Source: Ditylenchus dipsaci (Eukaryota > Nematoda > Chromadorea > Rhabditida > Anguinidae). Taken from it: a stretch of DNA of 64,000 bases. Position numbers and translations under genes: made by a program. The stretch spans positions 186,001 to 250,000 of the forward strand of contig SADC01000010.1 in the NCBI GenBank assembly GCA_004194705.1, given 5' to 3'. How positions within the stretch are numbered: position 1 is the first letter of the stretch; each line of letters opens with the position of its first letter. Below the pieces are notes generated by a model. That model saw only the letters and a program-made list of their open reading frames with translations, had not been told where the DNA came from and ran no database searches. Of this stretch, positions 1-64,000 are shown in pieces.

Positions 1-124
1 CCACCGGGTAAGATGGATGTCCACCTGGATGGTCTAATAAATTTAAAAAAATAATAAACAAATACATTACAAACAAATCCACTTGGTTTAGGAACACTTT
101 GAAAAATTCAGAGCAGAATGCCAA

Positions 125-212
125 AATGTAGATGAATCGGGTGTAGATGAATTTATTCGTAGGTTAATTCAATGTAGATGAATTGAGTGAAGATGATTTA
201 GATGTAGATGAA
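125..212. repeat. Short tandem phrase GTAGATGAAT
   Basis: The word GTAGATGAAT recurs about four to five times with variable spacers. It resembles the tandem phrases that build the ends of the other elements in this window, but no inverted partner is visible, so it may be one end of an element that extends to the left of the window. The surrounding stretch 1-453 shows no coding sequence. Confidence 0.45.
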
Positions 213-453
213 TTTACCTAATGCCGAATATCGGAGTTCGGACTTGTGCGAGCGGGAATATGCAAATTTGGAGCTGTGTGAGGTAAGGTATTTGAATCGC
301 GCTTTCTACCAAAATGTCAACGAATCGGCCGCCGCCCGTCAAGGTTTATTGAGTGCTGCGGGTGTAATTGAGTGGTGCAGGTAAATTTAGCCCAAAATTT
401 TGCTGACTTTGCACTTCACCTTTGCACCTTAGAGAAAATACGGTAATTTGCAA

Positions 454-1048
454 CGGACACGGACAAAAGGCTACAACTTCTGTCCCGGACAGTTCTGTCC
501 CGGACATTTCTGTCCCGACACTTCTGTCCCATTTTCCAATTTAATTATAATTTGTATATTATCTGAAATTTAAGTTTGAAATTCTAATTATATTCTAAGG
601 AATAATCAACCAATAATACCTATTGAGAAGTAGCGGGAGTGGAGCACATAGAAAAGGGAAGCATCTAGTGTTACCCAGAAGGAGCTATGAAGGTGGTGGC
701 ATGCAGGAGGGAGCAGCAAGGAAGGGCTACCTAGGTGCTCGCGTTCAAAATGAGGTAACTGCGTGGTGATGCGCGCACTCACTTATCTTAGACATAATTC
801 TGAGCAAGACTCTTACCCAAAAATGTATTTAGAGGCTTTGTTTTTGCCAAGTCCCATATTGAAAAAAAAACATGGTAAAACATCTAAAAAAGTCGAAATT
901 TTCGCTTTTTTCATAATTTTACTGAGTTGTAACTTTTGTCCCTTTCCTTCAAGTTGTAGCCTTTTGTCCCCTTTTTTCGAGTTGCAACCTTTTGTCCCTT
1001 TTTTCGAGTTGTAGCCTTTCGGCCGTTGTAGCCTTTTGTCACGTACCG
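454..1048. mobile_element. Phrase-array TIR element, 595 bp, 9 bp target duplication
   Basis: The left end reads CGGACACGGACAAAAGG and the right end, reversed, CGGTACGTGACAAAAGG. The perfect 9 bp duplication AATTTGCAA lies at 445-453 and 1049-1057. The right arm (about 930-1045) repeats the phrase GTTGTAGCCTTTTGTCCC four to five times; the left end has it once inverted, followed by four copies of a second phrase, TTCTGTCCCGGACA (about 478-530). The middle (about 640-860) holds a fragment of a dispersed repeat also seen near 27000, 30650 and 63350. The small ORFs across it are low-complexity translations of the phrases and are not genes. Confidence 0.75.
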
Positions 1049-1057
1049 AATTTGCAA

Positions 1058-1924
1058 AAGTTCTGTAAGAAGCGAAAAAGCAAGGCATTACCCATTTGGT
1101 TTGAACATGTGGAGATTTGCATTCATAATGGCTCAGGCATTTATTTTTTAAAATTTGTTTTTAAATACAGCATTTTTTCATTAGGGATTTAGCAAAATGA
1201 AACTGAACCCTTGAATGCGCACTGTCTCGTGTATGAATGGGAGAAATTTTCAAATGCCATTTTTCCTGACAAATGATATATTTCGTGGAATTTTTTAATT
1301 CGGAATTTTAATTAAATTTGTCAGCTACACAAAAAAATCAAAATATTATTTAGAAATGCAGGTTTGTGCAGTATTCTTTTGTGACAAGTAATGAAAACAG
1401 TCTCATAAATAAAATCGTTGGCTCAGTGAACAGTACCCAAGTGCACCCCTCCAAAGAGTATAATTTTCTCTAACCGAAAAATGGTTAGAGAACGCGTACT
1501 CTGTGATGGTATACGCTCAGAGAACTCATACTCTTTGGGGGGAGGGGTGCACTTGGGCTTTTACGTGGCTCACAATTGTCAGCGAAAAAGCAGCGGCGTA
1601 TTGTGAAAGTCGGTCTCGGTTCGATTCCGATTAGAATCAATGTCTTTCCTTGAGTTTTACCAAAATGCCACATTTAAATTCTCGTTTGAATTTCACTGGT
1701 GCCCGCCTTTCAAAATATTTCCATCGGTGATGATCATGCCCTTTTAACACTACGGCTCCGGTGCGTGATCTTTATGGTTCCTAGCGCAGAATTTCACGCT
1801 GAGCACGATGGTGAAAAAAATTATTTTTCGTATTTTTATTTTTCCTTGTTTATTTTTTACCTTGTTATTCCAAAAAAAAAACTAGTTTTCACTACAATGC
1901 TTATTGTCCTAATAACCCACACAA
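1058..1924. other. Intergenic stretch with one hairpin
   Basis: No convincing coding region is seen. The only structure is a foldback at about 1434-1557: ACCCAAGTGCACCCCTCC on the left is matched in reverse by GGGGTGCACTTGGG on the right, with AAAGAGTAT and ATACTCTTT just inside. It is about 125 bp long and could be a small MITE. Confidence 0.5.
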
Positions 1925-1941
1925 GCAAGAAAGGCTGTACT

Positions 1942-2125
1942 TCATTTGGTAACGCGCAATTTCGTAACAGCTTCGTTTGGTAATAGCTTTATTTGGTAAC
2001 GGATTCCTTTCGTAACAGCTTCATTTCGTAACATTTTTTTCGTAACACAAGTTTTCGTAAATGATTTGTTTCGTAACATTTTTTTCGTAACAGCGAGATT
2101 TGGTAACAAACATTTTCGTAACAGT
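1942..2125. repeat. CGTAACAGCTTCATTT phrase array, left arm
   Basis: About ten copies of a 15-20 bp phrase of the form TTTCGTAACAG or TTTGGTAACAG with variable spacer words. The same phrases occur in reverse order and orientation at 6385-6580 (CTGTTACGAAATGAAG). Together the two form the long terminal inverted repeats of element 1933-6588. Confidence 0.85.
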
Positions 2126-2744
2126 GATTTTAAGACTACCTGATTCAATTTAATCTAATTTACAACTTTTTTCAAACAACAGGGGACCAAGGCAATTTTT
2201 TAGGTTTTTTGATAATTTTTATTTTGTGTCCAAACTACCCGAAACCATCGCAAACCAACCCAAATACCATCAAACTGCCTTAATAGCCCGAAACTAAACC
2301 CAAACCTGAAAAATAAAAATTTCTTTAAAATGAAAAATAACCCATCTTTCTAACTTCAAATTGTGTTTGGAATTAGGTTTATTAAGACCGAATTTTTATG
2401 CACTAACTTGAGCATGTTGAAGATGGTTTGACAGTTTTGAAATTACGTTTTATCGAGAAATTTTAGTTATCTTAAATTCTTGATTTATTAAAATCAAAAT
2501 CTATAATAACTCAAAAATTTCTTGATAAAACGTGATTTCACCGCTGTCAAACCATCTTCAACATGCTCGAATTAGTACAGAAAAGTTGTTTTGGAACCCG
2601 AAAACGTAAAAAATAATTTTTGATCCAAGTGGAAAACCACTTGGTTTGATTTGGTCACTCTTAATTGAGTTTTGAGCGATTCTAAGGGTGATGTAGAGGA
2701 CGTTTGTTCGACTTCACGTGGGCGCGAATTTTCGATTTTATTAT

Positions 2745-2870
2745 AATTTTGAGTGTTTGAGTGGTGAAGAGGTCCATATACTCATCACCAAGGTTGCTGG
2801 TCCGAACCCCTCTGGGTGCAATCAGTCCCGAGTTGACGACCTCGATTCATGGTCCTGGTCACTAGGTGCT
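2745..2870 (+). repeat. tRNA-derived SINE-like fragment
   Basis: An A-box-like stretch, GAGTGGTGAAGAGG, is followed about 45 bases later by the B-box-like GGTCCGAACCC, the spacing of a tRNA-derived internal promoter. The words just after it, CTGGGTGCA, recur after B boxes near 14850 and 39010, which suggests a family. The copy is too diverged to be a working tRNA gene and is interrupted by the MITE that follows. Confidence 0.5.
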
Positions 2871-2873
2871 TAA

Positions 2874-3105
2874 AGGACCCTGTCTCTTCCTAATCAATGG
2901 TCCGCGCCAATTCAAAAATTTTTCCCTAATCATTGAAGTTCTGTACGGAATTTTCAACTTGGTTTCTAACACAACTATTCCTAAAATTAAATTCTAGGCC
3001 TTGTTTTGTTAGAAACCAAGTTGAAAAATCCGAAGAGAAGTTCAATGATCAGTGAAAATTTTTTGAATTGGCGCGGGACCATTAAGCAGGAAGAGACGGG
3101 GTCCT
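2874..3105. mobile_element. TTAA-flanked palindromic MITE
   Basis: TTAA is duplicated at 2870-2873 and 3106-3109. The ends read AGGACCCTGTCTCTTCC and, reversed, AGGACCCCGTCTCTTCC. Inside is the family core TTGGTTTCTAAC...GTTAGAAACCAAG around a palindromic centre. Related copies are at 14009-14354, 19332-24970 (split), 58719-58945 and, with less similarity, 23154-23475. TTAA duplication is typical of piggyBac, but no transposase is present to confirm this. Confidence 0.7.
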
Positions 3106-3327
3106 TTAACGGGGTTCGGAGAAGATAATGTGATTATAGATGCTTTGGGATGATTTGAGGTGGTTTCAGCAATTTGGGATGGTTTGGGTTACATTACGGA
3201 TGACTTGCGTAATTGTTCGGACACAATCTAAAAATTTTCGAAAAAACTAAAAAAAAACTGCCTTGGTCCCCCTGTTGTTTGAAAAAAGTTGTGAATTAGA
3301 TTAAATCAAATGGACGAGGATTAAATG

Positions 3328-3520
3328 TGCCACCTTTTGTTGAAATCTGCCACCTTTTGTTGAAAACAGCCACCTTTTGTTGAAAACAGCCACCTTTTGT
3401 TGAAATCTGCCACCTTTTGGGTGAAAAGTGCCACCCTTTAGATAAAAAGTGGCAGCTTCGGTTGAAAAGTGCTAACTTTTGTCTGTAATGTGCCACCCTT
3501 TGTTGAAATGTGCCACCTTA
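3328..3520. repeat. GCCACCTTTTGTTGAAA phrase array, left arm
   Basis: About eight copies of a 17-20 bp phrase (GCCACCTTTTGTTGAAA and variants) lie in tandem. The inverted partner array is at 6105-6352 (AAAAGGTGGCACTTTTCAG). The pair encloses the ORF region 4211-5480, so it appears to be a second phrase-array element nested in 1933-6588; its exact ends and duplication could not be fixed. Confidence 0.75.
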
Positions 3521-4200
3521 CCCACTCTTCTCTTCACCTACTACGCCACAACTCTGATACTTTACTCACCAACTTTTGAAGACTCACACTATAGTGTTCT
3601 TCTAACTTATTATTCCACTACAATTCATAAATAAAGTTTTATAGGCTGAATTGGGCTGTTTTACAGATAAAACATATTTTTACAACCTTTATTATCAAAA
3701 CAAGATTCTAAGATTTTACAAACAATACATACCTCATCCTGCGAAATGATAAAATTTCGGCGCTGCTTTGATATGCTCCTCCTCCCTGATCTTCGGACCT
3801 ACTTTGATATACCATTCACCTAAAAAACTTTAATTTGGGGAAGGGGGGGGGGTGTTGGAGGTTTATATCAGAGTAACGTAAAATTTTTACCCCTTTTTTA
3901 TTTTGATACTAAAAATCATTAGTTTAACAGTTTATATAAAAATTAGATATTAAGTGGCTTGCAAGTAAAAATGATTTAAGTCAACTTTCGATTTTGTAAG
4001 GATTGTTGCGTTCTAGCGAACGGCATTTCCAGTCAAGACAATAGGTTTCGAACGAAACCTATTGCAACTTTAAAATATCCAGTTTAAAGGCAAATTCGAA
4101 ATACGTTTTGTACCGTCCAGATTTAATTGACATGGCGACACTACGAATAATCCGATAGATCGAGAGAGAATATATTTTGGATTTTTGTGAGTTAGCTGCT
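3521..4200. other. Non-coding interior of the nested element
   Basis: No coding sequence or clear repeat is visible apart from short AT-rich runs, a poly-G run near 3842 and a local inverted pair around 4020-4060 (AATAGGTTTCG / CGAAACCTATT). It leads into the ORF at 4211. Confidence 0.4.
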
Positions 4201-4210
4201 TATCTATAAG

Positions 4211-4869
4211 ATGTCAAAGGTTAGCGATTATGATAATTTAGCTCCAGTGCGACCTCAACGGGATCTATCCCAGACAATAAGCCGCTCGTTTCTAGTACAG
4301 CAGTTCAGGACATCTTGGGTGCGACTTCTAAGTTACAAGGTCCAGAGTTAGCCAATGCGGTGAAGAACCTGCAGGCGCTCTTCAGTACCTTTTCTATCCA
4401 GTCCACTCCAGCGAAAAAGAGTTCGGTTGACATGTCCCGTAACTCATATTATGACGACTTATGTCTCATAGATTTCTCCAGTCCTAAACCCATTGAAAAT
4501 CCAATGTCTTTAATTGATCCAGATCTTGAGGTGTCCTCTGTAGAGGCCCCCATTGTATTTCCAGATCTTAGCGAAGGTTCCAGCATGGCTGATTCTCCTG
4601 TGATGTCCGCAAATGGTGCACACCGGGATTCCCTCCATATGGTTTCGATTCGCTCCTCCAGTTCGCGCTCCCACTCCGTCTACGAAGAGGTTCAGCTAGC
4701 TGGTTCTCAATTGGTGCCTGCCTTGGGTGAACGGGTAACAGTCCAGTCGTCAATCTCTCCAGTCGAAGAAACTCCAGTCAGTAGTCTCTTATTGTATAAT
4801 TGTATTGTTGATCCAGATTGTACTCCCGTTCCATTATACCAGGGTGCCCCAATAAAAGTCCAGTACTGA
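4211..4869 (+). CDS. Uncharacterised Ser/Pro-rich ORF carried by a transposon (one frameshift)
   Basis: The open frame from about 4270 to the stop at 4867-4869 gives about 198 residues rich in Ser, Pro, Asp and Val, with acidic short motifs and no membrane segment. An ATG at 4211 begins MSKVSDYDNLAPVRPQRDLS in the neighbouring frame, and one missing C near 4268 would join it to DNKPLVSSTAVQDILG. That would make a protein of about 219 residues. The family is not recognised. It could be a captured host gene segment or an element protein such as a gag-like or accessory product; nothing decides between these. A degenerate second copy follows directly at 4890-5480. Confidence 0.45.
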
Positions 4870-4889
4870 AACCTATTTTGTTTACTGGT

Positions 4890-5480
4890 AGCACCAAATA
4901 TAAGATGTCAAATTAGCGTGATAATTTTGTCCAGTGCGAATCACGGGATCATTCAGACATAAGCCCAGTTAAAGTGTTCAGACATCTTTGTGCGATCAAC
5001 AAGGTCCAGAGTAGCCTGCTGAAGACGCAGGCGTCTTCAGACCTTGTTATCCAGTTCCAGCAAGAGTTATTGCATGTTCCAGAAATATTATCGACTTATG
5101 TCTCATAGTTCTCCAGTCTAAACCATTGAAAATCAATGTCTTTAATTATCCAGATCTTGAGTGTCCTCTGTAGAGGCCCCCATTGTATTTATCTTAGCGA
5201 AGGTTCCAGCATGGCTGATTCTCCTGTGATGTCCGCAAATGGTGCACACCCGGATCCCTCCATATGGTTTCGATTCGCTCCTCCAGTTCGCGCTCCCATC
5301 CGTCTACGAAGAGGTTCAGCTAGCTGGTTCTCAATTGGTGCCTGCCTGGGTGAACGGTAACAGTCCAGTCGTCAATCTCTCCAGTCGAAGAAACTCCAGT
5401 CAGTAGTCTCTTATTGTATAATTGTTGTTGCTCCAGATTGTACTCCCGTTCCCATTATACCAGGTGCCCAATAAAGTCCT
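4890..5480 (+). pseudogene. Deletion-riddled second copy of ORF 4211-4869
   Basis: This stretch repeats 4205-4870 in order and orientation but lacks dozens of single bases and short runs, with almost no substitutions. For example, the sister's CCAGATCTTGAGGTGTCC appears as CCAGATCTTGAGTGTCC, and whole CCAG words are lost. No long frame survives. The pattern could be a tandem duplication decayed by slippage, or a mis-assembled low-quality read path over the same locus. Confidence 0.6.
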
Positions 5481-5518
5481 CTATTTTGTTTACTGTTTAA
5501 CAACCTCTGGGACCAGCA

Positions 5519-5612
5519 GAAATGTTCGTTAAATCGAGAGTTTCGTTAAATCAGTGTTCGTAAATCGAGTTGGGTGAACAATCTTTATTGAAATGTTCGT
5601 TAAATCGAGAAT
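5519..5612. repeat. TTCGTTAAATCGAG phrase array
   Basis: Four copies of GTTCGTTAAATCGAG-like words lie at 5524-5605. Immediately after them, 5612-5710 resembles the end of the palindrome at 41115-41612 (ACACTATACCG, then TAGCTCAAAAA). It appears to be the end of another small element; no inverted partner array was found nearby. Confidence 0.55.
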
Positions 5613-6104
5613 GGCACGATACACTATACCGGCTAGCTCAAAAACACCTGTAATCCACGTTTTTTTTAACGTTCAACAACCAATACATGCTTTAAAGGCA
5701 TGCCCGTGCGTTAAGGCGCGAACCAGCAGTTTTTTTCGAATTTTTCGAGTCGTCCCATTTTTCACTCGTTCTGCGTCAATCTGATATAGATGACCTTATA
5801 CTGCTTTTAAAACTAGACAGAACTTAAGAAATCTAGACGAACGAATGTAAGAATGTATCGAGAAAGAAAAGAACTTCTGGTTCGCGCTTTTCTCCCATCG
5901 GGCACGATCATGCCCCTTTAAGTATCTTTTCAGGTGGCAGTCGACACTCTTCTGCAAAAAGAATTAATGACAAATTTGACATTTTGACTTGGGGGACCAA
6001 AGTAATTTAAGGATGCCTTGATACCCTAAAGAGTCAAAAAAAAAAGAAATAAATATTATTTTGACAACTGGGACCAGGGTTCGCAGATGTCCTGATTTAC
6101 AAAA

Positions 6105-6352
6105 GTTAGCACTTTTCAACCGAAGGTGTCACTTTTTATCTAAAGGTGGCACTTTTTATCTAAAAGGTGGCACTTTTCAGCCAAAAGGTGGCACATTTCA
6201 GCCAAAAGGTGGCAGTTTTCAACAAAAGGTGGCAGATTTCAACAAAAGGTGGCACATTTCAGCCAAAAGGTGGCACTTTTCAGCTTTGTTGACCAAAACT
6301 CAAAAAAGGTGGCACTTTTCAGCTAAAAGGTGGCACTTTTCAGATTTATCCA
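6105..6352. repeat. AAAAGGTGGCACTTTTCAG phrase array, right arm
   Basis: About eleven copies of the phrase in reverse orientation to 3328-3520. The frame through it is open only because the phrase is repetitive. Confidence 0.8.
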
Positions 6353-6384
6353 AATCAAATTAGGTAAAGCCTTAGTATCACTGT

Positions 6385-6580
6385 TACGAAAATGTTTGTT
6401 ACGAAATCTCGCATTACGAAAAATTTGTTACGAAATCTAGCGTTACAAAACCATTTCTTACGAAATAAGCCGGTTACGAAATCAGCCTGTTACCAAATGA
6501 AGCTGTTACGAAATGAAGCCGTTACGAAATGAAGCTGTTACCAAATGAAGCTGTTACGAAATGGCGCGTTATCAAATGAA
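6385..6580. repeat. CTGTTACGAAATGAAG phrase array, right arm
   Basis: About ten phrases, inverted with respect to 1942-2125, ending at the terminal GTACAGCC of element 1933-6588. Confidence 0.85.
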
Positions 6581-6734
6581 GTACAGCCGCAAGAAAAGTG
6601 TACCATTTGAATTTTGAATTCCTCTCAATACAATAAATACTCCAATTTCGATAATTGAAGGTTTCTGTAGTAAAAAAAAGTTACGAGAAACTTGTCTTAC
6701 GACCAGTGTTTCCGAAAATAACCCCCACACTAAC

Positions 6735-6880
6735 ACCTACACCTACTATCTAACCATACACCTACATTAACACTAAAAACAAACAACCATACACCTACAC
6801 TTGAAACGAAACATACCCTACACCTACACTAACACCGCAAAACAAACATACTCTACACCTACACTTGAAATAAAACATAC
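6735..6880. repeat. CACCTACACTTGAAA phrase array, left partner of 13880-13975
   Basis: Words such as ACACCTACACTTGAAA and AACATACCCTACACC repeat in tandem. They recur inverted at 13880-13975 (TTTCAAGTGTAGGTGT) and continue at 10037-10080 after a nested insert. The two arms enclose the hAT transposase fragment, the hAT MITE and the MULE. A CAGTGTTTCC word at about 6713 could be the true left terminus, which would suit a hAT element of about 7.2 kb, but no target duplication was found. Confidence 0.55.
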
Positions 6881-6894
6881 CGTATTTTCTCTAT

Positions 6895-7030
6895 GGCTCA
6901 AATAGAAATGTACCACCAAATGTGAGAATTTGGCCGCCTTTTTATTTTTTGGCCGCCTTTTTCAAATTCATAATAAAAAAGTAGAATTTGGCCGCCTTTT
7001 TTTTGAAAATTGGCCGCCTTTTATTGTTAA
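6895..7030. repeat. Left TIR of the MULE: TTTGGCCGCCTTTTT array
   Basis: GGCT, then AGAAATGTACCACC, then four copies of TTGGCCGCCTTTT with AT-rich spacers. The spacing and spacer words (TTCATAATAAAAAAGTAGAA) mirror those of the right end. Confidence 0.9.
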
Positions 7031-7441
7031 TTGATTTTCCTTTTACTAAACCAACTATTCTGAAGACAATGAATCAGACTGTTACACCAAATAGTTAGTT
7101 TCATTATATTTATCTCTCAGTCAACGACTAAACAATGATTGCATCGTAAAAACTAGATGCAATGATTAATGATGGGGTGGAATGGCATGGAATTGACATT
7201 TTTTTTTCTTTCTTTTATTACGAAATTTTTTTTCTTCTTTTGTCAGCACAAATGAGAGCCCTAGAGGTTGTATACTTGTGGATAAAATCGGGAATTTCCA
7301 TTACGAACACGTAGGAACCAATTTCGCCACCTAGGTATCTATATATGTAGAGAAAGAATTCAAACTTTCAGTTGAAAAAATTATCTCCAAGTTTATGACA
7401 AAACAACGACCAGTTCAACAAAACAAATTCCAAAAATCAAA

Positions 7442-9611
7442 TTATTTCAAGCGCATGGCCAATTTTTTTTGTCCTCTTTTCTGCCTTCCCTCAAGCGGCT
7501 GCGGCAGCGGATCGATGAGTTTTTCTGACTCCATGACCATCAAGGAATGCTTACAAACCTCATCTTTGATTCCCTCTGGGCAAGTGCATGATATATAGCC
7601 GCCGAAGCAATTCGAATTCTTCAACGTGTGGAATAGTGAGCGAAGTTCTTTGTAACGTTGCCAGCTTCTGTATTTGAACATTCTTTCTCTCGAAAATTTA
7701 GCTTCTTCCAGCTCTTTCCATATCTCAATAAGCCCTTCACCATTCCCATGGTAACTGCTTGACCCGATCAACCAGATGGGTTCCTCATTGTACTGGAAAA
7801 AGACGCCTTCACGATTCTCCATCTTGAGACTTTCCATTGATTTTCGAATGGCGCAGTTGACATTCCTCGGAACTGTTGGAACTCTGACAGGCACCTAACA
7901 AAAATTGAAAAATTGTTTGCCCTATAGATCAGAAAAGTTCACCAAACCTTGCGTTCCGGATCTGCGCTGCAATCATGGATGTATTGCTCAACTAAAAGAA
8001 GAAACCTGGAGATGCCGATTAGTTCCCTTTGCGTGTACTCTTTCTTCAGCATATTGTTGGTTCCCTCAAGGCCATTATTCGTAGGAAGTGAGGACATGCC
8101 GACACCAATTGAAGAGGCAAACCGATAGAACCAACCATGGTAATCCTCTCTGAGCAGCCACGACTCATGAAACTTATGCAGAGCCCTCATAATGCGCTCA
8201 TGTTCATTCCACTTCTGATTTCAATGTGCTATAAGCGTTTGACCCGCTAAAATATACAAAGAGGTCGATAATGGGCACAAAAAGACGACAAACCTGCATG
8301 AAATTCTTCGTAGCAGGTTGCTCGTGCCAAAATTGCCACGTCTTCCTTGACTTCATTGCACGCATTCTCATAGATTTTCGACTTTGGCAGCTCTTTATCG
8401 AAATTCTGGCGAACATGGAACCAGCACATTCCTCGCTTGCCGACGGAAGTTCATTGCTGCACGCTAAGTCAATTCAGTAGAATCTAAATGACCTTTAAAA
8501 CACAGCTTACCACTTTTTATAGCTGGAGCCCCGTCTGCAATCAATATTATTGGCTGGTACAAACGCTCCGGATCCCATTTTGAAATAGCTCGCATAAATT
8601 CTGCGTAACTCCACTTGCCTTCATGCGATGAGATTGCTGCTGCTGTTGGAAAGAATCTTTTGTCTGCGTCAGAAAAACCACATACCTTAAAATTTATTTA
8701 AAGAAAGTTGATTAAAAGTTGACTAACCAATAGAGGATAATTTAGAGTCATCAGTTTGTAGGTCCCATCAACTTGCATAACAGGCCAGAAGACTTGTCGG
8801 CGAAGCAGCTTCAAAGAAGAGAAAACCATGATGAATTGCACGGTGAATTTGAGTACTCCGTCTTCTCGTGTAGTGATTATTCGGTCTTTGTAAACGACGA
8901 CAAATGTCTTTTCAAGATCTTCTAGAGCTTACATAAAGCACAAAGAGCAACGTTAAAGTAAAGTAAAATCATACCTGGTATCTGTTTGTGCAGTTCGTAG
9001 TACTGCCGCAAATCTTCAATAGAAAGAGTATTTGAGAATCCACGGTTCTTTGCTCTGTACGCTTTCTGAATTTGTTGTGCCGTCGGCTGATTCCGGACAA
9101 TTCCAACTCCTTCTAATCAACATCAAAAAGTCACACAATTGCTGTGATATAGTCAAGGATACATACCTTAAGTTTTCGCTGAATTACTCTCGCAGTCATA
9201 CCTCCGCATGGCTCATCTTTCTTTTCGGTGCTCATCTTTACTGGGCTGCTCAGGCCTGTGTCTTTCAACTCGTGGTCGTACTCTTCGCTTGTTTGGATGA
9301 AGGCCTTGGAAGTTGCCATAAGATCTTTTGCGTAACGAATTCGCATAGTAGCCCTGCAGCGAAAATTCCCGGGCGGTTTCTGGCAGAGTGATCACAGTAG
9401 TAGACATTATCTGCAAATTTGACAGAACTCCGCGTGCAATCACTAAAAATATCGAATCAAATATGAAGCCAATATGCCAGATATACCGTATCCATGATCC
9501 TCCATTTTCGTCCATCCACTTATCAGTATCTTCCTTGCTGCTGCACTCCTTCACAGTTATCCACTCACGCGCGATACCTCGCTTCTTCTGTCGCTCGATT
9601 TGCGATTGCAT
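7442..9611 (-). CDS. MULE transposase with SWIM zinc finger (multi-exon, damaged)
   Basis: Read on the minus strand from the ATG at 9609-9611, about eight exons are joined by 40-55 bp GT-AG introns. The N-terminal part (WITVKECSSKEDTDKW) looks like a FLYWCH/WRKY-type DNA-binding region. The catalytic region shows VFWPVMQVDGTYKLMTLNYP (first Asp, near 8780), then PIILIADGAPAIKS (second Asp, near 8530), MCWFHVRQNFDKEL (near 8410) and LPTNNGLEGTNNMLKKEY (near 8060). The C-terminus has CTCPEGIKDEVCKHSLMV, a CxCx(n)CxH SWIM finger, at about 7545-7595, and ends KKLAMRLK. A frame break near 8435 (just before MCWFH) and a second near 8205 (before WNEHERIM) probably inactivate it. MULE transposases cut and paste the element and duplicate 9 bp of target, which matches the flanks. 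Confidence 0.85.
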
Positions 9612-9664
9612 TTTAGTTTACACCTTAACTTAAATACAAGCTTAATTGAGCAAAAACAGCAATT

Positions 9665-9799
9665 AACAATAAAAGGCGGCCAATTTTCTAAAAAAGGCGG
9701 CCAAATTCTATTTTTTCATTATGAATTTAAAAAAGGCGGCCAAAAAAATTAAAAAGGCGGCCAAATTCTCACTTTTGGTGGTACATTTCTCATACAGCC
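9665..9799. repeat. Right TIR of the MULE: AAAAAGGCGGCCAAA array
   Basis: Four copies of AAAAAGGCGGCCAAA lie within 9671-9770, inverted with respect to 6928-7025. They are followed by GGTGGTACATTTCT and the terminal AGCC. Confidence 0.9.
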
Positions 9800-10869
9800 T
9801 TTCTCTATTAAGTCCCCCCTCTATAATAACTCCCCCTATTCCGACCCCATATCTCAGCCTAAGGAAAAATTTTTGTAAATCTGTTTTTTGCGTTTTCTTA
9901 ATCACCACGATCTTAGTTGATTCCACTTTTTAGATTTCGGTCGGGCATCCGAAAATCTCAAAATCGAAATATTTTTTTTCCGATTTTTAAGGGTTGAAAA
10001 ATAACTCCCCGGGGGACTTACTACAGAAAATACGGTACCCTATACCTACACCTACTGTTTGGCATACTGTTAGATAAACTATAGTTAGCTCAGAGGTGGG
10101 CAAAGATCAGATCAGATCAGTTCAGATCAGATCAGTTCAGATCAGATCAGATCGCCGAAGATCAGATCAGATCAAGATCAGATCAGATCAGATCAGATCG
10201 GCATAATATTTTTTTTCTTTAATTTAGTCAAATTTCACACTCTAAGTCAAAATTTTACGGCGAAACGTATTTTATACAAAGTTGAAAGAAGATCAGATCT
10301 ATTTAGATCAGATCGGTTCAGATCGGGTCAGATCGGGTCAGATCGGCTGAGATCGCCTTACATTTTTTTCTTTAATTTTGTCAAATTTCACACTTTGAGT
10401 CAAAATTTTAAGGCGAAACGTATTTTACAGTCAAAAAGAAAGGTTTATTGTGTTTTTAACTATATATTTAATTACAACTTTTGTCGGTAGATTTTTTTCG
10501 GCTGGAAAAACTTTTCATTCGGACACTGGATTCGTGTTCAGCATGGTCTTCATAAAGTAAAGCTTCTTTTGAAATTTCAGAGTCACTGTCAAATTTTGAA
10601 TTTCGTTAAAGATAATTAACATTTGAATTTAAATTTCAATCTTTATTGTCTTGAGCGGAAATCAAAATTTGACGGGGACTCTGAAATTTTGAAAGAAGTT
10701 TTATAAGCAAATCGACCACGCTGAACACGAATGCAATGTCAGAATCAATAGTTTTCCCAGCGGAAAAAAAGTTATGAAAAATTTGTGTCACAACTTATAT
10801 ATTAATTTTGCACATTTTGTCATAACTTGACAATGAACTATAGTTGCATTCAAAGCCAAAATGACAGTG

Positions 10870-11230
10870 ACATTCTGCTCTTTGTTTTTGTTTTGATTAT
10901 TCAGCTATATTTTATCTCTGCACAAAGTTTTTTGCTTGTAGAAAGTAAGAATGGAGCGTTTTGAAAATCGCTACTCCAATAAACAAGTGGTGATTTATCT
11001 TAAACCTTCAAATCGAAAGAGTCAATGGTTAGTATTTTCAAAAAGCTAAATTCCTGGCGGTCATTTTGGTATATTATGAGCGTGGGTGTAGTATGACCAT
11101 CATGGCGCATTAATTGAAAACCTGTGGGTACCCAGCTGCACAATGTGTTACCTCCCGGACCCTTTTACACCTACTTCATCAATGATTGAAGCAAAAAGGA
11201 GCCCCGCCATCGTGTTCACCGGGAAATTCT
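10870..11230. repeat. Diverged repeat, paralogous to 14855-15190
   Basis: Several words occur in the same order in both places, including TATGAGCG(T)(G/A)GGTGTAGTATGA, ATCATGGCGCA and GCGCCATCGTGTTCA-like text. The two copies are heavily diverged and show no open frame. It may be an old element fragment or a decayed gene duplicate. Confidence 0.4.
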
Positions 11231-11427
11231 GCACAGTAATCAACAACCGATCTGAACTGATCTGAGCCGACCTCAGCCGATCTGACCCGATCTGACACGA
11301 TCTGAAATGATCTGAACTGATCTGATCTAAATCGATCTGATCTTTTCCCAACTCTGTGTAAAATACGTTTCGCCGTAAAATTTTGACTTAAAGTGTCAAA
11401 TTTGACAAAATTAAAGAAAAAATATTA

Positions 11428-11679
11428 CCGTATTTCCTCTAATATACCGACACCCTCTAATAAACCGACACCCCCTACTTCGAGGGTCCGTATCTCAGTC
11501 CAAAGAAAGAAATTTACATCGCTTTTTTTTTGCGTTTTCTTAGCTCCCACGAGCTCTATCGATTCCGCTTTTTCGATTTTGGATCTTCATCCAAAATTGT
11601 CGAGATCGACCCAAAATTTTCACGATTTTTGAGGGGTTGAAAAATAAACCGACATGTCGGTATATTAGAGGAAATACGG
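11428..11679. mobile_element. TA-flanked CCGTA-end MITE, 252 bp
   Basis: TA is present at 11426-11427 and 11680-11681. The terminal repeat reads CCGTATTTCCTCTAATATAC, and the reversed right end reads the same. The core contains TCAGTCCAAAG and ACGAGCTCTATCGATTCCGC, which recur inverted in 28307-28552 and in the same sense in 9809-10034. It sits inside the hAT element 10091-11814. Confidence 0.85.
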
Positions 11680-11822
11680 TATGCCGATCTGATCTGATCT
11701 GATCTTGATCTGATCTGATCTGATCTTCGGCGATCTGATCTGAACTGATCTGATCTGAACTGATCTGATCTGAACTGATCTGATCTGAACTGATCTGATC
11801 TTTGCCCACCTCTGAGTTAGCT

Positions 11823-11895
11823 GTTTATCTAACTGTTTGCCATACTGTTTGCTTTTCAAACTGTTTGTTTGCCATACTGTTTGTTTTCTATACAG
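11823..11895. repeat. ACTGTTTGCCATACTGTTTG phrase array
   Basis: Three to four copies of CTGTTTGCCATACTG, inverted with respect to 13801-13890 (CAGTATGGCAAACAG) and continuing the array interrupted at 10058-10082. The symmetrical arms of a larger element enclose the hAT transposase fragment. Confidence 0.65.
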
Positions 11896-12186
11896 CGTAA
11901 CTTCTCTGCACATACAGTACTGTGCCTTTTTAAAAGATTTTCATTGTAGCTTTACGTTATTTTTTTCAGAAATAATAGACTCTCAAAAGTTTCTTGGGTA
12001 ACAGATGCGAGCAAATAAGAAGCAGGATCAAAGAAGAGCCTAAGAAAAAACATGCTTAACTGGGTAACGTAGTGAATCAATTCATTGAAAATAAGCACTA
12101 AAAATATTTCAATTTTAGGCGTAACACTTCATGTTTGTGATAAGAAAGCAATATTGCGCCGTTTTTTTCTTGGTCTGAGTGAATAA

Positions 12187-13402
12187 GGTGGATCACATAC
12201 TGGAACTTCAATTCGACGTGATGTCAACCGAATTCTCAGCGATTTCGGATTATCAATAAAAGATCTACTCGAAGTGGTTACCGATGGAGCTAGCAATATG
12301 GCTAATGCATTTCAAGATGTGTGTTCTAGTGAGATACTGTTTCCGTGTTCTAAATTATACTAAAATTTGAGTTTTAGTCGAAGTAGTGATTCAGTATCTT
12401 GAAGACAACAATGAAGAAGAAATGGAGGAAACTGATGGGTTCCTACACACTTTGCCGCATGCCGCTTTGCCGCCGACACTTTGCCGCACGACACTTTACC
12501 GCACGACACTTTGCCGCAACACTTTGCCGCAGACACTTTGTCGCAGACACTTTGCCGCACTTTTGCATATTTTCAAATAAACTCATAACTCATTTCTCAA
12601 AGTGATCAGAAACCACGTTGTTTCCGACCACCGACCACGGTGGGGTTCATGGTTCAATTTTTCAAAAACGATGAAAAGTGTAGGGGCCAAGGCTGACCCT
12701 TTATACACACCTGCCTGCCTTCGGCAGGCCGCTGCACCCTAATTCAATAGGAAGCCCCTTTGGGGGTACATTGTTCGGGCCAAGGACTGACCCTTTATAC
12801 AAACAGAGATTCTTCTCCTTCTACCTGCCTGCCTTCGGCAGGCAACCTAATTCAATAGGAAGCCCCTTTGGGGGTACATGGTCCGGGATAAGGGCTGACC
12901 CTTTAGGGGTACATGGTCCGGGATAAGGGCTGACCCGTTATATATCAAAAAATATATTTCTTGATATATAAAGGGTCAGCCCTTATCCCTTGCTTGAATA
13001 ATATTGGTAAAACGAAAGAAACGATTAAGTTAATAACGAAAGCAGCTGACTTAACGATAATTGTGCGGCAAAGTGTCTGCGGCAAAGTGGCATGCGGCAA
13101 AGTGTCGCAGCGAAGTGCTGCGGCAAAGTGTCGTGCGGCGAAGTGTCGTGCGGCAAAGTGTCGGCGGCAAAGTGTAAAGCGGCAAAGTGGTTGTGTACGA
13201 ACTGATGAACTTAACGTAGATTGCAGTACTGCAGAGACATTTATTGAGTAAGATACATTTGATTGTGTGTGGGGCTCTGTATTTTGGAATTTTTAGATCT
13301 GCGGTCCCAGTGCGCGTTAAATGTTTTGCTCATGATATTCAGCCGGTTATTTTGGAACTATTTAAACAACATATTTTCCAAATACTGGATACCAGAAAAT
13401 GA
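12187..13402 (+). pseudogene. hAT transposase fragment, interrupted by a phrase-array element
   Basis: Exon 1 (about 12187-12328) reads HTGTSIRRDVNRILSDFG and then EVVTDGASNMANAFQDV, the hAT catalytic-core pattern. A 49 bp intron (12329-12377) leads to exon 2, which is cut at 12437 by the insert 12438-13199 and resumes at 13208 after the duplicated AACTGATG. Read across, it gives QYLEDNNEEEMEETDELNV. A second 49 bp intron (13248-13296) leads to VPVRVKCFAHDIQPVILELF, ending at a stop at 13400-13402. Only the middle of a hAT transposase (usually 500-700 residues) is present, so the copy is dead. hAT enzymes make 8 bp target duplications, like those of 10091-11814 nearby. Confidence 0.72.
12438..13199. 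mobile_element. Phrase-array TIR element inside the hAT exon, 762 bp
   Basis: The duplication AACTGATG is at 12430-12437 and 13200-13207, and excising the insert restores the hAT reading frame. The arms are arrays of ACTTTGCCGCA(CGAC) (12450-12560) and, inverted, GCGGCAAAGTGTC (13060-13190). Between them are two to three direct repeats of a segment with AAGGGCTGACCC, CCTGCCTGCCTTCGGCAGGC and GGAAGCCCCTTTGGGGGTAC (12690-12970). No gene is seen. Confidence 0.82.
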
Positions 13403-13800
13403 TCGATCTTGTAAGCCAATTCAGGGAATCTCACAGTCTCAAGCTGGAATAGCCACCAATAATCACAGAAACAAAACTTCATTTAAACTCTTGAGCTCTC
13501 AGTTAATGGTTTATTGTAATTACTTTGTTGAAGATGTGATTCTGTTTTGAGTCGTCTTTTGATGTTCAAGGTAGATGTTAATAAATAAGTGTTATCAGTT
13601 GAAAATGTAACTCTTGAAGTCTTTCTCGATAATTTTAGAAGTATCTCGCTTTTTGCCAAACTACATCTCGACGGCTTTTTTTGCTTTCGAAATGATGGAG
13701 AAGAAGAGTTTGTAAAGATAGAACAAAAGAGAAAGAAAAAATACAGTACTATGGGAACTACTGTATATGTCATACTGTATATGTCTACCTGGTATGGAAA
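13403..13800. other. hAT remnant downstream region
   Basis: There is no certain coding sequence. Short open frames on both strands are not supported by family motifs. The region lies between the hAT fragment and the right CAGTATGGCAAACAG array, so it probably belongs to the same decayed element. Confidence 0.35.
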
Positions 13801-13975
13801 AAAAACAGTATGGCAAACAAACAGTTTGAAAAGCAAACAGTATGGCAAACAGTTAGATAAACAGCTAACTATTGTTTATCTAACAGTATGCCAAACAGTA
13901 GGTGTGGGTGTAGGTATGTTTTATTTCAAGTGTAGGTGTAGGTATAGAGTATGTTTTGTTTTGGGGTGTTAGTGC
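13801..13975. repeat. CAGTATGGCAAACAG and GTGTAGGTGTAGG arrays, right arm
   Basis: Inverted partner of 6735-6880, 10037-10082 and 11823-11895. The order of words is the exact reverse of the left side once nested inserts are removed, which is good evidence that one element once spanned about 6715-13980. Confidence 0.65.
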
Positions 13976-14008
13976 GACTTATTGCGACTTATACGACTTA
14001 TTTATTAA

Positions 14009-14354
14009 AGGACCATTGCCGTCTACGGCCACGGAAATTTGGACTTTTTGAATTGGCGGGGGACAGCTATTTTTTGAATTACTTTTTATTTTCATTTTTA
14101 AGTTATAATTTATGTGTATTGGTCAAAGCGAGTCTTCCAGAACTATAAGTAAGTTGTAGTGCAGTGGCTGTGTTAGATCTCGTCCGATCTGGCAATGTCA
14201 CGCAACGTTGGGCTCGACTAGTAGATTGTTCAAAATTTTGGAAAATTTTAATTTGCAAACAAAAAAAACTCAAAAAATATTTTCGCAGTAATTTAGCTGT
14301 CCCCCGCCAATTCAAAAAGTCCAAATTTCCGTGGCCGTAGACGGCAATGGTCCT
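14009..14354. mobile_element. TTAA-flanked palindromic MITE, 346 bp
   Basis: TTAA lies at 14005-14008 and 14355-14358. The terminal repeat is perfect for over 45 bp: it begins AGGACCATTGCCGTCTACGG, then AATTTGGACTTTTTGAATTGG. Both ends have GGCGGGGGACAGCT. The interior is AT-rich with no gene. The centre resembles that of 23154-23475 (CCGATCTGGCAATGTC). Confidence 0.85.
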
Positions 14355-14779
14355 TTAACTTTGTCTATTTTGTCACAATTTGATCACAAAATATTGCTTT
14401 ATTTGACGTCGAAATAATCGTCAGATCCTAGTCGTACTTTTTCTTATGAGAGTTTAGCTATATGTCATCCCTACACAAAGTTGTCGTTGTCGTGTTAAAG
14501 AATCTTGGTGAAGCATGGGGAAGGGTTGTGTGCTGCCTTTCTGCTCATCTAGGTCTATCTTAATTGGGTACCTTACTAGGGACAAGTCCATTTTTGTTTT
14601 TTCAAAGCAAAATTTATGATTGCCTCAAACGCAAATTACCGCTTTTATCAATTTCCACTTACAAGGGACCTCGCGAACTTTTTTTCACTTGCTAATTAGA
14701 GTTTAGTCTCATTGAACAGCCAGTATGCGACTGAAATCAAATATGTTGAGATCTCGGCCCATTGGCCAAGAACTTGGGA

Positions 14780-15190
14780 TGATACGGCCAGTCAAGTATC
14801 GAAGGGCTATGTATATGCATCGCCTGGGTCACAGGTTCGAATACCACTGGGTGCACACGAATTTTTTTACTTCATCTTCACACATAGTTGTGTCTGTAGA
14901 AAGTCGGAGTAGGACATTACGAAAATTTCTACCCCACAAACAAATAGTGATTTTTCCCATCTTTGCAAACCAAAAGAGCTTGTGCTCGAAAGCTGGATTC
15001 CTCTCGGTCATTTTAATACGCTATGAGCGTAGGTGTAGTATGAGGATCATGGCGCAATGCTTGAAAATCTGTGGATATCAATCCATCTGAGTTTAGACCA
15101 TGCACAATTTGTTAGCTTCTCGACTCATTTTCACCAACTTGGTCGATGATTCGCGCCATCGTGTTCAGCACGAGTTTCTCTTTCCAGAGT
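14780..15190 (+). repeat. SINE-like piece followed by a diverged repeat
   Basis: An intact B box, GGTTCGAATACC, lies at 14834-14845, preceded by an A-box-like GGCCAGTCAAGTATCGAAGG and followed by CTGGGTGCACACGA. This matches the SINE-like pieces at 2745 and 38985. The part after 14855 is paralogous to 10870-11230. The ORF through it is not supported by any motif. Confidence 0.45.
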
Positions 15191-15287
15191 CTATCATGGG
15201 CGGAGCAGGCCTTCTCAAATTAAAACTTCTTGATACTAGCAAGTGCCACTGTGAGGGAATATACAAGACGACAAAACTATAAAGCTC

Positions 15288-15293
15288 TTTATT
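15288..15293 (-). promoter_or_regulatory. Poly(A) signal AATAAA of the Nup133-like gene
   Basis: AATAAA on the minus strand lies about 50 bases past the stop codon, followed by GAGCTTTATAG. This spacing suits a 3' end and supports the chosen stop. Confidence 0.65.
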
Positions 15294-15343
15294 CAACAAA
15301 CAAAATATTGGGAAAAATCAAACAAGGAAATCTGTGACGAGAA

Positions 15344-18300
15344 TTATTCTCCTGACTGACTCAAAGCTCGGATGTTTTCAGACAAGTCCGCCAGTTCTGC
15401 AACATCCACTTTGTCTTCGCAGAGGACGCACAGCTTGCACAGAGATAGTTCAGTCTGGAAAAGGAAAGATAGTGCGCCAAACCCAATGGATTTACTAATT
15501 AAAGTATTTAAAGTTCATAATTACCAGCTTTTTCGCAGCATCTCTTGTCTCGTAAGCCATTGCCTTCAACGTCTTTCTCGCCTGAAATTCCACAAAGAGT
15601 AATGTGTCCACTTCAAAATAGCTTAATTTACCTTGCTATATTCGCAATTTTCTACATTCTTAATCCAGTTGATGCTCTCATGCGCCGATAGAAAATCATT
15701 GACTCTATTACCCTTTTCCGCGAGCAAATAGTTGACCATACCTTAAACTAACTTCTCAAAACAACCCCAAGACGAAAGCCAAAACACGCCTTTTTCTCGG
15801 TAGTATTCATACAAGAACAGATCAAAGTCATCAACACTGTATTTTTTTTTGTAGGCATCCAACGTCCGCTGACATTCTTTCTCATTTAAGTTTTTGTGGC
15901 AATATTCGATAAGCATCGTGAAGTCCTGGAATGTGGAAAATGTCATCACCAGCTCTCATTTGCAACCAATTAAATACCTGAAATTCTTCCGCCAGATTTA
16001 GAGCTACTTCAACCTTTCCTATTTCACAGTACTTCGCGATAATCTTTGAGTTGTCGCGCTGCCAACGAGTCTGTTGGGAGAGAACAAACCTCGCCAGCCG
16101 AACACTCTGCTCCAAGATAAGCGGTGAGTCGAAAGAAATGTCATTATCCCCGTACTTGTTAGCCATGAAATCCAAAACGGCATTCAACTGAAACAAAGAT
16201 CAAAATAAATAGCATCATAACTGCAAACAAAAACTTACGTGGCGAATAAAGTAAATAAGGAAGTGTGAATGATTCAACCAGGTAGGAATTGTTTTAGGAA
16301 CTTGCAGAGACCAATCTTGCTCACGGATTCCGATGATTCCCTCCGCTAGGACTCCCAGAAATGCGCTGACCTCAGTGATAACACGCTCATAGTTGTCACT
16401 GTTTTGATTGAGCTCTTTCAACTCCTTTTCACTAGATTTGACCACTGCAGGAATAAGTTCATGAAAACAGGAAACCTGAAATGACAATGAAGGTGTGGAC
16501 CAAACCATATAAATGCACACAATTCAAAACAACCTCATTGAAGACATGATCAAAGTGAGTTAGATATTCATTTTCAGGGTGATTGAATCGACGTATGAAC
16601 TCGGAAGCCAAGGCTTTGAACGATTGAGAAATAATGGGCGTCGAGTTTTCAGACAGCCATTTTGCACATAACATCATCAGAAATATTTTTTCGCCATATT
16701 CTGCCAGCAGTGCAAGGCCTGAACGGCTGTACATGGACTCAACAGGGCGATCCAACTAAGAAGTCATAAATTCGACATCAATCTGCTACAACCGCCCAAA
16801 AAACCAACCTTGTCGATGAGCTTAAAGTGCTGAAGAAAGAGAACAAACATTCTATAGTGACTCAGCTTATCATCTAGATGCTCCACAATCAGCGGGAGAT
16901 CTAAAATGAGTATTAAATTCAGTAGGTGAAAGAGAAAGGGTTTACTCTTTGACTTGGAATGCTCCTCAAGCCACGGCCTTTGGTCTAAAATACAGTTAAT
17001 TGGAACATGGTTTAATAGAAAAAATGCACCTTTGAGAAAAAGGCCTTCACTGCTCCAACGTGGATCATCTAACGGAATACGATCGGAAAAATATTTGATC
17101 AATTCTACCTAAATTCCCCACAAATCGCGTAATTAGATGTAACACACCACAAAGTACATACTGCTAGTTCAGAATAATTGATGTCCGTTTTCTTTAGCAA
17201 CTCATTCACCATGTCCTGAGAGTCCGCCTGTTAAAAAATTAGGAAATCGAACAGCAATTGAAAAACCACAGCAGCAATATCATTACCAAATCTTTGCTGC
17301 AGAACACAGCAAAAGCTTGCTTGAAGAGATCATCACTAAAGGGCTCACTTATGAGGCTTTCAAGTCCATCACCATATCTTTCCCAGAACGACAGATCGAA
17401 TGCTTTAGGAAGACGCCGCAAAGCACAGACACCACTTTCTTTAAGGACTACATGGCAGAGGCCATTCACGCAAGCTAAATAAAAAACAGCAACAGCATAA
17501 ATAACTCCGGAAAAGTAGTTTCTCACATGCACCCAACAATACATCATCAATATTCTCCAAAATTGCAGCATGCACGTTTTGAGTAGTGGGGTGACGAATC
17601 AGAATCAAAGATTTTGGGAGGACAACTACGCATTCATAGGAGTTCGGCACAAGAATCTGACACTTGGAGAGCTTTCGAGAGTCCTGAGAAAACAATCGAA
17701 TAAAAAGTCTTGGAAGCAATTTGTTAGAGACAAAATATACCAGTTCAGCCATCGACTCAGGCAAAAGGATGGGGACCAGGACTTCGAAGATACTAGATGG
17801 CTCGCGTTTGTCTTCCAAATAGCCTAAAATTTTAAAACATAAGCGCTACGGTCAAAAAGTAACTTTAATAACTCACCCAAAAACAGTTCAACCTGGCCAT
17901 GCTTGACAGCCGCAATCAAGACTAGTATTCCTTTACAATAAACGGCCACATCAAGGATAGTGATTTCTTTAACTACAGGATTAGTTCCACCTGACTGCAT
18001 CTGTACTGTATCGGAGAAAATCTTGGCAACATTGATTTCGTGTAACAGTGACCTCGATTCAATAGAAAAGAGACGCAAAGACTTTGGAAAGACTGCTAGG
18101 ATGTCCACATTCTTGTTTTTAAACGACCCTTGACGAAGATGGTTTTTGTAACACTAATTTTTTTTTAGCAAGAATAGAAATGCGGGATGATAAACGTACC
18201 TCTCCCTCTCTGTAGCATAGCCAAACAACATTTTGCTCATTCGCCGTCCAATACCTGAAATAAATACATTGAAAAAGACTGAACGATGGCTCACGAGAAA

Positions 18301-19201
18301 TTTTCATGCACCGGAAACTTTCAAATTCAAATGCCCTTTCAACAAGTAAATTTACCATCTGGCGTATCCATTTCCAGAGCACGCACAGAGATACGCTCAC
18401 TTTGTTCGCTCATGCTGTGAAAAATCTCGACGATGTAGAAACTAGAGGTGGCTGTAGACAGTAGAAAGCGATCCAAATGACCTAAAAATTAGGAATACGA
18501 GTTAGAGTCTAAAACCATCACAAAATTAACCCAGTGACTCGATAAGACAAATTGAAAATGCCACATCGTTTTGAAGGTTGATGTTTTGATCGCGACTAGG
18601 TTTTCCTGCATCCGACCAGTAACGCAAATATCCTTCAGGGCTGACGGCTAGAACAGACGGGGCGACCGCGGCAACACTGACACGACCATCTGAATGCAAA
18701 CATTGATAATATAATATAATGATGACAAAAATATAGTTACCAGATTTCTTGAAAACGCACACAGAATTTGCATAATACCTTAGTCCAGTGGCAGGTAGGC
18801 TAAGTCGGAATGCATGAGGAACGACACGAGACTGAAAACACGGAATGGTGAGCGAAAAATTTGTAATAGTTTAATTCTTATTAACCTTGTTCGAGCACGT
18901 CCAGACATACATCACATTGGAGCAGAGGAGAACACCTGAAAAAAAAGTTTTATGAGAATTAGTTCAAGGTCAGCTTTAGTTTTAGCTTACATTGCTGCTG
19001 AGGAGTGAGCGTGGCGCAGATATTCATATTTTTGGAAGCTAAAAAGACATTTTGATATATGTAATTCAAATAAGTTAGGAAATACTCTGGCTGAGAACTT
19101 CTTTCACCAAACTCGGGAATTCTATCTTGTATGGATCCATGAAAAGCGTCAATTCTGAAGACTCGCTCATTTTGGTTTACTTGACTGTAAACTATAGGAT
19201 G
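15344..19201 (-). CDS. Nup133: Nup133-like nucleoporin (5' end missing)
   Basis: About 18 short exons on the minus strand are separated by 40-60 bp introns ending TTTCAG or TTTTAG. The first visible exon (18991-19201) follows a TTTTCAG acceptor, so the start codon lies further upstream and is not visible. The N-terminal third reads like the Nup133 beta-propeller (SVAAVAPSVLAVSPEGYLRY at about 18620-18690; NVMYVWTCSNK at 18890-18930). The rest is alpha-helical, with C-terminal NLAEEFQVFN, LIEYCHKN and FLYEYYREKG (about 15790-16010), as in the Nup133 helical domain. It ends LSENIRALSQSGE, stop at 15344-15346. Nup133 is a scaffold subunit of the Nup107-160 Y complex at nuclear pores. The assignment is from remembered motifs, not a search. 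Frames look intact over the exons checked, so the gene may be live with a distant 5' exon. Confidence 0.7.
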
Positions 19202-19439
19202 CTGAAAATGACTTGATGGATACAAAAGCATGAGACACATTTAGATTTTGGTGTCAATCAATCTTTCGATATACACACTAGGCTGGTCGCTCACAAATTC
19301 GCATTTTACATGACACATGTAATGCCGTTAAAGGACCATGGTTTTTGCGCGGACAATACTTTTTCCTGGCGCAAAAACATTTTTTTTGGCGCAGATCCAC
19401 TTTCTTTTGGCGCAAATTTTTGTTTTGCGTCATTAGATT

Positions 19440-21925
19440 GAAAATTTTCAACTTTTTAACACGGAAAAGTCGGATCTTAACTTTTGTTTATTCTAGTGCA
19501 GTTTTTCACGCTGATCATTTTATGGGTGTTTGCTAGTCATGAAGTGACCTTATAACCTGTTTTCAATTCTCGATCATTTCAGACAAGGTGAAGAATCTCT
19601 TGAGAGGCAGAAATTACTAGTATTCAAACTGCAATTGGAGTCTGCAATAGCTCAATAAGACCGTCAGCATCTGCTCTGCTGTAACGTAAAAAGTGGGAAG
19701 CTAACCCACTGCGTTACACGTGTAGATCTTCAGAAATAGTCGTAACTTTACCTATATGTAGCATCTCCCCTTTAAGTATGAATGTATATTTCGATGGACT
19801 TATAGTTAACCGTTCGCAGGGCTACTAGGAACCAGAGTAAACACCCCGCAAGGTGAGTCTCCCATGTCAAAACCTCTTGTAGGTGTATGCAAATAAATGA
19901 CATGGCCATGAAATTATGAAAAATCGGATCGAATTTTTTTCAGTGGGGTACCGCCACCTACTTCCTCCGTTGTATTGTAATACAACCACTTATTTGAAAC
20001 GTCGAATGGGGGGGGGTCCGAAATTAGGAAGAAATGGGAGGAATTTGAATTATATTTTAAATGTCCGAGACCCTTGCGGGATCGAACTTGCGACTGCGCC
20101 AATTGTTGTAACGTAAAAAGTGGGAAGCTAACCCACTGCGCTACACGTGTAGATCTTTAGAAATAGTCGTAACTCTACCTATATGTAACATGCTCTTTCG
20201 AATGAGTGTAGGCTGCCAAATGTCGGCAAACTTGAATAACCGACATTCAACGCGCAGACACACCAATTTCTCACCACGCAAATATGCACTCAAAGCTGCT
20301 CGAAAGCATGTCACGGATGTGTATAACTGCTTAATGCTTGGTCAATACTTGTAGAGAAATCCAAGAGCTACAAGATAGGCAAAAAATCTGCACGAAAATT
20401 AAGCAAAAGTCACTCGAAATTGCAGGAGAAGGGGTAAAACCAGGTATTTCCCTGGTATTGGAATTTGAAGGATATCTGGTTTTGGCTTATTTCTGTCGAC
20501 TTTTCGATAAAAAATTTTTGCTGATAATATACCAAAATGCGCAGCGTGAAAAATGCCACAGAACTAGCGCAAAGACTCACAAGACAACAAGCAAATATCA
20601 CAATACTCAAGGCAAAACAGTTTGACCTCAAAACCATACCGAAAACCAGGTGCTTTTAGACGAAAATTCAGGTGGTTATGACTTGGTTTCGTAATTTTCT
20701 TCAAGTTTTATAAGACATTTTCAGAAAATAACAAAAACACGCGATAGAGCGCAAGAAACTGGACCAGGTACAATGATTAGATCACAGGTGAAACTTTGTT
20801 GTCCCTCTTTTTGAGAGAATTGAAAAAGTGGCCTGGCAGCCTTTTCATGGATGTACGATTCTGGTTTTTTCTACTGGGCTTGAAATTAACAAAATTATCA
20901 TAAATTTTGAGTTCCATTATAAAAAAAATACTCGCCGAATTCTTGGCTATTATGGTTAAAAACTTGCTTAAACATTTTGTTTGTATATTGATTTCAAACC
21001 TGCCAGAATAAAACCAGAAACATCCATCCATGAGAAAGCTTCCAGGCAACTTCTTCAATCCTCTCAAAAAGAGAAACACAGTCTTACCTGTGATCGAACA
21101 TCTGTATCGGATGCAGTTTTTAGCGCTTTATAACGTGATATTTTTATTTTCTCAAAATTTCCTATGAAAATTTGAAAAAATTACAAACCCAAGCCATAAC
21201 CACTTGAATATCAGTCTAAAAGCCCCTCGTTTTTGGTATGGTTTTGATGTCAAATCGTTTTGGCTTAAATATTGTGATATTTGCTTGTTGTCTTGTGAGC
21301 TTTTGTGTTATTTCTGTTGCATTTTCCTTGCTGATCATTTTGGTATATCGTAAACTGAAAATGTTTTAGAAATTCAGTCGAAAATAAGCTGATTTGATTA
21401 CCCTTCGGATTCCAATACCAGGGAAATACCTGGTTTTACCCCTTCTCCTGCAATTTCGAGTGACTTTTGCTTAATTTTCGTGCAGATTTTTTGCCTATCT
21501 TGTAGCTCTTGGATTTCTCTACAAGTATTGACCAAGCATTAAGCAGTTATACACAGCCGTGACATGCTTTTCGAGCAGCTTTGAGTGCAAATTTGCGTGG
21601 TGAGAAATTGGTGAATCTGTGCGTTGAATGTCGGTTATTCCAGTTTTGCCGACATTTGGCAGCCTACATACACTCATTAGAAGAGAAGATGCTGACAGTC
21701 TTATTGAGCTATTGCAGACTCCAATTGCAGTTTGAATACAAGTAATTTCTGCCTCTCAAGAGATTCTTCACCTTGCCTGAAATGATCGAGAATTGAAAAC
21801 AGGTTATAAGGTCACTTCATGACTAGCAAACACCCATACTACCTCACACAAAAATGATCAACGTGAAAAACTGCACCAGAATAAACAAATATTAAGATCC
21901 GACTTTCCCGTGTTAAAAAGTTTAA
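19440..21925. repeat. Long palindrome of about 2.5 kb, arms about 1 kb
   Basis: 19490-19680 and 20205-20850 are matched in reverse by 21930-21690 and 21670-20960. For example, GAACCTTATAACCTG-type text GACCTTATAACCTGTTTTCA at 19549 is mirrored at 21800-21822. The centre is at about 20920. The left arm alone carries an insert (about 19681-20195) bounded by a direct repeat. Several ORFs of 75-100 codons arise on both strands of the arms, but they are mirror images without recognisable motifs. Confidence 0.75.
19681..20195 (-). repeat. tRNA-derived SINE-like insert with direct repeats
   Basis: Two copies of an 85 bp sequence (19681-19765 and 20107-20195) share GTAACGTAAAAAGTGGGAAG and CTAACCCACTGCGTTACACG. 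On the minus strand this reads GTAGCGCAGTGGGTTAGC, a near-ideal tRNA A box. About 50 bases later comes AAGTTCGATCCC, a B-box-like word (20079-20090). The insert is absent from the opposite palindrome arm, so it arrived after the palindrome formed. Confidence 0.6.
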
Positions 21926-21940
21926 ACATCATCATATAGA

Positions 21941-22125
21941 CCTGCGACTCTAGTTTCTAATGAGGTATCATTTATTGAAGCATCTTAGAAAAATGTAATA
22001 CAAAAAGGTACAAAAAGTATGAACCAAATTGTTGTTCAGATTCTGTTCATACTTTCACCTTTTAGTATTACATTTTTTGAAGATGATGCAATAAATGATA
22101 CCTTATTAGAAACTAGAGTCGCAGG
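21941..22125. repeat. Hairpin, arms about 85 bp
   Basis: CCTGCGACTCTAGTTTCTAA at the left is mirrored by TTAGAAACTAGAGTCGCAGG at the right. The arms continue inward through GAGGTATCATTTATTGAAG and AAATGTAATAC. No coding. Confidence 0.8.
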
Positions 22126-22139
22126 CAATTTTGTCCATT

Positions 22140-22345
22140 TGGCTGGCGCGAGCCAAACGAAAGATCTGAAATCGCATGTCCTAGCGAGCCAAATGGGTTC
22201 GAGCCATATGGCTCGCCTTTTTTATATATGCGAACCAATTGGCTCGCGTACTTGTTTTTTTAAGCGAGCCGAACGCGAGCAAAAACCACACGAGCCATTT
22301 GTATCGCGAACCATTTGGCTCGCAAACAAAAACGAATGGTTCGGC
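22140..22345. repeat. GCGAGCCATTTGGCTCGC phrase array, left partner
   Basis: About nine copies of words around CGAGCCAAATGG and GGCTCGCG. The inverted or palindromic partner is at 24455-24600. The phrase is itself palindromic, so the ORF through it is not meaningful. Confidence 0.65.
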
Positions 22346-22505
22346 TCGCGCTTTTTATGTGAGTTTTCAACGTCAATCTATTGTTAAAGACAAAGAAAAG
22401 GACAAATAAAGTGTTACTAGCTTAATATTTGCAAAAAATCAGTCAAAAATTGAAAAAAAAAAGAAAAATAAACGAAAAATAAACTAGATTTAGGCTTTAT
22501 TTAAA

Positions 22506-23144
22506 GGGTAAAACGGAATTTTGCAGCTAATTCTCGTAATTTTGCAGCTAATTTTTTTTGCAGCTAATTCTCGTAATTTGCAGCTAATTCTCGTAATTTT
22601 GCAGCAAATTCGTGTAATCTTGCAGCAAATATGAGTGAATTTTGCGGGAATTCGAATTTCCTAGTCAAATGATGACTTGGATCGCTCAGCATCCCAGCCC
22701 GGAGTGGTCAGAAGCCCCTGAAAGTTGGTTTTTTGGGGTTTACTAAAGGGGGGGGGGTAAACTTTTTGCGAAAATTCGATTGGGCGGATCAGAATTCCGG
22801 TCCGATCGGCTTAATCGCTCAGAATTTCAGGTTTATGACGGTTTGGAGTGGTTCAGGGCGGAATTCTGAGCGATTAAGCCGATCGGACCGGAATTCTGAT
22901 CCGCCAATCGAATTTTCGCAAAAAGTTTACCCCCCCCCCTTAGTAACCCCCAAAAAACCAACTTTCAGCGGCTTCTGACCACTCCGGGCTGGGATGCTGA
23001 GCGATCCAAGTCATCATTTGACTAGGAAATTCGAATTCCCGCAAAATTCACTCATATTTGCTGCAAGATTACAAGAATTTGCTGCAAAATTACGAGAATT
23101 AGCTGCAAAATTACGAGAATTAGCTGCAAAATTCCGTTTTACCC
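22506..23144. mobile_element. Phrase-array TIR element, 639 bp, 9 bp target duplication
   Basis: The perfect duplication TTATTTAAA is at 22497-22505 and 23145-23153. Ends: GGGTAAAACGGAATTTTGCA, mirrored on the right. The arms repeat TTTTGCAGCTAATTCTCGTAA four to six times (22515-22640; inverted 23040-23135). The inner 390 bp is a nearly perfect palindrome with GGTTTACTAAA...GCGAAAATTCGATTGGGCGG and TTAATCGCTCAGAATT. That core also appears in 28901-29669 and, diverged, in 56969-59369. Confidence 0.88.
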
Positions 23145-23153
23145 TTATTTAAA

Positions 23154-23475
23154 GGACCATGAAACTTGGTAAGCACAGCAATTTGCGAAATTCGAATTCG
23201 CGCGGACCACCCTAATTTTGTCCATAATGTTTTTGAATTAATTTTTTGTGCGCATTGAAAATTAGAATTTCATTTATGAGTAAATTTTTAACTAGAGCTT
23301 ATACAAGTAGTGATGGTGCAGTGAAAGTACGGAAAGTCGTCCGATCTGGCAATGTCGAGCAACGTTGTGCTCGACTAGTAAATAGTAAAATGAAAAAACT
23401 AGTAAAATGAGAGTGGTCCCGCGCGAATTCAAAATTTTCAAATTGCTGTGCTTATCAAGTTTCATGGTCCTTTAA
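23154..23475. mobile_element. TTAA-type palindromic MITE
   Basis: The left end AGGACCATGAAACTTGGTAA is mirrored at the right (TTTCATGGTCCTTTAA). Inside, GCACAGCAATTTG and CGCGCGAATTC pair. The CCGTCCGATCTGGCAATGTC word links it to 14009-14354. The left TTAA overlaps the duplication of 22506-23144, so the two are directly adjacent. Confidence 0.7.
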
Positions 23476-23512
23476 GCAAACAATATTTTCCGCGAGCCGA
23501 ACCATACGCTTA

Positions 23513-24441
23513 TTATACAGTTGCGGACAATTGATAGCGGACGGCAAGTTTATTATTAGACTTACTGTGTTTTCGTAAAAATTTTTTAAATGCTTTTAAA
23601 AATCGCGATAGGCAGTTTTGTAGAGCACTTAAAGGGCTACAATTATAGCCTACTACTTGTTATAAAAATATCAATTTTGCGCGATTGCTTGAGCGGTTTG
23701 GAAACCCCCTCGTTTTTTATCCCGACAATTGATAGCGGACGATTTTTTTTTCAAGCTGATTAATTTTAATTTTTATATATTGTCAACTTTTAATGACTAT
23801 TTGTCTGAACTTTTGAAAACCCTGAAAAATGGCTTAAAATAAGGCAAAACGGCACTTTTTCAGGGTTTTCAAATTCAACCTATCTGTATCTCAGTGCAGA
23901 GTGGTCCTACGACAACGATCAAAATGTCATTTTGTAGAGAAATCATAGAGCTTTCAAAAAATGCAGAAGGGCGTAAATTTCGATTTTCAAAATTTTGAGA
24001 AAACCTCTTAATTATGTGGTCAAACAACCATTTTCCTTACATTTTATTTGAATTTGACTAGAAATCGACACTTTTATTTCTATGGTCATAATTTTCCGAA
24101 TAATAATTCAAAAAAAAAAGTTTGATATACCAAATTGTAGCTGAGGAACAGGGCTTACAAATAGTCATTAAAAGTTGACAATATATAAAAAATTAAAATC
24201 AATCAGCTTGAAAAAAAAATCGTCCGCTATCAATTGTCGGGGAAAAACGAGGGGGTTTCCAAACCGCCTCAAGCAATCGCGCAAATTGATATTTTTATAA
24301 CAAGTAGTAGGCTATAATTGTAGCCCTTTAAGTGCTCTACAAAACTGCTTATCGCGATTTTCAAAAGCATTTAAAAATTTTTACGAAAAAACAGTAAGTC
24401 TAATAATAAACTTGCCGTCCGCTATCAATTGTCCGCAACTG
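23513..24441. mobile_element. Tc1/mariner-type palindromic element, 930 bp
   Basis: TA followed by CAGTTGCGGACAATTGATAG at the left is mirrored by CTATCAATTGTCCGCAACTG then TA at the right. TA duplication plus a CAGT terminus is the Tc1/mariner pattern. The phrase GACAATTGATAGCGGACG occurs twice in each arm. The arms match for about 400 bp. No transposase is present. Confidence 0.8.
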
Positions 24442-24975
24442 TAGATGCGAGTCAAATGGCTCGCGAGCTAAGAAGCTCTTGTGACTTTGTTCTTTAACTT
24501 GGCGAGCCATTTGGCTCGCGTACATAGCTATTTGGCGAGCGAGCAGCTCGCGTCCTCAAAGACACGCGAGCTGCTCGCTCGCAAACGAGCCAAACGCACA
24601 ACACTGATCGCAGGAATTCATGATGATGTAAAAACTTTTCAAAAAAGTTGAAAATTTTCAATCTATGGCGCAAACAAAAATTTGCGCCAAAAAAAAGTAT
24701 GTTTGCGCCACAAAAGTGTTTTTGCACCAGAAAAAAGTATTGACCGTTTTTGCGCGCAGCGGTTGTCCGCCGCCAATTCAATTTTTTTTACCAATTATTG
24801 AACTTCTGTACTGATTCTTCAACTTGGTTTCTAACAAAACCATACCTAAAATTAAATTCTAGGGCTTTTTTTGTTCAGAACCAAGTCGAAAAATCCGTAC
24901 AGAAGTTCATTGATTAGGAAAAAAAATTTGAAATGGCGGAACGACCGCTGCGCGCAAAAACCATCGTCCTTCAAG

Positions 24976-25508
24976 GAGGGGGGGGTTGCACATCGAAGAG
25001 CGATTATTTTAAAAGGCATAATCGGTAATTTTAAGGTTTTTTAATGAAATTTGTGCGCTACTGTATTATAACCCCCCCCCCCCCCCCAAAAAAAAACGCT
25101 GCTGTAATACATGGATGGTCAAAAATCATTTTTATACAATAATTTCGCCATAAGAGACCAGAAAAGCAATTTAAACGGATCACGGGCTGTATTGGAGGGA
25201 AGGAATAATACAGGGCCACTTTTCGAGATGGTTGGATCCTTAGAGTATTAACTCTCTAAGCGTCTAAGGGCACTTTCAAACCCAGGAACATGTGGTATAA
25301 GTACTTTCAATGGATGGAGCCGATAGGAGGGTGCAGACCGCGGGTTTATATATATATATTACAGTAGCTTTTGGGGGCGGGGGTATATGACAGTACCGTC
25401 AAAATTTGGCACCGTGATTTTTGCGACATTTTTTCTACCGTACATGTTATATACCAAACGACTCGAAGTTCAATGCTGAACAATATGTTCTCAAGCGTCG
25501 ACATCGAT
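24976..25508. other. Intergenic stretch with homopolymer runs
   Basis: Contains a poly-C run (15 C at about 25073-25087) and poly-G runs. It also holds a copy of the dispersed TGTATTGGAGGGAAGGAATAAT repeat (about 25150-25220), also seen at 30560, 30975, 63215 and 63870. No gene. Confidence 0.5.
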
Positions 25509-25844
25509 TTTTCGCATGGTAAAAGGACAACTGCCGACGATTCCAACTGCCGACACCCAACTGCCGACGATCCCAACTGCCGACACCCAACTGCCGACGA
25601 TCCCAACTGCCAACGCCCAACTGCCATGATCTCAACTGCCGACGCCAACTGCCGACGAATTAGCAAATTCTGATTAAAAGAAAAGTTTTTAGGTCATAAA
25701 ATGAACCAACAACAAATATTTTGTACAGAATAAGATTTTGTACAAAGATAATAAAATGGCATGTGGATGCTTTCAAAAGGAGAACCTTTATATACGCATC
25801 GCCTAGGTCTTAGATTAAATGACACTAGATGCACACCCTATTTC

Positions 25845-26660
25845 GGGGTAATACTTAAATCTAGTACCAAAATACTTTTTTCTAGTACCAAAATTCAACA
25901 TGCATAGAAAAACTCTTTGTAAAGTTAGAGATTTTTTTCTTGACACATGGGGCCGTAGTAACAATCGTAGTAACAACTTCCGTGGCTAAAAGTGGAATAT
26001 CTCGGAGTTCAGTCCACTTTTTGAATAGTAGTTTTTTGCAAACAAAAAAAGACAAGTTTTATCTTCAGATTTTATAACAATAATCTAAATCGCTGATCGG
26101 TAACCAGAGCTAGCACTAAATGCAAAAAAATATCCGCAGCTGCGGATATTTTTTTGCATTTAGTGCTAGCTCTGGTTACCGATCAGCGATTTAGATTATT
26201 GTAATAAAATCTGAAGATAAAACTTGTCTTTTTTTGTTTGCAAAAAACTACTATTCAAAAGTGGACTGAACTCCGAGATATTCCACTTTTAGCCACGGAA
26301 GTTGTTACTACGATTGTTACTACGGCTCATGAAGCCCTGAATCTCAGCTTTCTAACTAGACTTCAATTCCTGTAAAAGATTTCAAAGATATGAATATTTT
26401 GAGCTTTGTATGAAGTAACTTTTTTGACCAAGTTATTCTATTCAGACCCCTAAATCTCCAACTTTTTTAATTGTTTTACTAAAAAAAGATATCTTGTTGA
26501 GTAGCTGAGATTCAGAGCTACACGATAGTTAAAAAATTTCGAACGTGTACCTAAAAGTGAAGAGAAAAAGTGAAAAGTTCAAAAAAATGAAAATTTTGGT
26601 ACTAGAATTAAGTATTTCGGTACTAGAAATAAGTATTTTAATACTAGAAAAAAGTATCAC
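25845..26660. mobile_element. AGTACCAAAATACTT phrase element around a perfect palindrome
   Basis: CTAGTACCAAAATACTTTTT copies (25858-25895) are mirrored by GGTACTAGAATTAAGTA copies (26597-26658). The core 25953-26333 is a nearly perfect palindrome centred on ATCCGCAGCTGCGGAT at about 26143, with CTGATCGGTAACCAGAGCTA in each arm. No gene. Confidence 0.75.
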
Positions 26661-26689
26661 CCTATTTTTGTTGCTAACATGATTTCTAG

Positions 26690-26875
26690 GCTACCTACAA
26701 GCATACTTGCACGGGCGCCGGCGTCGGTGTGCGTCCGGAAAATTTTGAAAAAGTTAGGCGCCGGGCGCCCGGCGGCGATTTCGAAAATTGCATAGTCGGG
26801 AGCCGTTTTTTTCAAAGCGGCGCCCTGGTCGGCGCCCGGCGCCGATTTTTTTTGGCCGTGCAAGCATGCCTACAA
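26690..26875. repeat. GC-rich foldback
   Basis: GCATACTTGCACGGGCGCC on the left is mirrored by GGCCGTGCAAGCATGC on the right, flanked by CTACAA on both sides. The same GCACGGGCGCCGG word begins a related half-copy at 53314. It is strikingly GC-rich compared with its surroundings and could be a small MITE. Confidence 0.5.
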
Positions 26876-26989
26876 ATACCCACTTTGACAATTTTCAAAG
26901 AGATTTAGGGCTGTATTGGGGTGGAAAAGACCAAAAGAGGTTAATTTTGGGCAAAAAGAGAGATGTTGAACGTAGCTCTAAATACTGGC

Positions 26990-27235
26990 CCTACAGCGTA
27001 AATAAACTCTGGTATACATGTGTTTTTATGCATCCAGAGTCACTTTCGAGTGATTTGTGTCTGAGGTATGTGGGTGTGCGCATCTCAACTCCGCATCTCA
27101 ACCCGAGGGGCGCAGGGGCTTGGTTGGTTAGAGATGCGCGCACTCACTTACCTTATACATGACTACGAGAAGTACTCTTGATCATAAAATGCATTTAGAG
27201 TCTCTTTTGCCACGGCCCAGTTGAAAACATGCTAA
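26990..27235. repeat. Dispersed palindromic repeat (CTCACTTACCTTAGACATGA family)
   Basis: Shares CCAGAGTCACTTTCGAGTG, TGTGTCT(G/A)AGGTATGTGGG, GAGATGCGCGCACTCACTTA and CCACGGCCCAGTTG with 30650-30905 and, inverted, 63290-63560. A decayed copy lies at 760-860. The outer halves pair with each other. Confidence 0.65.
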
Positions 27236-27351
27236 ACAGTAATTCGTCGGCAGTTAGGGGTCGGCAGTTGGAATCGTCGGCAGTTGGAATCGTCGGCAGT
27301 TGGGTGTCGGCAGTTGGAATCGTCGGCAGTTGACCCTCATTCTTTTCGCAT

Positions 27352-28304
27352 AACTTTTTGAGTTATAGCCTATTATAGTGAAGCGATTATTTTCAAAATC
27401 CAAAAATGACATTCTTTTTTAAAATGCACAGAAGTGGACTGCTTGTGTCATGCTTACATGCATCTTTGGGCTCATTCGACTCGGCGTGAACAGCTCTACA
27501 AGATGGCTGTGAAAATTCACCAAACTATTGCAAAATTTCAACTTTAGGTCTTTTTTAAAGGAAATTACAAATTTTCGGTCACACATTTTTTCTCGAAATT
27601 TGGCATTTTACCCGTGACGGACTCGAGGCACGAAAAAATAATTTGCTGTTTCAGAATCTCCACAATAAACCGCATCTAATAGCATCAAACAAGTGCTCAA
27701 TATCGATTGCAGCTCGGGGTATTCAGACCTCTCAAGTTGGTAACTCGGACGAATTTGGAGTCAAAACCACAGAGGCGACCAAGGCAATTTTTTTTGAAAA
27801 ATATTCACGATCACAATCAAAATTAATGACAGCAGATTCGTGTTCAGCATGGTCGATATGCATGTGAAACTGCTCTCAAATGCAAGAAATGCTATCAACT
27901 ATAACCCATTTCTGCCGAGCTGTGTCCCAGACCCAAAAAATTCAAAATTCTTCAAAAACATAATCTTCTTAGGAAATGTCACATATAGGGGTAAATTAAC
28001 AGTTTATTATGAAAACATTCTCAAAAGATGTTGTGAGTGGTATGGCAACTCGGTAGTTTTCGATACTTTGATCCATCTATCGACGCCTCCTATGTACTGG
28101 TTGTAGGCATACACTGTGTTTGGCTGATCAATCGTGTTCTTGGTCTTGTGTTTTTGACCAACTTTTCGGAGACTATTACCCGACAATTACACTCGATTTG
28201 TAGCCAATGAGATAAGCTACAAAATGGGTGGTAACTTGCCTGTGAGCAATATTCAAAAAGCGGTTCGAAAATAAAGATACAAAAATAAAAGTGAACTAAT
28301 CGAT
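27352..28304. other. Non-coding stretch, no clear gene
   Basis: Two ORFs of 74 and 88 codons have no recognisable motif or splice context. A TTCGTGTTCAGCATGGTCGA module at 27838-27857 recurs in unrelated palindromes of the window. Confidence 0.35.
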
Positions 28305-28306
28305 TA

Positions 28307-28552
28307 CCGTATTTCCTCTAATAGCTCCCCCGGGGGAGTTATTTTTTGAATGCCCAATAATAGGAAAAATTTGAGGTCGATCTCAAGATTTTAGGTGCAA
28401 AATTAAAATCGAAAAAGCGGGATCGGTAGAGCTCGTGGGAGTTAAGAAAACGCATAAACAGCTTCGCCAAAAAAAATTCTGGGTTGAGATATAGGTCCTC
28501 AAAGTTAAGGGGGGAGTTATTAGAGCAGGGGGAGCTATTAGAGGTAATACGG
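28307..28552. mobile_element. TA-flanked CCGTA-end MITE, 246 bp
   Basis: TA at 28305-28306 and 28553-28554. The terminal repeat CCGTATTTCCTCTAATAGCT is nearly matched by the reversed right end CCGTATTACCTCTAATAGCT. The inner CGGTAGAGCTCGTGGGA is the reverse of the core of 11428-11679. Confidence 0.85.
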
Positions 28553-28554
28553 TA

Positions 28555-28900
28555 AGACTAAAAATTAATTATTTTCTCATATGAAATTGCTAATATCACA
28601 TAGTATCTTCACCACACTGTCTACATATACAAATATATGCTTATTTGAAAGATCTGAGTGTAATATCAAAATATACTTTTCGATTTTTAAAATTGCTTTA
28701 TTTTGGTTGTGAAAAATTCGATTGAAAAAATCGGTAAATTTTAACAAGTTTACAAGCATTTTTAGTTCAAATTCCAAATTTTTTGTATATCAATGCTATA
28801 AAATTTCCAAAATATGTTGTAGAGAAGACTAAGAGCTATAGAAATCCTTTTTCAAAACAATTTTATAATGAAAAATAGTAAGATATAGCATTTTTTTTAA
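28555..28900. other. AT-rich intergenic stretch
   Basis: Very AT-rich, no motif-supported ORF; ends in the T-run that forms the target duplication of 28901-29669. Confidence 0.4.
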
Positions 28901-29669
28901 GGATAATATTTTTTTCTTACCGCAAAACACTTGAAAATTACCGCAAATCATTTTTTATTACCGCAATTTGATTTTCCCGCAAAATACTTTTTTCTTACCG
29001 CAAAATACTTTTTTCTTACCGCAATTTGATTTTCCCGCAAAATACTTTTTTTCTTACCGCAAAATACTTTTTTTTACCGCGGAATAACCCGGATCCCTCA
29101 GAATCCCACCCGGAATGGCCAGAAGCCCCTGAAAGTTGGTTTTTTCGGGGTTTACTAAGGGGGAGTAAACTTTTCGAGAAAAATCGATTGAGCGGATCAG
29201 ATTTCGGGTCCGATGGGCTTAATCGCTCAGAATTCCAGGTTTATGGTGGTTTCGAGTGGTTTAGGGTGGAGTTGTGGGCGATTGAGCAAATCGGACCCGA
29301 AATATGATCCGCTCAATCGAATTTTCGCAAAAAGTTTACTCCCCTTTAGTAAACCCCAAAAAACCAACTTTCAGGGGCTTCTGGCCATTCCGGGGTGGGA
29401 TTCTGAGGGATCCAAGTTGTTTCCTGACTGAAAAATTCAAATTCCCGCAAAATTTTGACTAAAAACGACGAGAAAATTTTTTGCGGTAAGAAAAAAGTAT
29501 TTTTGCGGTAAGAAAAAAAGTATTTTTGCGGTAAGAAAAAGTATTTTGCGGTAAGAAAAAAGTATTTTGCGGTAAGAAAAAAGTATTTTGCGGGAAAATC
29601 AAATTGCGGTAATAAAAAAATGATTTGCGGTAATTTTCAAGTGTTTGCGGTAAGAAGAAAGTACCATCC
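28901..29669. mobile_element. Phrase-array TIR element, 769 bp, 9 bp target duplication
   Basis: The duplication TTTTTTTAA is at 28892-28900 and 29670-29678 (low complexity, so weaker evidence). Ends: GGATAATATTTTTTTCTTAC and, reversed, GGATGGTACTTTCTTCTTAC. The arms repeat TTACCGCAAAATACTTTTTTC six to eight times (28918-29085; inverted 29480-29655). The core, including GAAAGTTGGTTTTTTCGGGG and TTAATCGCTCAGAATTC, is closely related to that of 22506-23144 although the arm phrases are unrelated. Confidence 0.85.
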
Positions 29670-29678
29670 TTTTTTTAA

Positions 29679-29975
29679 ATGTCTAAATAGTAAAAAATTT
29701 AAGAAAACATAAAAATTCAAATTCGTTTTCTTGGCATTCTGTTTTCACTCATCTTTGTCTAACAATCTCAAAGAAAATATTTACTTAAAAGTTAGCTGGG
29801 ACAATAAGCGAAATTTCAAGTGGTAACTTGGTTAAACATTATACACAAAAAGTAGGTGAAAATGCAATTTTATTTAACGAAGTGCGAAAAAATAAATGTT
29901 CTAAAAAATTATCAAAATATCGAGTATTTCATTATCCTAACACATTTTTGACCGATTTCCATTAGAGAAACTAAC
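29679..29975. other. AT-rich intergenic stretch
   Basis: Nothing is recognised in it. Confidence 0.4.
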
Positions 29976-29977
29976 TA

Positions 29978-30243
29978 CCGTAAATCTTCTAATTAAAGCC
30001 CATGGCTTATATTAGAAGATTTCCGGAAATTTTTCATTTGTGGCATTGTGTTTTTAGCCAGGAAAACCCAACATTCTCGGCTTACGACCACTCAAAATAT
30101 AGCCCTGTTCCTTAGCTACATTTTGAGTGGCTGTATGCCTGAAAATGATTGATTTTTCATAGCTTAAAACACAATGCCACAAGTGACTTCGGGGGTCACG
30201 TCTTCTAATATAAGCCCATGGGCTTTAATTAGAAGATTTACGG
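29978..30243. mobile_element. TA-flanked CCGTA-end MITE, 266 bp
   Basis: TA at 29976-29977 and 30244-30245. The terminal repeat CCGTAAATCTTCTAATTAAA is exactly mirrored at the right. The sub-terminal GCCCATGGCTTATATTAGAA is itself palindromic with its neighbour, giving a double hairpin at each end. Confidence 0.85.
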
Positions 30244-30364
30244 TATGTTACCCTGAAAATGACCTTTTAAACTCAAAAAAAAATTGAATTTTTTCGAAAA
30301 CTAATTCCGGCAGAAATGGGTTAAAATTTGGCTCAAGACAAATAAAGATTGGCTTGAGTTCAGA

Positions 30365-31198
30365 ATCCCCCCCACGGGACTGATCAGATCGAAGAGATAA
30401 CATCATATTCGTGTTTCTCGACCCGATTTCATGAGAAAGCCGGCTGTTTTTTTGGTTCTGAGAAAAAAAATTTTTTTCGATCCACAGGGGGTATCATGGT
30501 TTTTTAGTCAAAATTTGAAAAATTTGAATTGGCGCCTTTTGAATTTTAGAGGGATTAAGGGCTGTATAGGGAGGGGAAGGGAATAAAAGGGGGCCACTAA
30601 TGACTAAGGCCCACTAACAAGAAGATGTTGAACATAGTTTTGAATACTGGGGCCTACCGCATAAATAAACTCTGGTATGCATGCTTTTTCATGTATCCAG
30701 AGTCACTTTCGAGTGATTTGTGTCTAAGGTATGTGGGTGTGCGCATCTCAACTCCAAGCCCCCAAGCCCCTGCGCCCCGAAGGGGGCGCAGGGGCTTGAG
30801 AGTTAGAGATGCGCGCACGCACTTACCTTAGACATGATTCCGAGAAGTACACTTGATCATAAAATGCATATAGAGTATCTTTTTGCCACGGCCCAGTTGA
30901 AAAACATGGTGAGGCAGTCGAAGAATACAGATATTTCAATTTATAGTGTTCTGCCATAAAAGTGGCCCTTATTATTCCCTTCCCTCCCAATACAGCCCTC
31001 AATCCCTTCAAAATTCAAAAGGCGCCAATTCAAAATTTTCAAATTTTGACTAAAAAACCATGATACCCCCCTGTGGATCGAAAAAAAATTTTTTTCTCAG
31101 AACCAAAAAACAGCCGGCTTTCTCATGAAATCGGGGTCGAGAAACACGAATATGATGTTATCTCCTCGATCTGATCAGTCCCGTGGGGGGGGGATTCG
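30365..31198. repeat. Long palindrome of 0.83 kb, dispersed family
   Basis: The left arm (AATCCCCCCCACGGGACTGATC, ATCATATTCGTGTTTCTCGA, GAATTGGCGCCTTTTGAATT) is mirrored by the right arm ending GTCCCGTGGGGGGGGGATTC. The middle holds the CTCACTTACCTTAGACATGA repeat. A half copy is at 63035-63600. No coding. Confidence 0.8.
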
Positions 31199-31605
31199 AA
31201 ACTGCAACCTAAAGATTTTTCCGCATAATAATATGTTTGTTGTCTTGAGCGAAATTTGAAAGTTGATATTTTCCCTTGTAAACGTTATCTATGTAACCTA
31301 GATTATGTTTTTGCAGGACGCAATTCACACAGAGTTTTTATAAATAAAATTTTAAGTTCAAATTTCAGAGCGATATTGGCTAAATGTTGGATATTCAAAT
31401 TTGAAAATGTGATTAATTATGGCATTTTTGATTAGATTTCTCTCTATGGTTCGAAAAATTTAGAAGGGAATCAGGATCTCCATATATAAAATGTGTGAAA
31501 TACGACATTTATTTTTTCAAAAATTTTTTCATGATACTTTAGCATTTTTAGTGTATCGTCAATTCATAATTTTCTAAGTTCTAAAAATTAATTATTTTCG
31601 AGACC
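31199..31605. other. AT-rich intergenic stretch
   Basis: No motif-supported ORF, no clear repeat. Confidence 0.35.
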
Positions 31606-32215
31606 ATGATCTCTTATGCAATTTTTTATCAGCTTCCACCAGACTCCACCGAAACACGTCTTACGAAACAATCAGAAATTGATTTAGTTGAGAGATATTT
31701 TATTTATTTCTATGAAAAGTTTTATGCCCAAAATAATTGTCAGATGTTTGTGCTCATTTTGGTAGTACAGTTGACGCTCTCTATAACGACGCTCTTTATA
31801 ACGAATCGCTCTTTATAATGACCCGGAAAAAACAGCTATTTGGTCACGAACGACCTCATTTACGTCAAAACGGCGTTCTTTATAACGACGCTCTCTATAA
31901 CGACTCGGTTTAGCCGGTCCCTTGAGAGTCGTTATAGAGAGCGTCGACTGTAAGAACTTTCAAGGAAAAAAAAATTGGTGGATTTTAACCGAAACATACC
32001 GAAACTCCATTTTCATTGATTTGATCTTCCAACTTTTTATTTATTTTTCTTGCTCACTACTAAATTCTTACTACCAAAATGAGCACAAACATCTGACAAT
32101 TGTTTTGGTCATAAAACTTTTCAGAAAAATAAATAAAATATCTCTCAACTAAATAAATTTCTGATTGTTTCGGTAGACGTGTTTCGGTGGAGCCTGGTGG
32201 AAGTTATTGAAAAGT
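31606..32215. repeat. Palindrome with a nested Tc1-like MITE
   Basis: CAGCTTCCACCAGACTCCAC at 31631 is mirrored near 32190, and the arms run to GTGCTCATTTTGGTA / TACCAAAATGAGCAC. Between them, 31769-31949 starts TACAGTTGACGCTCTCTATA and ends TATAGAGAGCGTCGACTGTA. This is a TA-flanked CAGT-ended MITE with four CGCTCTTTATAACGA phrases. Confidence 0.7.
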
Positions 32216-32314
32216 CTAGCAAAGTCATTCAATTTAATATTTATTTATTAAATGTATACAGAAAATACCGAAAGTACAACATTTTCTTTTCACATCAATA
32301 TTTTTACACTCCAT

Positions 32315-33836
32315 TCAATCACTTTTAATTATTTTATTATTCGATTCCTGGCTTCTGAAGGCAGCAACCAAAACATACAAAACACATGCAAATACAATTG
32401 ACATAGTGGCACCAACTGCGACAACCAAATGGTGGGCTTTGCCAACTGGAACCGTCGCTTCCAATCTAGAGCTGGAGCTCACTGAATTCAGCCTAATGTA
32501 CTCGCATTTTTTGTTGGATGAACACTCACAGATTATCTGTAAAAAATAATTTCGTCAAAATATAGTGGGATTCAACATCATCCTAATAACTCTCACGAGC
32601 AATACTAATTCCATATTTTCGTTTTTGGTTAAAGGGGCATACCAGCGCATTACACTGCAATTAAGACGGGAACCAGCAATTCATTTTTCTCTTGACTATT
32701 TCCTACAAGCGCTCTACCTTATCTGACAAAAGTTTTCTGCCTATTTTTTAAAAGTAGGATAAGGTCATAAATATCAGATTTGACATGAAACGAGTGAAAA
32801 CAAGGAAGATTTTTGAATAACTGCTGGTCTCCGCCTTAATTTGCAGTGTAACGCGCTGGTATGCCTCTTTATGCACCGAAAATCCAAAATCGAGATTAAA
32901 TATTCCCGTTTTTTGGGTGGTTTTTGGGGAAAAGTCAAATTGTTGTTATAAAATGAAGCTTTAAAAGTGTAAACGAAAACATGTCGGGATAACAAGATTA
33001 GGTCCAGAAACAATTTCGCAACAAAATGTCTTTTACGACAAAACCTCCGTATGCAGCGAATCGACGCAACCCCAGTTTAAGGACTATCACGTTTACAGAC
33101 AAGGGTACTACTGCAAGGATATCGGTTTTTTGCTTTAAAACATTTTAGTTTAAATTAGACTAATTCGACCCGCGAAAAAAGTGATGACCCTTTAAAAATG
33201 TCTAAAAATTTCAAACACCCTGTAAAAAAAACTTTGTTTCTACAATTAACCTTCTTTTGCAAAAAATTCTATCATATTGCAAAGGCATCCAGAACCCACA
33301 ATTGTACCTTTTCTTTTCGTCGTCGACAAGAAGGCTCTTCGATCAATTTCTCATCAATTCACACTTTAAATAGATTGTTGGTGGTTTGAACTGCACCACA
33401 CTTCCACTCTTATCTGACAACAAATAGGTCAAAAATGATTTTCATTTTTCACTTTATACCATCTTTTTCCATGGATTTGTGATAACGTAAATGTACAGGA
33501 AAGTTGAGTTGGTCGTTGAAGACAAACACTTTGCGTAACACTCTTCTAGAATGAAAAAATATGGGGTGGAGTTTAGGCACGCTTGAGCTCCAATTCGGTT
33601 CCTCAACGTTGAATCGATCACTGACAAAGCAGTGGTTAGTAAGACTTGAATTTAAACTGCAATAAGAACATATTTGAGCTAGAGAATACGGGCTATGAAA
33701 TCACCTACCTGTCAGTGTCTATATAGGCTCCTTTGGGTATTTGGAAAAGATAACTGATCTCGCAGTTCATAAATCTAGTAGTGCTGGAAATGGTAGTATT
33801 GGACTTGAGCAGCAAATGGAAACCTGATCCCACAAT
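32315..33836 (-). CDS. 3' part of a membrane protein, possibly EGF/ZP type
   Basis: Exons on the minus strand with good splice sites: 33709-33836 reads TTRFMNCEISYLFQIPKGAY; after a 52 bp intron, about 33560-33656 reads SSLTNHCFVSDRFNVEEPNW; a further region (about 33300-33420) encodes a basic run, CRRRKEK, like a furin site; and the last exon 32315-32536 reads ICECSSNKKCEYIRL. The last exon then has a hydrophobic span (HLVVAVGATMSIVFACVLYV) and a short polar tail, stop at 32315-32317. Cysteine spacing, a dibasic site before a C-terminal membrane span and the NCEISYLFQIPKGA / LTNHCF pattern are reminiscent of zona pellucida domain proteins. Exon junctions between 33300 and 33560 are uncertain. 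The last intron holds a palindromic MITE (32633-32873). AATAAA lies at about 32240-32249. Confidence 0.4.
32633..32873. mobile_element. Palindromic MITE in the last intron of the membrane protein gene
   Basis: AAAGGGGCATACCAGCGCAT at the left is mirrored by ATGCGCTGG-like text at the right (GCGCTGGTATGCCTCTTT). Both arms have TTACACTGCAA and ACCAGCA. The copy is about 240 bp and has no gene. Confidence 0.65.
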
Positions 33837-33894
33837 CTAAGAAAATTGTTGATAAATTTCGAGTGGCAGACAAAAATAGTATTCGTTTTAAGTA

Positions 33895-34372
33895 CGCTCG
33901 ATCCTCGCTGACACGTCACCCCTCAAATTTCGTTTCCTCCTAGGGCCCAAATTTTTTTAGCTCGATTTCTGTATTTTTTGACTATTTCAGTTTTGACAAT
34001 CTGGTCCGGAAATTGCAACGATTCCGATTTTGCCGATCGTTTTAAAAAATAATAAAATTTTGATATTTACAAAGCAAAACCTCGATAACGCGTCACCCTT
34101 TTTACAATGGAATAGCGGCAATTTTCCAAATTTTACTAGGTTGAAATGTTTGAGAGTTAAAAAAAATCCTTGTCCGCAAACACTCTTCCAGTAATGTTTT
34201 TTGCATTCTTTTGCTTTGTAAATATCACAATTTTTAATATTTTTCATAAACGATCGGCAGAATCGGAATCTTTGCGGCTTTCGGGACCAGACTGTCAAAA
34301 CTAAAATAGTCAAAAATACAAAAATCGAGTTAAAAAAACTTTTTTGGGTGAAGTGTTAGCGAGGTTCGACTG
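33895..34372. mobile_element. TA-flanked Tc1-like palindromic element
   Basis: The right end reversed reads TACAGTCGAACCTCGCTAAC; the left reads TACGCTCGATCCTCGCTGAC. The arms share AGTTTTGACAATCTGGTCC and GATTCCGATTTTGCCGATCG. A half copy with TACAGTCGACTCTCG lies at 44117-44280. Terminal TACAGT suits Tc1/mariner. Confidence 0.7.
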
Positions 34373-34489
34373 TATTCTTTTTAACTCGTTTCTTCAAAGA
34401 AAAATTTTATCCACTGCTTTTTGCCATTTCAAAGTTAGAACTAAAAAATTAGAATAAAAAAAGGTTTGAGACCTTAAAAAAGTACAGAT

Positions 34490-35205
34490 ATGAAGACTAG
34501 TTTTTCCGATATACAAGGCCACGGCGTGTCAAACACGTCGAAAGGCGAAGTCGACATTGGCGTTCTGTCATGCAGCATTTTGAATTTGACCTTACTTTTC
34601 TGCCATATTTTCAAATGACATCCCAAAAGTTCGTTCCCGCCCAGGGTTCGACACTTTTTCATTCCAGATTTAAATTTTTTCTTGGTCTCTTGTCAGTTTT
34701 TTATATCAATCTGTTCCAAAAAGTTGCGAGGATTCCGACTTTGTCATTTATTTTTCCAAATTACACTATATAAGCGGAGATATGAGGTCCATTAGCTTAC
34801 CAAAACATGTAAATTTTCATAAAACCACTAGGTTGATTTAAAAATCAACGCCGAATTGAACAACTAAATACATCACAAGAATGCTGAGGAAAAATGTTAT
34901 CATATGGTCTGCCAGAAATTTTTTTGATCAGATTTACTCGGAGATAAGCCATTTGAAGTTGGCAATTTGACTCTGCCGAACGTTAATTCAAACTTTTTTT
35001 GCTAAAAATTTTTACCATTCGATAGAGCGACTCCTGGGCAATCCAGTGACTTGAGAATTGCTAATATATGACACATATAAGCATGGGTTACAAGCAAGAA
35101 TACAAAGTTGAGAAAATATTAGAAATAACCAAAATTCAATTGTGTTCGAATTTTTTTGTCTTGACAAGAAAAATGTCGATTTCGCCTTTTGACGTGTTTG
35201 ACACC
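34490..35205. repeat. Imperfect palindrome abutting the mariner element
   Basis: GCGTGTCAAACACGTCGAAA at about 34524 is mirrored by TTTTGACGTGTTTGACACCC at 35188-35207. Inner pairing is weaker. It shares the AAAAGTTCGTTCCCxCC word with 44150. No gene. Confidence 0.5.
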
Positions 35206-35504
35206 CCGTGAGGCGCGGCAACTATTTTGCCCGCATTTGTTTTGCATGTAACTTCTCAAACTCGTGCACAAATTTCGCCGTTGACCATTTTGTTTTCATT
35301 TTTTTCCTCGATTCCTCGCTTTTTCATTTCCTCGATGTTTCCCAAAGTTATGGCTTTTTAACAATAAAGAGAATATTCAATAATTTATTCAGCAAATGTT
35401 TGTAACATCAACAAGGATGGCAGTCCATATGGTTCACACACTCCTTCCATTCCTTTCAATACATAGCTGGAGTCGGTGGCTGAAAACTTCTCTGACTCTG
35501 CCGA

Positions 35505-36895
35505 TCATTTCCAGCGGAAGCTGGACATTTCTTCGACGATCCGTTCACGCAGGGCATTAAGATTAGCTTGAGGTTGATCCGTGTAGACCTTACTCTTAAC
35601 ATAACCCCAACAGAAAAAGTCCATCCAGGTTAAGTCCGGAGACTGAGAAAGCCATCTGATTGGTGCAGGATCCGACCAATCCAACGATTCGGAAAATGAT
35701 TGTTGAGCAGAGCCCGAACATCCAATCCCCAATGTGATGGAGCTCCATTTTGCATGAACACCAGGGGCCTATTCCAACAGTTGAAAGTGAAAGTGTTCCA
35801 ACACTTGAAAGTGTAAAGTTGAAAGTTGAAAGTAGATGGTAAAAATCGGTGGGTTGAAATAGGTGGTCCGATTTTTTGTGAAAGTTGAAAGTAAAATTTT
35901 TTTTTCGGTTTTGGTCATTTCTAGATGCAATTTTTTGCGTAGAATCCAAATTTGTGGGTATTTTTTACGATTTCGATATGTAATTCGGATCTTTTCATTA
36001 TTTTTCAACCTCGAGTAGTAACAGGGAATACCTATAAAGTGGTACCCACACATCATTATTGTTATCAATTTACCCACAGTACCCTTGTCTTAATCCATTA
36101 TCAGTAACCATGGGGTCCCATTTAGGCGGAATTGCGGAATTTAAATTTTTAGTTTGAACCAACCAAACCAAGTGGTCGTCCACTTGGATCAAATTTTTTT
36201 TCACGTTTTTAATTTTCCAAACCTGTTTCTGGACTAATTCGGGGGTGCTGAAGATGGTTTGATAGTGGTAAAATTCCGTTTTCTCGGGTATTTTTGGGTT
36301 TTGACGTATAATTGATTTTACCAAAACTCGACTTTACAAAACTCAAAAAATACCCGAGAAGACGCCATTTTACTATTATCAAACCATCTTCAGCATGCCC
36401 GAATTAGTCCAGAAAACAGGTTTTGGAACATGAAAAACGTAAAAAAAATTCGCACCAAGTGGACGACCACTTGGTTTGGTTGGTTCAAACTGTAAAATTT
36501 GAATTCCCGCAAAATGTACGAATTTAAAAATTTAGAAATATATAGGAGGAAGTGAAAGTTGACAGTTGAAAGTGAAAGTTGAAAGTGAGTCACTTTCAAT
36601 TGTTGGAACACCATCAATTTTCAACTTTCACTTTCAACTTTCACTTTCTACTTTCAACTTTCAACTCTTGGAACACTTTCACTTTCAACTTTCAACTTTA
36701 CACTTTCAACTTTCAACTGTTGGAATAGGCCCCAGTTGGTCGAAATTCGGCCATTGCTGGAGGGATGAGATTACATTATCTTGGAGCGTAACCAGATATC
36801 GCTGAGAATTAACGTTCTCGTCAAAGAATAACGGCCGAACGACACCGTAGCGACCAATACCAGCCCACACAGTCCCCCTTGGCAAATGAAAAGGA
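35505..36895 (-). pseudogene. Mariner/Tc1-family transposase, C-terminal half, split by an insert
   Basis: The upstream piece (about 36736-36895) reads LPRGTVWAGIGRYGVVRPLF and then FFDENVNSQRYLVTLQDNVI, ending DQL at the insert. The downstream piece (35505-35761) resumes with LVFMQNGAPSHWGLDVRALL, then PIRWLSQSPDLTWMDFFCWG and YVKSKVYTDQPQANLNALRE, and stops at 35505-35507. QNGA and SPDLTxxDFFxWGYxKSKVY are hallmarks of invertebrate mariner-like transposases. The N-terminal DNA-binding half and the first catalytic Asp are missing, so the copy is dead. Confidence 0.82.
35765..36732. mobile_element. GGGCCTATTCCAAC foldback element with TTGAAAGTG arrays, 968 bp
   Basis: The terminal repeat GGGCCTATTCCAACAGTTGA is mirrored on the right, and CAG is duplicated at 35762-35764 and 36733-36735. 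Arms are arrays of TTGAAAGTGAAAGTG (35780-35835, 35880-35892) and, inverted, CTTTCAACTTTCACTTTC (36613-36720). Removing it restores the transposase reading DQLVFMQNGA. A CCACTTGG-family palindrome is nested at about 36115-36500. Confidence 0.8.
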
Positions 36896-37108
36896 TTTTG
36901 ATGTGGATTTTGATAGAAACAACGAGAAATAAGCATTTCGCAACAATAGCTAGGATAAATTTTTAAAAAAATAAGGAAATGACCCGTTTTTTTTTTAACA
37001 AATCTCGGACTCTGAACTTTCGAATGCATGGTCAACGGCGAAATTTGTGCACGAATTTAAAAAGTTACATGCAAAACAAATGTGGATAAAATAGTTGCCG
37101 CACCCTGT

Positions 37109-37780
37109 ACTATGAAAACCCCGAAACTGTTATTAAAGTGTGTGTCCAAAAATTACCCTATAATCGATTTTACTATCAACAAGCGAACATGCATCACAAT
37201 TGGAAATCCTGTTGCTGAGCACAATGGTCACTGAAATTGCTAATAAGGCAATCATTCCATTTATCTACAAAAAATTATGGATGAATTTTTTCAACAATTT
37301 TAAAAGCAAAAATTTGAAAAATTTAGTCTCTTTTATAATAAGTTCAGTGTTTACAGAATATATATACTTTATTTTACTCAAATTTATATATTATATGGGC
37401 AATATATTATATTTGGCGGAGGACAATACTTTTTTCGTCGCAAATTTAGCCTAAACTACAAGGGAGACTAAGCCCTTTAAAAAAATTCCCGAATATTTTA
37501 ATACTTTTCAGGTTTCTATTATGGAAAAGTTAAAGGTGCTTGCCCTTCTGTGGTTTTGGATAAATTTACAGCAAATAAAAGCACTGTCATGATATTTGGC
37601 CATGTGACCAAAAACAGTATAAAAGTATCACAAATTTCCAGCTTTGTTTGATTTTTTCGAACCAAACTATCATACAATTCAAAAATTTTCTGTCTTTTGT
37701 CCAAGTCTGAGCACCCAGAAGCATGTATTTCTCGGAAGCCTCTGCTGAAAATAATACTAAATTTTTATGCAACAGCCTAA
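37109..37780. other. Mostly non-coding stretch
   Basis: On the minus strand, about 37166-37232 reads TIVLSNRISNCDACSLVDSK, a cysteine-bearing run that might be an exon of the membrane protein gene at 32315-33836. The rest is AT-rich with no supported gene. Confidence 0.3.
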
Positions 37781-37784
37781 ATCA

Positions 37785-38045
37785 TTACTCAATAGAGGGC
37801 AAGGTGTAAAGTGAATCTAGTAGCTCAGTTGCCAACTTCTTGCCCTCCACATCCAACATCCTGGCCATATCAATGGCTTGGACTTTGCAAGCTTCCAAAT
37901 AAATTTTGTCTTTGATCAGCTCTATGAATTTATACATCACTGTAAATTCGTGTTTCGTCATTACACTTAGCTTTTGGCTGCTTTTCCAGTGGCCATTATT
38001 GTAGTAGGACAGTGTAGACTTGTCTAGGTCATCGCTTGTGGATAT
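37785..38045 (-). CDS. Terminal exon of an unrecognised gene
   Basis: A clean 87-codon exon follows the acceptor TTTACAAAATTTTAG and is open to a TAA at 37785-37787. It reads STSDDLDKSTLSYYNNGHWK, then KHEFTVMYKFIELIKDKIYL, and ends ATELLDSLYTLPSIE. It is helical, charged and of natural composition, unlike the repeat translations around it. The preceding exon was not found nearby; the exons at 45290-45830 on the same strand have similar character and could belong to the same gene, with the 40.8-45.2 kb transposon nest in an intron. The family is not recognised. Confidence 0.5.
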   Translation of the reverse strand: MSTSDDLDKSTLSYYNNGHWKSSQKLSVMTKHEFTVMYKFIELIKDKIYLEACKVQAIDMARMLDVEGKKLATELLDSLYTLPSIE

Positions 38046-38095
38046 CTAAAATTTTGTAAATTGATTGTGCTCTCGATCCTTTTGTAAAACCATAT

Positions 38096-38332
38096 GTTAG
38101 GTCGTGTCAAAAATTCTGTCCGTTTCTTTCAAATAAAATTTTTGTGGCATTGTGTTTTTTCTTTAAATTTTTAGACAAGTTTTTGAAATTTGACCTCTCA
38201 TTTTGTAGCCAAGATTGTCAGCTACAAAATAAAAGGTCAATTCTAAAAAACTTGTCTAAAAATTTATAGAAAAAATAATGCCACAAAAATTTCATTTGAA
38301 AAAAACGGACAGAACTTTTGGCACGACCTAAC
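38096..38332. repeat. Palindromic MITE, GGTCGTG ends
   Basis: GTTAGGTCGTGTCAAAAATT at the left is mirrored by the right end GGCACGACCTAAC. The arms include TCTGTCCGTTT and GTGGCATTGTGTTTT. It directly abuts 38336-38672 and also lies in the intron just upstream of exon 37785-38045. Confidence 0.75.
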
Positions 38333-38335
38333 ATA

Positions 38336-38672
38336 CCGTATTTACTCTAATTATAGACCCCCAAGGCCATTTTACCTACACCATTTTCAGGTACAAAATT
38401 GAAAATTTTTCCAGCATTTTCTGTGGCAATCTAATAATATGTTGCACACTGGATTCGTGACGGGACGATTGTCACATCACCCATTGTATTTGTTGCTTTT
38501 TACTAAATTTCTTTGATTGATTTTCGTCTCAAATCGGAAATTTTCGTCAGCATTTTCTAATGTTTTGCATATCTGAATAAAGCTTTTGATGGAAAGATTT
38601 GGGTTTTTAAGGTGGCTTTTTAAAAAGGGTTGAAAAATTATAGACCATGGTCTATAATTAGAGTGAATACGG
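38336..38672. mobile_element. TA-flanked CCGTA-end MITE, 337 bp
   Basis: TA at 38334-38335 and 38673-38674. CCGTATTTACTCTAATTATA is matched by the reversed right end CCGTATTCACTCTAATTATA, followed by GACC(A/C)(T/C) text on both sides. No gene. Confidence 0.85.
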
Positions 38673-39320
38673 TAATAAAAACGAATAAATTATCTTAGAA
38701 TAGAACGAACTTTTCCCTTGTTCGAAACAAAGTTTTAGCCAAAATTCTATCCCACCAATTTTTTTTAAATTTCAATGAGATTCCTTGTAAATCTGGCACC
38801 TTTTTTGGAAAAATTTTAGTCATTTGTGTAAAATCTAAAAAATATAACCTGATAAATTTGCTACTTTCTACAAGCTCGACCTGCTGTTAAATCATATTTC
38901 TCGTTAGAAAATTAAAAATAACAGTTTTCCAAAAATATTTTAAGGGGGGGGGGTGGCTGCAAATCATAATGCGAATATTTTGAACTCTGAGGTTCAAATA
39001 CACCTGGGTGCATACCTTATTTTTTTACTCCATTTTTTGTTAGTTAACTCACCTCTAGGTCTGAAAAGTATCTAGGAATCTATTGGAAGCATTTCCAGCT
39101 CTACTTTGCTGTCAGAAACTACCTTAATTATGCTATTTCATGCAAATGACCATCAGAATAGAGGAAACCACCCACAGTTATATATACTTATGTCTATATC
39201 GCCTCCTCCTCTAACTGTTCTAAGGAATCACATGCACATGTTTTCACACCAAAATCGCTTCCAAAAATTGGATAGCCTGCAAAGATTGGACCAGTGATGT
39301 TCTCTTAGGATTAGTTTAGA
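38673..39320. other. Non-coding stretch with a SINE-like word
   Basis: A GAGGTTCAAATACACCTGGG and TGCATACC run at about 38988-39015 resembles the B box and tail of the SINE-like pieces at 2745 and 14780. The stretch 39100-39160 is the reverse of 50205-50260. No gene. Confidence 0.35.
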
Positions 39321-39321
39321 C

Positions 39322-39533
39322 CAGGGATGATATCTCAAAATTTCGAAAAAAAGTACATTTGGTCAAAAAAAGTACAATTTGGTCATTTTTCGTCAAAAAG
39401 TGCAATTTTATCCAGTGCTTATTGCTATTTTGGAGCAAAAAAAAAGATTTTGACTAAAAACTTCAAAAATAAAAAAGATTTGGGGTCCCAAAAAAAGTAC
39501 AAATCTTTTTAAAAAGTACATATATCATCCCTG
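39322..39533. mobile_element. hAT-type MITE with AAAAAAGTACAATTTGGTC phrases, 212 bp
   Basis: The ends CAGGGATGATAT are perfectly mirrored, flanked by GTTTAGAC at the left and GTTAGACA at the right, a near 8 bp duplication. Interior phrases AAAAAGTACAATTTGGTC repeat two to three times on the left and once on the right. CAGGG ends and the 8 bp size suit hAT. Confidence 0.7.
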
Positions 39534-39547
39534 GTTAGACATTAAAA

Positions 39548-39985
39548 AATTTACAAAAAGGTAATCGATTGTAAATTATTAATTCTTCCGATTAGTTTCA
39601 TGTAATTGATTGTGAATTTTTGACTCTTTCGATCACTTTTTTGTAATCAATTCTAAATTTTTGATTCTTACGATTAGTTTCATGCAATCGGTTGTAAATT
39701 TTTGATTCTTGCGTGCAATCCAAAGAATAAACCAGCAAAAAGTTAATAAACAGTTTTTTCTTGAGTAAAAACATCTGTATAAAGACGAACTTCTGCTTTC
39801 AACGTCATGTGTATCATAAAATGGCCTTTTTACTGACTTAGTCTTTCGATACACGGAAGAATCAAAAATTTGAAATCGATTACATGAGACTAATCGAAAG
39901 ACTTAATAATTTACAATAGGTTACAGAAAAGTAATCGTAAAAATTAATAATTTTCAATCAATTACATTTTTGTAAACGATCATAA
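39548..39985. repeat. TTTTTGTAATCGATTG phrase-array foldback
   Basis: Three phrases of the form TAATCGATTGTAAATTTTTGA with TTCTTACGATTAGTTTCATG (39557-39712) are mirrored at 39860-39980. The outermost words TTTACAAAAAGGTAATCGAT and TTTACAAAAATGTAATTGAT pair. No clear target duplication; no gene in the middle. Confidence 0.6.
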
Positions 39986-40044
39986 TCGATCAAATCGTGC
40001 ACACGGAACATCACTGGATTGGACCCAACGAGAAATGAGTATCT

Positions 40045-40461
40045 TGAAAGGGTAGGACGGCACGGAATCAAGTATGTTTCAATATTTTTTGTAATTTCAG
40101 CTCCAACTTTATGGCAACCTCTGTACCATAGCTCAAATGAAAGCCTAGAATCAGAGTTACCCGTTGGTATATAGAAAATGTGCAATTGCTGGAAAAAAAT
40201 TACATAACTTTTTCAAAAATATTTGTGTTTGTATAATCCGAAATCAGCTCAAATCGGCTTGTACAAGCCAGCATATTTTTAATAAAATTTTCTAATTGTT
40301 TTCTAATAACAAATTTTCTAATAATTTTCTAATAGCGCACATCTTTCTATATACCAATATGTAGCCAGGATTCTAGGCTTTCGTTTGGTCCAATATGGAG
40401 GGAAAAAATTAGAAATGTAGTACTAGAGCTAAAAATTAATGTCTAGTTCCGTGCCATCCTG
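40045..40461. repeat. Foldback, GGTAGGACGGCACGGAA ends
   Basis: GGGTAGGACGGCACGGAATC at the left is mirrored by TTCCGTGCCATCCTGCCCC at the right. The middle contains AGCCTAGAATCAGAG / ATTCTAGGCTTTCG pairing. Related text (ATGTAGCCAGGATTCTAATC) is at 50090-50110. It borders the EGF-like exon and may have clipped it. Confidence 0.6.
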
Positions 40462-40548
40462 CCCCAGTCCAGTCGCAGCGACATTCCCAGTTTCTGTTCG
40501 TTTGCACTAGACGAACTCGGGCCTTACAGTTAGATGGTTTGCAAGCAT
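40462..40548 (-). CDS. EGF-like exon (partial)
   Basis: After the acceptor TATATTTTAG the minus strand reads ACKPSNCKARVRLVQTNRNW and then ECRCDWTGA. The order C-x5-C ... W-x-C-x-C-x2-W-x-G is that of an EGF-like module. The donor side runs into a repeat, so the exon end is unclear. It could be an upstream exon of the membrane protein gene at 32315-33836 on the same strand. Confidence 0.4.
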
Positions 40549-40919
40549 CTAAAATATAGGCAGTGATAAATAAGAGTGGAGTATATACCAGTCAAAGCTT
40601 TGAGAAGAACCCAAAATATTGAAAATATTCGCATTATGATTTGCACTTGTCCCTTTAAAAAAAAGTGCCAAGTTTTCCTAAAAAACTAACTGGAAACAAT
40701 AAGGTACCATTTCTCCGAACAAGGTGCCAGGTTTACAATAAAAGATGCCAAAATTATGGTGCATAGACGTTTCGCTAACTGCTAATATTGGCTCTCCTGT
40801 TGATTTTTTTGCAAATTTTTATTTAGTCTAATTGCGTGAAAAACCGTCAAATGAATTTTTTTCTTGTGAAGAACTCTTATCATTTTAAATCTTTTCTATA
40901 ATACAACTTGTTTTACTGG

Positions 40920-41745
40920 GTAATCCAAGCCAACATAACCAAGTGGTTGTCCACTCGAATCAAATTTTTTTACGTGTTTTTGGGGTTTAAAACCGGTTTT
41001 CTGCACTAATTCGAGCATTCTAAAGATGGTAGTAAAATTACGTTTTATAGGGTATTTTTTAAGTTTTGGTAAAATAAATTATTTCCCGATACTCAAAAAA
41101 TACCCTATAAAGCGGTATTGGCTAAAGTACACTATACCGCGTAGCTCAAAAATGCCCAAAATCAATTTTTTTCGACGTTTTAGCTGCCAAAACATACTTA
41201 AAACATGTTTTTAGGTGGCGGTCGACACTTTCCCGAAAAAAATTTTCGACCAAATTTAACTTTTTACCTTGGTCCCCAAGGCAATTCAACCTGGAAGGGT
41301 ATCTGGATACCCAAAAAGATGGAATTTGAACATAGTTTTGTCAACTGGAGCATACCGCATAAAAAAACTCTGAACTCTAAAAAGAAACTATAAAAGAACA
41401 CAATAAACCAACCCTTTTTTGTCCATCCAGGTATCCTCCTAGGTTGAATTGCCTTGGGGGACCAAGGGAAAAAGTCAAATTTTGGTCGAATTTTTTTTTC
41501 GGGAAAGTGTCGACTGCCACCTAAAACATGTTTTAAGTATGTTTTGGCAGCTAAATTGTCGAAAAAATTGATTTTGGGCATTTTTGAGCTACGCGGTGTA
41601 GTGTACTCCTGCCGCAGTATTTTACCACTATCAAAGCATCTTCAGCATGCCCGAATCAGTCCAGAAAACATGTTTTGGGACCCGAAAAAGTAAAACAAAA
41701 TTTTGATCTAAGTGGAAGACCACTTGGTTTTAATGGTCTACTATT
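40920..41745. repeat. CCACTTGG-family palindrome with a nested palindrome
   Basis: AACCAAGTGGTTGTCCACTC at the left pairs with GTGGAAGACCACTTGGTT at the right, with TCTAAAGATGGTAGTAAAATT mirrored by TTTTACCACTATCAAAGC. Nested at 41115-41612 is another foldback with ends GTACACTATACCGCGTAGCT and AGCTACGCGGTGTAGTGTAC. No gene. Confidence 0.7.
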
Positions 41746-41864
41746 CAGCTTGGGTTCTGCCAACTAAGTACTACCATTAAGATACTATTACCTAGAAACT
41801 ACATTCTACCAGCATTCAAGTACCACTACCTAAGCACTTCCAACTGAGTACCGATAGTCATGAG

Positions 41865-41942
41865 TAATTAGTGCGTCGCATTGAGTGCGTCGGTTATGAA
41901 GGTCTGTAATGAGTGCGTCGTAATGAGCGCGTCAGTGAGGGC
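41865..41942. repeat. GAGTGCGTCG phrase array, left partner
   Basis: Five phrases of the form TAATGAGTGCGTCG. The inverted partner array is at 44855-44922 (CGACGCACTCATTA), and the outer ends GAGTAATTAGTGCG and GGGTGATTAGTGCG match. The pair encloses about 3 kb. No clear target duplication. Confidence 0.65.
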
Positions 41943-42142
41943 CGATTTTGCGCCGCCATAACTCAATTTGTATTTTCTCAACAGACTTTCGTCTATGCAT
42001 TCATCTTAATTCATGGAAAAGTCGGGGATGATGTAAATTCATCCTCGATAAATTTATCGTCCGAATTTTTTTAGGTTACAGGTTCGAATCTTGTAGATAG
42101 CAGGCTATATTTTTTCTAGAATAACAGTCATAAATTTGTCCT

Positions 42143-42350
42143 TATAAGACCATTAAGCTCAGGGTGGGTAGGGGAACCACCTGGTACATTTTCTTAATGG
42201 TATCCACTTCCAGAATCTAAATTTTTGAATTTAACTAAAAGCAGTTAAAAATCATCTACCCTGTCAAGAATCGTGTCCTGAACACGTGGTGCGCAGAACA
42301 GATAAATTTATCTGAACCGATAAATTTATCTATCTATAAGATAAAATTTA
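42143..42350. repeat. Direct repeat, second copy at 43370-43575
   Basis: CATTAAGCTCAGGGTGGGTA, GTATCCACTTCCAGAATCTA and GTGGTGCGCAGAACAGATAA occur in the same order in both copies at about 95 percent identity. Inverted, diverged versions lie at 43730-43930 and 44950-45090, which suggests these are terminal repeats of one family inserted more than once. Confidence 0.7.
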
Positions 42351-42712
42351 AATTTTTTATCTGACAAATAAAATTTATCTACCAGATGAAATTTTATCTG
42401 ACAGACAAAATCTGATCGGCCAGATAAAAATCGATTTTTAAATGAAAATCATTACAAATTAAAAAAATGAGTTCCACACGTGCAAACCTATAGATATTTT
42501 CAAGAATAATAGTGACTAAAATATTTCTTGGGTTTCCCCAGAAATCCTGGCTGAAAATGTGGAAATCCATCAACTATTTAAGTCACTATTGTTCTTAAAA
42601 ATTAAAATAGGTTTGCAAGTGTGGGACCCATTCTTTAATTTTGTAATGATTTTTATTTAAAATTCAAATTTTATCTGTCAGATAGAATTTTATCTGGCAG
42701 ATAAAATTTATC

Positions 42713-44076
42713 GGCACTAGGTCATTTCGTCCCCTGGTCTTTTCGTCCCCGGTCATTTCGTCCCCGAAAACCGCCAATTTGAAATTTTCAAATAGGTTCG
42801 AATCCTGGTGATTTCAAACATTTTTTCTAACTTGAAATTGTGTCAGGAATTAGGTTTGTTAGGACTAAAATTGTAATTTTACCCACTCCAACTCTATACA
42901 TAGAGTAGGTACCTCCTGGTCAGGTATATATACACCTGGATGGCCTAAAAATCAAAATTCAGTTCAAATCCAAAACAAACCTTTTTATTGACTCAAAATC
43001 ATGTAGGAGTCAAGTTTTTTAGTAACAAATTGAGATTTCCATCTCCCAAAAACCTTGGGTAATTATCACTCGGATAGGTGAATATCCACCTCGCTTCTCA
43101 ATAAAACTAACAATTAGACGAATTCAAAACTAACTACTTTTTCTAACCTAAAATCGCCTGGCAAAACTGGTTTGTGAAACACTAAAATTGCGATTTTGCG
43201 CATCTGGCCTACAAAATCTGGAGAGGGTACCAGCTGATCAAGTGATATCCACCCTAATTGGCCTGATATAAAATAGAGAATCTCAATACCTGTTTTTCTT
43301 TGAACCAACCGCAGTTTTGCTGGATGCCCGATGTACCAACAAACCAAGTCTTCCAAGTCAAATTTGTCCTTATAAAACCATTAAGCTCAGGGTGGGTAGG
43401 GGAACCACCTAATACATTTTCTTAATGGGTATCCACTTCCAGAATCTAAATTTTTGAATTTAACTAAAAGCAGTTAAAAATCATTGTACCCTTTCAAGAA
43501 TCGTGTCCTGAATACGTGGTGCGCAGAACAGATAAATTTATCTGAACCGATAAATTTATCTATCTATCTATCAGATAAAATTGGATCAAAAAAAATTTTC
43601 GTTTTTGGGTTCCAAAACCTATTTTCTGTACCAATTCGAGCATTCTAAAGATGGTTTGACAGTAGTAAAATTACGTTTTGATGGTATTTTCACAGTTTTC
43701 GTACGGATCACGTGTATTCCCTACGGGATAGGAAACTACTCATAGGAAACAACTCCAGAACCGGGGTTCCTAATGTTTTAGCATTATAAAACCATGTTCA
43801 GGACACAATTCTAGATGGGTACAATAATTTTTAATTACTTTCAATTAAATCCAATGTTTCGGATTCTGGAGGTGTTACATTTAGAGGAGATACCACGGGA
43901 TTACCCTATTATCCTGAGGCTCACGGGTCTTATAAATACAAATATATGATTGTCATTCAAGAAAATAATGTCTGCTACCACATGGATCTGAACCAGTTTG
44001 AAATTTTCAAATTGGCGGGTTTTGGGGACGAAAAGGACAGGGGACGAAATGACCGGGGACGAAAAGACCGTCGCCC
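42713..44076. mobile_element. Phrase-array TIR element, 1.36 kb
   Basis: Ends GGCACTAGGTCATTTCGTCC and, reversed, GGGCGACGGTCTTTTCGTCC. The arms have three copies of CCGGTCATTTCGTCCCC and its inverse. The flanks AAATTTATC (42704-42712) and AATTTTATC (44077-44085) match at eight of nine positions. The interior contains the second direct repeat (43370-43575). No gene. Confidence 0.7.
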
Positions 44077-45289
44077 AATTTTATCTGTCAGATAAAAAAA
44101 TTTGAATTTTATCTGATACAGTCGACTCTCGATTTAAGGACACACAAAAAGTTCGTTCCCACCTAGGGTCCGACACTTTTTTTAGCACGATTTTGATTTT
44201 TTTACCAGTTTTGTTTCGACAGTCTGGTTGCAAATATCGCAAGGATTCCGATTTTGCCGATCGTTTTTCAATAACTAAATAATAACTACTCAAAAAGTGG
44301 TTATCGGTTCAGGTAAATTTGTCTGTTCTGCGCACCACGCGTGAACACTGTTTGATAATGCTGAAAGAGCAATTTAACCTGCGGGAACCACAGTCCGGGA
44401 GTACTTCCCGTATCCGGTAGGGCATTCAGGTAATGCTCAGGTTGTTGTACTTGGTATCGGTATCACAATCGGTAATTACAGGTACTTGTCAGGTGGAAGT
44501 GCACAAGTAGAAAAGTAAAAGTGCTCAAATTAGTGCGAAAAAGCAGGCTTCGGGATCCGAAAAACATTAAAAAATTCGCACCAAATGGACGACCGATTGG
44601 TTTGGGTATAGCTGGACGATCGAGTGTACCTTTGATCCATTGAGGTAGGATCTGAACTGTAAAAGGTAAACCTGAACCATTTTGGCTGGATCGGGACCAT
44701 AGAGGGACGATCAGGACCATTAAAAGCATATCTGAGTACAATCACGGTGAGTAATAAGCTGCATGTGATAGTTAGTGACTTTGGTTTGCTTCTCTCATAG
44801 ACGAAAGTCTGTTGTGAAAATAGAAATTGAAATTAGTCGGCGGAAAATTGGCCCGCACTAACGCACTAATTGCTGATGCACTCATTACCGACGCACTCAT
44901 TGCGTCGCACTAATCACCCATAACCGTACCGATACCTCATCACTGCCTTGGTATAACCACGACTCTGGGTAGGGTGAAATGATCTTTAATTACTTTCAGC
45001 TTAGTCCAAAATTTTGGATTCTCGAGGTGGGTATACATTAGGGAGGTACGACGGCGCTCCCTTACCCATTCTGAGGTTTAATGGTCTTATAAAAACTAGT
45101 TAATGAGGGAAAACGCCTCATGGAACAGTTTTTCACGCAATTAGACTGAAAAAAGTTTTCAAAAAAATCAACAGGGGGGACCAAAGCAAAGTTAGCGGTT
45201 CGCGCCCTTTTGGACATTTGTCCGAAAGGGAGCGAAACGTCTCTTTACCAAAATTATGTCCACTAATTTTTAGTGCCTTTTGATCTTCA

Positions 45290-45830
45290 GTAATTTTGCA
45301 AAAAAAAAACATCAAAATTTATTGAAATATAAAATTTTAAGTTTCTCTTTTTCCCCAAAAAGCTGCTGGACTTGTCTGAATCGCCAACGAAATCAACCAT
45401 TAAAAGTGGTTTCCAGAGGAGGTGGTGTACATAACTGTGGATTGGTACCGCAATTAATATTGAGTATGTAAAAAATTTACGAGATGTTTCAAGTTCAACA
45501 GCACAATGTGACACTCTAATTTCAGTAACATTTCGCGAATAACACCTTCACTAAAAAGATTGGATGAGTTAAGAATCTAACAAATTAAATCTAACAAAAA
45601 TGGTTGATCTTTGAGCATTGAAGACCATATAGTGTTCATATCTGTGAGCACCTCCTCAATTAAATGAAGGTGGGAGGCAAGCTTGAATATCTTGTTGAGA
45701 ATGCTGACTTGAACATACACATCTGACTGCACTAATTTACTGCCTAAAACCAAGTTGGTGAAATCTGCTCACTTGAGGTCGCTCTCAAAAGCCGAGAGAC
45801 TATCAATTCGAGACTGATAATTTGAATTTG
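45290..45830 (-). CDS. Exons of an unrecognised gene (damaged)
   Basis: Minus-strand reading with short introns: about 45602-45765 reads SDVYVQVSILNKIFKLASHL, then HLIEEVLTDMNTIWSSMLKD; a following exon (about 45478-45530) reads VIREMLLKLECHIVLLNLKH and ends at GTAAATTTTTTAC; the next, after ACCAATCCACAG (at about 45440), reads LCTPPPLETTFNG, a TGA, then FRWRFRQVQQLFGEKEKLK. The text is helical and protein-like, unlike the repeat translations nearby, but the in-frame TGA and a frame change near 45770 mean damage or sequence error. It lies just upstream (minus sense) of the nest 40785-45180 and may continue at 37785-38045. The family is not recognised. Confidence 0.4.
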
Positions 45831-45842
45831 AAAAAAAATTAA

Positions 45843-46280
45843 GGCTGTAGGTGAAAACACCCGTCAAAATGTGTAAAACACCCGTCAAAATATGTTAATC
45901 TCCGGTCAAATTTTTAAAACTTCTTGTTCTCGGTGTTTATTTTTGAAATTTTTTATTTTTTGCACTAACATGTAGCCTGAATCTTTAATTTCTAATGAGC
46001 CATTAACTGGCTGACTACAATATTGAAAAGTGGAAGAACATATCATTTTGAAAAACTAGGTGTAGTTTTAAAAAATATGATTTTTCTCTTAACTTTTCAT
46101 ATTTTAGTTAGCCAGTTGGTAGCTCATTAGAACCTAGAGATTCAGGGCTACATGTTGGAGCAAAAATAAATAAATTTGACTAGTAATCACCGAGAACAAG
46201 AAGTTTTAAAAATTTGACGGGAGATTTACATATTTCGACGGGAGATTTACACATTTTGACGGGTGTTTTCAATTTTAACC
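45843..46280. mobile_element. Phrase-array TIR element, 438 bp
   Basis: Ends GGCTGTAGGTGAAAACACCC and, reversed, GGTTAAAATTGAAAACACCC. The arms have three copies of ACACCCGTCAAAATGTGTAA-type phrases and their inverse. The flanks AAAAATTAA (45834-45842) and AAAAATCAA (46281-46289) match at eight of nine positions. The palindromic middle has TGTAGCCTGAATC / TAGAGATTCAGGGCTACATG pairing. No gene. Confidence 0.78.
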
Positions 46281-46289
46281 AAAAATCAA

Positions 46290-46945
46290 TATTTTTTATA
46301 CATAAGCACATCTAGGATCAAAATGTCTTCTTGGATAAAAAAAACTTCGCTAGTTCACAACCCCCAAAATTCGAAATCATAATTACTTTCGAAATTTCGC
46401 GCCAAATGAAAAATTCATGAAAATTTTGGTTTCTGACCATTCCTCTTCTGTCACACTTCTTTAGTTGAATTTCTTGAACATTTTGTAAACTCTTATGCCT
46501 ATTAGGTTCCCTAATAAGTGGGCTTTCACAATATGCTGGGAAAACTTTAATTTTGAAAATGTTTTATGAAAATGGAACAAATTTTTTTCCTGCGTAGTGC
46601 TCTAAACATGTTTCGTGTGGTCATTAGTCACATATTTTCAACGGTTTTTTTCGTTAAAAACATAAAGCAAGAAATTTGCTACATCTCTGTGAAAAAATTT
46701 GTCAAGAAAATGCGCATTTTCGCAATCTCACGCGCGGCGAATAAAAAAAACTACCAAAAACGCCCATTTTTGACTAGAAAAACGAGTTTCTGGCTGTTAT
46801 GTAGTTCTAGTTGTAGATTTTGTGTTCTATCAAAAATCTGTCTGGTGATCTCGTAGTAGAGATCCTGGACTACATTTTCGTATATTAAGTACTGCCAAAA
46901 GTCCGTGGTTTTTGAGTTTTTATCCGTGAAAAATTTTGGCTAAAA
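46290..46945. other. Non-coding stretch
   Basis: A 96-codon ORF (46566-46856) shows no motif and no splice context. No repeat structure was recognised. Confidence 0.4.
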
Positions 46946-47639
46946 TTTTCTTGGGGACACAACTAACTCGCCAACAAAAAACTCGCCAACGCGAAAAACT
47001 CGCCAACGGCGAAACTCGCCAAAGAAAAATAGCCAACGCAGAACTCGCCATTGCGAAACCTACAATATATATTTTAAATCTTTTTTTTAGGAATTTTAAA
47101 GAAAAAGGATACATATCTTTTTTCATTTAAAAATATGTGTGACGAACAACATTAATTTCGATAGCATCTTAGTCTAAGACTAGAAGGCGCCGATGCGGCA
47201 AATGCCGCAGTGCGTTGGGTGTTGGCAGTAATAACAGCCATGTAAGTAGTGTCAGACTTGATATTATCAACTACTTCAGCTGGGCAACCCCGCCATCCGG
47301 ACGCTAATGTACTCTTGCAGATATGTTACTTGGCCCAGCCATTCTGCTTTATAAAGTGTACAAAGGGTTCATATGAAGTTGTATTGTTAGTTTTCTGTCA
47401 TTGCAATGTCAAAAGTAATTCCGCGTTGGTTACATCATCACCAATATTGGTGTAGTTTTTTATAGAAGTGAGAACTCTATCTCTTACTGTCAAATGTCAA
47501 GATTGTACATATATGTGAATCTGTCATTCAAAACAAAGAGTTTGTATCAGGCAGACATGAAACAAACAATTATGGAATCGTTTTGCTCATTTTAGTGTCA
47601 GCGTTTATTATATTTTTAGGTACCCGATGTAGTTAGGTA

Positions 47640-49390
47640 CTATCAGTAGGTACGCGATGGTAGTTGCAAGCGCAGGTACTTCGGGGTATCCACATGGGGT
47701 ACTCGGGTAGTTGCAAGCCGATACTTCGGGCGTATACAACGGTACTCGATGGTAGTTGCAAGCCCGCAGGTACTTGGTTTTAACGGGTCCTCATGGTAGT
47801 TGCAAGCCCGCAGTCTTCGGTGTGTTTAACGGTACCTCATGGTAGTTGCAAGCCCGCAGGTACTTCGGGTTGTTAGGTACTCATTTGGTAGTTGCAAGCC
47901 GCAGGTCTTCGACGTATCCACGTAGGTACCCGATGGTAGTTGCAAGCCGCAAGTACTTCGGGGTACACGTGGGTACTCGATGGTAGTTGCAAGCCCGCAG
48001 GTACTTCGGGCGTATACACGTGGGTACTCGATGTAGTTGCAAGCCCGCAGGTACTTCGGGTGTGTTTAACCGGGTACCTCATGGTAGTTGCAAGCCCGCA
48101 GGTACTTCGGGTGTGTTTACCGGTACCTCATGGTAGTTGCAAGCCCGCAGGTACTTCGGGTGTGTTTAACCGGGTACCTCATGGTAGTTGCAAGCCCGCA
48201 GGTTCTTTCGGACGTATCCACGTAGGTACCCGATGGTAGTTGCAAGCCCGCAAGTACTTCGGGTGTGTTAACCGGGTACCTCATGGTAGTTGCAAGCCGC
48301 AGGTACTTCGGGCGTATCCACGTGGGTACCCGATGGTAGTTGCAAGCCGCAAGTACTTCGGGTGTGTTTAACCGGGTACCTCATGGTAGTTGCAAGCCCG
48401 CAGGTTCTTCGGGCGTATCCACGTGGGTACCCGATGGTAGTTGCAAGCCCGCAGGTACTTCGGGTGTGTTTAACCGGGTACCCATGGTAGTTGCAAGCCC
48501 GCAGTTACTTCGGGCGTATCCAAGTAGGTACCCGATGGTAGTTGCAAGCCCGCAGGTACTTCGGGCGTATCCAAGTAGGTACGCGATGGTAGTTGCAAGC
48601 CCGCAGTACTTCGGGCGTATCCACATGGGTACTCGATGGTAGTTGCAAGCCCGCAGGTACTTCGGGCGTATACACGTGGGTACTCGATGGTAGTTGCAAG
48701 CCCGCAGGTACTTCGGGTGTGTTTAACGGGTACCTCATGGTAGTTGCAAGCCCGCAGGTACTTCGGGTGTGTTTAACCGGGTACCTCATGGTAGTTGCAA
48801 GCCCGCAGGTTCTTCGGGCGTATCCACGTAGGTACCCGATGGTAGTTGCAAGCCCGCAGGTACTTCGGGCGTATCCAAGTGGGTACGCGATGGTAGTTGC
48901 AAGCCCGCAGGTACTTCGGGCGTATCCACGTGGGTACCCGATGGTAGTTGCAAGCCCGCAGGTACTTCGGGTGTGTTTAACCGGGTACCTCATGGTAGTT
49001 GCAAGCCCGCAGGTTCTTCGGGCGTATCCACGTGGGTACCCGATGGTAGTTGCAAGCCCGCAGGTACTTCGGGTGTGTTTAACCGGGTACCCCATGGTAG
49101 TTGCAAGCCCGCAGGTACTTCGGGCGTATCCACGTGGGTACTCGATGGTAGTTGCAAGCCGCAGGTACTTCGGGCGTATCCACGTGGTACTCGATGGTAG
49201 TTGCAAGCCCGCAGGCACTTCGGGCGTATACGTGGGTACTCGATGGTAGTTGCAAGCCCGCAGTTACTTCGGGCGTATCCAAGTAGGTACCCGATGGTAG
49301 TGTCAAGCCGCAGGTACTTCGGGTGTGTTTAACTGGGTACCCGATGGTAGTTGCAAGCCCGCAGGTACTTCGGGCGTATACACGTGGATA
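47640..49390. repeat. 51 bp satellite, about 34 units
   Basis: The unit is GGTAGTTGCAAGCCCGCAGG, then TACTTCGGGCGTATCCACGT, then GGGTACCCGAT. A second unit type has GTGTGTTTAACCGGGTACCT in place of the CGTATCCACG part; the types are mixed. Because 51 is a multiple of three, frames stay open for over 200 codons on both strands (17-residue repeats), but the translations are repeat artefacts without start or splice context. The first units (47640-47960) carry many single-base losses. 49389-49440 continues as an AATACAATACC run. Confidence 0.88.
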
Positions 49391-49727
49391 CAATACAATA
49401 CCAATACAATACAATTACATACAATACCAGACCACCTACTAACCATATACACTACACTAACTGATCCTTTCGGACAAAATAATGATGCATGCTACCACCG
49501 GATTCGAACCATTATGTATGCCTTGGTCCCCCAAGGTAATCCAGAAATGTACCGAAAATGCCTTGGTCCCCCTGTGGTTTTTGGCAACTTTCAAGTGGCC
49601 ATAACTTTTTTTTCACAAAACCAATCCTAACATTTAGCATTTTTTCAAGAAGGAAACCGACCACGCTGAGTCGAATGGTGTTTTCAGATTTCAGATTCGA
49701 TAAGCGGAACACCCCTAACAATTAGTG

Positions 49728-49728
49728 T

Positions 49729-49762
<34 letters not shown>
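49728..49762. repeat. (GACA)n microsatellite
   Basis: Eight to nine uninterrupted GACA units. Just upstream, the two words CCTTGGTCCCCCAAGG and CCTTGGTCCCCCTGTGG belong to a dispersed GGGGGACCAAGGCA module seen at 2185, 3245, 5992, 41270, 41455 and 45175. Confidence 0.9.
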
Positions 49763-50221
49763 ATCCAGCGCTATAGTAAAGGGGGATTCTTAGAGCAACT
49801 ACTATACCATTAAAGGCATAGGTAACTTCATAAACGCATAGTCTAGGGCACCAGCTGCATGTCTTATTTTTTCATCTCCTTCAATCTATAAGTTTGGTGT
49901 CCGAACGATACTCACACTGTTGACTATTTAACAAGATTATCATTACGGAGTTACACACGTACCGGAGCTTATTTACTGGCTGAAATCGGCTTGATTTTCG
50001 AAAGTCGATGATTTTGGAAGGTTTTTTGACTGGTTTAATTAATATTTCCCGACTTTTTTTCCACTAGTCACACGTTCCGCATACAAAAATGTAGCCAGGA
50101 TTCTAATCTTACATTTGAGCTATCAACTTAGAAGAAAGTTATATTCACTTACAGCTATAATTCAAAAAACGCTCAACGATGTCCAATTACATGCCATCCT
50201 AGACAACTTTGTCATTTGCAT

Positions 50222-50456
50222 GAAATCGCAAAATTAAGGCATTTGCTGACAGTCAAGCAGTGCTGAAAATAGTCGCCATTGATTGCTCGATGGTTTTGGG
50301 ACCTAGTAGTAATTGAACGGGGATGTCGATGGTTTTGGACCTAGTAGTAATTGAACGGGAAATCGCAAAATTAAGGCATTTGCTGACAGTCAAGCAGTGC
50401 TGAAAATAGTCGCCATTGATTGCTCGATGGTTTTGGGACCTAGTAGTAATTGAACT
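50222..50456. repeat. Direct repeat of about 97 bp
   Basis: GAAATCGCAAAATTAAGGCA, GTCAAGCAGTGCTGAAAATA and GATTGCTCGATGGTTTTGGG occur twice in order, at 50222-50318 and 50360-50456, with a partial third GATGGTTTTGGACC between. The segment before it (50205-50235) is the reverse of 39105-39150. Confidence 0.8.
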
Positions 50457-50489
50457 TGATAAAAAGAATAGATAAAGTAAATACAGTGT

Positions 50490-50582
50490 GCCTTTAGGGG
50501 GATTCGAACCTTCATTTTTTTCCCGAACAGCAGTTCTCCTCTCTTTACAGGCCGAGCCATAGGCTCAGCCATCCAAAAATTC
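50490..50582 (-). repeat. tRNA pseudogene or SINE head
   Basis: On the minus strand: GGATGGCTGAGCCTATGGCT (A-box-like TGGCTGAG), then a spacer, then a perfect B box GGTTCGAATCC followed by CCCTAAAGGCAC. The spacing is near that of a class II tRNA, but the stem pairings are poor, so a SINE head or decayed tRNA-Ser-like copy is more likely than a working gene. Confidence 0.5.
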
Positions 50583-51226
50583 AGGCAGACGCTCCGAAAA
50601 GCTCTCCTGTGCGTAAACATCTCGAGATCCACCCGGCTAGACTGCATGTGTACAATGAACTATGTATACTTTCCCTCCACCCAAAGTTATTGGGTTTGAC
50701 GGTGAGCCTCAACGCTCAGTGAATAATTACTCTGAGGATTTTAACTATCTTAAAGAAGTGGCCCCTGTACTGTCCCTTCACCTCAAAATATAGCCATTTG
50801 TCCCTCTTGAAATCTCCTTTCTGGTCCTTTCATGGCAAAATCGTTGATCTAAAATGGTTTTGAGCAGTCCTTGAAAAGTAGTTTTTGGGGTAGGTGGGGG
50901 GTTGTGATGCGTTGGCGAATTTCGCGTTGGCGAGTTTTTCGTTGGCGAGTTTTTCTTTGGCAAATTTTGCAGTTGGCGACTTTTGCGTTAGCGAGTTTTA
51001 CTGTTGGCCAGTTTTCGCTGTTGGCCAGTTTTTGGTTGGCAAGTTTTGACGCTGGCGAGATTCGCTATTGGTGAGATTCGACGTTGGCGAGAATCGACGT
51101 TGGCGAGTTTTCGCGCTGGCGAGTTTTTTAGCGTTGGCGAGTTATGGCTTTGTCGAGTATTTTGCGTTGGCGAGTTATGGCGTTGGAGAGACGGTTGCGT
51201 CCCTTTTCTTGTATTCGGGTATATGA

Positions 51227-52315
51227 ATATGGTCCGAAAAAGACGTCAAATTGAGGCAGAAACAGTCAGAATGAAGCCAAATCCGAAGACAAAAAATGCA
51301 ACAGGAGCTGCGTCAAAAGCGAAGCGGGTGAAAAAAGAAAGAATGCAAGAAAAAGCACTTCAACTATCATCTGCGAGAATATCTCAACTTGGTAGGGTTT
51401 GCAAATTCGATTATTTTATGCTTGACTGTTATTTTGACTTCATGCAGTCGCAAAGCAGCAATACAGCTCATTAAACAGCAGTCCGAGCGAGAATCTCAAG
51501 CTGTGCTTTCTGCAAAAATGAGACATGTGGCTGCTGCTCGTTGAACCAAATCAAGAACAGTGAAGTCGAAAACCGTGGAAGCATCCAAAATTCGGAGCGA
51601 TAATATATTTACTTGCATTTTTTCCAATCTTTTTGTAACTTTTCGAGGATCCAGAAATCAAGAAATGCTACACAGAAGCCTGAGTGTGCAAATCGATGAG
51701 ATTGCTAAGTACTTCCGGAATAAAGATGGTGATCCACCCTCTTATGAAGAAATGCAAAAGTCATTCCAAATTCTTCAAAAGCGCCTTTTAAAAGCAAGCC
51801 TGGTACCGAAGCTTTACAGGTGTGTTTTGATTACGTGCTTTTTGTGGTTGTAAAATTTTTTTATAGGGAATCATTGCCGAAAGCTGTTAACTGGAGATGG
51901 GCCAGATCGCATTGCTAGTGTCATACGATGTCATCTAAAGCAAGCTGCCTTTCGTTTGCTCCTCTCCTTGCTAGGAGAAATGCAGTCGATCTCAAAAGCA
52001 AGCTACCTCGCTGAACGTGAAATAGCACAGTTCAGTAAGTGTCACAGGACTTCTTTGCCTGTCTAAAGAGGAGCCTTCGCATGTCATTATTTGGCTGAAA
52101 TATATTTGTTGGATTTAGCAACATTTCCCAAATGTTTCGATCACTCCAAAGTGTCATATGTTGTGTTCTCATGTTTTGGAATTTATGAAGCTGCACAACT
52201 TTTGGGGACTGCTGTCAGAGCAATCGATCGAGTCATTGCATCGGATGGTAAATGGAGATTAGCGAAGGTTTGCGTTGCTTGGAAGAAGAGAGAATATATT
52301 GAGGAAAATAGTTGA
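51227..52315 (+). CDS. Unrecognised multi-exon gene
   Basis: Starts MNMVRKRRQIEAETVRMK at the ATG at 51227, a lysine-rich N-terminus that suggests a nucleic acid or nuclear role. A 56 bp intron (about 51392-51447) leads to AIQLIKQQSERESQAVLS and a TGA at about 51542. Later exons read QIDEIAKYFRNKDGDPPSYE and FQILQKRLLKASLVPKLYR (51689-51822), then DRIASVIRCHLKQAAFRLLL and ISKASYLAEREIAQF (to about 52035), then HYLAEIYLLDLATFPKCFDH and the end KREYIEENS, stop 52313-52315. The last part faintly recalls the second cyclin fold (YLAEIYLLDL), but this is not enough for a name. AATAAA at 52369-52374 supports the end. Introns are 45-60 bp. The internal TGA and frame shifts mean either decay or sequence error. 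Confidence 0.45.
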
Positions 52316-52368
52316 AGAAAGTTATGTTAGAAATGTAGTTTTTGATCTTGATACTGTTATGAATGTCT

Positions 52369-52374
52369 AATAAA
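52369..52374 (+). promoter_or_regulatory. Poly(A) signal AATAAA of the gene at 51227
   Basis: AATAAA lies 54 bases past the stop at 52313-52315, which suits a 3' end. Confidence 0.55.
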
Positions 52375-52375
52375 A

Positions 52376-52840
52376 TGTTTCACTAAAATTGCTTTTAGTT
52401 TGGCAATGAAATTACATAACGGAAGTCAATGATAGACCTCGGTTCGTTTCAAAACATGTGAAAAAGTGACATTTTCAAACAATCTTTTTTTAATTTCTTG
52501 GCGTTTTGTTTATTTTAAAGTAATTATGATTTCGAATTTTGGGAGGGGGGCCGGTTTTTTTGTGAGTTGATGGTGACCCAATTCCTACAGTCATTTTTCA
52601 CAAAAAACGCTTGCAAAAGTGACGTCAAATGACGTAAAAGTTCCGAAGTTTGTATGAAATTTTATAACTCTATGGAAAGGCTGTAGGCGAATTGATCGAC
52701 ACCGAATTGATTTTCGAAAACACGGATTATATAAGGCATGGTTAGATTTATTATCATTATACCAAATTTAAATTAACCTTTTATAAGGTATTGATAGGCC
52801 CTCTCCCATCCATGAAACTTGGAAAATAAGTCAGCCGCCT
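52376..52840. other. Intergenic stretch
   Basis: Contains TTTCGAATTTTGGGAGGGGG-type text and a short CCTTTATAAGG hairpin; no supported gene between the two converging genes. Confidence 0.4.
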
Positions 52841-52849
52841 CTAAAAAGA

Positions 52850-53290
52850 TTTTAAATTATTGGATTTCGACAGTAAATTATAACAGAAAACCAGACCTAC
52901 ACAGGTGAGACCAGCCAGGCGAACAGAGCCTTGCTTTATAAGCTTTTCAATGACTTTGAGAAAGCACTCCTCCATCAGGAATTCTGTCTCTTGGATTACT
53001 GAATTCAAGAGTATGTCGAAAAAGACTAAAGGAAAAAATAATCACATGATGCAGCCATATTATGCCTGACCATCCTGGCTGTGTGGTATAAATGAGCAGC
53101 CTTGATAAGGTGGCGACGTTCAGCTGGGGAATTTTGAAGTTTTTCATAGAGCAGGGATATTTCTTTATGACATGCAGCTGCTTGCTCAGGCATTTCTGCT
53201 TCTCTAATAAATAATTGTGTTAAGACCATACACTTGGCCCAGGATACAAGGAAAGTTAAAATTAGATTGGTCAGAAAGTCCTCACTCAGT
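52850..53290 (-). CDS. Fragment of a TPR-like protein
   Basis: The minus strand reads SEDFLTNLILTFLVSWAKCM, then VLTQLFIREAEMPEQAAACH and KEISLLYEKLQNSPAERRHL with IKAAHLYHTARMVRHN (53050-53290). After a possible short intron (about 53025-53045, ending CCTTTAG) it continues VFFDILLNSVIQETEFLMEE and CFLKVIEKLIKQGSVRLAGL. The alternating helices with AAACHKEISLLYEKL and AAHLYHTA resemble TPR repeats. Similarity to the huntingtin-associated HAP40/F8A family is possible but weak. Both ends are missing, since repeats follow at 53310. It converges with the gene at 51227. Confidence 0.4.
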
Positions 53291-53309
53291 ATCTACCTAA
53301 TCATGAACA

Positions 53310-53370
53310 TACCTGCACGGGCGCCGGTGCCCTCTTATAGCGGCGCCGGGTACCAGCCGCAGTACTGAAC
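53310..53370. repeat. GC-rich half-copy of the 26690-26875 foldback
   Basis: CCTGCACGGGCGCCGGTGCC and GCGGCGCCGGGTACC. The right half is missing. Confidence 0.4.
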
Positions 53371-53439
53371 TTTGAAAAAATTTGTCACATTTTAAAGCTT
53401 AACAGCATCTTTTCTGGTGTCCGCCACATGGGTAATAGC

Positions 53440-53522
53440 CGTTTGATCGCCAAAAATTGATCGCCCAGAAAATTGATCGCCACAAATTTGATCGCCCACA
53501 AAATTGATCGCCAGCATATTAC
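53440..53522. repeat. AAATTGATCGCCAC phrase array
   Basis: Five copies of TTGATCGCC(A/C)(A/C)AAA. No inverted partner lies within the window, so this may be a solo end of a phrase-array element. Confidence 0.6.
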
Positions 53523-53624
53523 GGCTAGCTTTCAGATCTTAAAAGAGAAGTTTTGTAATTTTGTACCTGATTCGGACCCTCGGAGAATTGAACATTGAGT
53601 GTTCTGGCTTAAACGGAAGCCTGT

Positions 53625-54834
53625 GATGTGCTGAGCACGATAGCATCAAACTCCGTCCACTTTTCTATGAATTTCGCTGAGCTGTGGCCTTCCGAAGTTT
53701 AGAACTCAGAAAAACCAGTACATTTCTTAATACAAATAGCAGTCAGTGAAATTCTGATGATGTACACTTGTTTCAAAGCTTATTCGATGCAAAATGAGTT
53801 GCTCTTTCGTAAGAACACACGAACTCTACAATCTGTAAAGAAATTTGACGAAAAACGTGTTTTTTCCCCAAAAATCAATGTTTTCAAACATTAATTTTTG
53901 TTGAAAAACCCACCATAAAAGTCGTTAATCAGCTTTCACCCTCTTAATTTTATTGCATGAAAAAGGAAATTCAATTCTGCATCTTTTAAACCAAAAATTT
54001 CAGAAAAAACCGGGGGAAGTAAGATCGAAACAGTCTTTGAAGATCGCTAGTCGTCCTTACTTCTTTCAGTTTTTGACGAGATTTTTTTTTTACAATTCAA
54101 ACCTGAAATTTTGACTTGGAATTCGTGCTCAGCGTACCCGATTTGCATGTGAAACTGCTCTAACACGTAGAAACGGTTTCCAATTCTTTTCAAGACAATA
54201 AGTATTCAAATGAGTCATACTTATTTAATTCAAATGTTTATTGTCTTGTGAGGAATTGGAAAATGAGAGTAAATTTCTAAGTGTAAGAGCAGTTTCACAT
54301 GCAAATCGGGTAAGCTGAGCACGAATCCAATGTCCGAATTTCAGGTTTGAATTGTAAAAAAAATTACGTCGAAAAAAGAAAAAGTCAGGACGACTAGCGA
54401 TCTTCAAAGGCTGTTTTGGTCTTACTTCCCCCCCCCCCCCCGCTTTTTTCAAACATTTTTTGTCAGAAAGATGCAAAATTAATTTTCTTTCTGATGCACT
54501 AAAAATATAGAGGGTGCAGGCCGATTTACGATTTTTTAGGGCAATTTTTTTTGCGAAAAACTGGTGTTCGAAAAATACGGATTTTCTAAAAAAAAAACTC
54601 CTATTTCTGCCGAAATTCATGACAGATTGTAGAGTTCTTGTGTTCCTCCAAAAGAGCAACTCATTTCGCATCGAATAAGCTTTTAAACAAGTGTACATCA
54701 TCAGAATTTCACTGATTGCGAATTGTATTAAGAAATGTACTGGTTTTTCTGAGTTCTAAACTTCGGGAGGCCACAGCTCAGCGAAATTCATAGAAAAGTG
54801 GACGGAATTTGATGCTATCGTGCTCAGCACATCA
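53625..54834. repeat. Long palindrome of 1.2 kb, arms about 550 bp
   Basis: GATGTGCTGAGCACGATAGC at the left is mirrored by GCTATCGTGCTCAGCACATC at the right, with AAAAGTGGACGG and AAGAAATGTACTGG pairs inside. The inner arms carry CCCGATTTGCATGTGAAACT and its inverse plus GTAAGATCGAAACAG. The poly-C run near 54430 lies in one arm only. The 158-codon minus-strand ORF (54225-54701) is one arm and has no motif. Confidence 0.85.
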
Positions 54835-54837
54835 TAA

Positions 54838-54936
54838 AATTCAGATCTAAACTTCAAAAACAGCTTATTCGGTGATTTCCGACACGTTTTTTTAACACCG
54901 AGTAAGCGCTTTTTGAAGTTTAGATCTAAATTTTTA
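54838..54936. repeat. Hairpin, arms about 40 bp
   Basis: AAATTCAGATCTAAACTTCA is mirrored by TGAAGTTTAGATCTAAATTT, with CACGTTTTTTTAACACCG near the centre. Confidence 0.75.
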
Positions 54937-55017
54937 CAGCTTTTCTACAGGGTGAACCAAAAAAAAACCCTGAACTTTGATGGCGCCGTAAGGCCAGTTT
55001 CAATCATGATTTTGTTG

Positions 55018-55140
55018 CCTTCAACCCTCGATTTAACGGCCCCGATTTAACGGCCCCTCGATTTAACGGGCCCCTTGAGCCGGTCCTGACTGCGAAAGTA
55101 TGCCCTCGATTTAACGGCCCCCTCGATTTATCGTCACTAT
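55018..55140. repeat. CCTCGATTTAACGGCCCC phrase array
   Basis: Five copies of CTCGATTTAACGGCCCC. It resembles the ends of the Tc1-like elements at 31769 and 44117 in layout (ACTCTCGATTTAAGG). No mirrored partner was found close by. Confidence 0.55.
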
Positions 55141-56104
55141 TTGCCTGATTATTTTGTTTATTTTTACTATTTAAGACGGGACTCTCATGACAAATCTGTC
55201 TGAAATCAGCACTTTCAGTCGAAAATCAGCCATAATCGCAGGTGCTTGATGTTATTTTCAGTCATAATTAACTATTTGGTGCCAAAAGTTCGAAAAATTC
55301 ATATTAATTAAGATCTGAAAGCCAGCCTTAAAAGACATTTTCTCTAAAACTGAACCACGCCTCGTTCCCTCTATTTTTTCGAAATTTCTAGATTCGGTCT
55401 CATTCGAAGAAGCGACTCATTTTGAGTGAGTTTACTTTTGACAGAACGCCAACTTCAAATTTGGGTCTCGAGATATGCTCAATTCAAAATTCGATCCATG
55501 CCGAATCTCTGAAATGTGGATATTTCCTTTGTTGAGTATACAGCTTTTCATTTATATTACACGACCCTTACACATTTACCATTCCACTTGACCATTCCAC
55601 GCAAAATTGAACGGGCTTTCTTATAATATTAGTGGATTCGGATTTTCGCATAGTTTTTATAGAAAAACATGAGATTTTACACCAAAATCAAAATTTTCAA
55701 AACAAAATTTTTTAGAAAAAAACCTGTTTTTCTCAGGCTTTTCTCAGGCTTGCAAATTCTGAAAGAGCAACTAATTGTGAACAAAGTGGTAGAAACAATT
55801 TTAAAAAAAGGGTGCAACAAAAAGTTTTTTAATGAGACAAAAATGCATACGCACCGTGTTTTCACTGCCTTTTTTTTAACTTTTTTCTTTTCAGGGCCAT
55901 TTTAAGAGAAATTTGTTGAAAAGTTGTAGTTACAACAATAAGTTCCCTCTGATACAAAAACCTTAAGGAAAAATTATAATTTACGCTCAACCACAGCCCT
56001 TTAAAATTCAAAATTATAACCACTTTAAATCCACATGACGCCAAGATTTTCGAATGACATTTTTCTAAGTTTTCTTCAATTTGGAAGTGCTATGCACTGT
56101 ATTG
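55141..56104. other. Non-coding stretch
   Basis: No motif-supported ORF. A local inverted pair (TCAGGCTTTTCTCAGGCTT direct repeat at 55733-55752) is the only structure seen. Confidence 0.35.
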
Positions 56105-56112
56105 TCATAGAT

Positions 56113-56561
56113 TAGGGTTGGCCAATAGGCATATGCCCGGGCATATGCCCGGACATAAAAAAGAAGAAAAAGATTTACACAGAAAAGAAATACACCCCGA
56201 AGGGACCCCTGAAAATATGATTCAGCCTCAAAATATCCCCCGCACATATGCCCGCAAAAATACAGATAAAAAATACACCGCGAAGGGTGTATTTCGACTG
56301 AAGTTGACGTATGAGCATGCCCCGGCATATGCCCGGGGCATATGCCCATGGGCATATTCCCAGAATCTACTCATACGACATTTTTGGTCAAAATACACCC
56401 TTCGCGGTGTATTTTTTTACTGTATTTTTGCGGGCATATGTGCGGGGGATATTTGGAGGCTGAATCATATTTTCAGGGGTCCCTTCGGGTTGTATTTCTT
56501 TTCTGTGTAAATCTTTTCTTCCTTTTTTTATGTCCGGGAATATGCCCACTGGCCAACCCTA
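56113..56561. mobile_element. hAT-type MITE, 449 bp, 8 bp target duplication
   Basis: The terminal repeat TAGGGTTGGCCA is perfect, and TCATAGAT is duplicated at 56105-56112 and 56562-56569. Sub-terminal words GGCATATGCCCGG repeat at both ends and near the centre (GGCATATGCCCGGGGCATAT). The arms include AAAAGAAATACACCCCGAAG and ATATGATTCAGCCTC. The ORFs of 96-130 codons are the two arms read through and carry no motif. Confidence 0.88.
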
Positions 56562-56569
56562 TCATAGAT

Positions 56570-56934
56570 AAAATCATTCTATATTCGATCTTGTGCCCGT
56601 TTTCAATTATTAGTCGAAAGGTGACGGCGATTGAGTAATGTGCCTTGCGCAGGCAATGTGTGAAGCTTCATTTTTCCGGAGAGGTTATTGGCATAAGAAA
56701 CTGATCTTGTATCAGTAATTTTTGTGTAAGGCTTCGTATAGCTAATATTCATGACAAACAAACCTAGAATATTAATTTGTTTGATACAAGTCGTATAGGT
56801 AAAAGGTCATTTTATATCACTTAGGTTTTGTTAAATTTTGGCTGAAAACAGTAGTACCTGTTAAGAAAATGCTTTTGCTTAAAATTTTGCATAGTTTAGT
56901 CCATAGGAAACAAAGCGACCAATAAAATCAGGCA
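56570..56934. other. Non-coding stretch
   Basis: Nothing recognised. Confidence 0.4.
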
Positions 56935-57214
56935 TACCGTATAACCTCTATTAAAAGGGCACCCCTACGGTGCCATGGCATTTCGTCCAAAATTCAGTTC
57001 GTCCAAAGTCAATTCGTCCAAAGACAATTCGTCCAAAATTCAGTTCGTCCAAAAGTCAATTCGTCCAAAAGTCAATTCGTCCAAAATGCATTTCGTCCAA
57101 AATGCAATTCGTCCGAAATGCAGTTCGTCCAAAATTCAATTCGTCCAAATTTTATTTCAAGTCAAAATTTTCACGAGAGAACCATTTCAACGATGACAGC
57201 ATAACTTCAACCGC

Positions 57215-57560
57215 TCAGAAACCTGTGCCAGAGTGGCCCATAGCCAAAATAAATCTGGTTTTGGGGGTTTACTAAATGGGACAGTCGTTTTTTGCGAAAA
57301 AAAGATATAGCGAACCAGAATCGCAATGAGATCGGGTGAATCGCTCAGAATACTACCGAACATCCGAAGCTATCCTAAAACCACTGCTTAGGACGGTTGG
57401 CAGTAGTTTGCAATGTTCGGTGGTCAGATTCTGAGCGATTCATCCCGTCACAGTGCGATTTTGATTAGCTCGATCGTTTTTTCGCAAAAAATTGTCCACC
57501 CTTCAGTAAACCCCAAAAACCGTTTTCATTGGTTTTTCACCTCTGTGACATGGGATTTTG
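57215..57560. repeat. Palindromic core module shared with two other elements
   Basis: GTTTTGGGGGTTTACTAAAT, TTTTTTGCGAAAAAA and GAATCGCTCAGAATACTACC are mirrored at 57410-57530 (GATTCTGAGCGATTC, CAGTAAACCCCAAAAACC). The same layout and words occur in 22690-22985 and 29120-29400. Confidence 0.75.
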
Positions 57561-57959
57561 GACTCGAGGTAAATAGATCTCAGGTGAATTGTCTCTTAAT
57601 AGGTTACAGGTCCGCAGTGAAGTCCGCAGTGAGAACTGTGGACTGAACCAACTAAACTAAAATCGCTAGAACTAAAATCGCTTCAAATCACTCTAATGAA
57701 ACTCTAATCACCCCGAACCAACCAAAATCATTTAAATGACCCCAACTACACCCTAAACAAGTCAGTTAGAATAGTTAAACTTTTTTGTGGTGATTTGAAC
57801 GGGATCAAGATATTTGGGGTGGTTTGGGCTCGTTTTGGCTAATACAAAATATCTTTCTCCTTCCTTTGTCGAATATTATTTGTCGGAAATCATGCATCAC
57901 ACCCAGCTAATTTGACAGAATGTCATTTACAGTTAAAAGCACAAAACCAAACAACGAAA

Positions 57960-57965
57960 TTTATT
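57960..57965 (-). promoter_or_regulatory. Poly(A) signal of the captured RPS3A copy
   Basis: AATAAA on the minus strand, 42 bases past the stop at 58007-58009. The capture therefore includes the gene's 3' end. At the 5' side a TTTTTAG acceptor (about 59003-59009) just before the start codon suggests a 5' UTR intron was captured too. Confidence 0.65.
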
Positions 57966-58006
57966 GCCAAATAACGAGAAACAGACAATTTAATATCATC
58001 GAGATA

Positions 58007-58988
58007 CTAGACACTAGCCTGCACAGGCGGCTCATAGGCATCTGGACAATAGGTAATCTCGCTATTCCCGGAAGTGATGGCACCAGCAGTCTCGCCATGC
58101 ATTTCCATCAGCTTGCCCATTTCGAACTTCGGCTTCTTGATGATCTTAACCTTGCGAATATAGACGTCTTGGAGAGGATAGATTCGGAAACACGATTTCT
58201 CAATGTCCTTGCCAATGGAATCCGGAATCAGCTTGTTGCACACTGCCGAAGGTCACTCGAAGCAACCTAAAATGTCAAATCAGTCTTATGACGACGAAAG
58301 AAATAAAAAGACCTCTTTCTGCATGAATTCGACCATTTTGGCACGAATAGCGCGAACATGCGATGACTTAGCATAGCTGAAACAAGGGCAATACCTTCGG
58401 AAATAACTTGAGGAATACTAACCTGGTCTTCTTCACTTGGTGATCAGATGATAGCTTGATGCTTACTCATAGACGCGCCCCTTCAGGAAGTCACTGGCGA
58501 TCTCTGAAACAATCATTTAAAAGGTGAAATGGAAATTCAATTTACTTGTTCCCTGAGACTTGTTGACGAATGTCTACCCAATGGTGCGGTTCGTGAACAT
58601 AGCCGGAGCTTTGACATCGTACCATTCCCTAAAAAAAAGCAAGAAACATAAATAAGAAAACATTCCTGTCGCATAAAAGCATACTTTCGGGTGAACGGAT
58701 CAACCACCTTCTTCTTAAAGGCCTGACCTCTTCCTACTTGGTGGTCCCGCCAATTCAAAAGTTTCCCTTGATCATTGGACTTCTGTACGGATTTTTCCGC
58801 TAGGTTTCTAACAAAACTAAGCCTAAAATTTGATTTTAGGCCTAGTTTTGTTAGAAACCTAGCGGAAAAATCCGTACAGAAGTCCAATGATCAAGGGAAA
58901 CTTTTTGAATTGGCGGGACCACCAAGTAGGAAGAGGTCAGGCCCTTTAAATCCCTCCTTGCTCATCTTCTTATTTTGCCGATAGCCAT
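58007..58988 (-). pseudogene. RPS3A: Ribosomal protein S3a gene copy captured by a transposon
   Basis: Five exons on the minus strand: 58988-58685 (interrupted by a MITE), 58628-58546, 58503-58424, 58376-58313 and 58266-58007, with 40-60 bp introns. The text matches eukaryotic eS1/S3a: [77 protein letters not shown] and the end YEPPVQASV. Damage: one A missing after MAIGK, a MITE in exon 1, TAG in place of the Lys codon after NRTIG, exon 3 only 80 bp (about 55-60 residues lost between GRVYE and QVKKTS) and one G missing before CNKLIP. S3a normally has about 265 residues and sits on the 40S subunit. Retained introns show the copy came from genomic DNA, not mRNA. Confidence 0.92.
58719..58945. 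mobile_element. TTAA-flanked palindromic MITE inside RPS3A exon 1
   Basis: TTAA lies at 58715-58718 and 58946-58949. Ends AGGCCTGACCTCTTCCTACT and, reversed, AGGGCCTGACCTCTTCCTAC. The core TTTTTCCGCTAGGTTTCTAA is mirrored exactly. Excision restores the reading GFKKKVVDPF of S3a. It is the closest copy to 2874-3105. Confidence 0.88.
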
Positions 58989-59539
58989 GCTTGCTTTCAA
59001 CTGCTAAAAACCAATTTATTTACGAATAGAAACTATGAATCGAAAATATGAACGCATAAATGAAAACAATAATCGGATAAATGTCTCAATCAAATCTTGA
59101 TCAAAAAGGTGTTGAGGTCGTAGTCCAAAAGACGTGGTACTTGGGTGACTTAAGGAGAAACGGTCAGGTGATATTATTTGGCAGTGCCTACATATCGGTA
59201 CGCAGGTGGAAGTGGATCAATAGAGATTCTGCCGAACTTCATTATGTTCGAATTTGGACGAAATGCATTTTGGACGAATTGGCTTTTGGACGAATTGAAT
59301 TTTGGACGAATTGAATTTTGGACGAATTGTCTTGGACGAACTGAATTTTGGACGAAATGCCATGGCACCACCCCTACAGTTAACGTTTTTCAAATTTGCT
59401 TTGCTTTTTTAACCCCAATATTGTTTACTAGGGTCTGCAGGCGCCTATCGGCGCCTATGTTGTTCGGGAACATTAGTTGTTCATGTACATTAGTAGTTCG
59501 GGTAGATTTATCTTCCGAGTGCGTTAATGGTTAATGACT

Positions 59540-60030
59540 AAGCTACTCTACCTCTCCTACCCTTGCCCATCCTCGCCTATCCTCGCCTACCCTCACACAT
59601 CCTCGCCTACCGTCGCCTATCCTCGCCTACCCTCGCCTATCCTCGCCTACCCTCACACATCCTCGCCTACCCTCGCCTATCCTCGCCTACCCTTGCCTAT
59701 CCTCGCCTACCCTCACACATCCTCGCCCATCCTCGCCTACCCTTGCCCATCCTCGCCTATCCTCGCCTACCCTCGCCTATCCTCGCCTACCCTCACACAT
59801 CCTTGCCCATTCTCGCCTACCCTTGCCCATCCTCGCCTATCCTCGCCTACCCTCGCCCATCCTCGCCTATCCTCGCCTACCCTTGCCCATCCTCGCCTAT
59901 CCTCGCCTACCCTCGCATATCCTCGCCTACCCTCGCCTATCCTCGCCTACCCTTGCCCATCCTCGCCTATCCTCGCCCATCCTCGCCTACCCTCGCCTAT
60001 CCTCGCCTACCCTCGCCCATGCTCGCCTAT
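59540..60030. repeat. 10 bp minisatellite CCTCGCCTAT / CCTCGCCTAC
   Basis: About 49 units in perfect 10 bp register, with variants CCTTGCCCAT and CCTCACACAT arranged in a higher-order pattern of roughly 20-60 bp. Three overlapping frames stay open for 75-181 codons, but these are tetrapeptide-like repeat translations (LAYPRLPSPI) without gene context. Confidence 0.88.
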
Positions 60031-60464
60031 CCAATTTCGATTATACGTGATTGTGCTTAAAAGGAAGCCAAGATGTTGAACTTGAGGTTCCGCAGAGATA
60101 TTGACATTAATCGGCAAAAACTGGCCAAAAATTGGGTTTGAACCGGAACATCCACCTTAAATCCACACCTGAGAAACCAATGAGTTTTGAGCTTGTCCGG
60201 GCAGGTATTCAATACCGACTTTTCATATAAAAGTGGCTGAAAATTGACGATACATTAAAAGTGTGATCCAACCAACCAACCAACCTGCCCAAATACTATG
60301 TAGAGATTTTTCGAAACAGACGACCAGTCATTTTGTAGACTTTGTGAAGCTCTACAAAATGAGTGGTCGTCCGTTTCGAAAAATAAACAATATTAGAGTT
60401 AAAAAGCAAAGCAAATTTGAAAAACGTTAACTGTAGGGTGCCGTTTAATAGAGGTTATACGGTA

Positions 60465-61400
60465 TCTGTGCAAAACTAGGCAAATTAAAAAAAAAACGTG
60501 GCACTTTTTCTCCAGAACATGGCATATTTCCGTTTTATCCTACGAAAAATTGCTTATTCTCCATGTGACTATTTTTAAACTTAAAGGAGCATAATTTTGC
60601 TCGCATGTCCAAAATTTGAATAGGCGGGGGACAGGTCTCTTTTGTCTCTCACTATACTCGTTTGATTTATTACGAACGACTCAAAAGAGTACAGTGAACT
60701 GTCTCCTATTAATTCAAATTTTGTACAAGCCGCTGTACAGCGTGTCAGACCTTATGATCATATGAGATCAAATTTAAAATTTGAATTCAAATTACATCTT
60801 TCGTGTCAGGACAACATGAAAAATATTTTAATTTTTTTCTATCTTTAAAGGGGCCACAGCCCTTAAAATTCATAATCATAATCAATTTACGATTTTTGCG
60901 CCAAATAAAAAAATTCGAAAATTGACTGAGATTTCTATACATGTAGTTAGAAGTAACCCAGATCTGTAACGGATTTCATTCTTATCTGTTTTAAGGTAAA
61001 CTTATCCGCAAAAAGCTTCCTTACATTCTGGGCATTAAAATAAGTCATCACTCACCTCGAATATAAGCAACTTTTTGAGTCTTTAATAAAATTTTCGAAA
61101 AATATACCTAAACACATCACCTCGCTTTGCAACTATTACTGGTCTGAAATTCTGTCGTACATTTGAAAGCTCAAAAATGGGGCTGTAGCCCGATAGAAAA
61201 GTAAATTTGCTACGATTTCATACCAAAGAAGTGTGCAAAAGATACAAATTTGGGTGGTTTTATAAAAAAAGTAGACAGAAAACACAAAAACCCCTGATTT
61301 TACTCGTAAAAATACGAGTGTTTGCTTTAAATGACCTCTACTTCTAAATTCTGACTATACGAAAATCGGTCTGACTGTTATTGTAGCTGAATGTCTGGGC
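60465..61400. other. Non-coding stretch
   Basis: No supported gene. A GGCGGGGGACAGGTCTCTTTT / CAAAAGAGTACAGTGAACTG pair near 60624-60710 suggests a small foldback. Confidence 0.35.
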
Positions 61401-61750
61401 CATCTTTTGGTGTATGAGCCGTACTAAAATCGACGACTTTTTTAGACTTTTCGACGGAATGAAATTTGGTATAATTCGAAGTACCATGATGACTCGCAAT
61501 CAAGCTCGAAAAGAGGCAAGGAACAAGCCCGGGTCAAGAAATAGTCAGCAACTGGTGTGTCTCTCTCCGAAATTCGTTCAGCCGCAATCAAAAAAAGATG
61601 GAAGAATAAAGCGCGCAAATCAAGACCCAAAATGACAGTAAATTTGTGGTTCTCTTGATGCGTACAGCTGAGCGAGTAGATCGGTCTTTGGCAAAGAATG
61701 AACCATGACCGAGTTGAGCAAAGGATCTGTAAGTAATTTTTCTAACAAGT
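61401..61750. other. Stretch with one short ORF of unknown standing
   Basis: The plus-strand frame 61414-61635 gives 73 basic residues (NQARKEARNKPGSRNSQQL) without a known motif or splice context. It could be a decayed exon. Confidence 0.3.
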
Positions 61751-61754
61751 ATTG

Positions 61755-61992
61755 TTTGGACCTTATGTACTTTGGGGGGGGGGCCACCGATTTTTTCACC
61801 TCGTTTTTCTTCAATTTTACATGTGATGCTAATAATCATAATAATTATGTTAACCGTCTCTTAGTGACCATAGAAAAATTGATTAAAGTGATCATGGTCA
61901 ATTAAATCACCATAATTAACTTGATCACTATATAAAACGTAAAAATTTGGTGAAAAAATCGGTGGCCCCCCCCCCCCAAAGTACATAAGGTC
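61755..61992. repeat. Palindrome, about 240 bp, with G/C runs
   Basis: GGACCTTATGTACTTTGGGG at the left is mirrored by CCCCAAAGTACATAAGGTCC at the right. The arms contain CCACCGATTTTTTCACC and a central GTGATCATGGTCAATT hairpin. No gene. Confidence 0.85.
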
Positions 61993-63034
61993 CGATTTAT
62001 AAAAAGTATTGTTTTCTTTAACTCGAACACCTTCAGTTGAGCCGCACAGATGCCAATCTTCCGCTGAAAATTGACGCGCTCAAATACTCAAATCTGATGA
62101 ACGACTCACCAATCAATTCAGTCGGTCATTTTTTGCTTCTTCGGTATGTCGTGCTTTGCTCCATCGTCGTCTCGTCCCTTACACAATTGTATGCACTCCA
62201 GCTTGTGCTCACATCAGACTGCCAGTAATATGGCTCAGATTCTCGACCTCAAGGTTACGGTAATATTTTTTGATCGAACTTATCTGGCGCGCTTACGGCC
62301 TCTAGTGTCTTTGTGTTACCAAAGCTTTATTTATATGTTCATCTGTCAGGAATTTATAAGGTATGCAGTATGCTGAAATGTCTCGGCTAAAGAAGTGAAA
62401 TGAAGGGATGGCGAAAGAAGGGAAGTCTTCACGTAGTGTGCTAAGAATGTCGAGAATGCTGCAGCTGAAAGGATAGTAGATGCTACTCAGGTCAGGTTTC
62501 GAAGCTGGAATGGTCATCAAAAATGCTGGTTTGTGTTTGTCTTTTGCTCAGTTTATGTCAATGTCAAAGTTTCTATCTTTAGGAAAACGCTCGAGGGTCT
62601 AAAAAGAAAGTAACCAAATGTGATCCGAATCAACAAAATTGTCCCTCTAATCTCTATATAGTATTTGGCATGTGGGTGTGTAAGTGGGTCGCCACTTTTG
62701 TGTTCAACTTTGATTTTCTGCCGATTTTTATAATTTTCTGCTTGATATTTTACCGGAAACCTAAAATGCAATATCCGAGCTATCTTTCAAGCACAAAACC
62801 GGATAATTGAGTGAGCTCCAAAAGAAAGTTTTCGAGTCCCTCCAAATCGGAGATGGTGGATTTAGCCTGGATTTTGGGTCAATTTCGTGTTCAAGTTTGA
62901 TTTTGTGCCAAGTTTTGTAAACTTTTACCGATATCTTTCGGAAACCCTAAAATTCGATATCTTAACTATCTTTTAAGCACAAAACCCGAAAATTGAGTAG
63001 GTCCAAAAAGAGTTTTTGGTTGCAGTATAGAATT
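61993..63034. other. Non-coding stretch with a diverged tandem repeat
   Basis: 62690-62860 and 62860-63010 share GTTCAA(C/G)TTTGATTTT, CCGGAAACCxTAAAATxC and AAGCACAAAACC in the same order, so this is a two-copy tandem of about 165 bp. The ORFs present show no motif. Confidence 0.4.
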
Positions 63035-63600
63035 CCCCCCCCACGGGAGTGATCAGATTGAAGAGATAACATCATATTCGTGTTTCTAGACCCCGATTTC
63101 ATGAGAAAGCCGACTGTTTTTTAATTCTGAGAAAAAAAATTCGATCCACAGGGCGGTATCATGGTTTTTTAGTAAAAAATTCGAATTGGCGCCTTTTGAA
63201 TTTTAAAGGGATTAAGGGCTGTATTGGAGGGAAGGGAATAAAAGGGGCCACTTTTATGGCAGAACATATAAAAGTAAATATATGTATCTTCGACTGCCTC
63301 ACCATGTTTTTCAACTGGGCCGTGGCAAAAAGAGACTCTATATGCATTTTATGGTCAAGAGTGCTTCTCGGAATCATGTCTAAGGTAAGTGAGTGCGCGC
63401 ATCTCCTTCGGGGCGCAGGGGGCTTGGAGTTGAGATGCGCACACCCACATACCTTAGACACAAATCACTCGAAAGTGACTCTGGATGAATGAAAAAGCAG
63501 GCATACCAGAGTTTATTCATGCGGTAAGCCCAGTATTCAAAACTATGTTCAACATCTTCTTGTTAGTGCGCCTGAGTCATTAGTGGCCCCTTTTTTCCCT
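63035..63600. repeat. Copy of the 30365-31198 palindrome family
   Basis: AATTCCCCCCCCCACGGGAG, CATCATATTCGTGTTTCTAG, GAATTGGCGCCTTTTGAATT, TTAAGGGCTGTATTGGAGGG and then the CACATACCTTAGACACAAAT repeat. The order follows the left half of 30365-31198. Apparent ORFs are mirrored arms. Confidence 0.7.
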
Positions 63601-63689
63601 CCCCTGGATTCTGAACTCAAGCCGCTCCTTCAAATGAGACCAAATCTAGAAATTTCGAAAAAATCGAGGGAAAAAATTTTCGACGCTAC

Positions 63690-64000
63690 TGTCATATACC
63701 CCACCCCCCCCCCCCAAAAGCTACTGTAATATACCCCCCCCCAAAATCGGACCTACTGTCATATAAACCCCCCCCCCCCCAAAATCGACTTTTTTAGGAG
63801 TGTCAAAAACCATTTTCATACAATAATTTTGTCATAATAGGACCAGAAAAGCAATTTAAAAGGGATTATGGCTGTATTGGGAGGGGAAGGAATAATACAG
63901 GGGCCACTTTTTTTTAGCTGCTTTACCATGTTTTGAACTCGGGCCGTGGCAAAATAGACTCTATATGCATTTATGATCAAGTGTACTTCTCGGAATCATG
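63690..64000. repeat. Poly-C tracts and another repeat copy running off the window
   Basis: Three poly-C tracts (about 63703-63715, 63737-63746 and 63769-63780) alternate with CTACTGT(A/C)ATATA. They are followed by AAGGGATTATGGCTGTATTGG, related to 25150-25220. The end repeats the GCCGTGGCAAAATAGACTC text seen at 27210 and 30885. The copy is cut by the window edge. Confidence 0.6.

What the first reader, a model, noticed from the sequence alone, without database searches (positions are those of the whole stretch)
454..59369. A community of transposons whose ends are tandem arrays of private phrases
At least a dozen unrelated-looking elements share one design: both ends are arrays of a 10-25 bp phrase, opposite in orientation, often starting with GG and flanked by 8-9 bp duplications. 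Exact duplications seen: AATTTGCAA (454-1048), GCAAGAAA (1933-6588), TTTCTCTAT (6895-9799), AACTGATG (12438-13199), GTTTTTGCGC (19351-24745), TTATTTAAA (22506-23144), TTTTCGCAT (25518-27342), TTTTCTTG (46954-51203) and ACCCCTAC (56969-59369). Each family has its own phrase (TTTGGCCGCC, CGTAACAGCTT, TTTGCCGC, GCAGCTAATTC, TTACCGCAAAA, CTCGCCAAC, TTCGTCCAAA). Foldback elements and MULEs are known to have long repetitive ends, but so many distinct phrases side by side is unusual. I infer that one transposase class tolerates, or needs, repeated binding sites whose sequence diverges between families.
Basis: partly seen in the sequence, partly recalled or inferred. Interest (0 to 1): 0.88.

Follow-up and report, generated by a model that had tools for sequence, protein, structure and literature searches.

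The report
Jumping genes with private end-arrays
This stretch of what is probably a plant-parasitic nematode genome is crowded with jumping-gene copies of a known class, each kind carrying its own short repeated code word at both ends, and relatives elsewhere in the genome hint at how such a code word can change throughout an array while the layout stays.

Summary
All nine duplications are exact and lie directly outside inverted arrays; three more such elements were found. In the window plus 200 kb of the same genome, 39 of 57 inverted-array pairs share a flank word of 8 bp or more (an upper figure), against 2.9 expected. The genome is probably Ditylenchus dipsaci. Of 115 MULE-transposase matches the 30 best were examined: all 30 have a 14-17 bp array on at least one side, 25 on both, in 16 phrase families. 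So the pitch 15-17 elements are most likely Mutator-like elements with a FLYWCH finger; no transposase was found in the window. The design is known from Aedes Muta1-14 and Meloidogyne Tm1. Apparently new: in two sister families one base differs in 18 of 18 units, while other array sites differ by about 3% and the body by about 11.5%; unit gaps are kept, and arrays with both words exist. Words seem to change inside arrays with the layout kept. Copying between the two ends is not excluded. That words are binding sites is inferred.

The parts
454..1048 (.). MULE-like element, TSD AATTTGCAA; ends CGGACACGG / CGGTACGTG; left array TTCTGTCCCGGACA, right array AAAGGCTACAAC (two different phrases)
   Evidence: exact TSD; TTCTGTCCC 4 left, 0 right
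1933..6588 (.). MULE-like element, TSD GCAAGAAA, phrase CATTTCGTAACAGCTT; holds the nested element 3312-6351
   Evidence: same phrase flanks transposase copies L038 and L039
3312..6351 (.). nested element, TSD AAATCAAAT, phrase GTGCCACCTTTTG, pitch 20-21
   Evidence: empty site given by the host element's other arm, window 1959-2235
6895..9799 (.). element, TSD TTTCTCTAT, phrase TTTGGCCGCC, pitch 21
12438..13199 (.). MULE-like element, TSD AACTGATG, phrase CACTTTGCCGC after a 10-bp cap at both ends
19351..24745 (.). element, TSD GTTTTTGCGC, phrase TTTGGCGCAAA, pitch 21; holds nested 22506-23144
22506..23144 (.). nested element, TSD TTATTTAAA, phrase TTTTGCAGCTAATTC, pitch 21
25518..27342 (.). 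MULE-like element, TSD TTTTCGCAT, phrase CAACTGCCGACG after a 10-bp cap; an inner array pair at 25850-26657 may be a nested element
   Evidence: 376 + 368 phrase-pair matches genome-wide
42713..44076 (.). probable nested element, phrase CATTTCGTCCCC, 10-bp caps GGCACTAGGT / GGGCGACGGT; no exact TSD (flanks AATTTATC and AATTTTATC). Ends placed by the cap rule
46954..51203 (.). MULE-like element, TSD TTTTCTTG, phrase AACTCGCCAACG; contains the 51-bp minisatellite 47649-49391
   Evidence: 479 + 500 phrase-pair matches genome-wide
56969..59369 (.). MULE-like element, TSD ACCCCTAC, cap GGTGCCATGG, phrase TTCGTCCAAA
   Evidence: empty site at window 60384-60465; 606 + 594 phrase-pair matches genome-wide, backwards control 166 + 188
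10091..11814 (.). hAT-like element (CAGAGGTGGGC ends), TSD AGTTAGCT, with AGATC and AACCGATCTG arrays
   Evidence: empty site at window 13792-13914
56113..56561 (.). hAT-like element (TAGGGTTGGCC ends), TSD TCATAGAT

Best explanation
The pitch 15-17 elements are Mutator-like (MULE, FLYWCH/Phantom kind) DNA transposons; those in the window are non-autonomous. Each end is a short cap, usually starting GG (10 bp, or 8 bp in one transposase clade), followed by a tandem array of a few to a dozen or more units. The private word of each family is most likely the site bound by the zinc finger of that family's own transposase, repeated so that a short site becomes specific and several transposases load at both ends. 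The cap is shared across families and is probably where cutting happens; insertion staggers the target by 8-10 bp. Families stay apart because each transposase reads its own word. Words change without losing the ruler: units within an array are replaced, through mixed arrays, until all match; whether the second end changes on its own or is copied from the first is open. Shown: anatomy, duplications, empty sites, association with MULE transposases, correlation of word with transposase, word change with gaps kept, mixed arrays. Inferred: binding, cap function, selection by the transposase as the cause, family isolation, and MULE membership of the ten window elements whose phrase has no transposase copy in hand.
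For: Exact TSDs 9 of 9; 39 of 57 pairs against 2.9 expected (upper figure). One-copy empty sites for 7 of 32 queries, allowing substitutions or a gap; 10 of 32 had any spanning match. 115 MULE matches; of the best 30, all 30 have an array on at least one side and 25 on both. 19 of 20 transposase centres lie inside an inverted pair, against 1.7% of random points in the outer parts of the same pieces, but 27% in the dense window. FLYWCH in 4 of 10 ORFs scanned, one of them (L035) below the curated cut-off. Mantel r 0.435, 3 of 20000. Cap length: 18 of 26 clade A ends exactly 10, 2 more if counted from GGG, 6 at 8-9; 12 of 14 clade B ends 8, 2 at 7. L033 versus L028/L029: switch base differs 9 of 9 units at each end, other array sites 4-5 of 119-120 with caps left out, body 88.5% identical. 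L046/L047 versus L048: AAA against TTT in the units, with gaps 16,17,16,15,17 in both L046 and L048 and spacers GGC, CTAC, CGC, GG, CTAC against GGC, CTAC, CGC, GA, CTGC. Mixed unit pairs 5 of 100 listed; three pieces with mixed arrays read. The finger differs at six residues between the two sister families (by eye).
Against: No transposase found in the window. For ten of the twelve window elements no transposase-flanking array of the same phrase was seen among the 30 loci; the 19351 and 56969 phrases do occur there, away from the transposase arrays. None of 10 TTCGTCCAAA pairs holds one of the 81 MULE positions compared. No transposase copy read has a full-length open frame (longest ORF in 20 elements 338 aa); introns or damage. 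Correlation within single clades is weak (226 and 280 of 5000). The order of the variable spacer letter is hardly more alike than shuffles (348-779 of 5000). With caps left out, L033's two ends differ by 3 of 119 other sites and L028's by 2 of 148, so copying between ends is not excluded. The finger differences include synonymous ones. The pitch-21 families may use another transposase.
Confidence: 0.75

Rival explanations
1. The arrays are passive minisatellites. MULE transposase recognises only the cap, and slippage makes each family's array look uniform.
For: Array length varies between ends and copies; L053 shows repeated blocks of units; L035 has nearly identical long ends.
Against: Words correlate with transposase; steady cap length and shared gap order between families (0 of 5000 shuffles as similar, but the effect is small: 5.35 against 5.79); arrays less diverged than the body except for the one base that differs in every unit.
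Confidence: 0.1
2. Word uniformity comes from concerted evolution (gene conversion or unequal exchange between units and between ends) by drift, without co-evolution with the transposase.
For: Such exchange is general in tandem arrays; repeated blocks in L053; the two arrays of one element are nearly alike (3 of 119, 2 of 148 and 2 of 148 other sites in L033, L028 and L029); arrays are purer than independent mutation would give (5 of 100 mixed).
Against: Amplifying one new unit would carry its spacer along, yet gaps are kept in order between sister families and spacers nearly so in L046/L048, and mixed arrays interleave both words. Short conversion tracts inside units, or copying of one whole end onto the other, remain possible.
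Confidence: 0.33
3. The words are targets of an anti-silencing factor like VANC of Arabidopsis VANDAL elements, not of the transposase.
For: VANC targets often form tandem repeats that vary between related elements (PMC5735166, passages read).
Against: The transposase elements with exact TSDs are 2.2-3.5 kb and the coding matches seen belong to a FLYWCH-MULE gene; a second gene was not searched for.
Confidence: 0.07
4. Several unrelated superfamilies converged on array ends.
For: Two window elements have hAT-like ends, one with AGATC arrays; pitch-21 families have no linked transposase.
Against: The 30 transposase loci with pitch 14-17 arrays are MULE; but only MULE was searched for, so other classes could not appear.
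Confidence: 0.2

Closest known systems
Muta1-Muta14 MULEs of Aedes aegypti (PMC5225508, passages read)
   Different: Repeat sequences not compared by me; the passages read do not discuss how repeat words change between families
Tm1 of Meloidogyne (PMC3169594, passages read)
   Same: FLYWCH-MULE transposase, 9-bp TSDs, asymmetric 7-bp end motifs plus 3 bp, 13-15 bp repeats; repeat consensus differs by one base between M. incognita and M. hapla
   Different: One family with another word; here 16 phrase families among the 30 loci examined, with sister families and mixed arrays in one genome
Galileo of Drosophila (P superfamily; PMC3688188, abstract)
   Same: A transposase finger domain bound its TIRs in vitro, with further sites identified in the TIR tandem repeats; these are proposed to give specificity
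   Different: THAP domain and P-type transposase, not MULE
VANDAL/VANC of Arabidopsis (PMC5735166, passages read)
   Same: Protein and tandemly repeated target word evolve together between related elements
   Different: The binder is an anti-silencing protein and change is ascribed to tandem-repeat formation
Foldback elements such as Tetris (PMC4079207, passages read); sea urchin TU elements (recalled only)
   Same: Long inverted ends with tandem repeats; 8-10 bp TSDs in Tetris
   Different: Tetris has about 220-bp repeats and no known transposase

Membership tests
MULE superfamily (Mutator-like) | MULE-type DDE transposase (PF10551) | tested here: met
   met for genome copies: 115 matches, the best 30 all with an adjacent array. 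Not met by any window copy itself; two window elements share a phrase with transposase copies
MULE superfamily (Mutator-like) | 8-11 bp target duplications | tested here: met
   8-10 bp, exact; 16 of the 20 transposase elements held as 10-kb pieces, by my reading
MULE superfamily (Mutator-like) | terminal inverted repeats starting with G/C | tested here: met
   mostly GG; exceptions listed in the observation check
MULE superfamily (Mutator-like) | cut-and-paste activity | not testable with these tools
   empty sites show insertion, not excision
Phantom/FLYWCH MULE subclass | FLYWCH finger ahead of the MULE domain | tested here: met
   FLYWCH in 4 of 10 ORFs scanned (3 above the cut-off) and MULE in 4 others; never both in one ORF; relatives carry both
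Tm1 | repeat word CGATTCAGTATCCGC with end motifs CGGTTAA and CCTACCC | not tested
   genome not searched for that word; cap-plus-array plan similar
Rehavkus | PHD finger in the transposase, minisatellite before the 3' TIR (PMC6446971, passages read) | tested here: inconclusive
   no PHD match in the 10 ORFs scanned, but no full-length frame was available
hAT (10091-11814, 56113-56561) | 8-bp TSD and CAG/TAG ends | tested here: met
   the end motif is recalled as hAT-like
hAT (10091-11814, 56113-56561) | hAT transposase | not tested
   not sought

The most novel reading that the evidence does not exclude
A transposon can change its recognition word by rewriting its many binding sites unit by unit, holding unit positions and spacers while its zinc finger shifts, so that one genome accumulates many mutually deaf MULE families from a few ancestors; mixed arrays such as L051-L053 are living intermediates.
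Probability: 0.42. Interest if true: 0.75.

Novelty: new variant of a known kind. Interest (0 to 1): 0.6.

Why it matters
How a DNA-binding protein changes specificity when many sites must change together is an open question. Here one genome holds sister families whose words differ by one base or a few, with matching transposases and mixed arrays, so the path can be read and tested. It offers a large natural set of finger-word pairs. It may also help with repeats that stay unclassified: D. dipsaci is reported as 55.7% repeats, of which the four listed classes sum to about 13% (PMC11118728, passages read; sum mine).

Tried and rejected
Rfam found nothing in the window at gathering scores. Pfam on six long window ORFs gave only weak matches below cut-off. 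The outward-facing control was too noisy to serve alone. The exact pattern for paired TTTGGCCGCC at one spacing found nothing; its pitch is 21. Conservation of the variable-letter order was too weak to rest on. A divergence map of L033 and L028 shows 12-16 changes per 100 around the finger and 2-4 just after it, but also 15-23 in windows further on, so it is no proof of selection. I first took L033's left end to be closer to L028's right end than to its own right end (4 of 141 against 8 of 140). That came from the caps: with caps left out it is 4 of 120 against 3 of 119. Papers on sea urchin TU elements were not found, so TU is recalled. I saw no paper on in-place word change in transposon arrays in searches; these cover only open-licence PMC papers.

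Rows dropped: arrays with periods outside 8-48 bp, under 1.9 copies or of low complexity; ends with fewer than five clean gaps, so that the gap test used 29 of the 40 ends (one search had used 28 and left out L050 left by oversight, with the same outcome); 14 of 30 loci, as one per phrase family was used for the Mantel test. Phrases, element ends and unit patterns were chosen by hand from the repeat-finder output. Clusters were joined within 200 bp and 250 bp.
Full report
The window is bases 186001-250000 of contig 10 in a 227-Mb eukaryote assembly of 1359 contigs. A MULE protein recorded for Ditylenchus dipsaci (P0004) matches the copy at contig 48 over six stretches at 99, 97, 95, 88, 91 and 96%, and the published D. 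dipsaci genome size is 227.2 Mb (PMC11118728, passages read; the same table lists another nematode, P. scribneri, at 227.2). I take it to be D. dipsaci or a close relative.

Observation. A de novo scan adds 28901-29669, 41857-44925 and 3312-6351, making twelve elements of this design. Two hAT-like elements (10091-11814, 56113-56561) have exact 8-bp duplications too. The twelve outermost elements, the two hAT-like ones included and nested ones not counted again, cover 28,800 of 64,000 bases.

Chance. Pairing tandem arrays by sequence alone in the window and twenty 10-kb pieces gave 57 inverted pairs from 298 arrays; 39 share a flank word of at least 8 bp, 24 of at least 9 and 15 of at least 10, against 2.9, 1.2 and 0.6 expected from mismatched pairs. 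Several of the 39 are words inside repeats. Joined flanks of 32 elements were compared with all sequence then held: 10 gave a match across the junction, and seven of these show a site with one copy of the target word, allowing for substitutions or a gap: 3312-6351, 56969-59369, 10091-11814, and elements in L032, L039, L045 and L049. For 28901-29669, L048 and the nested element of L038 the word itself is not clear. Genome-wide positions of five phrases give 64 of 68 neighbouring clusters within 5 kb as facing pairs, none facing away, four in the same direction (first 100 places of each).

Which class. A search for the MULE transposase domain found 115 matches, with 150 of 504 candidates scored. 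The best 30 were examined; some are near-duplicates of each other. All 30 have a 14-17 bp array on at least one side and 25 on both; of the other five, four were held only as 3.2-kb pieces. Of the 20 held as 10-kb pieces, 16 show an exact duplication of 8 bp or more by my reading; L037, L041 (7 bp), L043 and L049 do not. Of ten ORFs scanned, four hold a FLYWCH finger (L035 below the curated cut-off) and four others a MULE domain. No transposase was found in the window. Two window elements share a phrase with transposase-bearing copies: 1933-6588 (L038, L039) and the left end of 454-1048 (L033).

Anatomy. Transposase clade A words mostly begin C, then G/A/C, then TTT or ATT, after a cap of 10 bp (18 of 26 ends exactly, 2 more if counted from GGG, 6 at 8-9); clade B words begin GACA after a cap of 8 bp (12 of 14 ends, 2 at 7). 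In the window, of 14 ends of seven families of pitch 15-16, 10 have a 10-bp cap; 454 gives 9 at both ends with the pattern used, 41857 left gives 9, and at 1933 right the pattern missed the altered first unit. Pitch-21 families have 11, 15, 16 or 34. In clades A and B, 19 of 20 elements have one GGGT-type end and one other (16 GGGA, 2 GGGG, 1 GGGC), counting ends that lack a leading G as the same type; L035 has GGGT twice (by eye). Muta1 and Muta5 of Aedes have 10-bp and 8-bp terminal motifs before their repeats, and Tm1 has 7 + 3 bp (PMC5225508 and PMC3169594, passages read), so the plan is shared.

Word and transposase. Among 16 phrase families, word similarity follows catalytic-domain similarity (Mantel r 0.435, 3 of 20000; within clade A 226 of 5000, within clade B 280 of 5000). 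L018 and L019 share about 90% of the domain but carry different words; in the tree L017, which has L018's word, pairs with L019, with moderate support (93/89). Words can thus change fast.

How words change. L033 (TTCTGTCCC, 16 of 16 exact units) and L028/L029 (TTCTTTCCC, 23 of 24 and 20 of 21 units) are sister families: catalytic domain about 96%, body 88.5% identical (L033/L028). In aligned arrays, caps left out, the switch base differs in 9 of 9 units at each end and all other sites in 4 or 5 of 119-120. Unit gaps agree. The two arrays of one element are also nearly alike (3 of 119 in L033, 2 of 148 in L028 and in L029), so copying from one end to the other may have halved the number of separate changes. 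L046 (AAAACACCGC) and L048 (ATTTCACCGC) repeat the pattern with equal gaps and nearly equal spacers. Genome-wide, 359 unit pairs fit either word; of the first 100 listed, by my count, 51 are G-G, 44 T-T and 5 mixed. Three pieces with mixed arrays were read. By unit they run GTG and TTTTG (L051, two ends), TTGTGTAG (L052) and TTTGTTTTGTTTTTG (L053); the last unit read is G in 4 of 4. L051 is flanked by TCTGTGAC on both sides, but that word occurs twice in each flank, so this is weak evidence that a mixed-array element moved. The finger of the two sister families differs at six residues near its first cysteine (by eye), with synonymous changes too; this is a lead, not proof.

Mechanism. I read the word as the finger's site and the array as a multiplier of a short site, as proposed for Galileo from in-vitro binding of its THAP domain (PMC3688188, abstract). 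With many sites, single units can change without loss of function, which gives a path for specificity to drift. My data do not separate selection by the transposase from conversion within arrays or between ends.

Novelty. Array-ended MULEs with family-specific repeats are known, and Tm1 already shows a one-base difference in repeat consensus between two species. Word change within arrays with gaps kept, and mixed arrays in the same genome, is what I did not see in print.

Noticed in passing
window 454-1048: Element with one phrase in its left array (TTCTGTCCC) and another in its right (AAAGGCTACAAC), sharing one terminal unit and an exact TSD; a chimera or a step between families.
   Followed up: partly
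window 10091-11814 and 13792-13914: hAT-like element with AGATC and AACCGATCTG arrays; a 96% identical empty site lies 2 kb away.
   Followed up: partly
L033 3740-6302 versus L028 267-3105: The two unlike caps sit at opposite ends relative to the transposase gene in sister families, as if the body had been flipped between its inverted arrays.
   Followed up: partly
window 47649-49391: A 1.7-kb, 51-bp-period GC-rich minisatellite inside the element 46954-51203.
   Followed up: no
window 59551-60029: CCTCGCCTAC minisatellite, 24 copies of 20 bp.
   Followed up: no
window 55385-63652; L039 1655-6276: Inverted copies of a TTTCGAAATTTCTAGAT repeat; the element in L039 sits inside such a repeat.
   Followed up: partly
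window 36176-36466; L033, L043, L045: A small palindromic repeat family with CCACTTGGATCAAA arms.
   Followed up: no
genome-wide, control: The backwards control of the TTCGTCCAAA pattern itself has 166 + 188 matches, while the controls of the patterns have none; perhaps another array family reading AAACCTGCTT.
   Followed up: no
L053 (C112:43330-43680): Mixed array in which a block of about five units seems repeated, a higher-order repeat within one transposon end.
   Followed up: no
L051 (C10:65200-66350), flanks: The word TCTGTGAC recurs at 21-bp spacing on both sides of the element (positions 54, 75, 1085, 1106), as if it had landed in yet another array.
   Followed up: no
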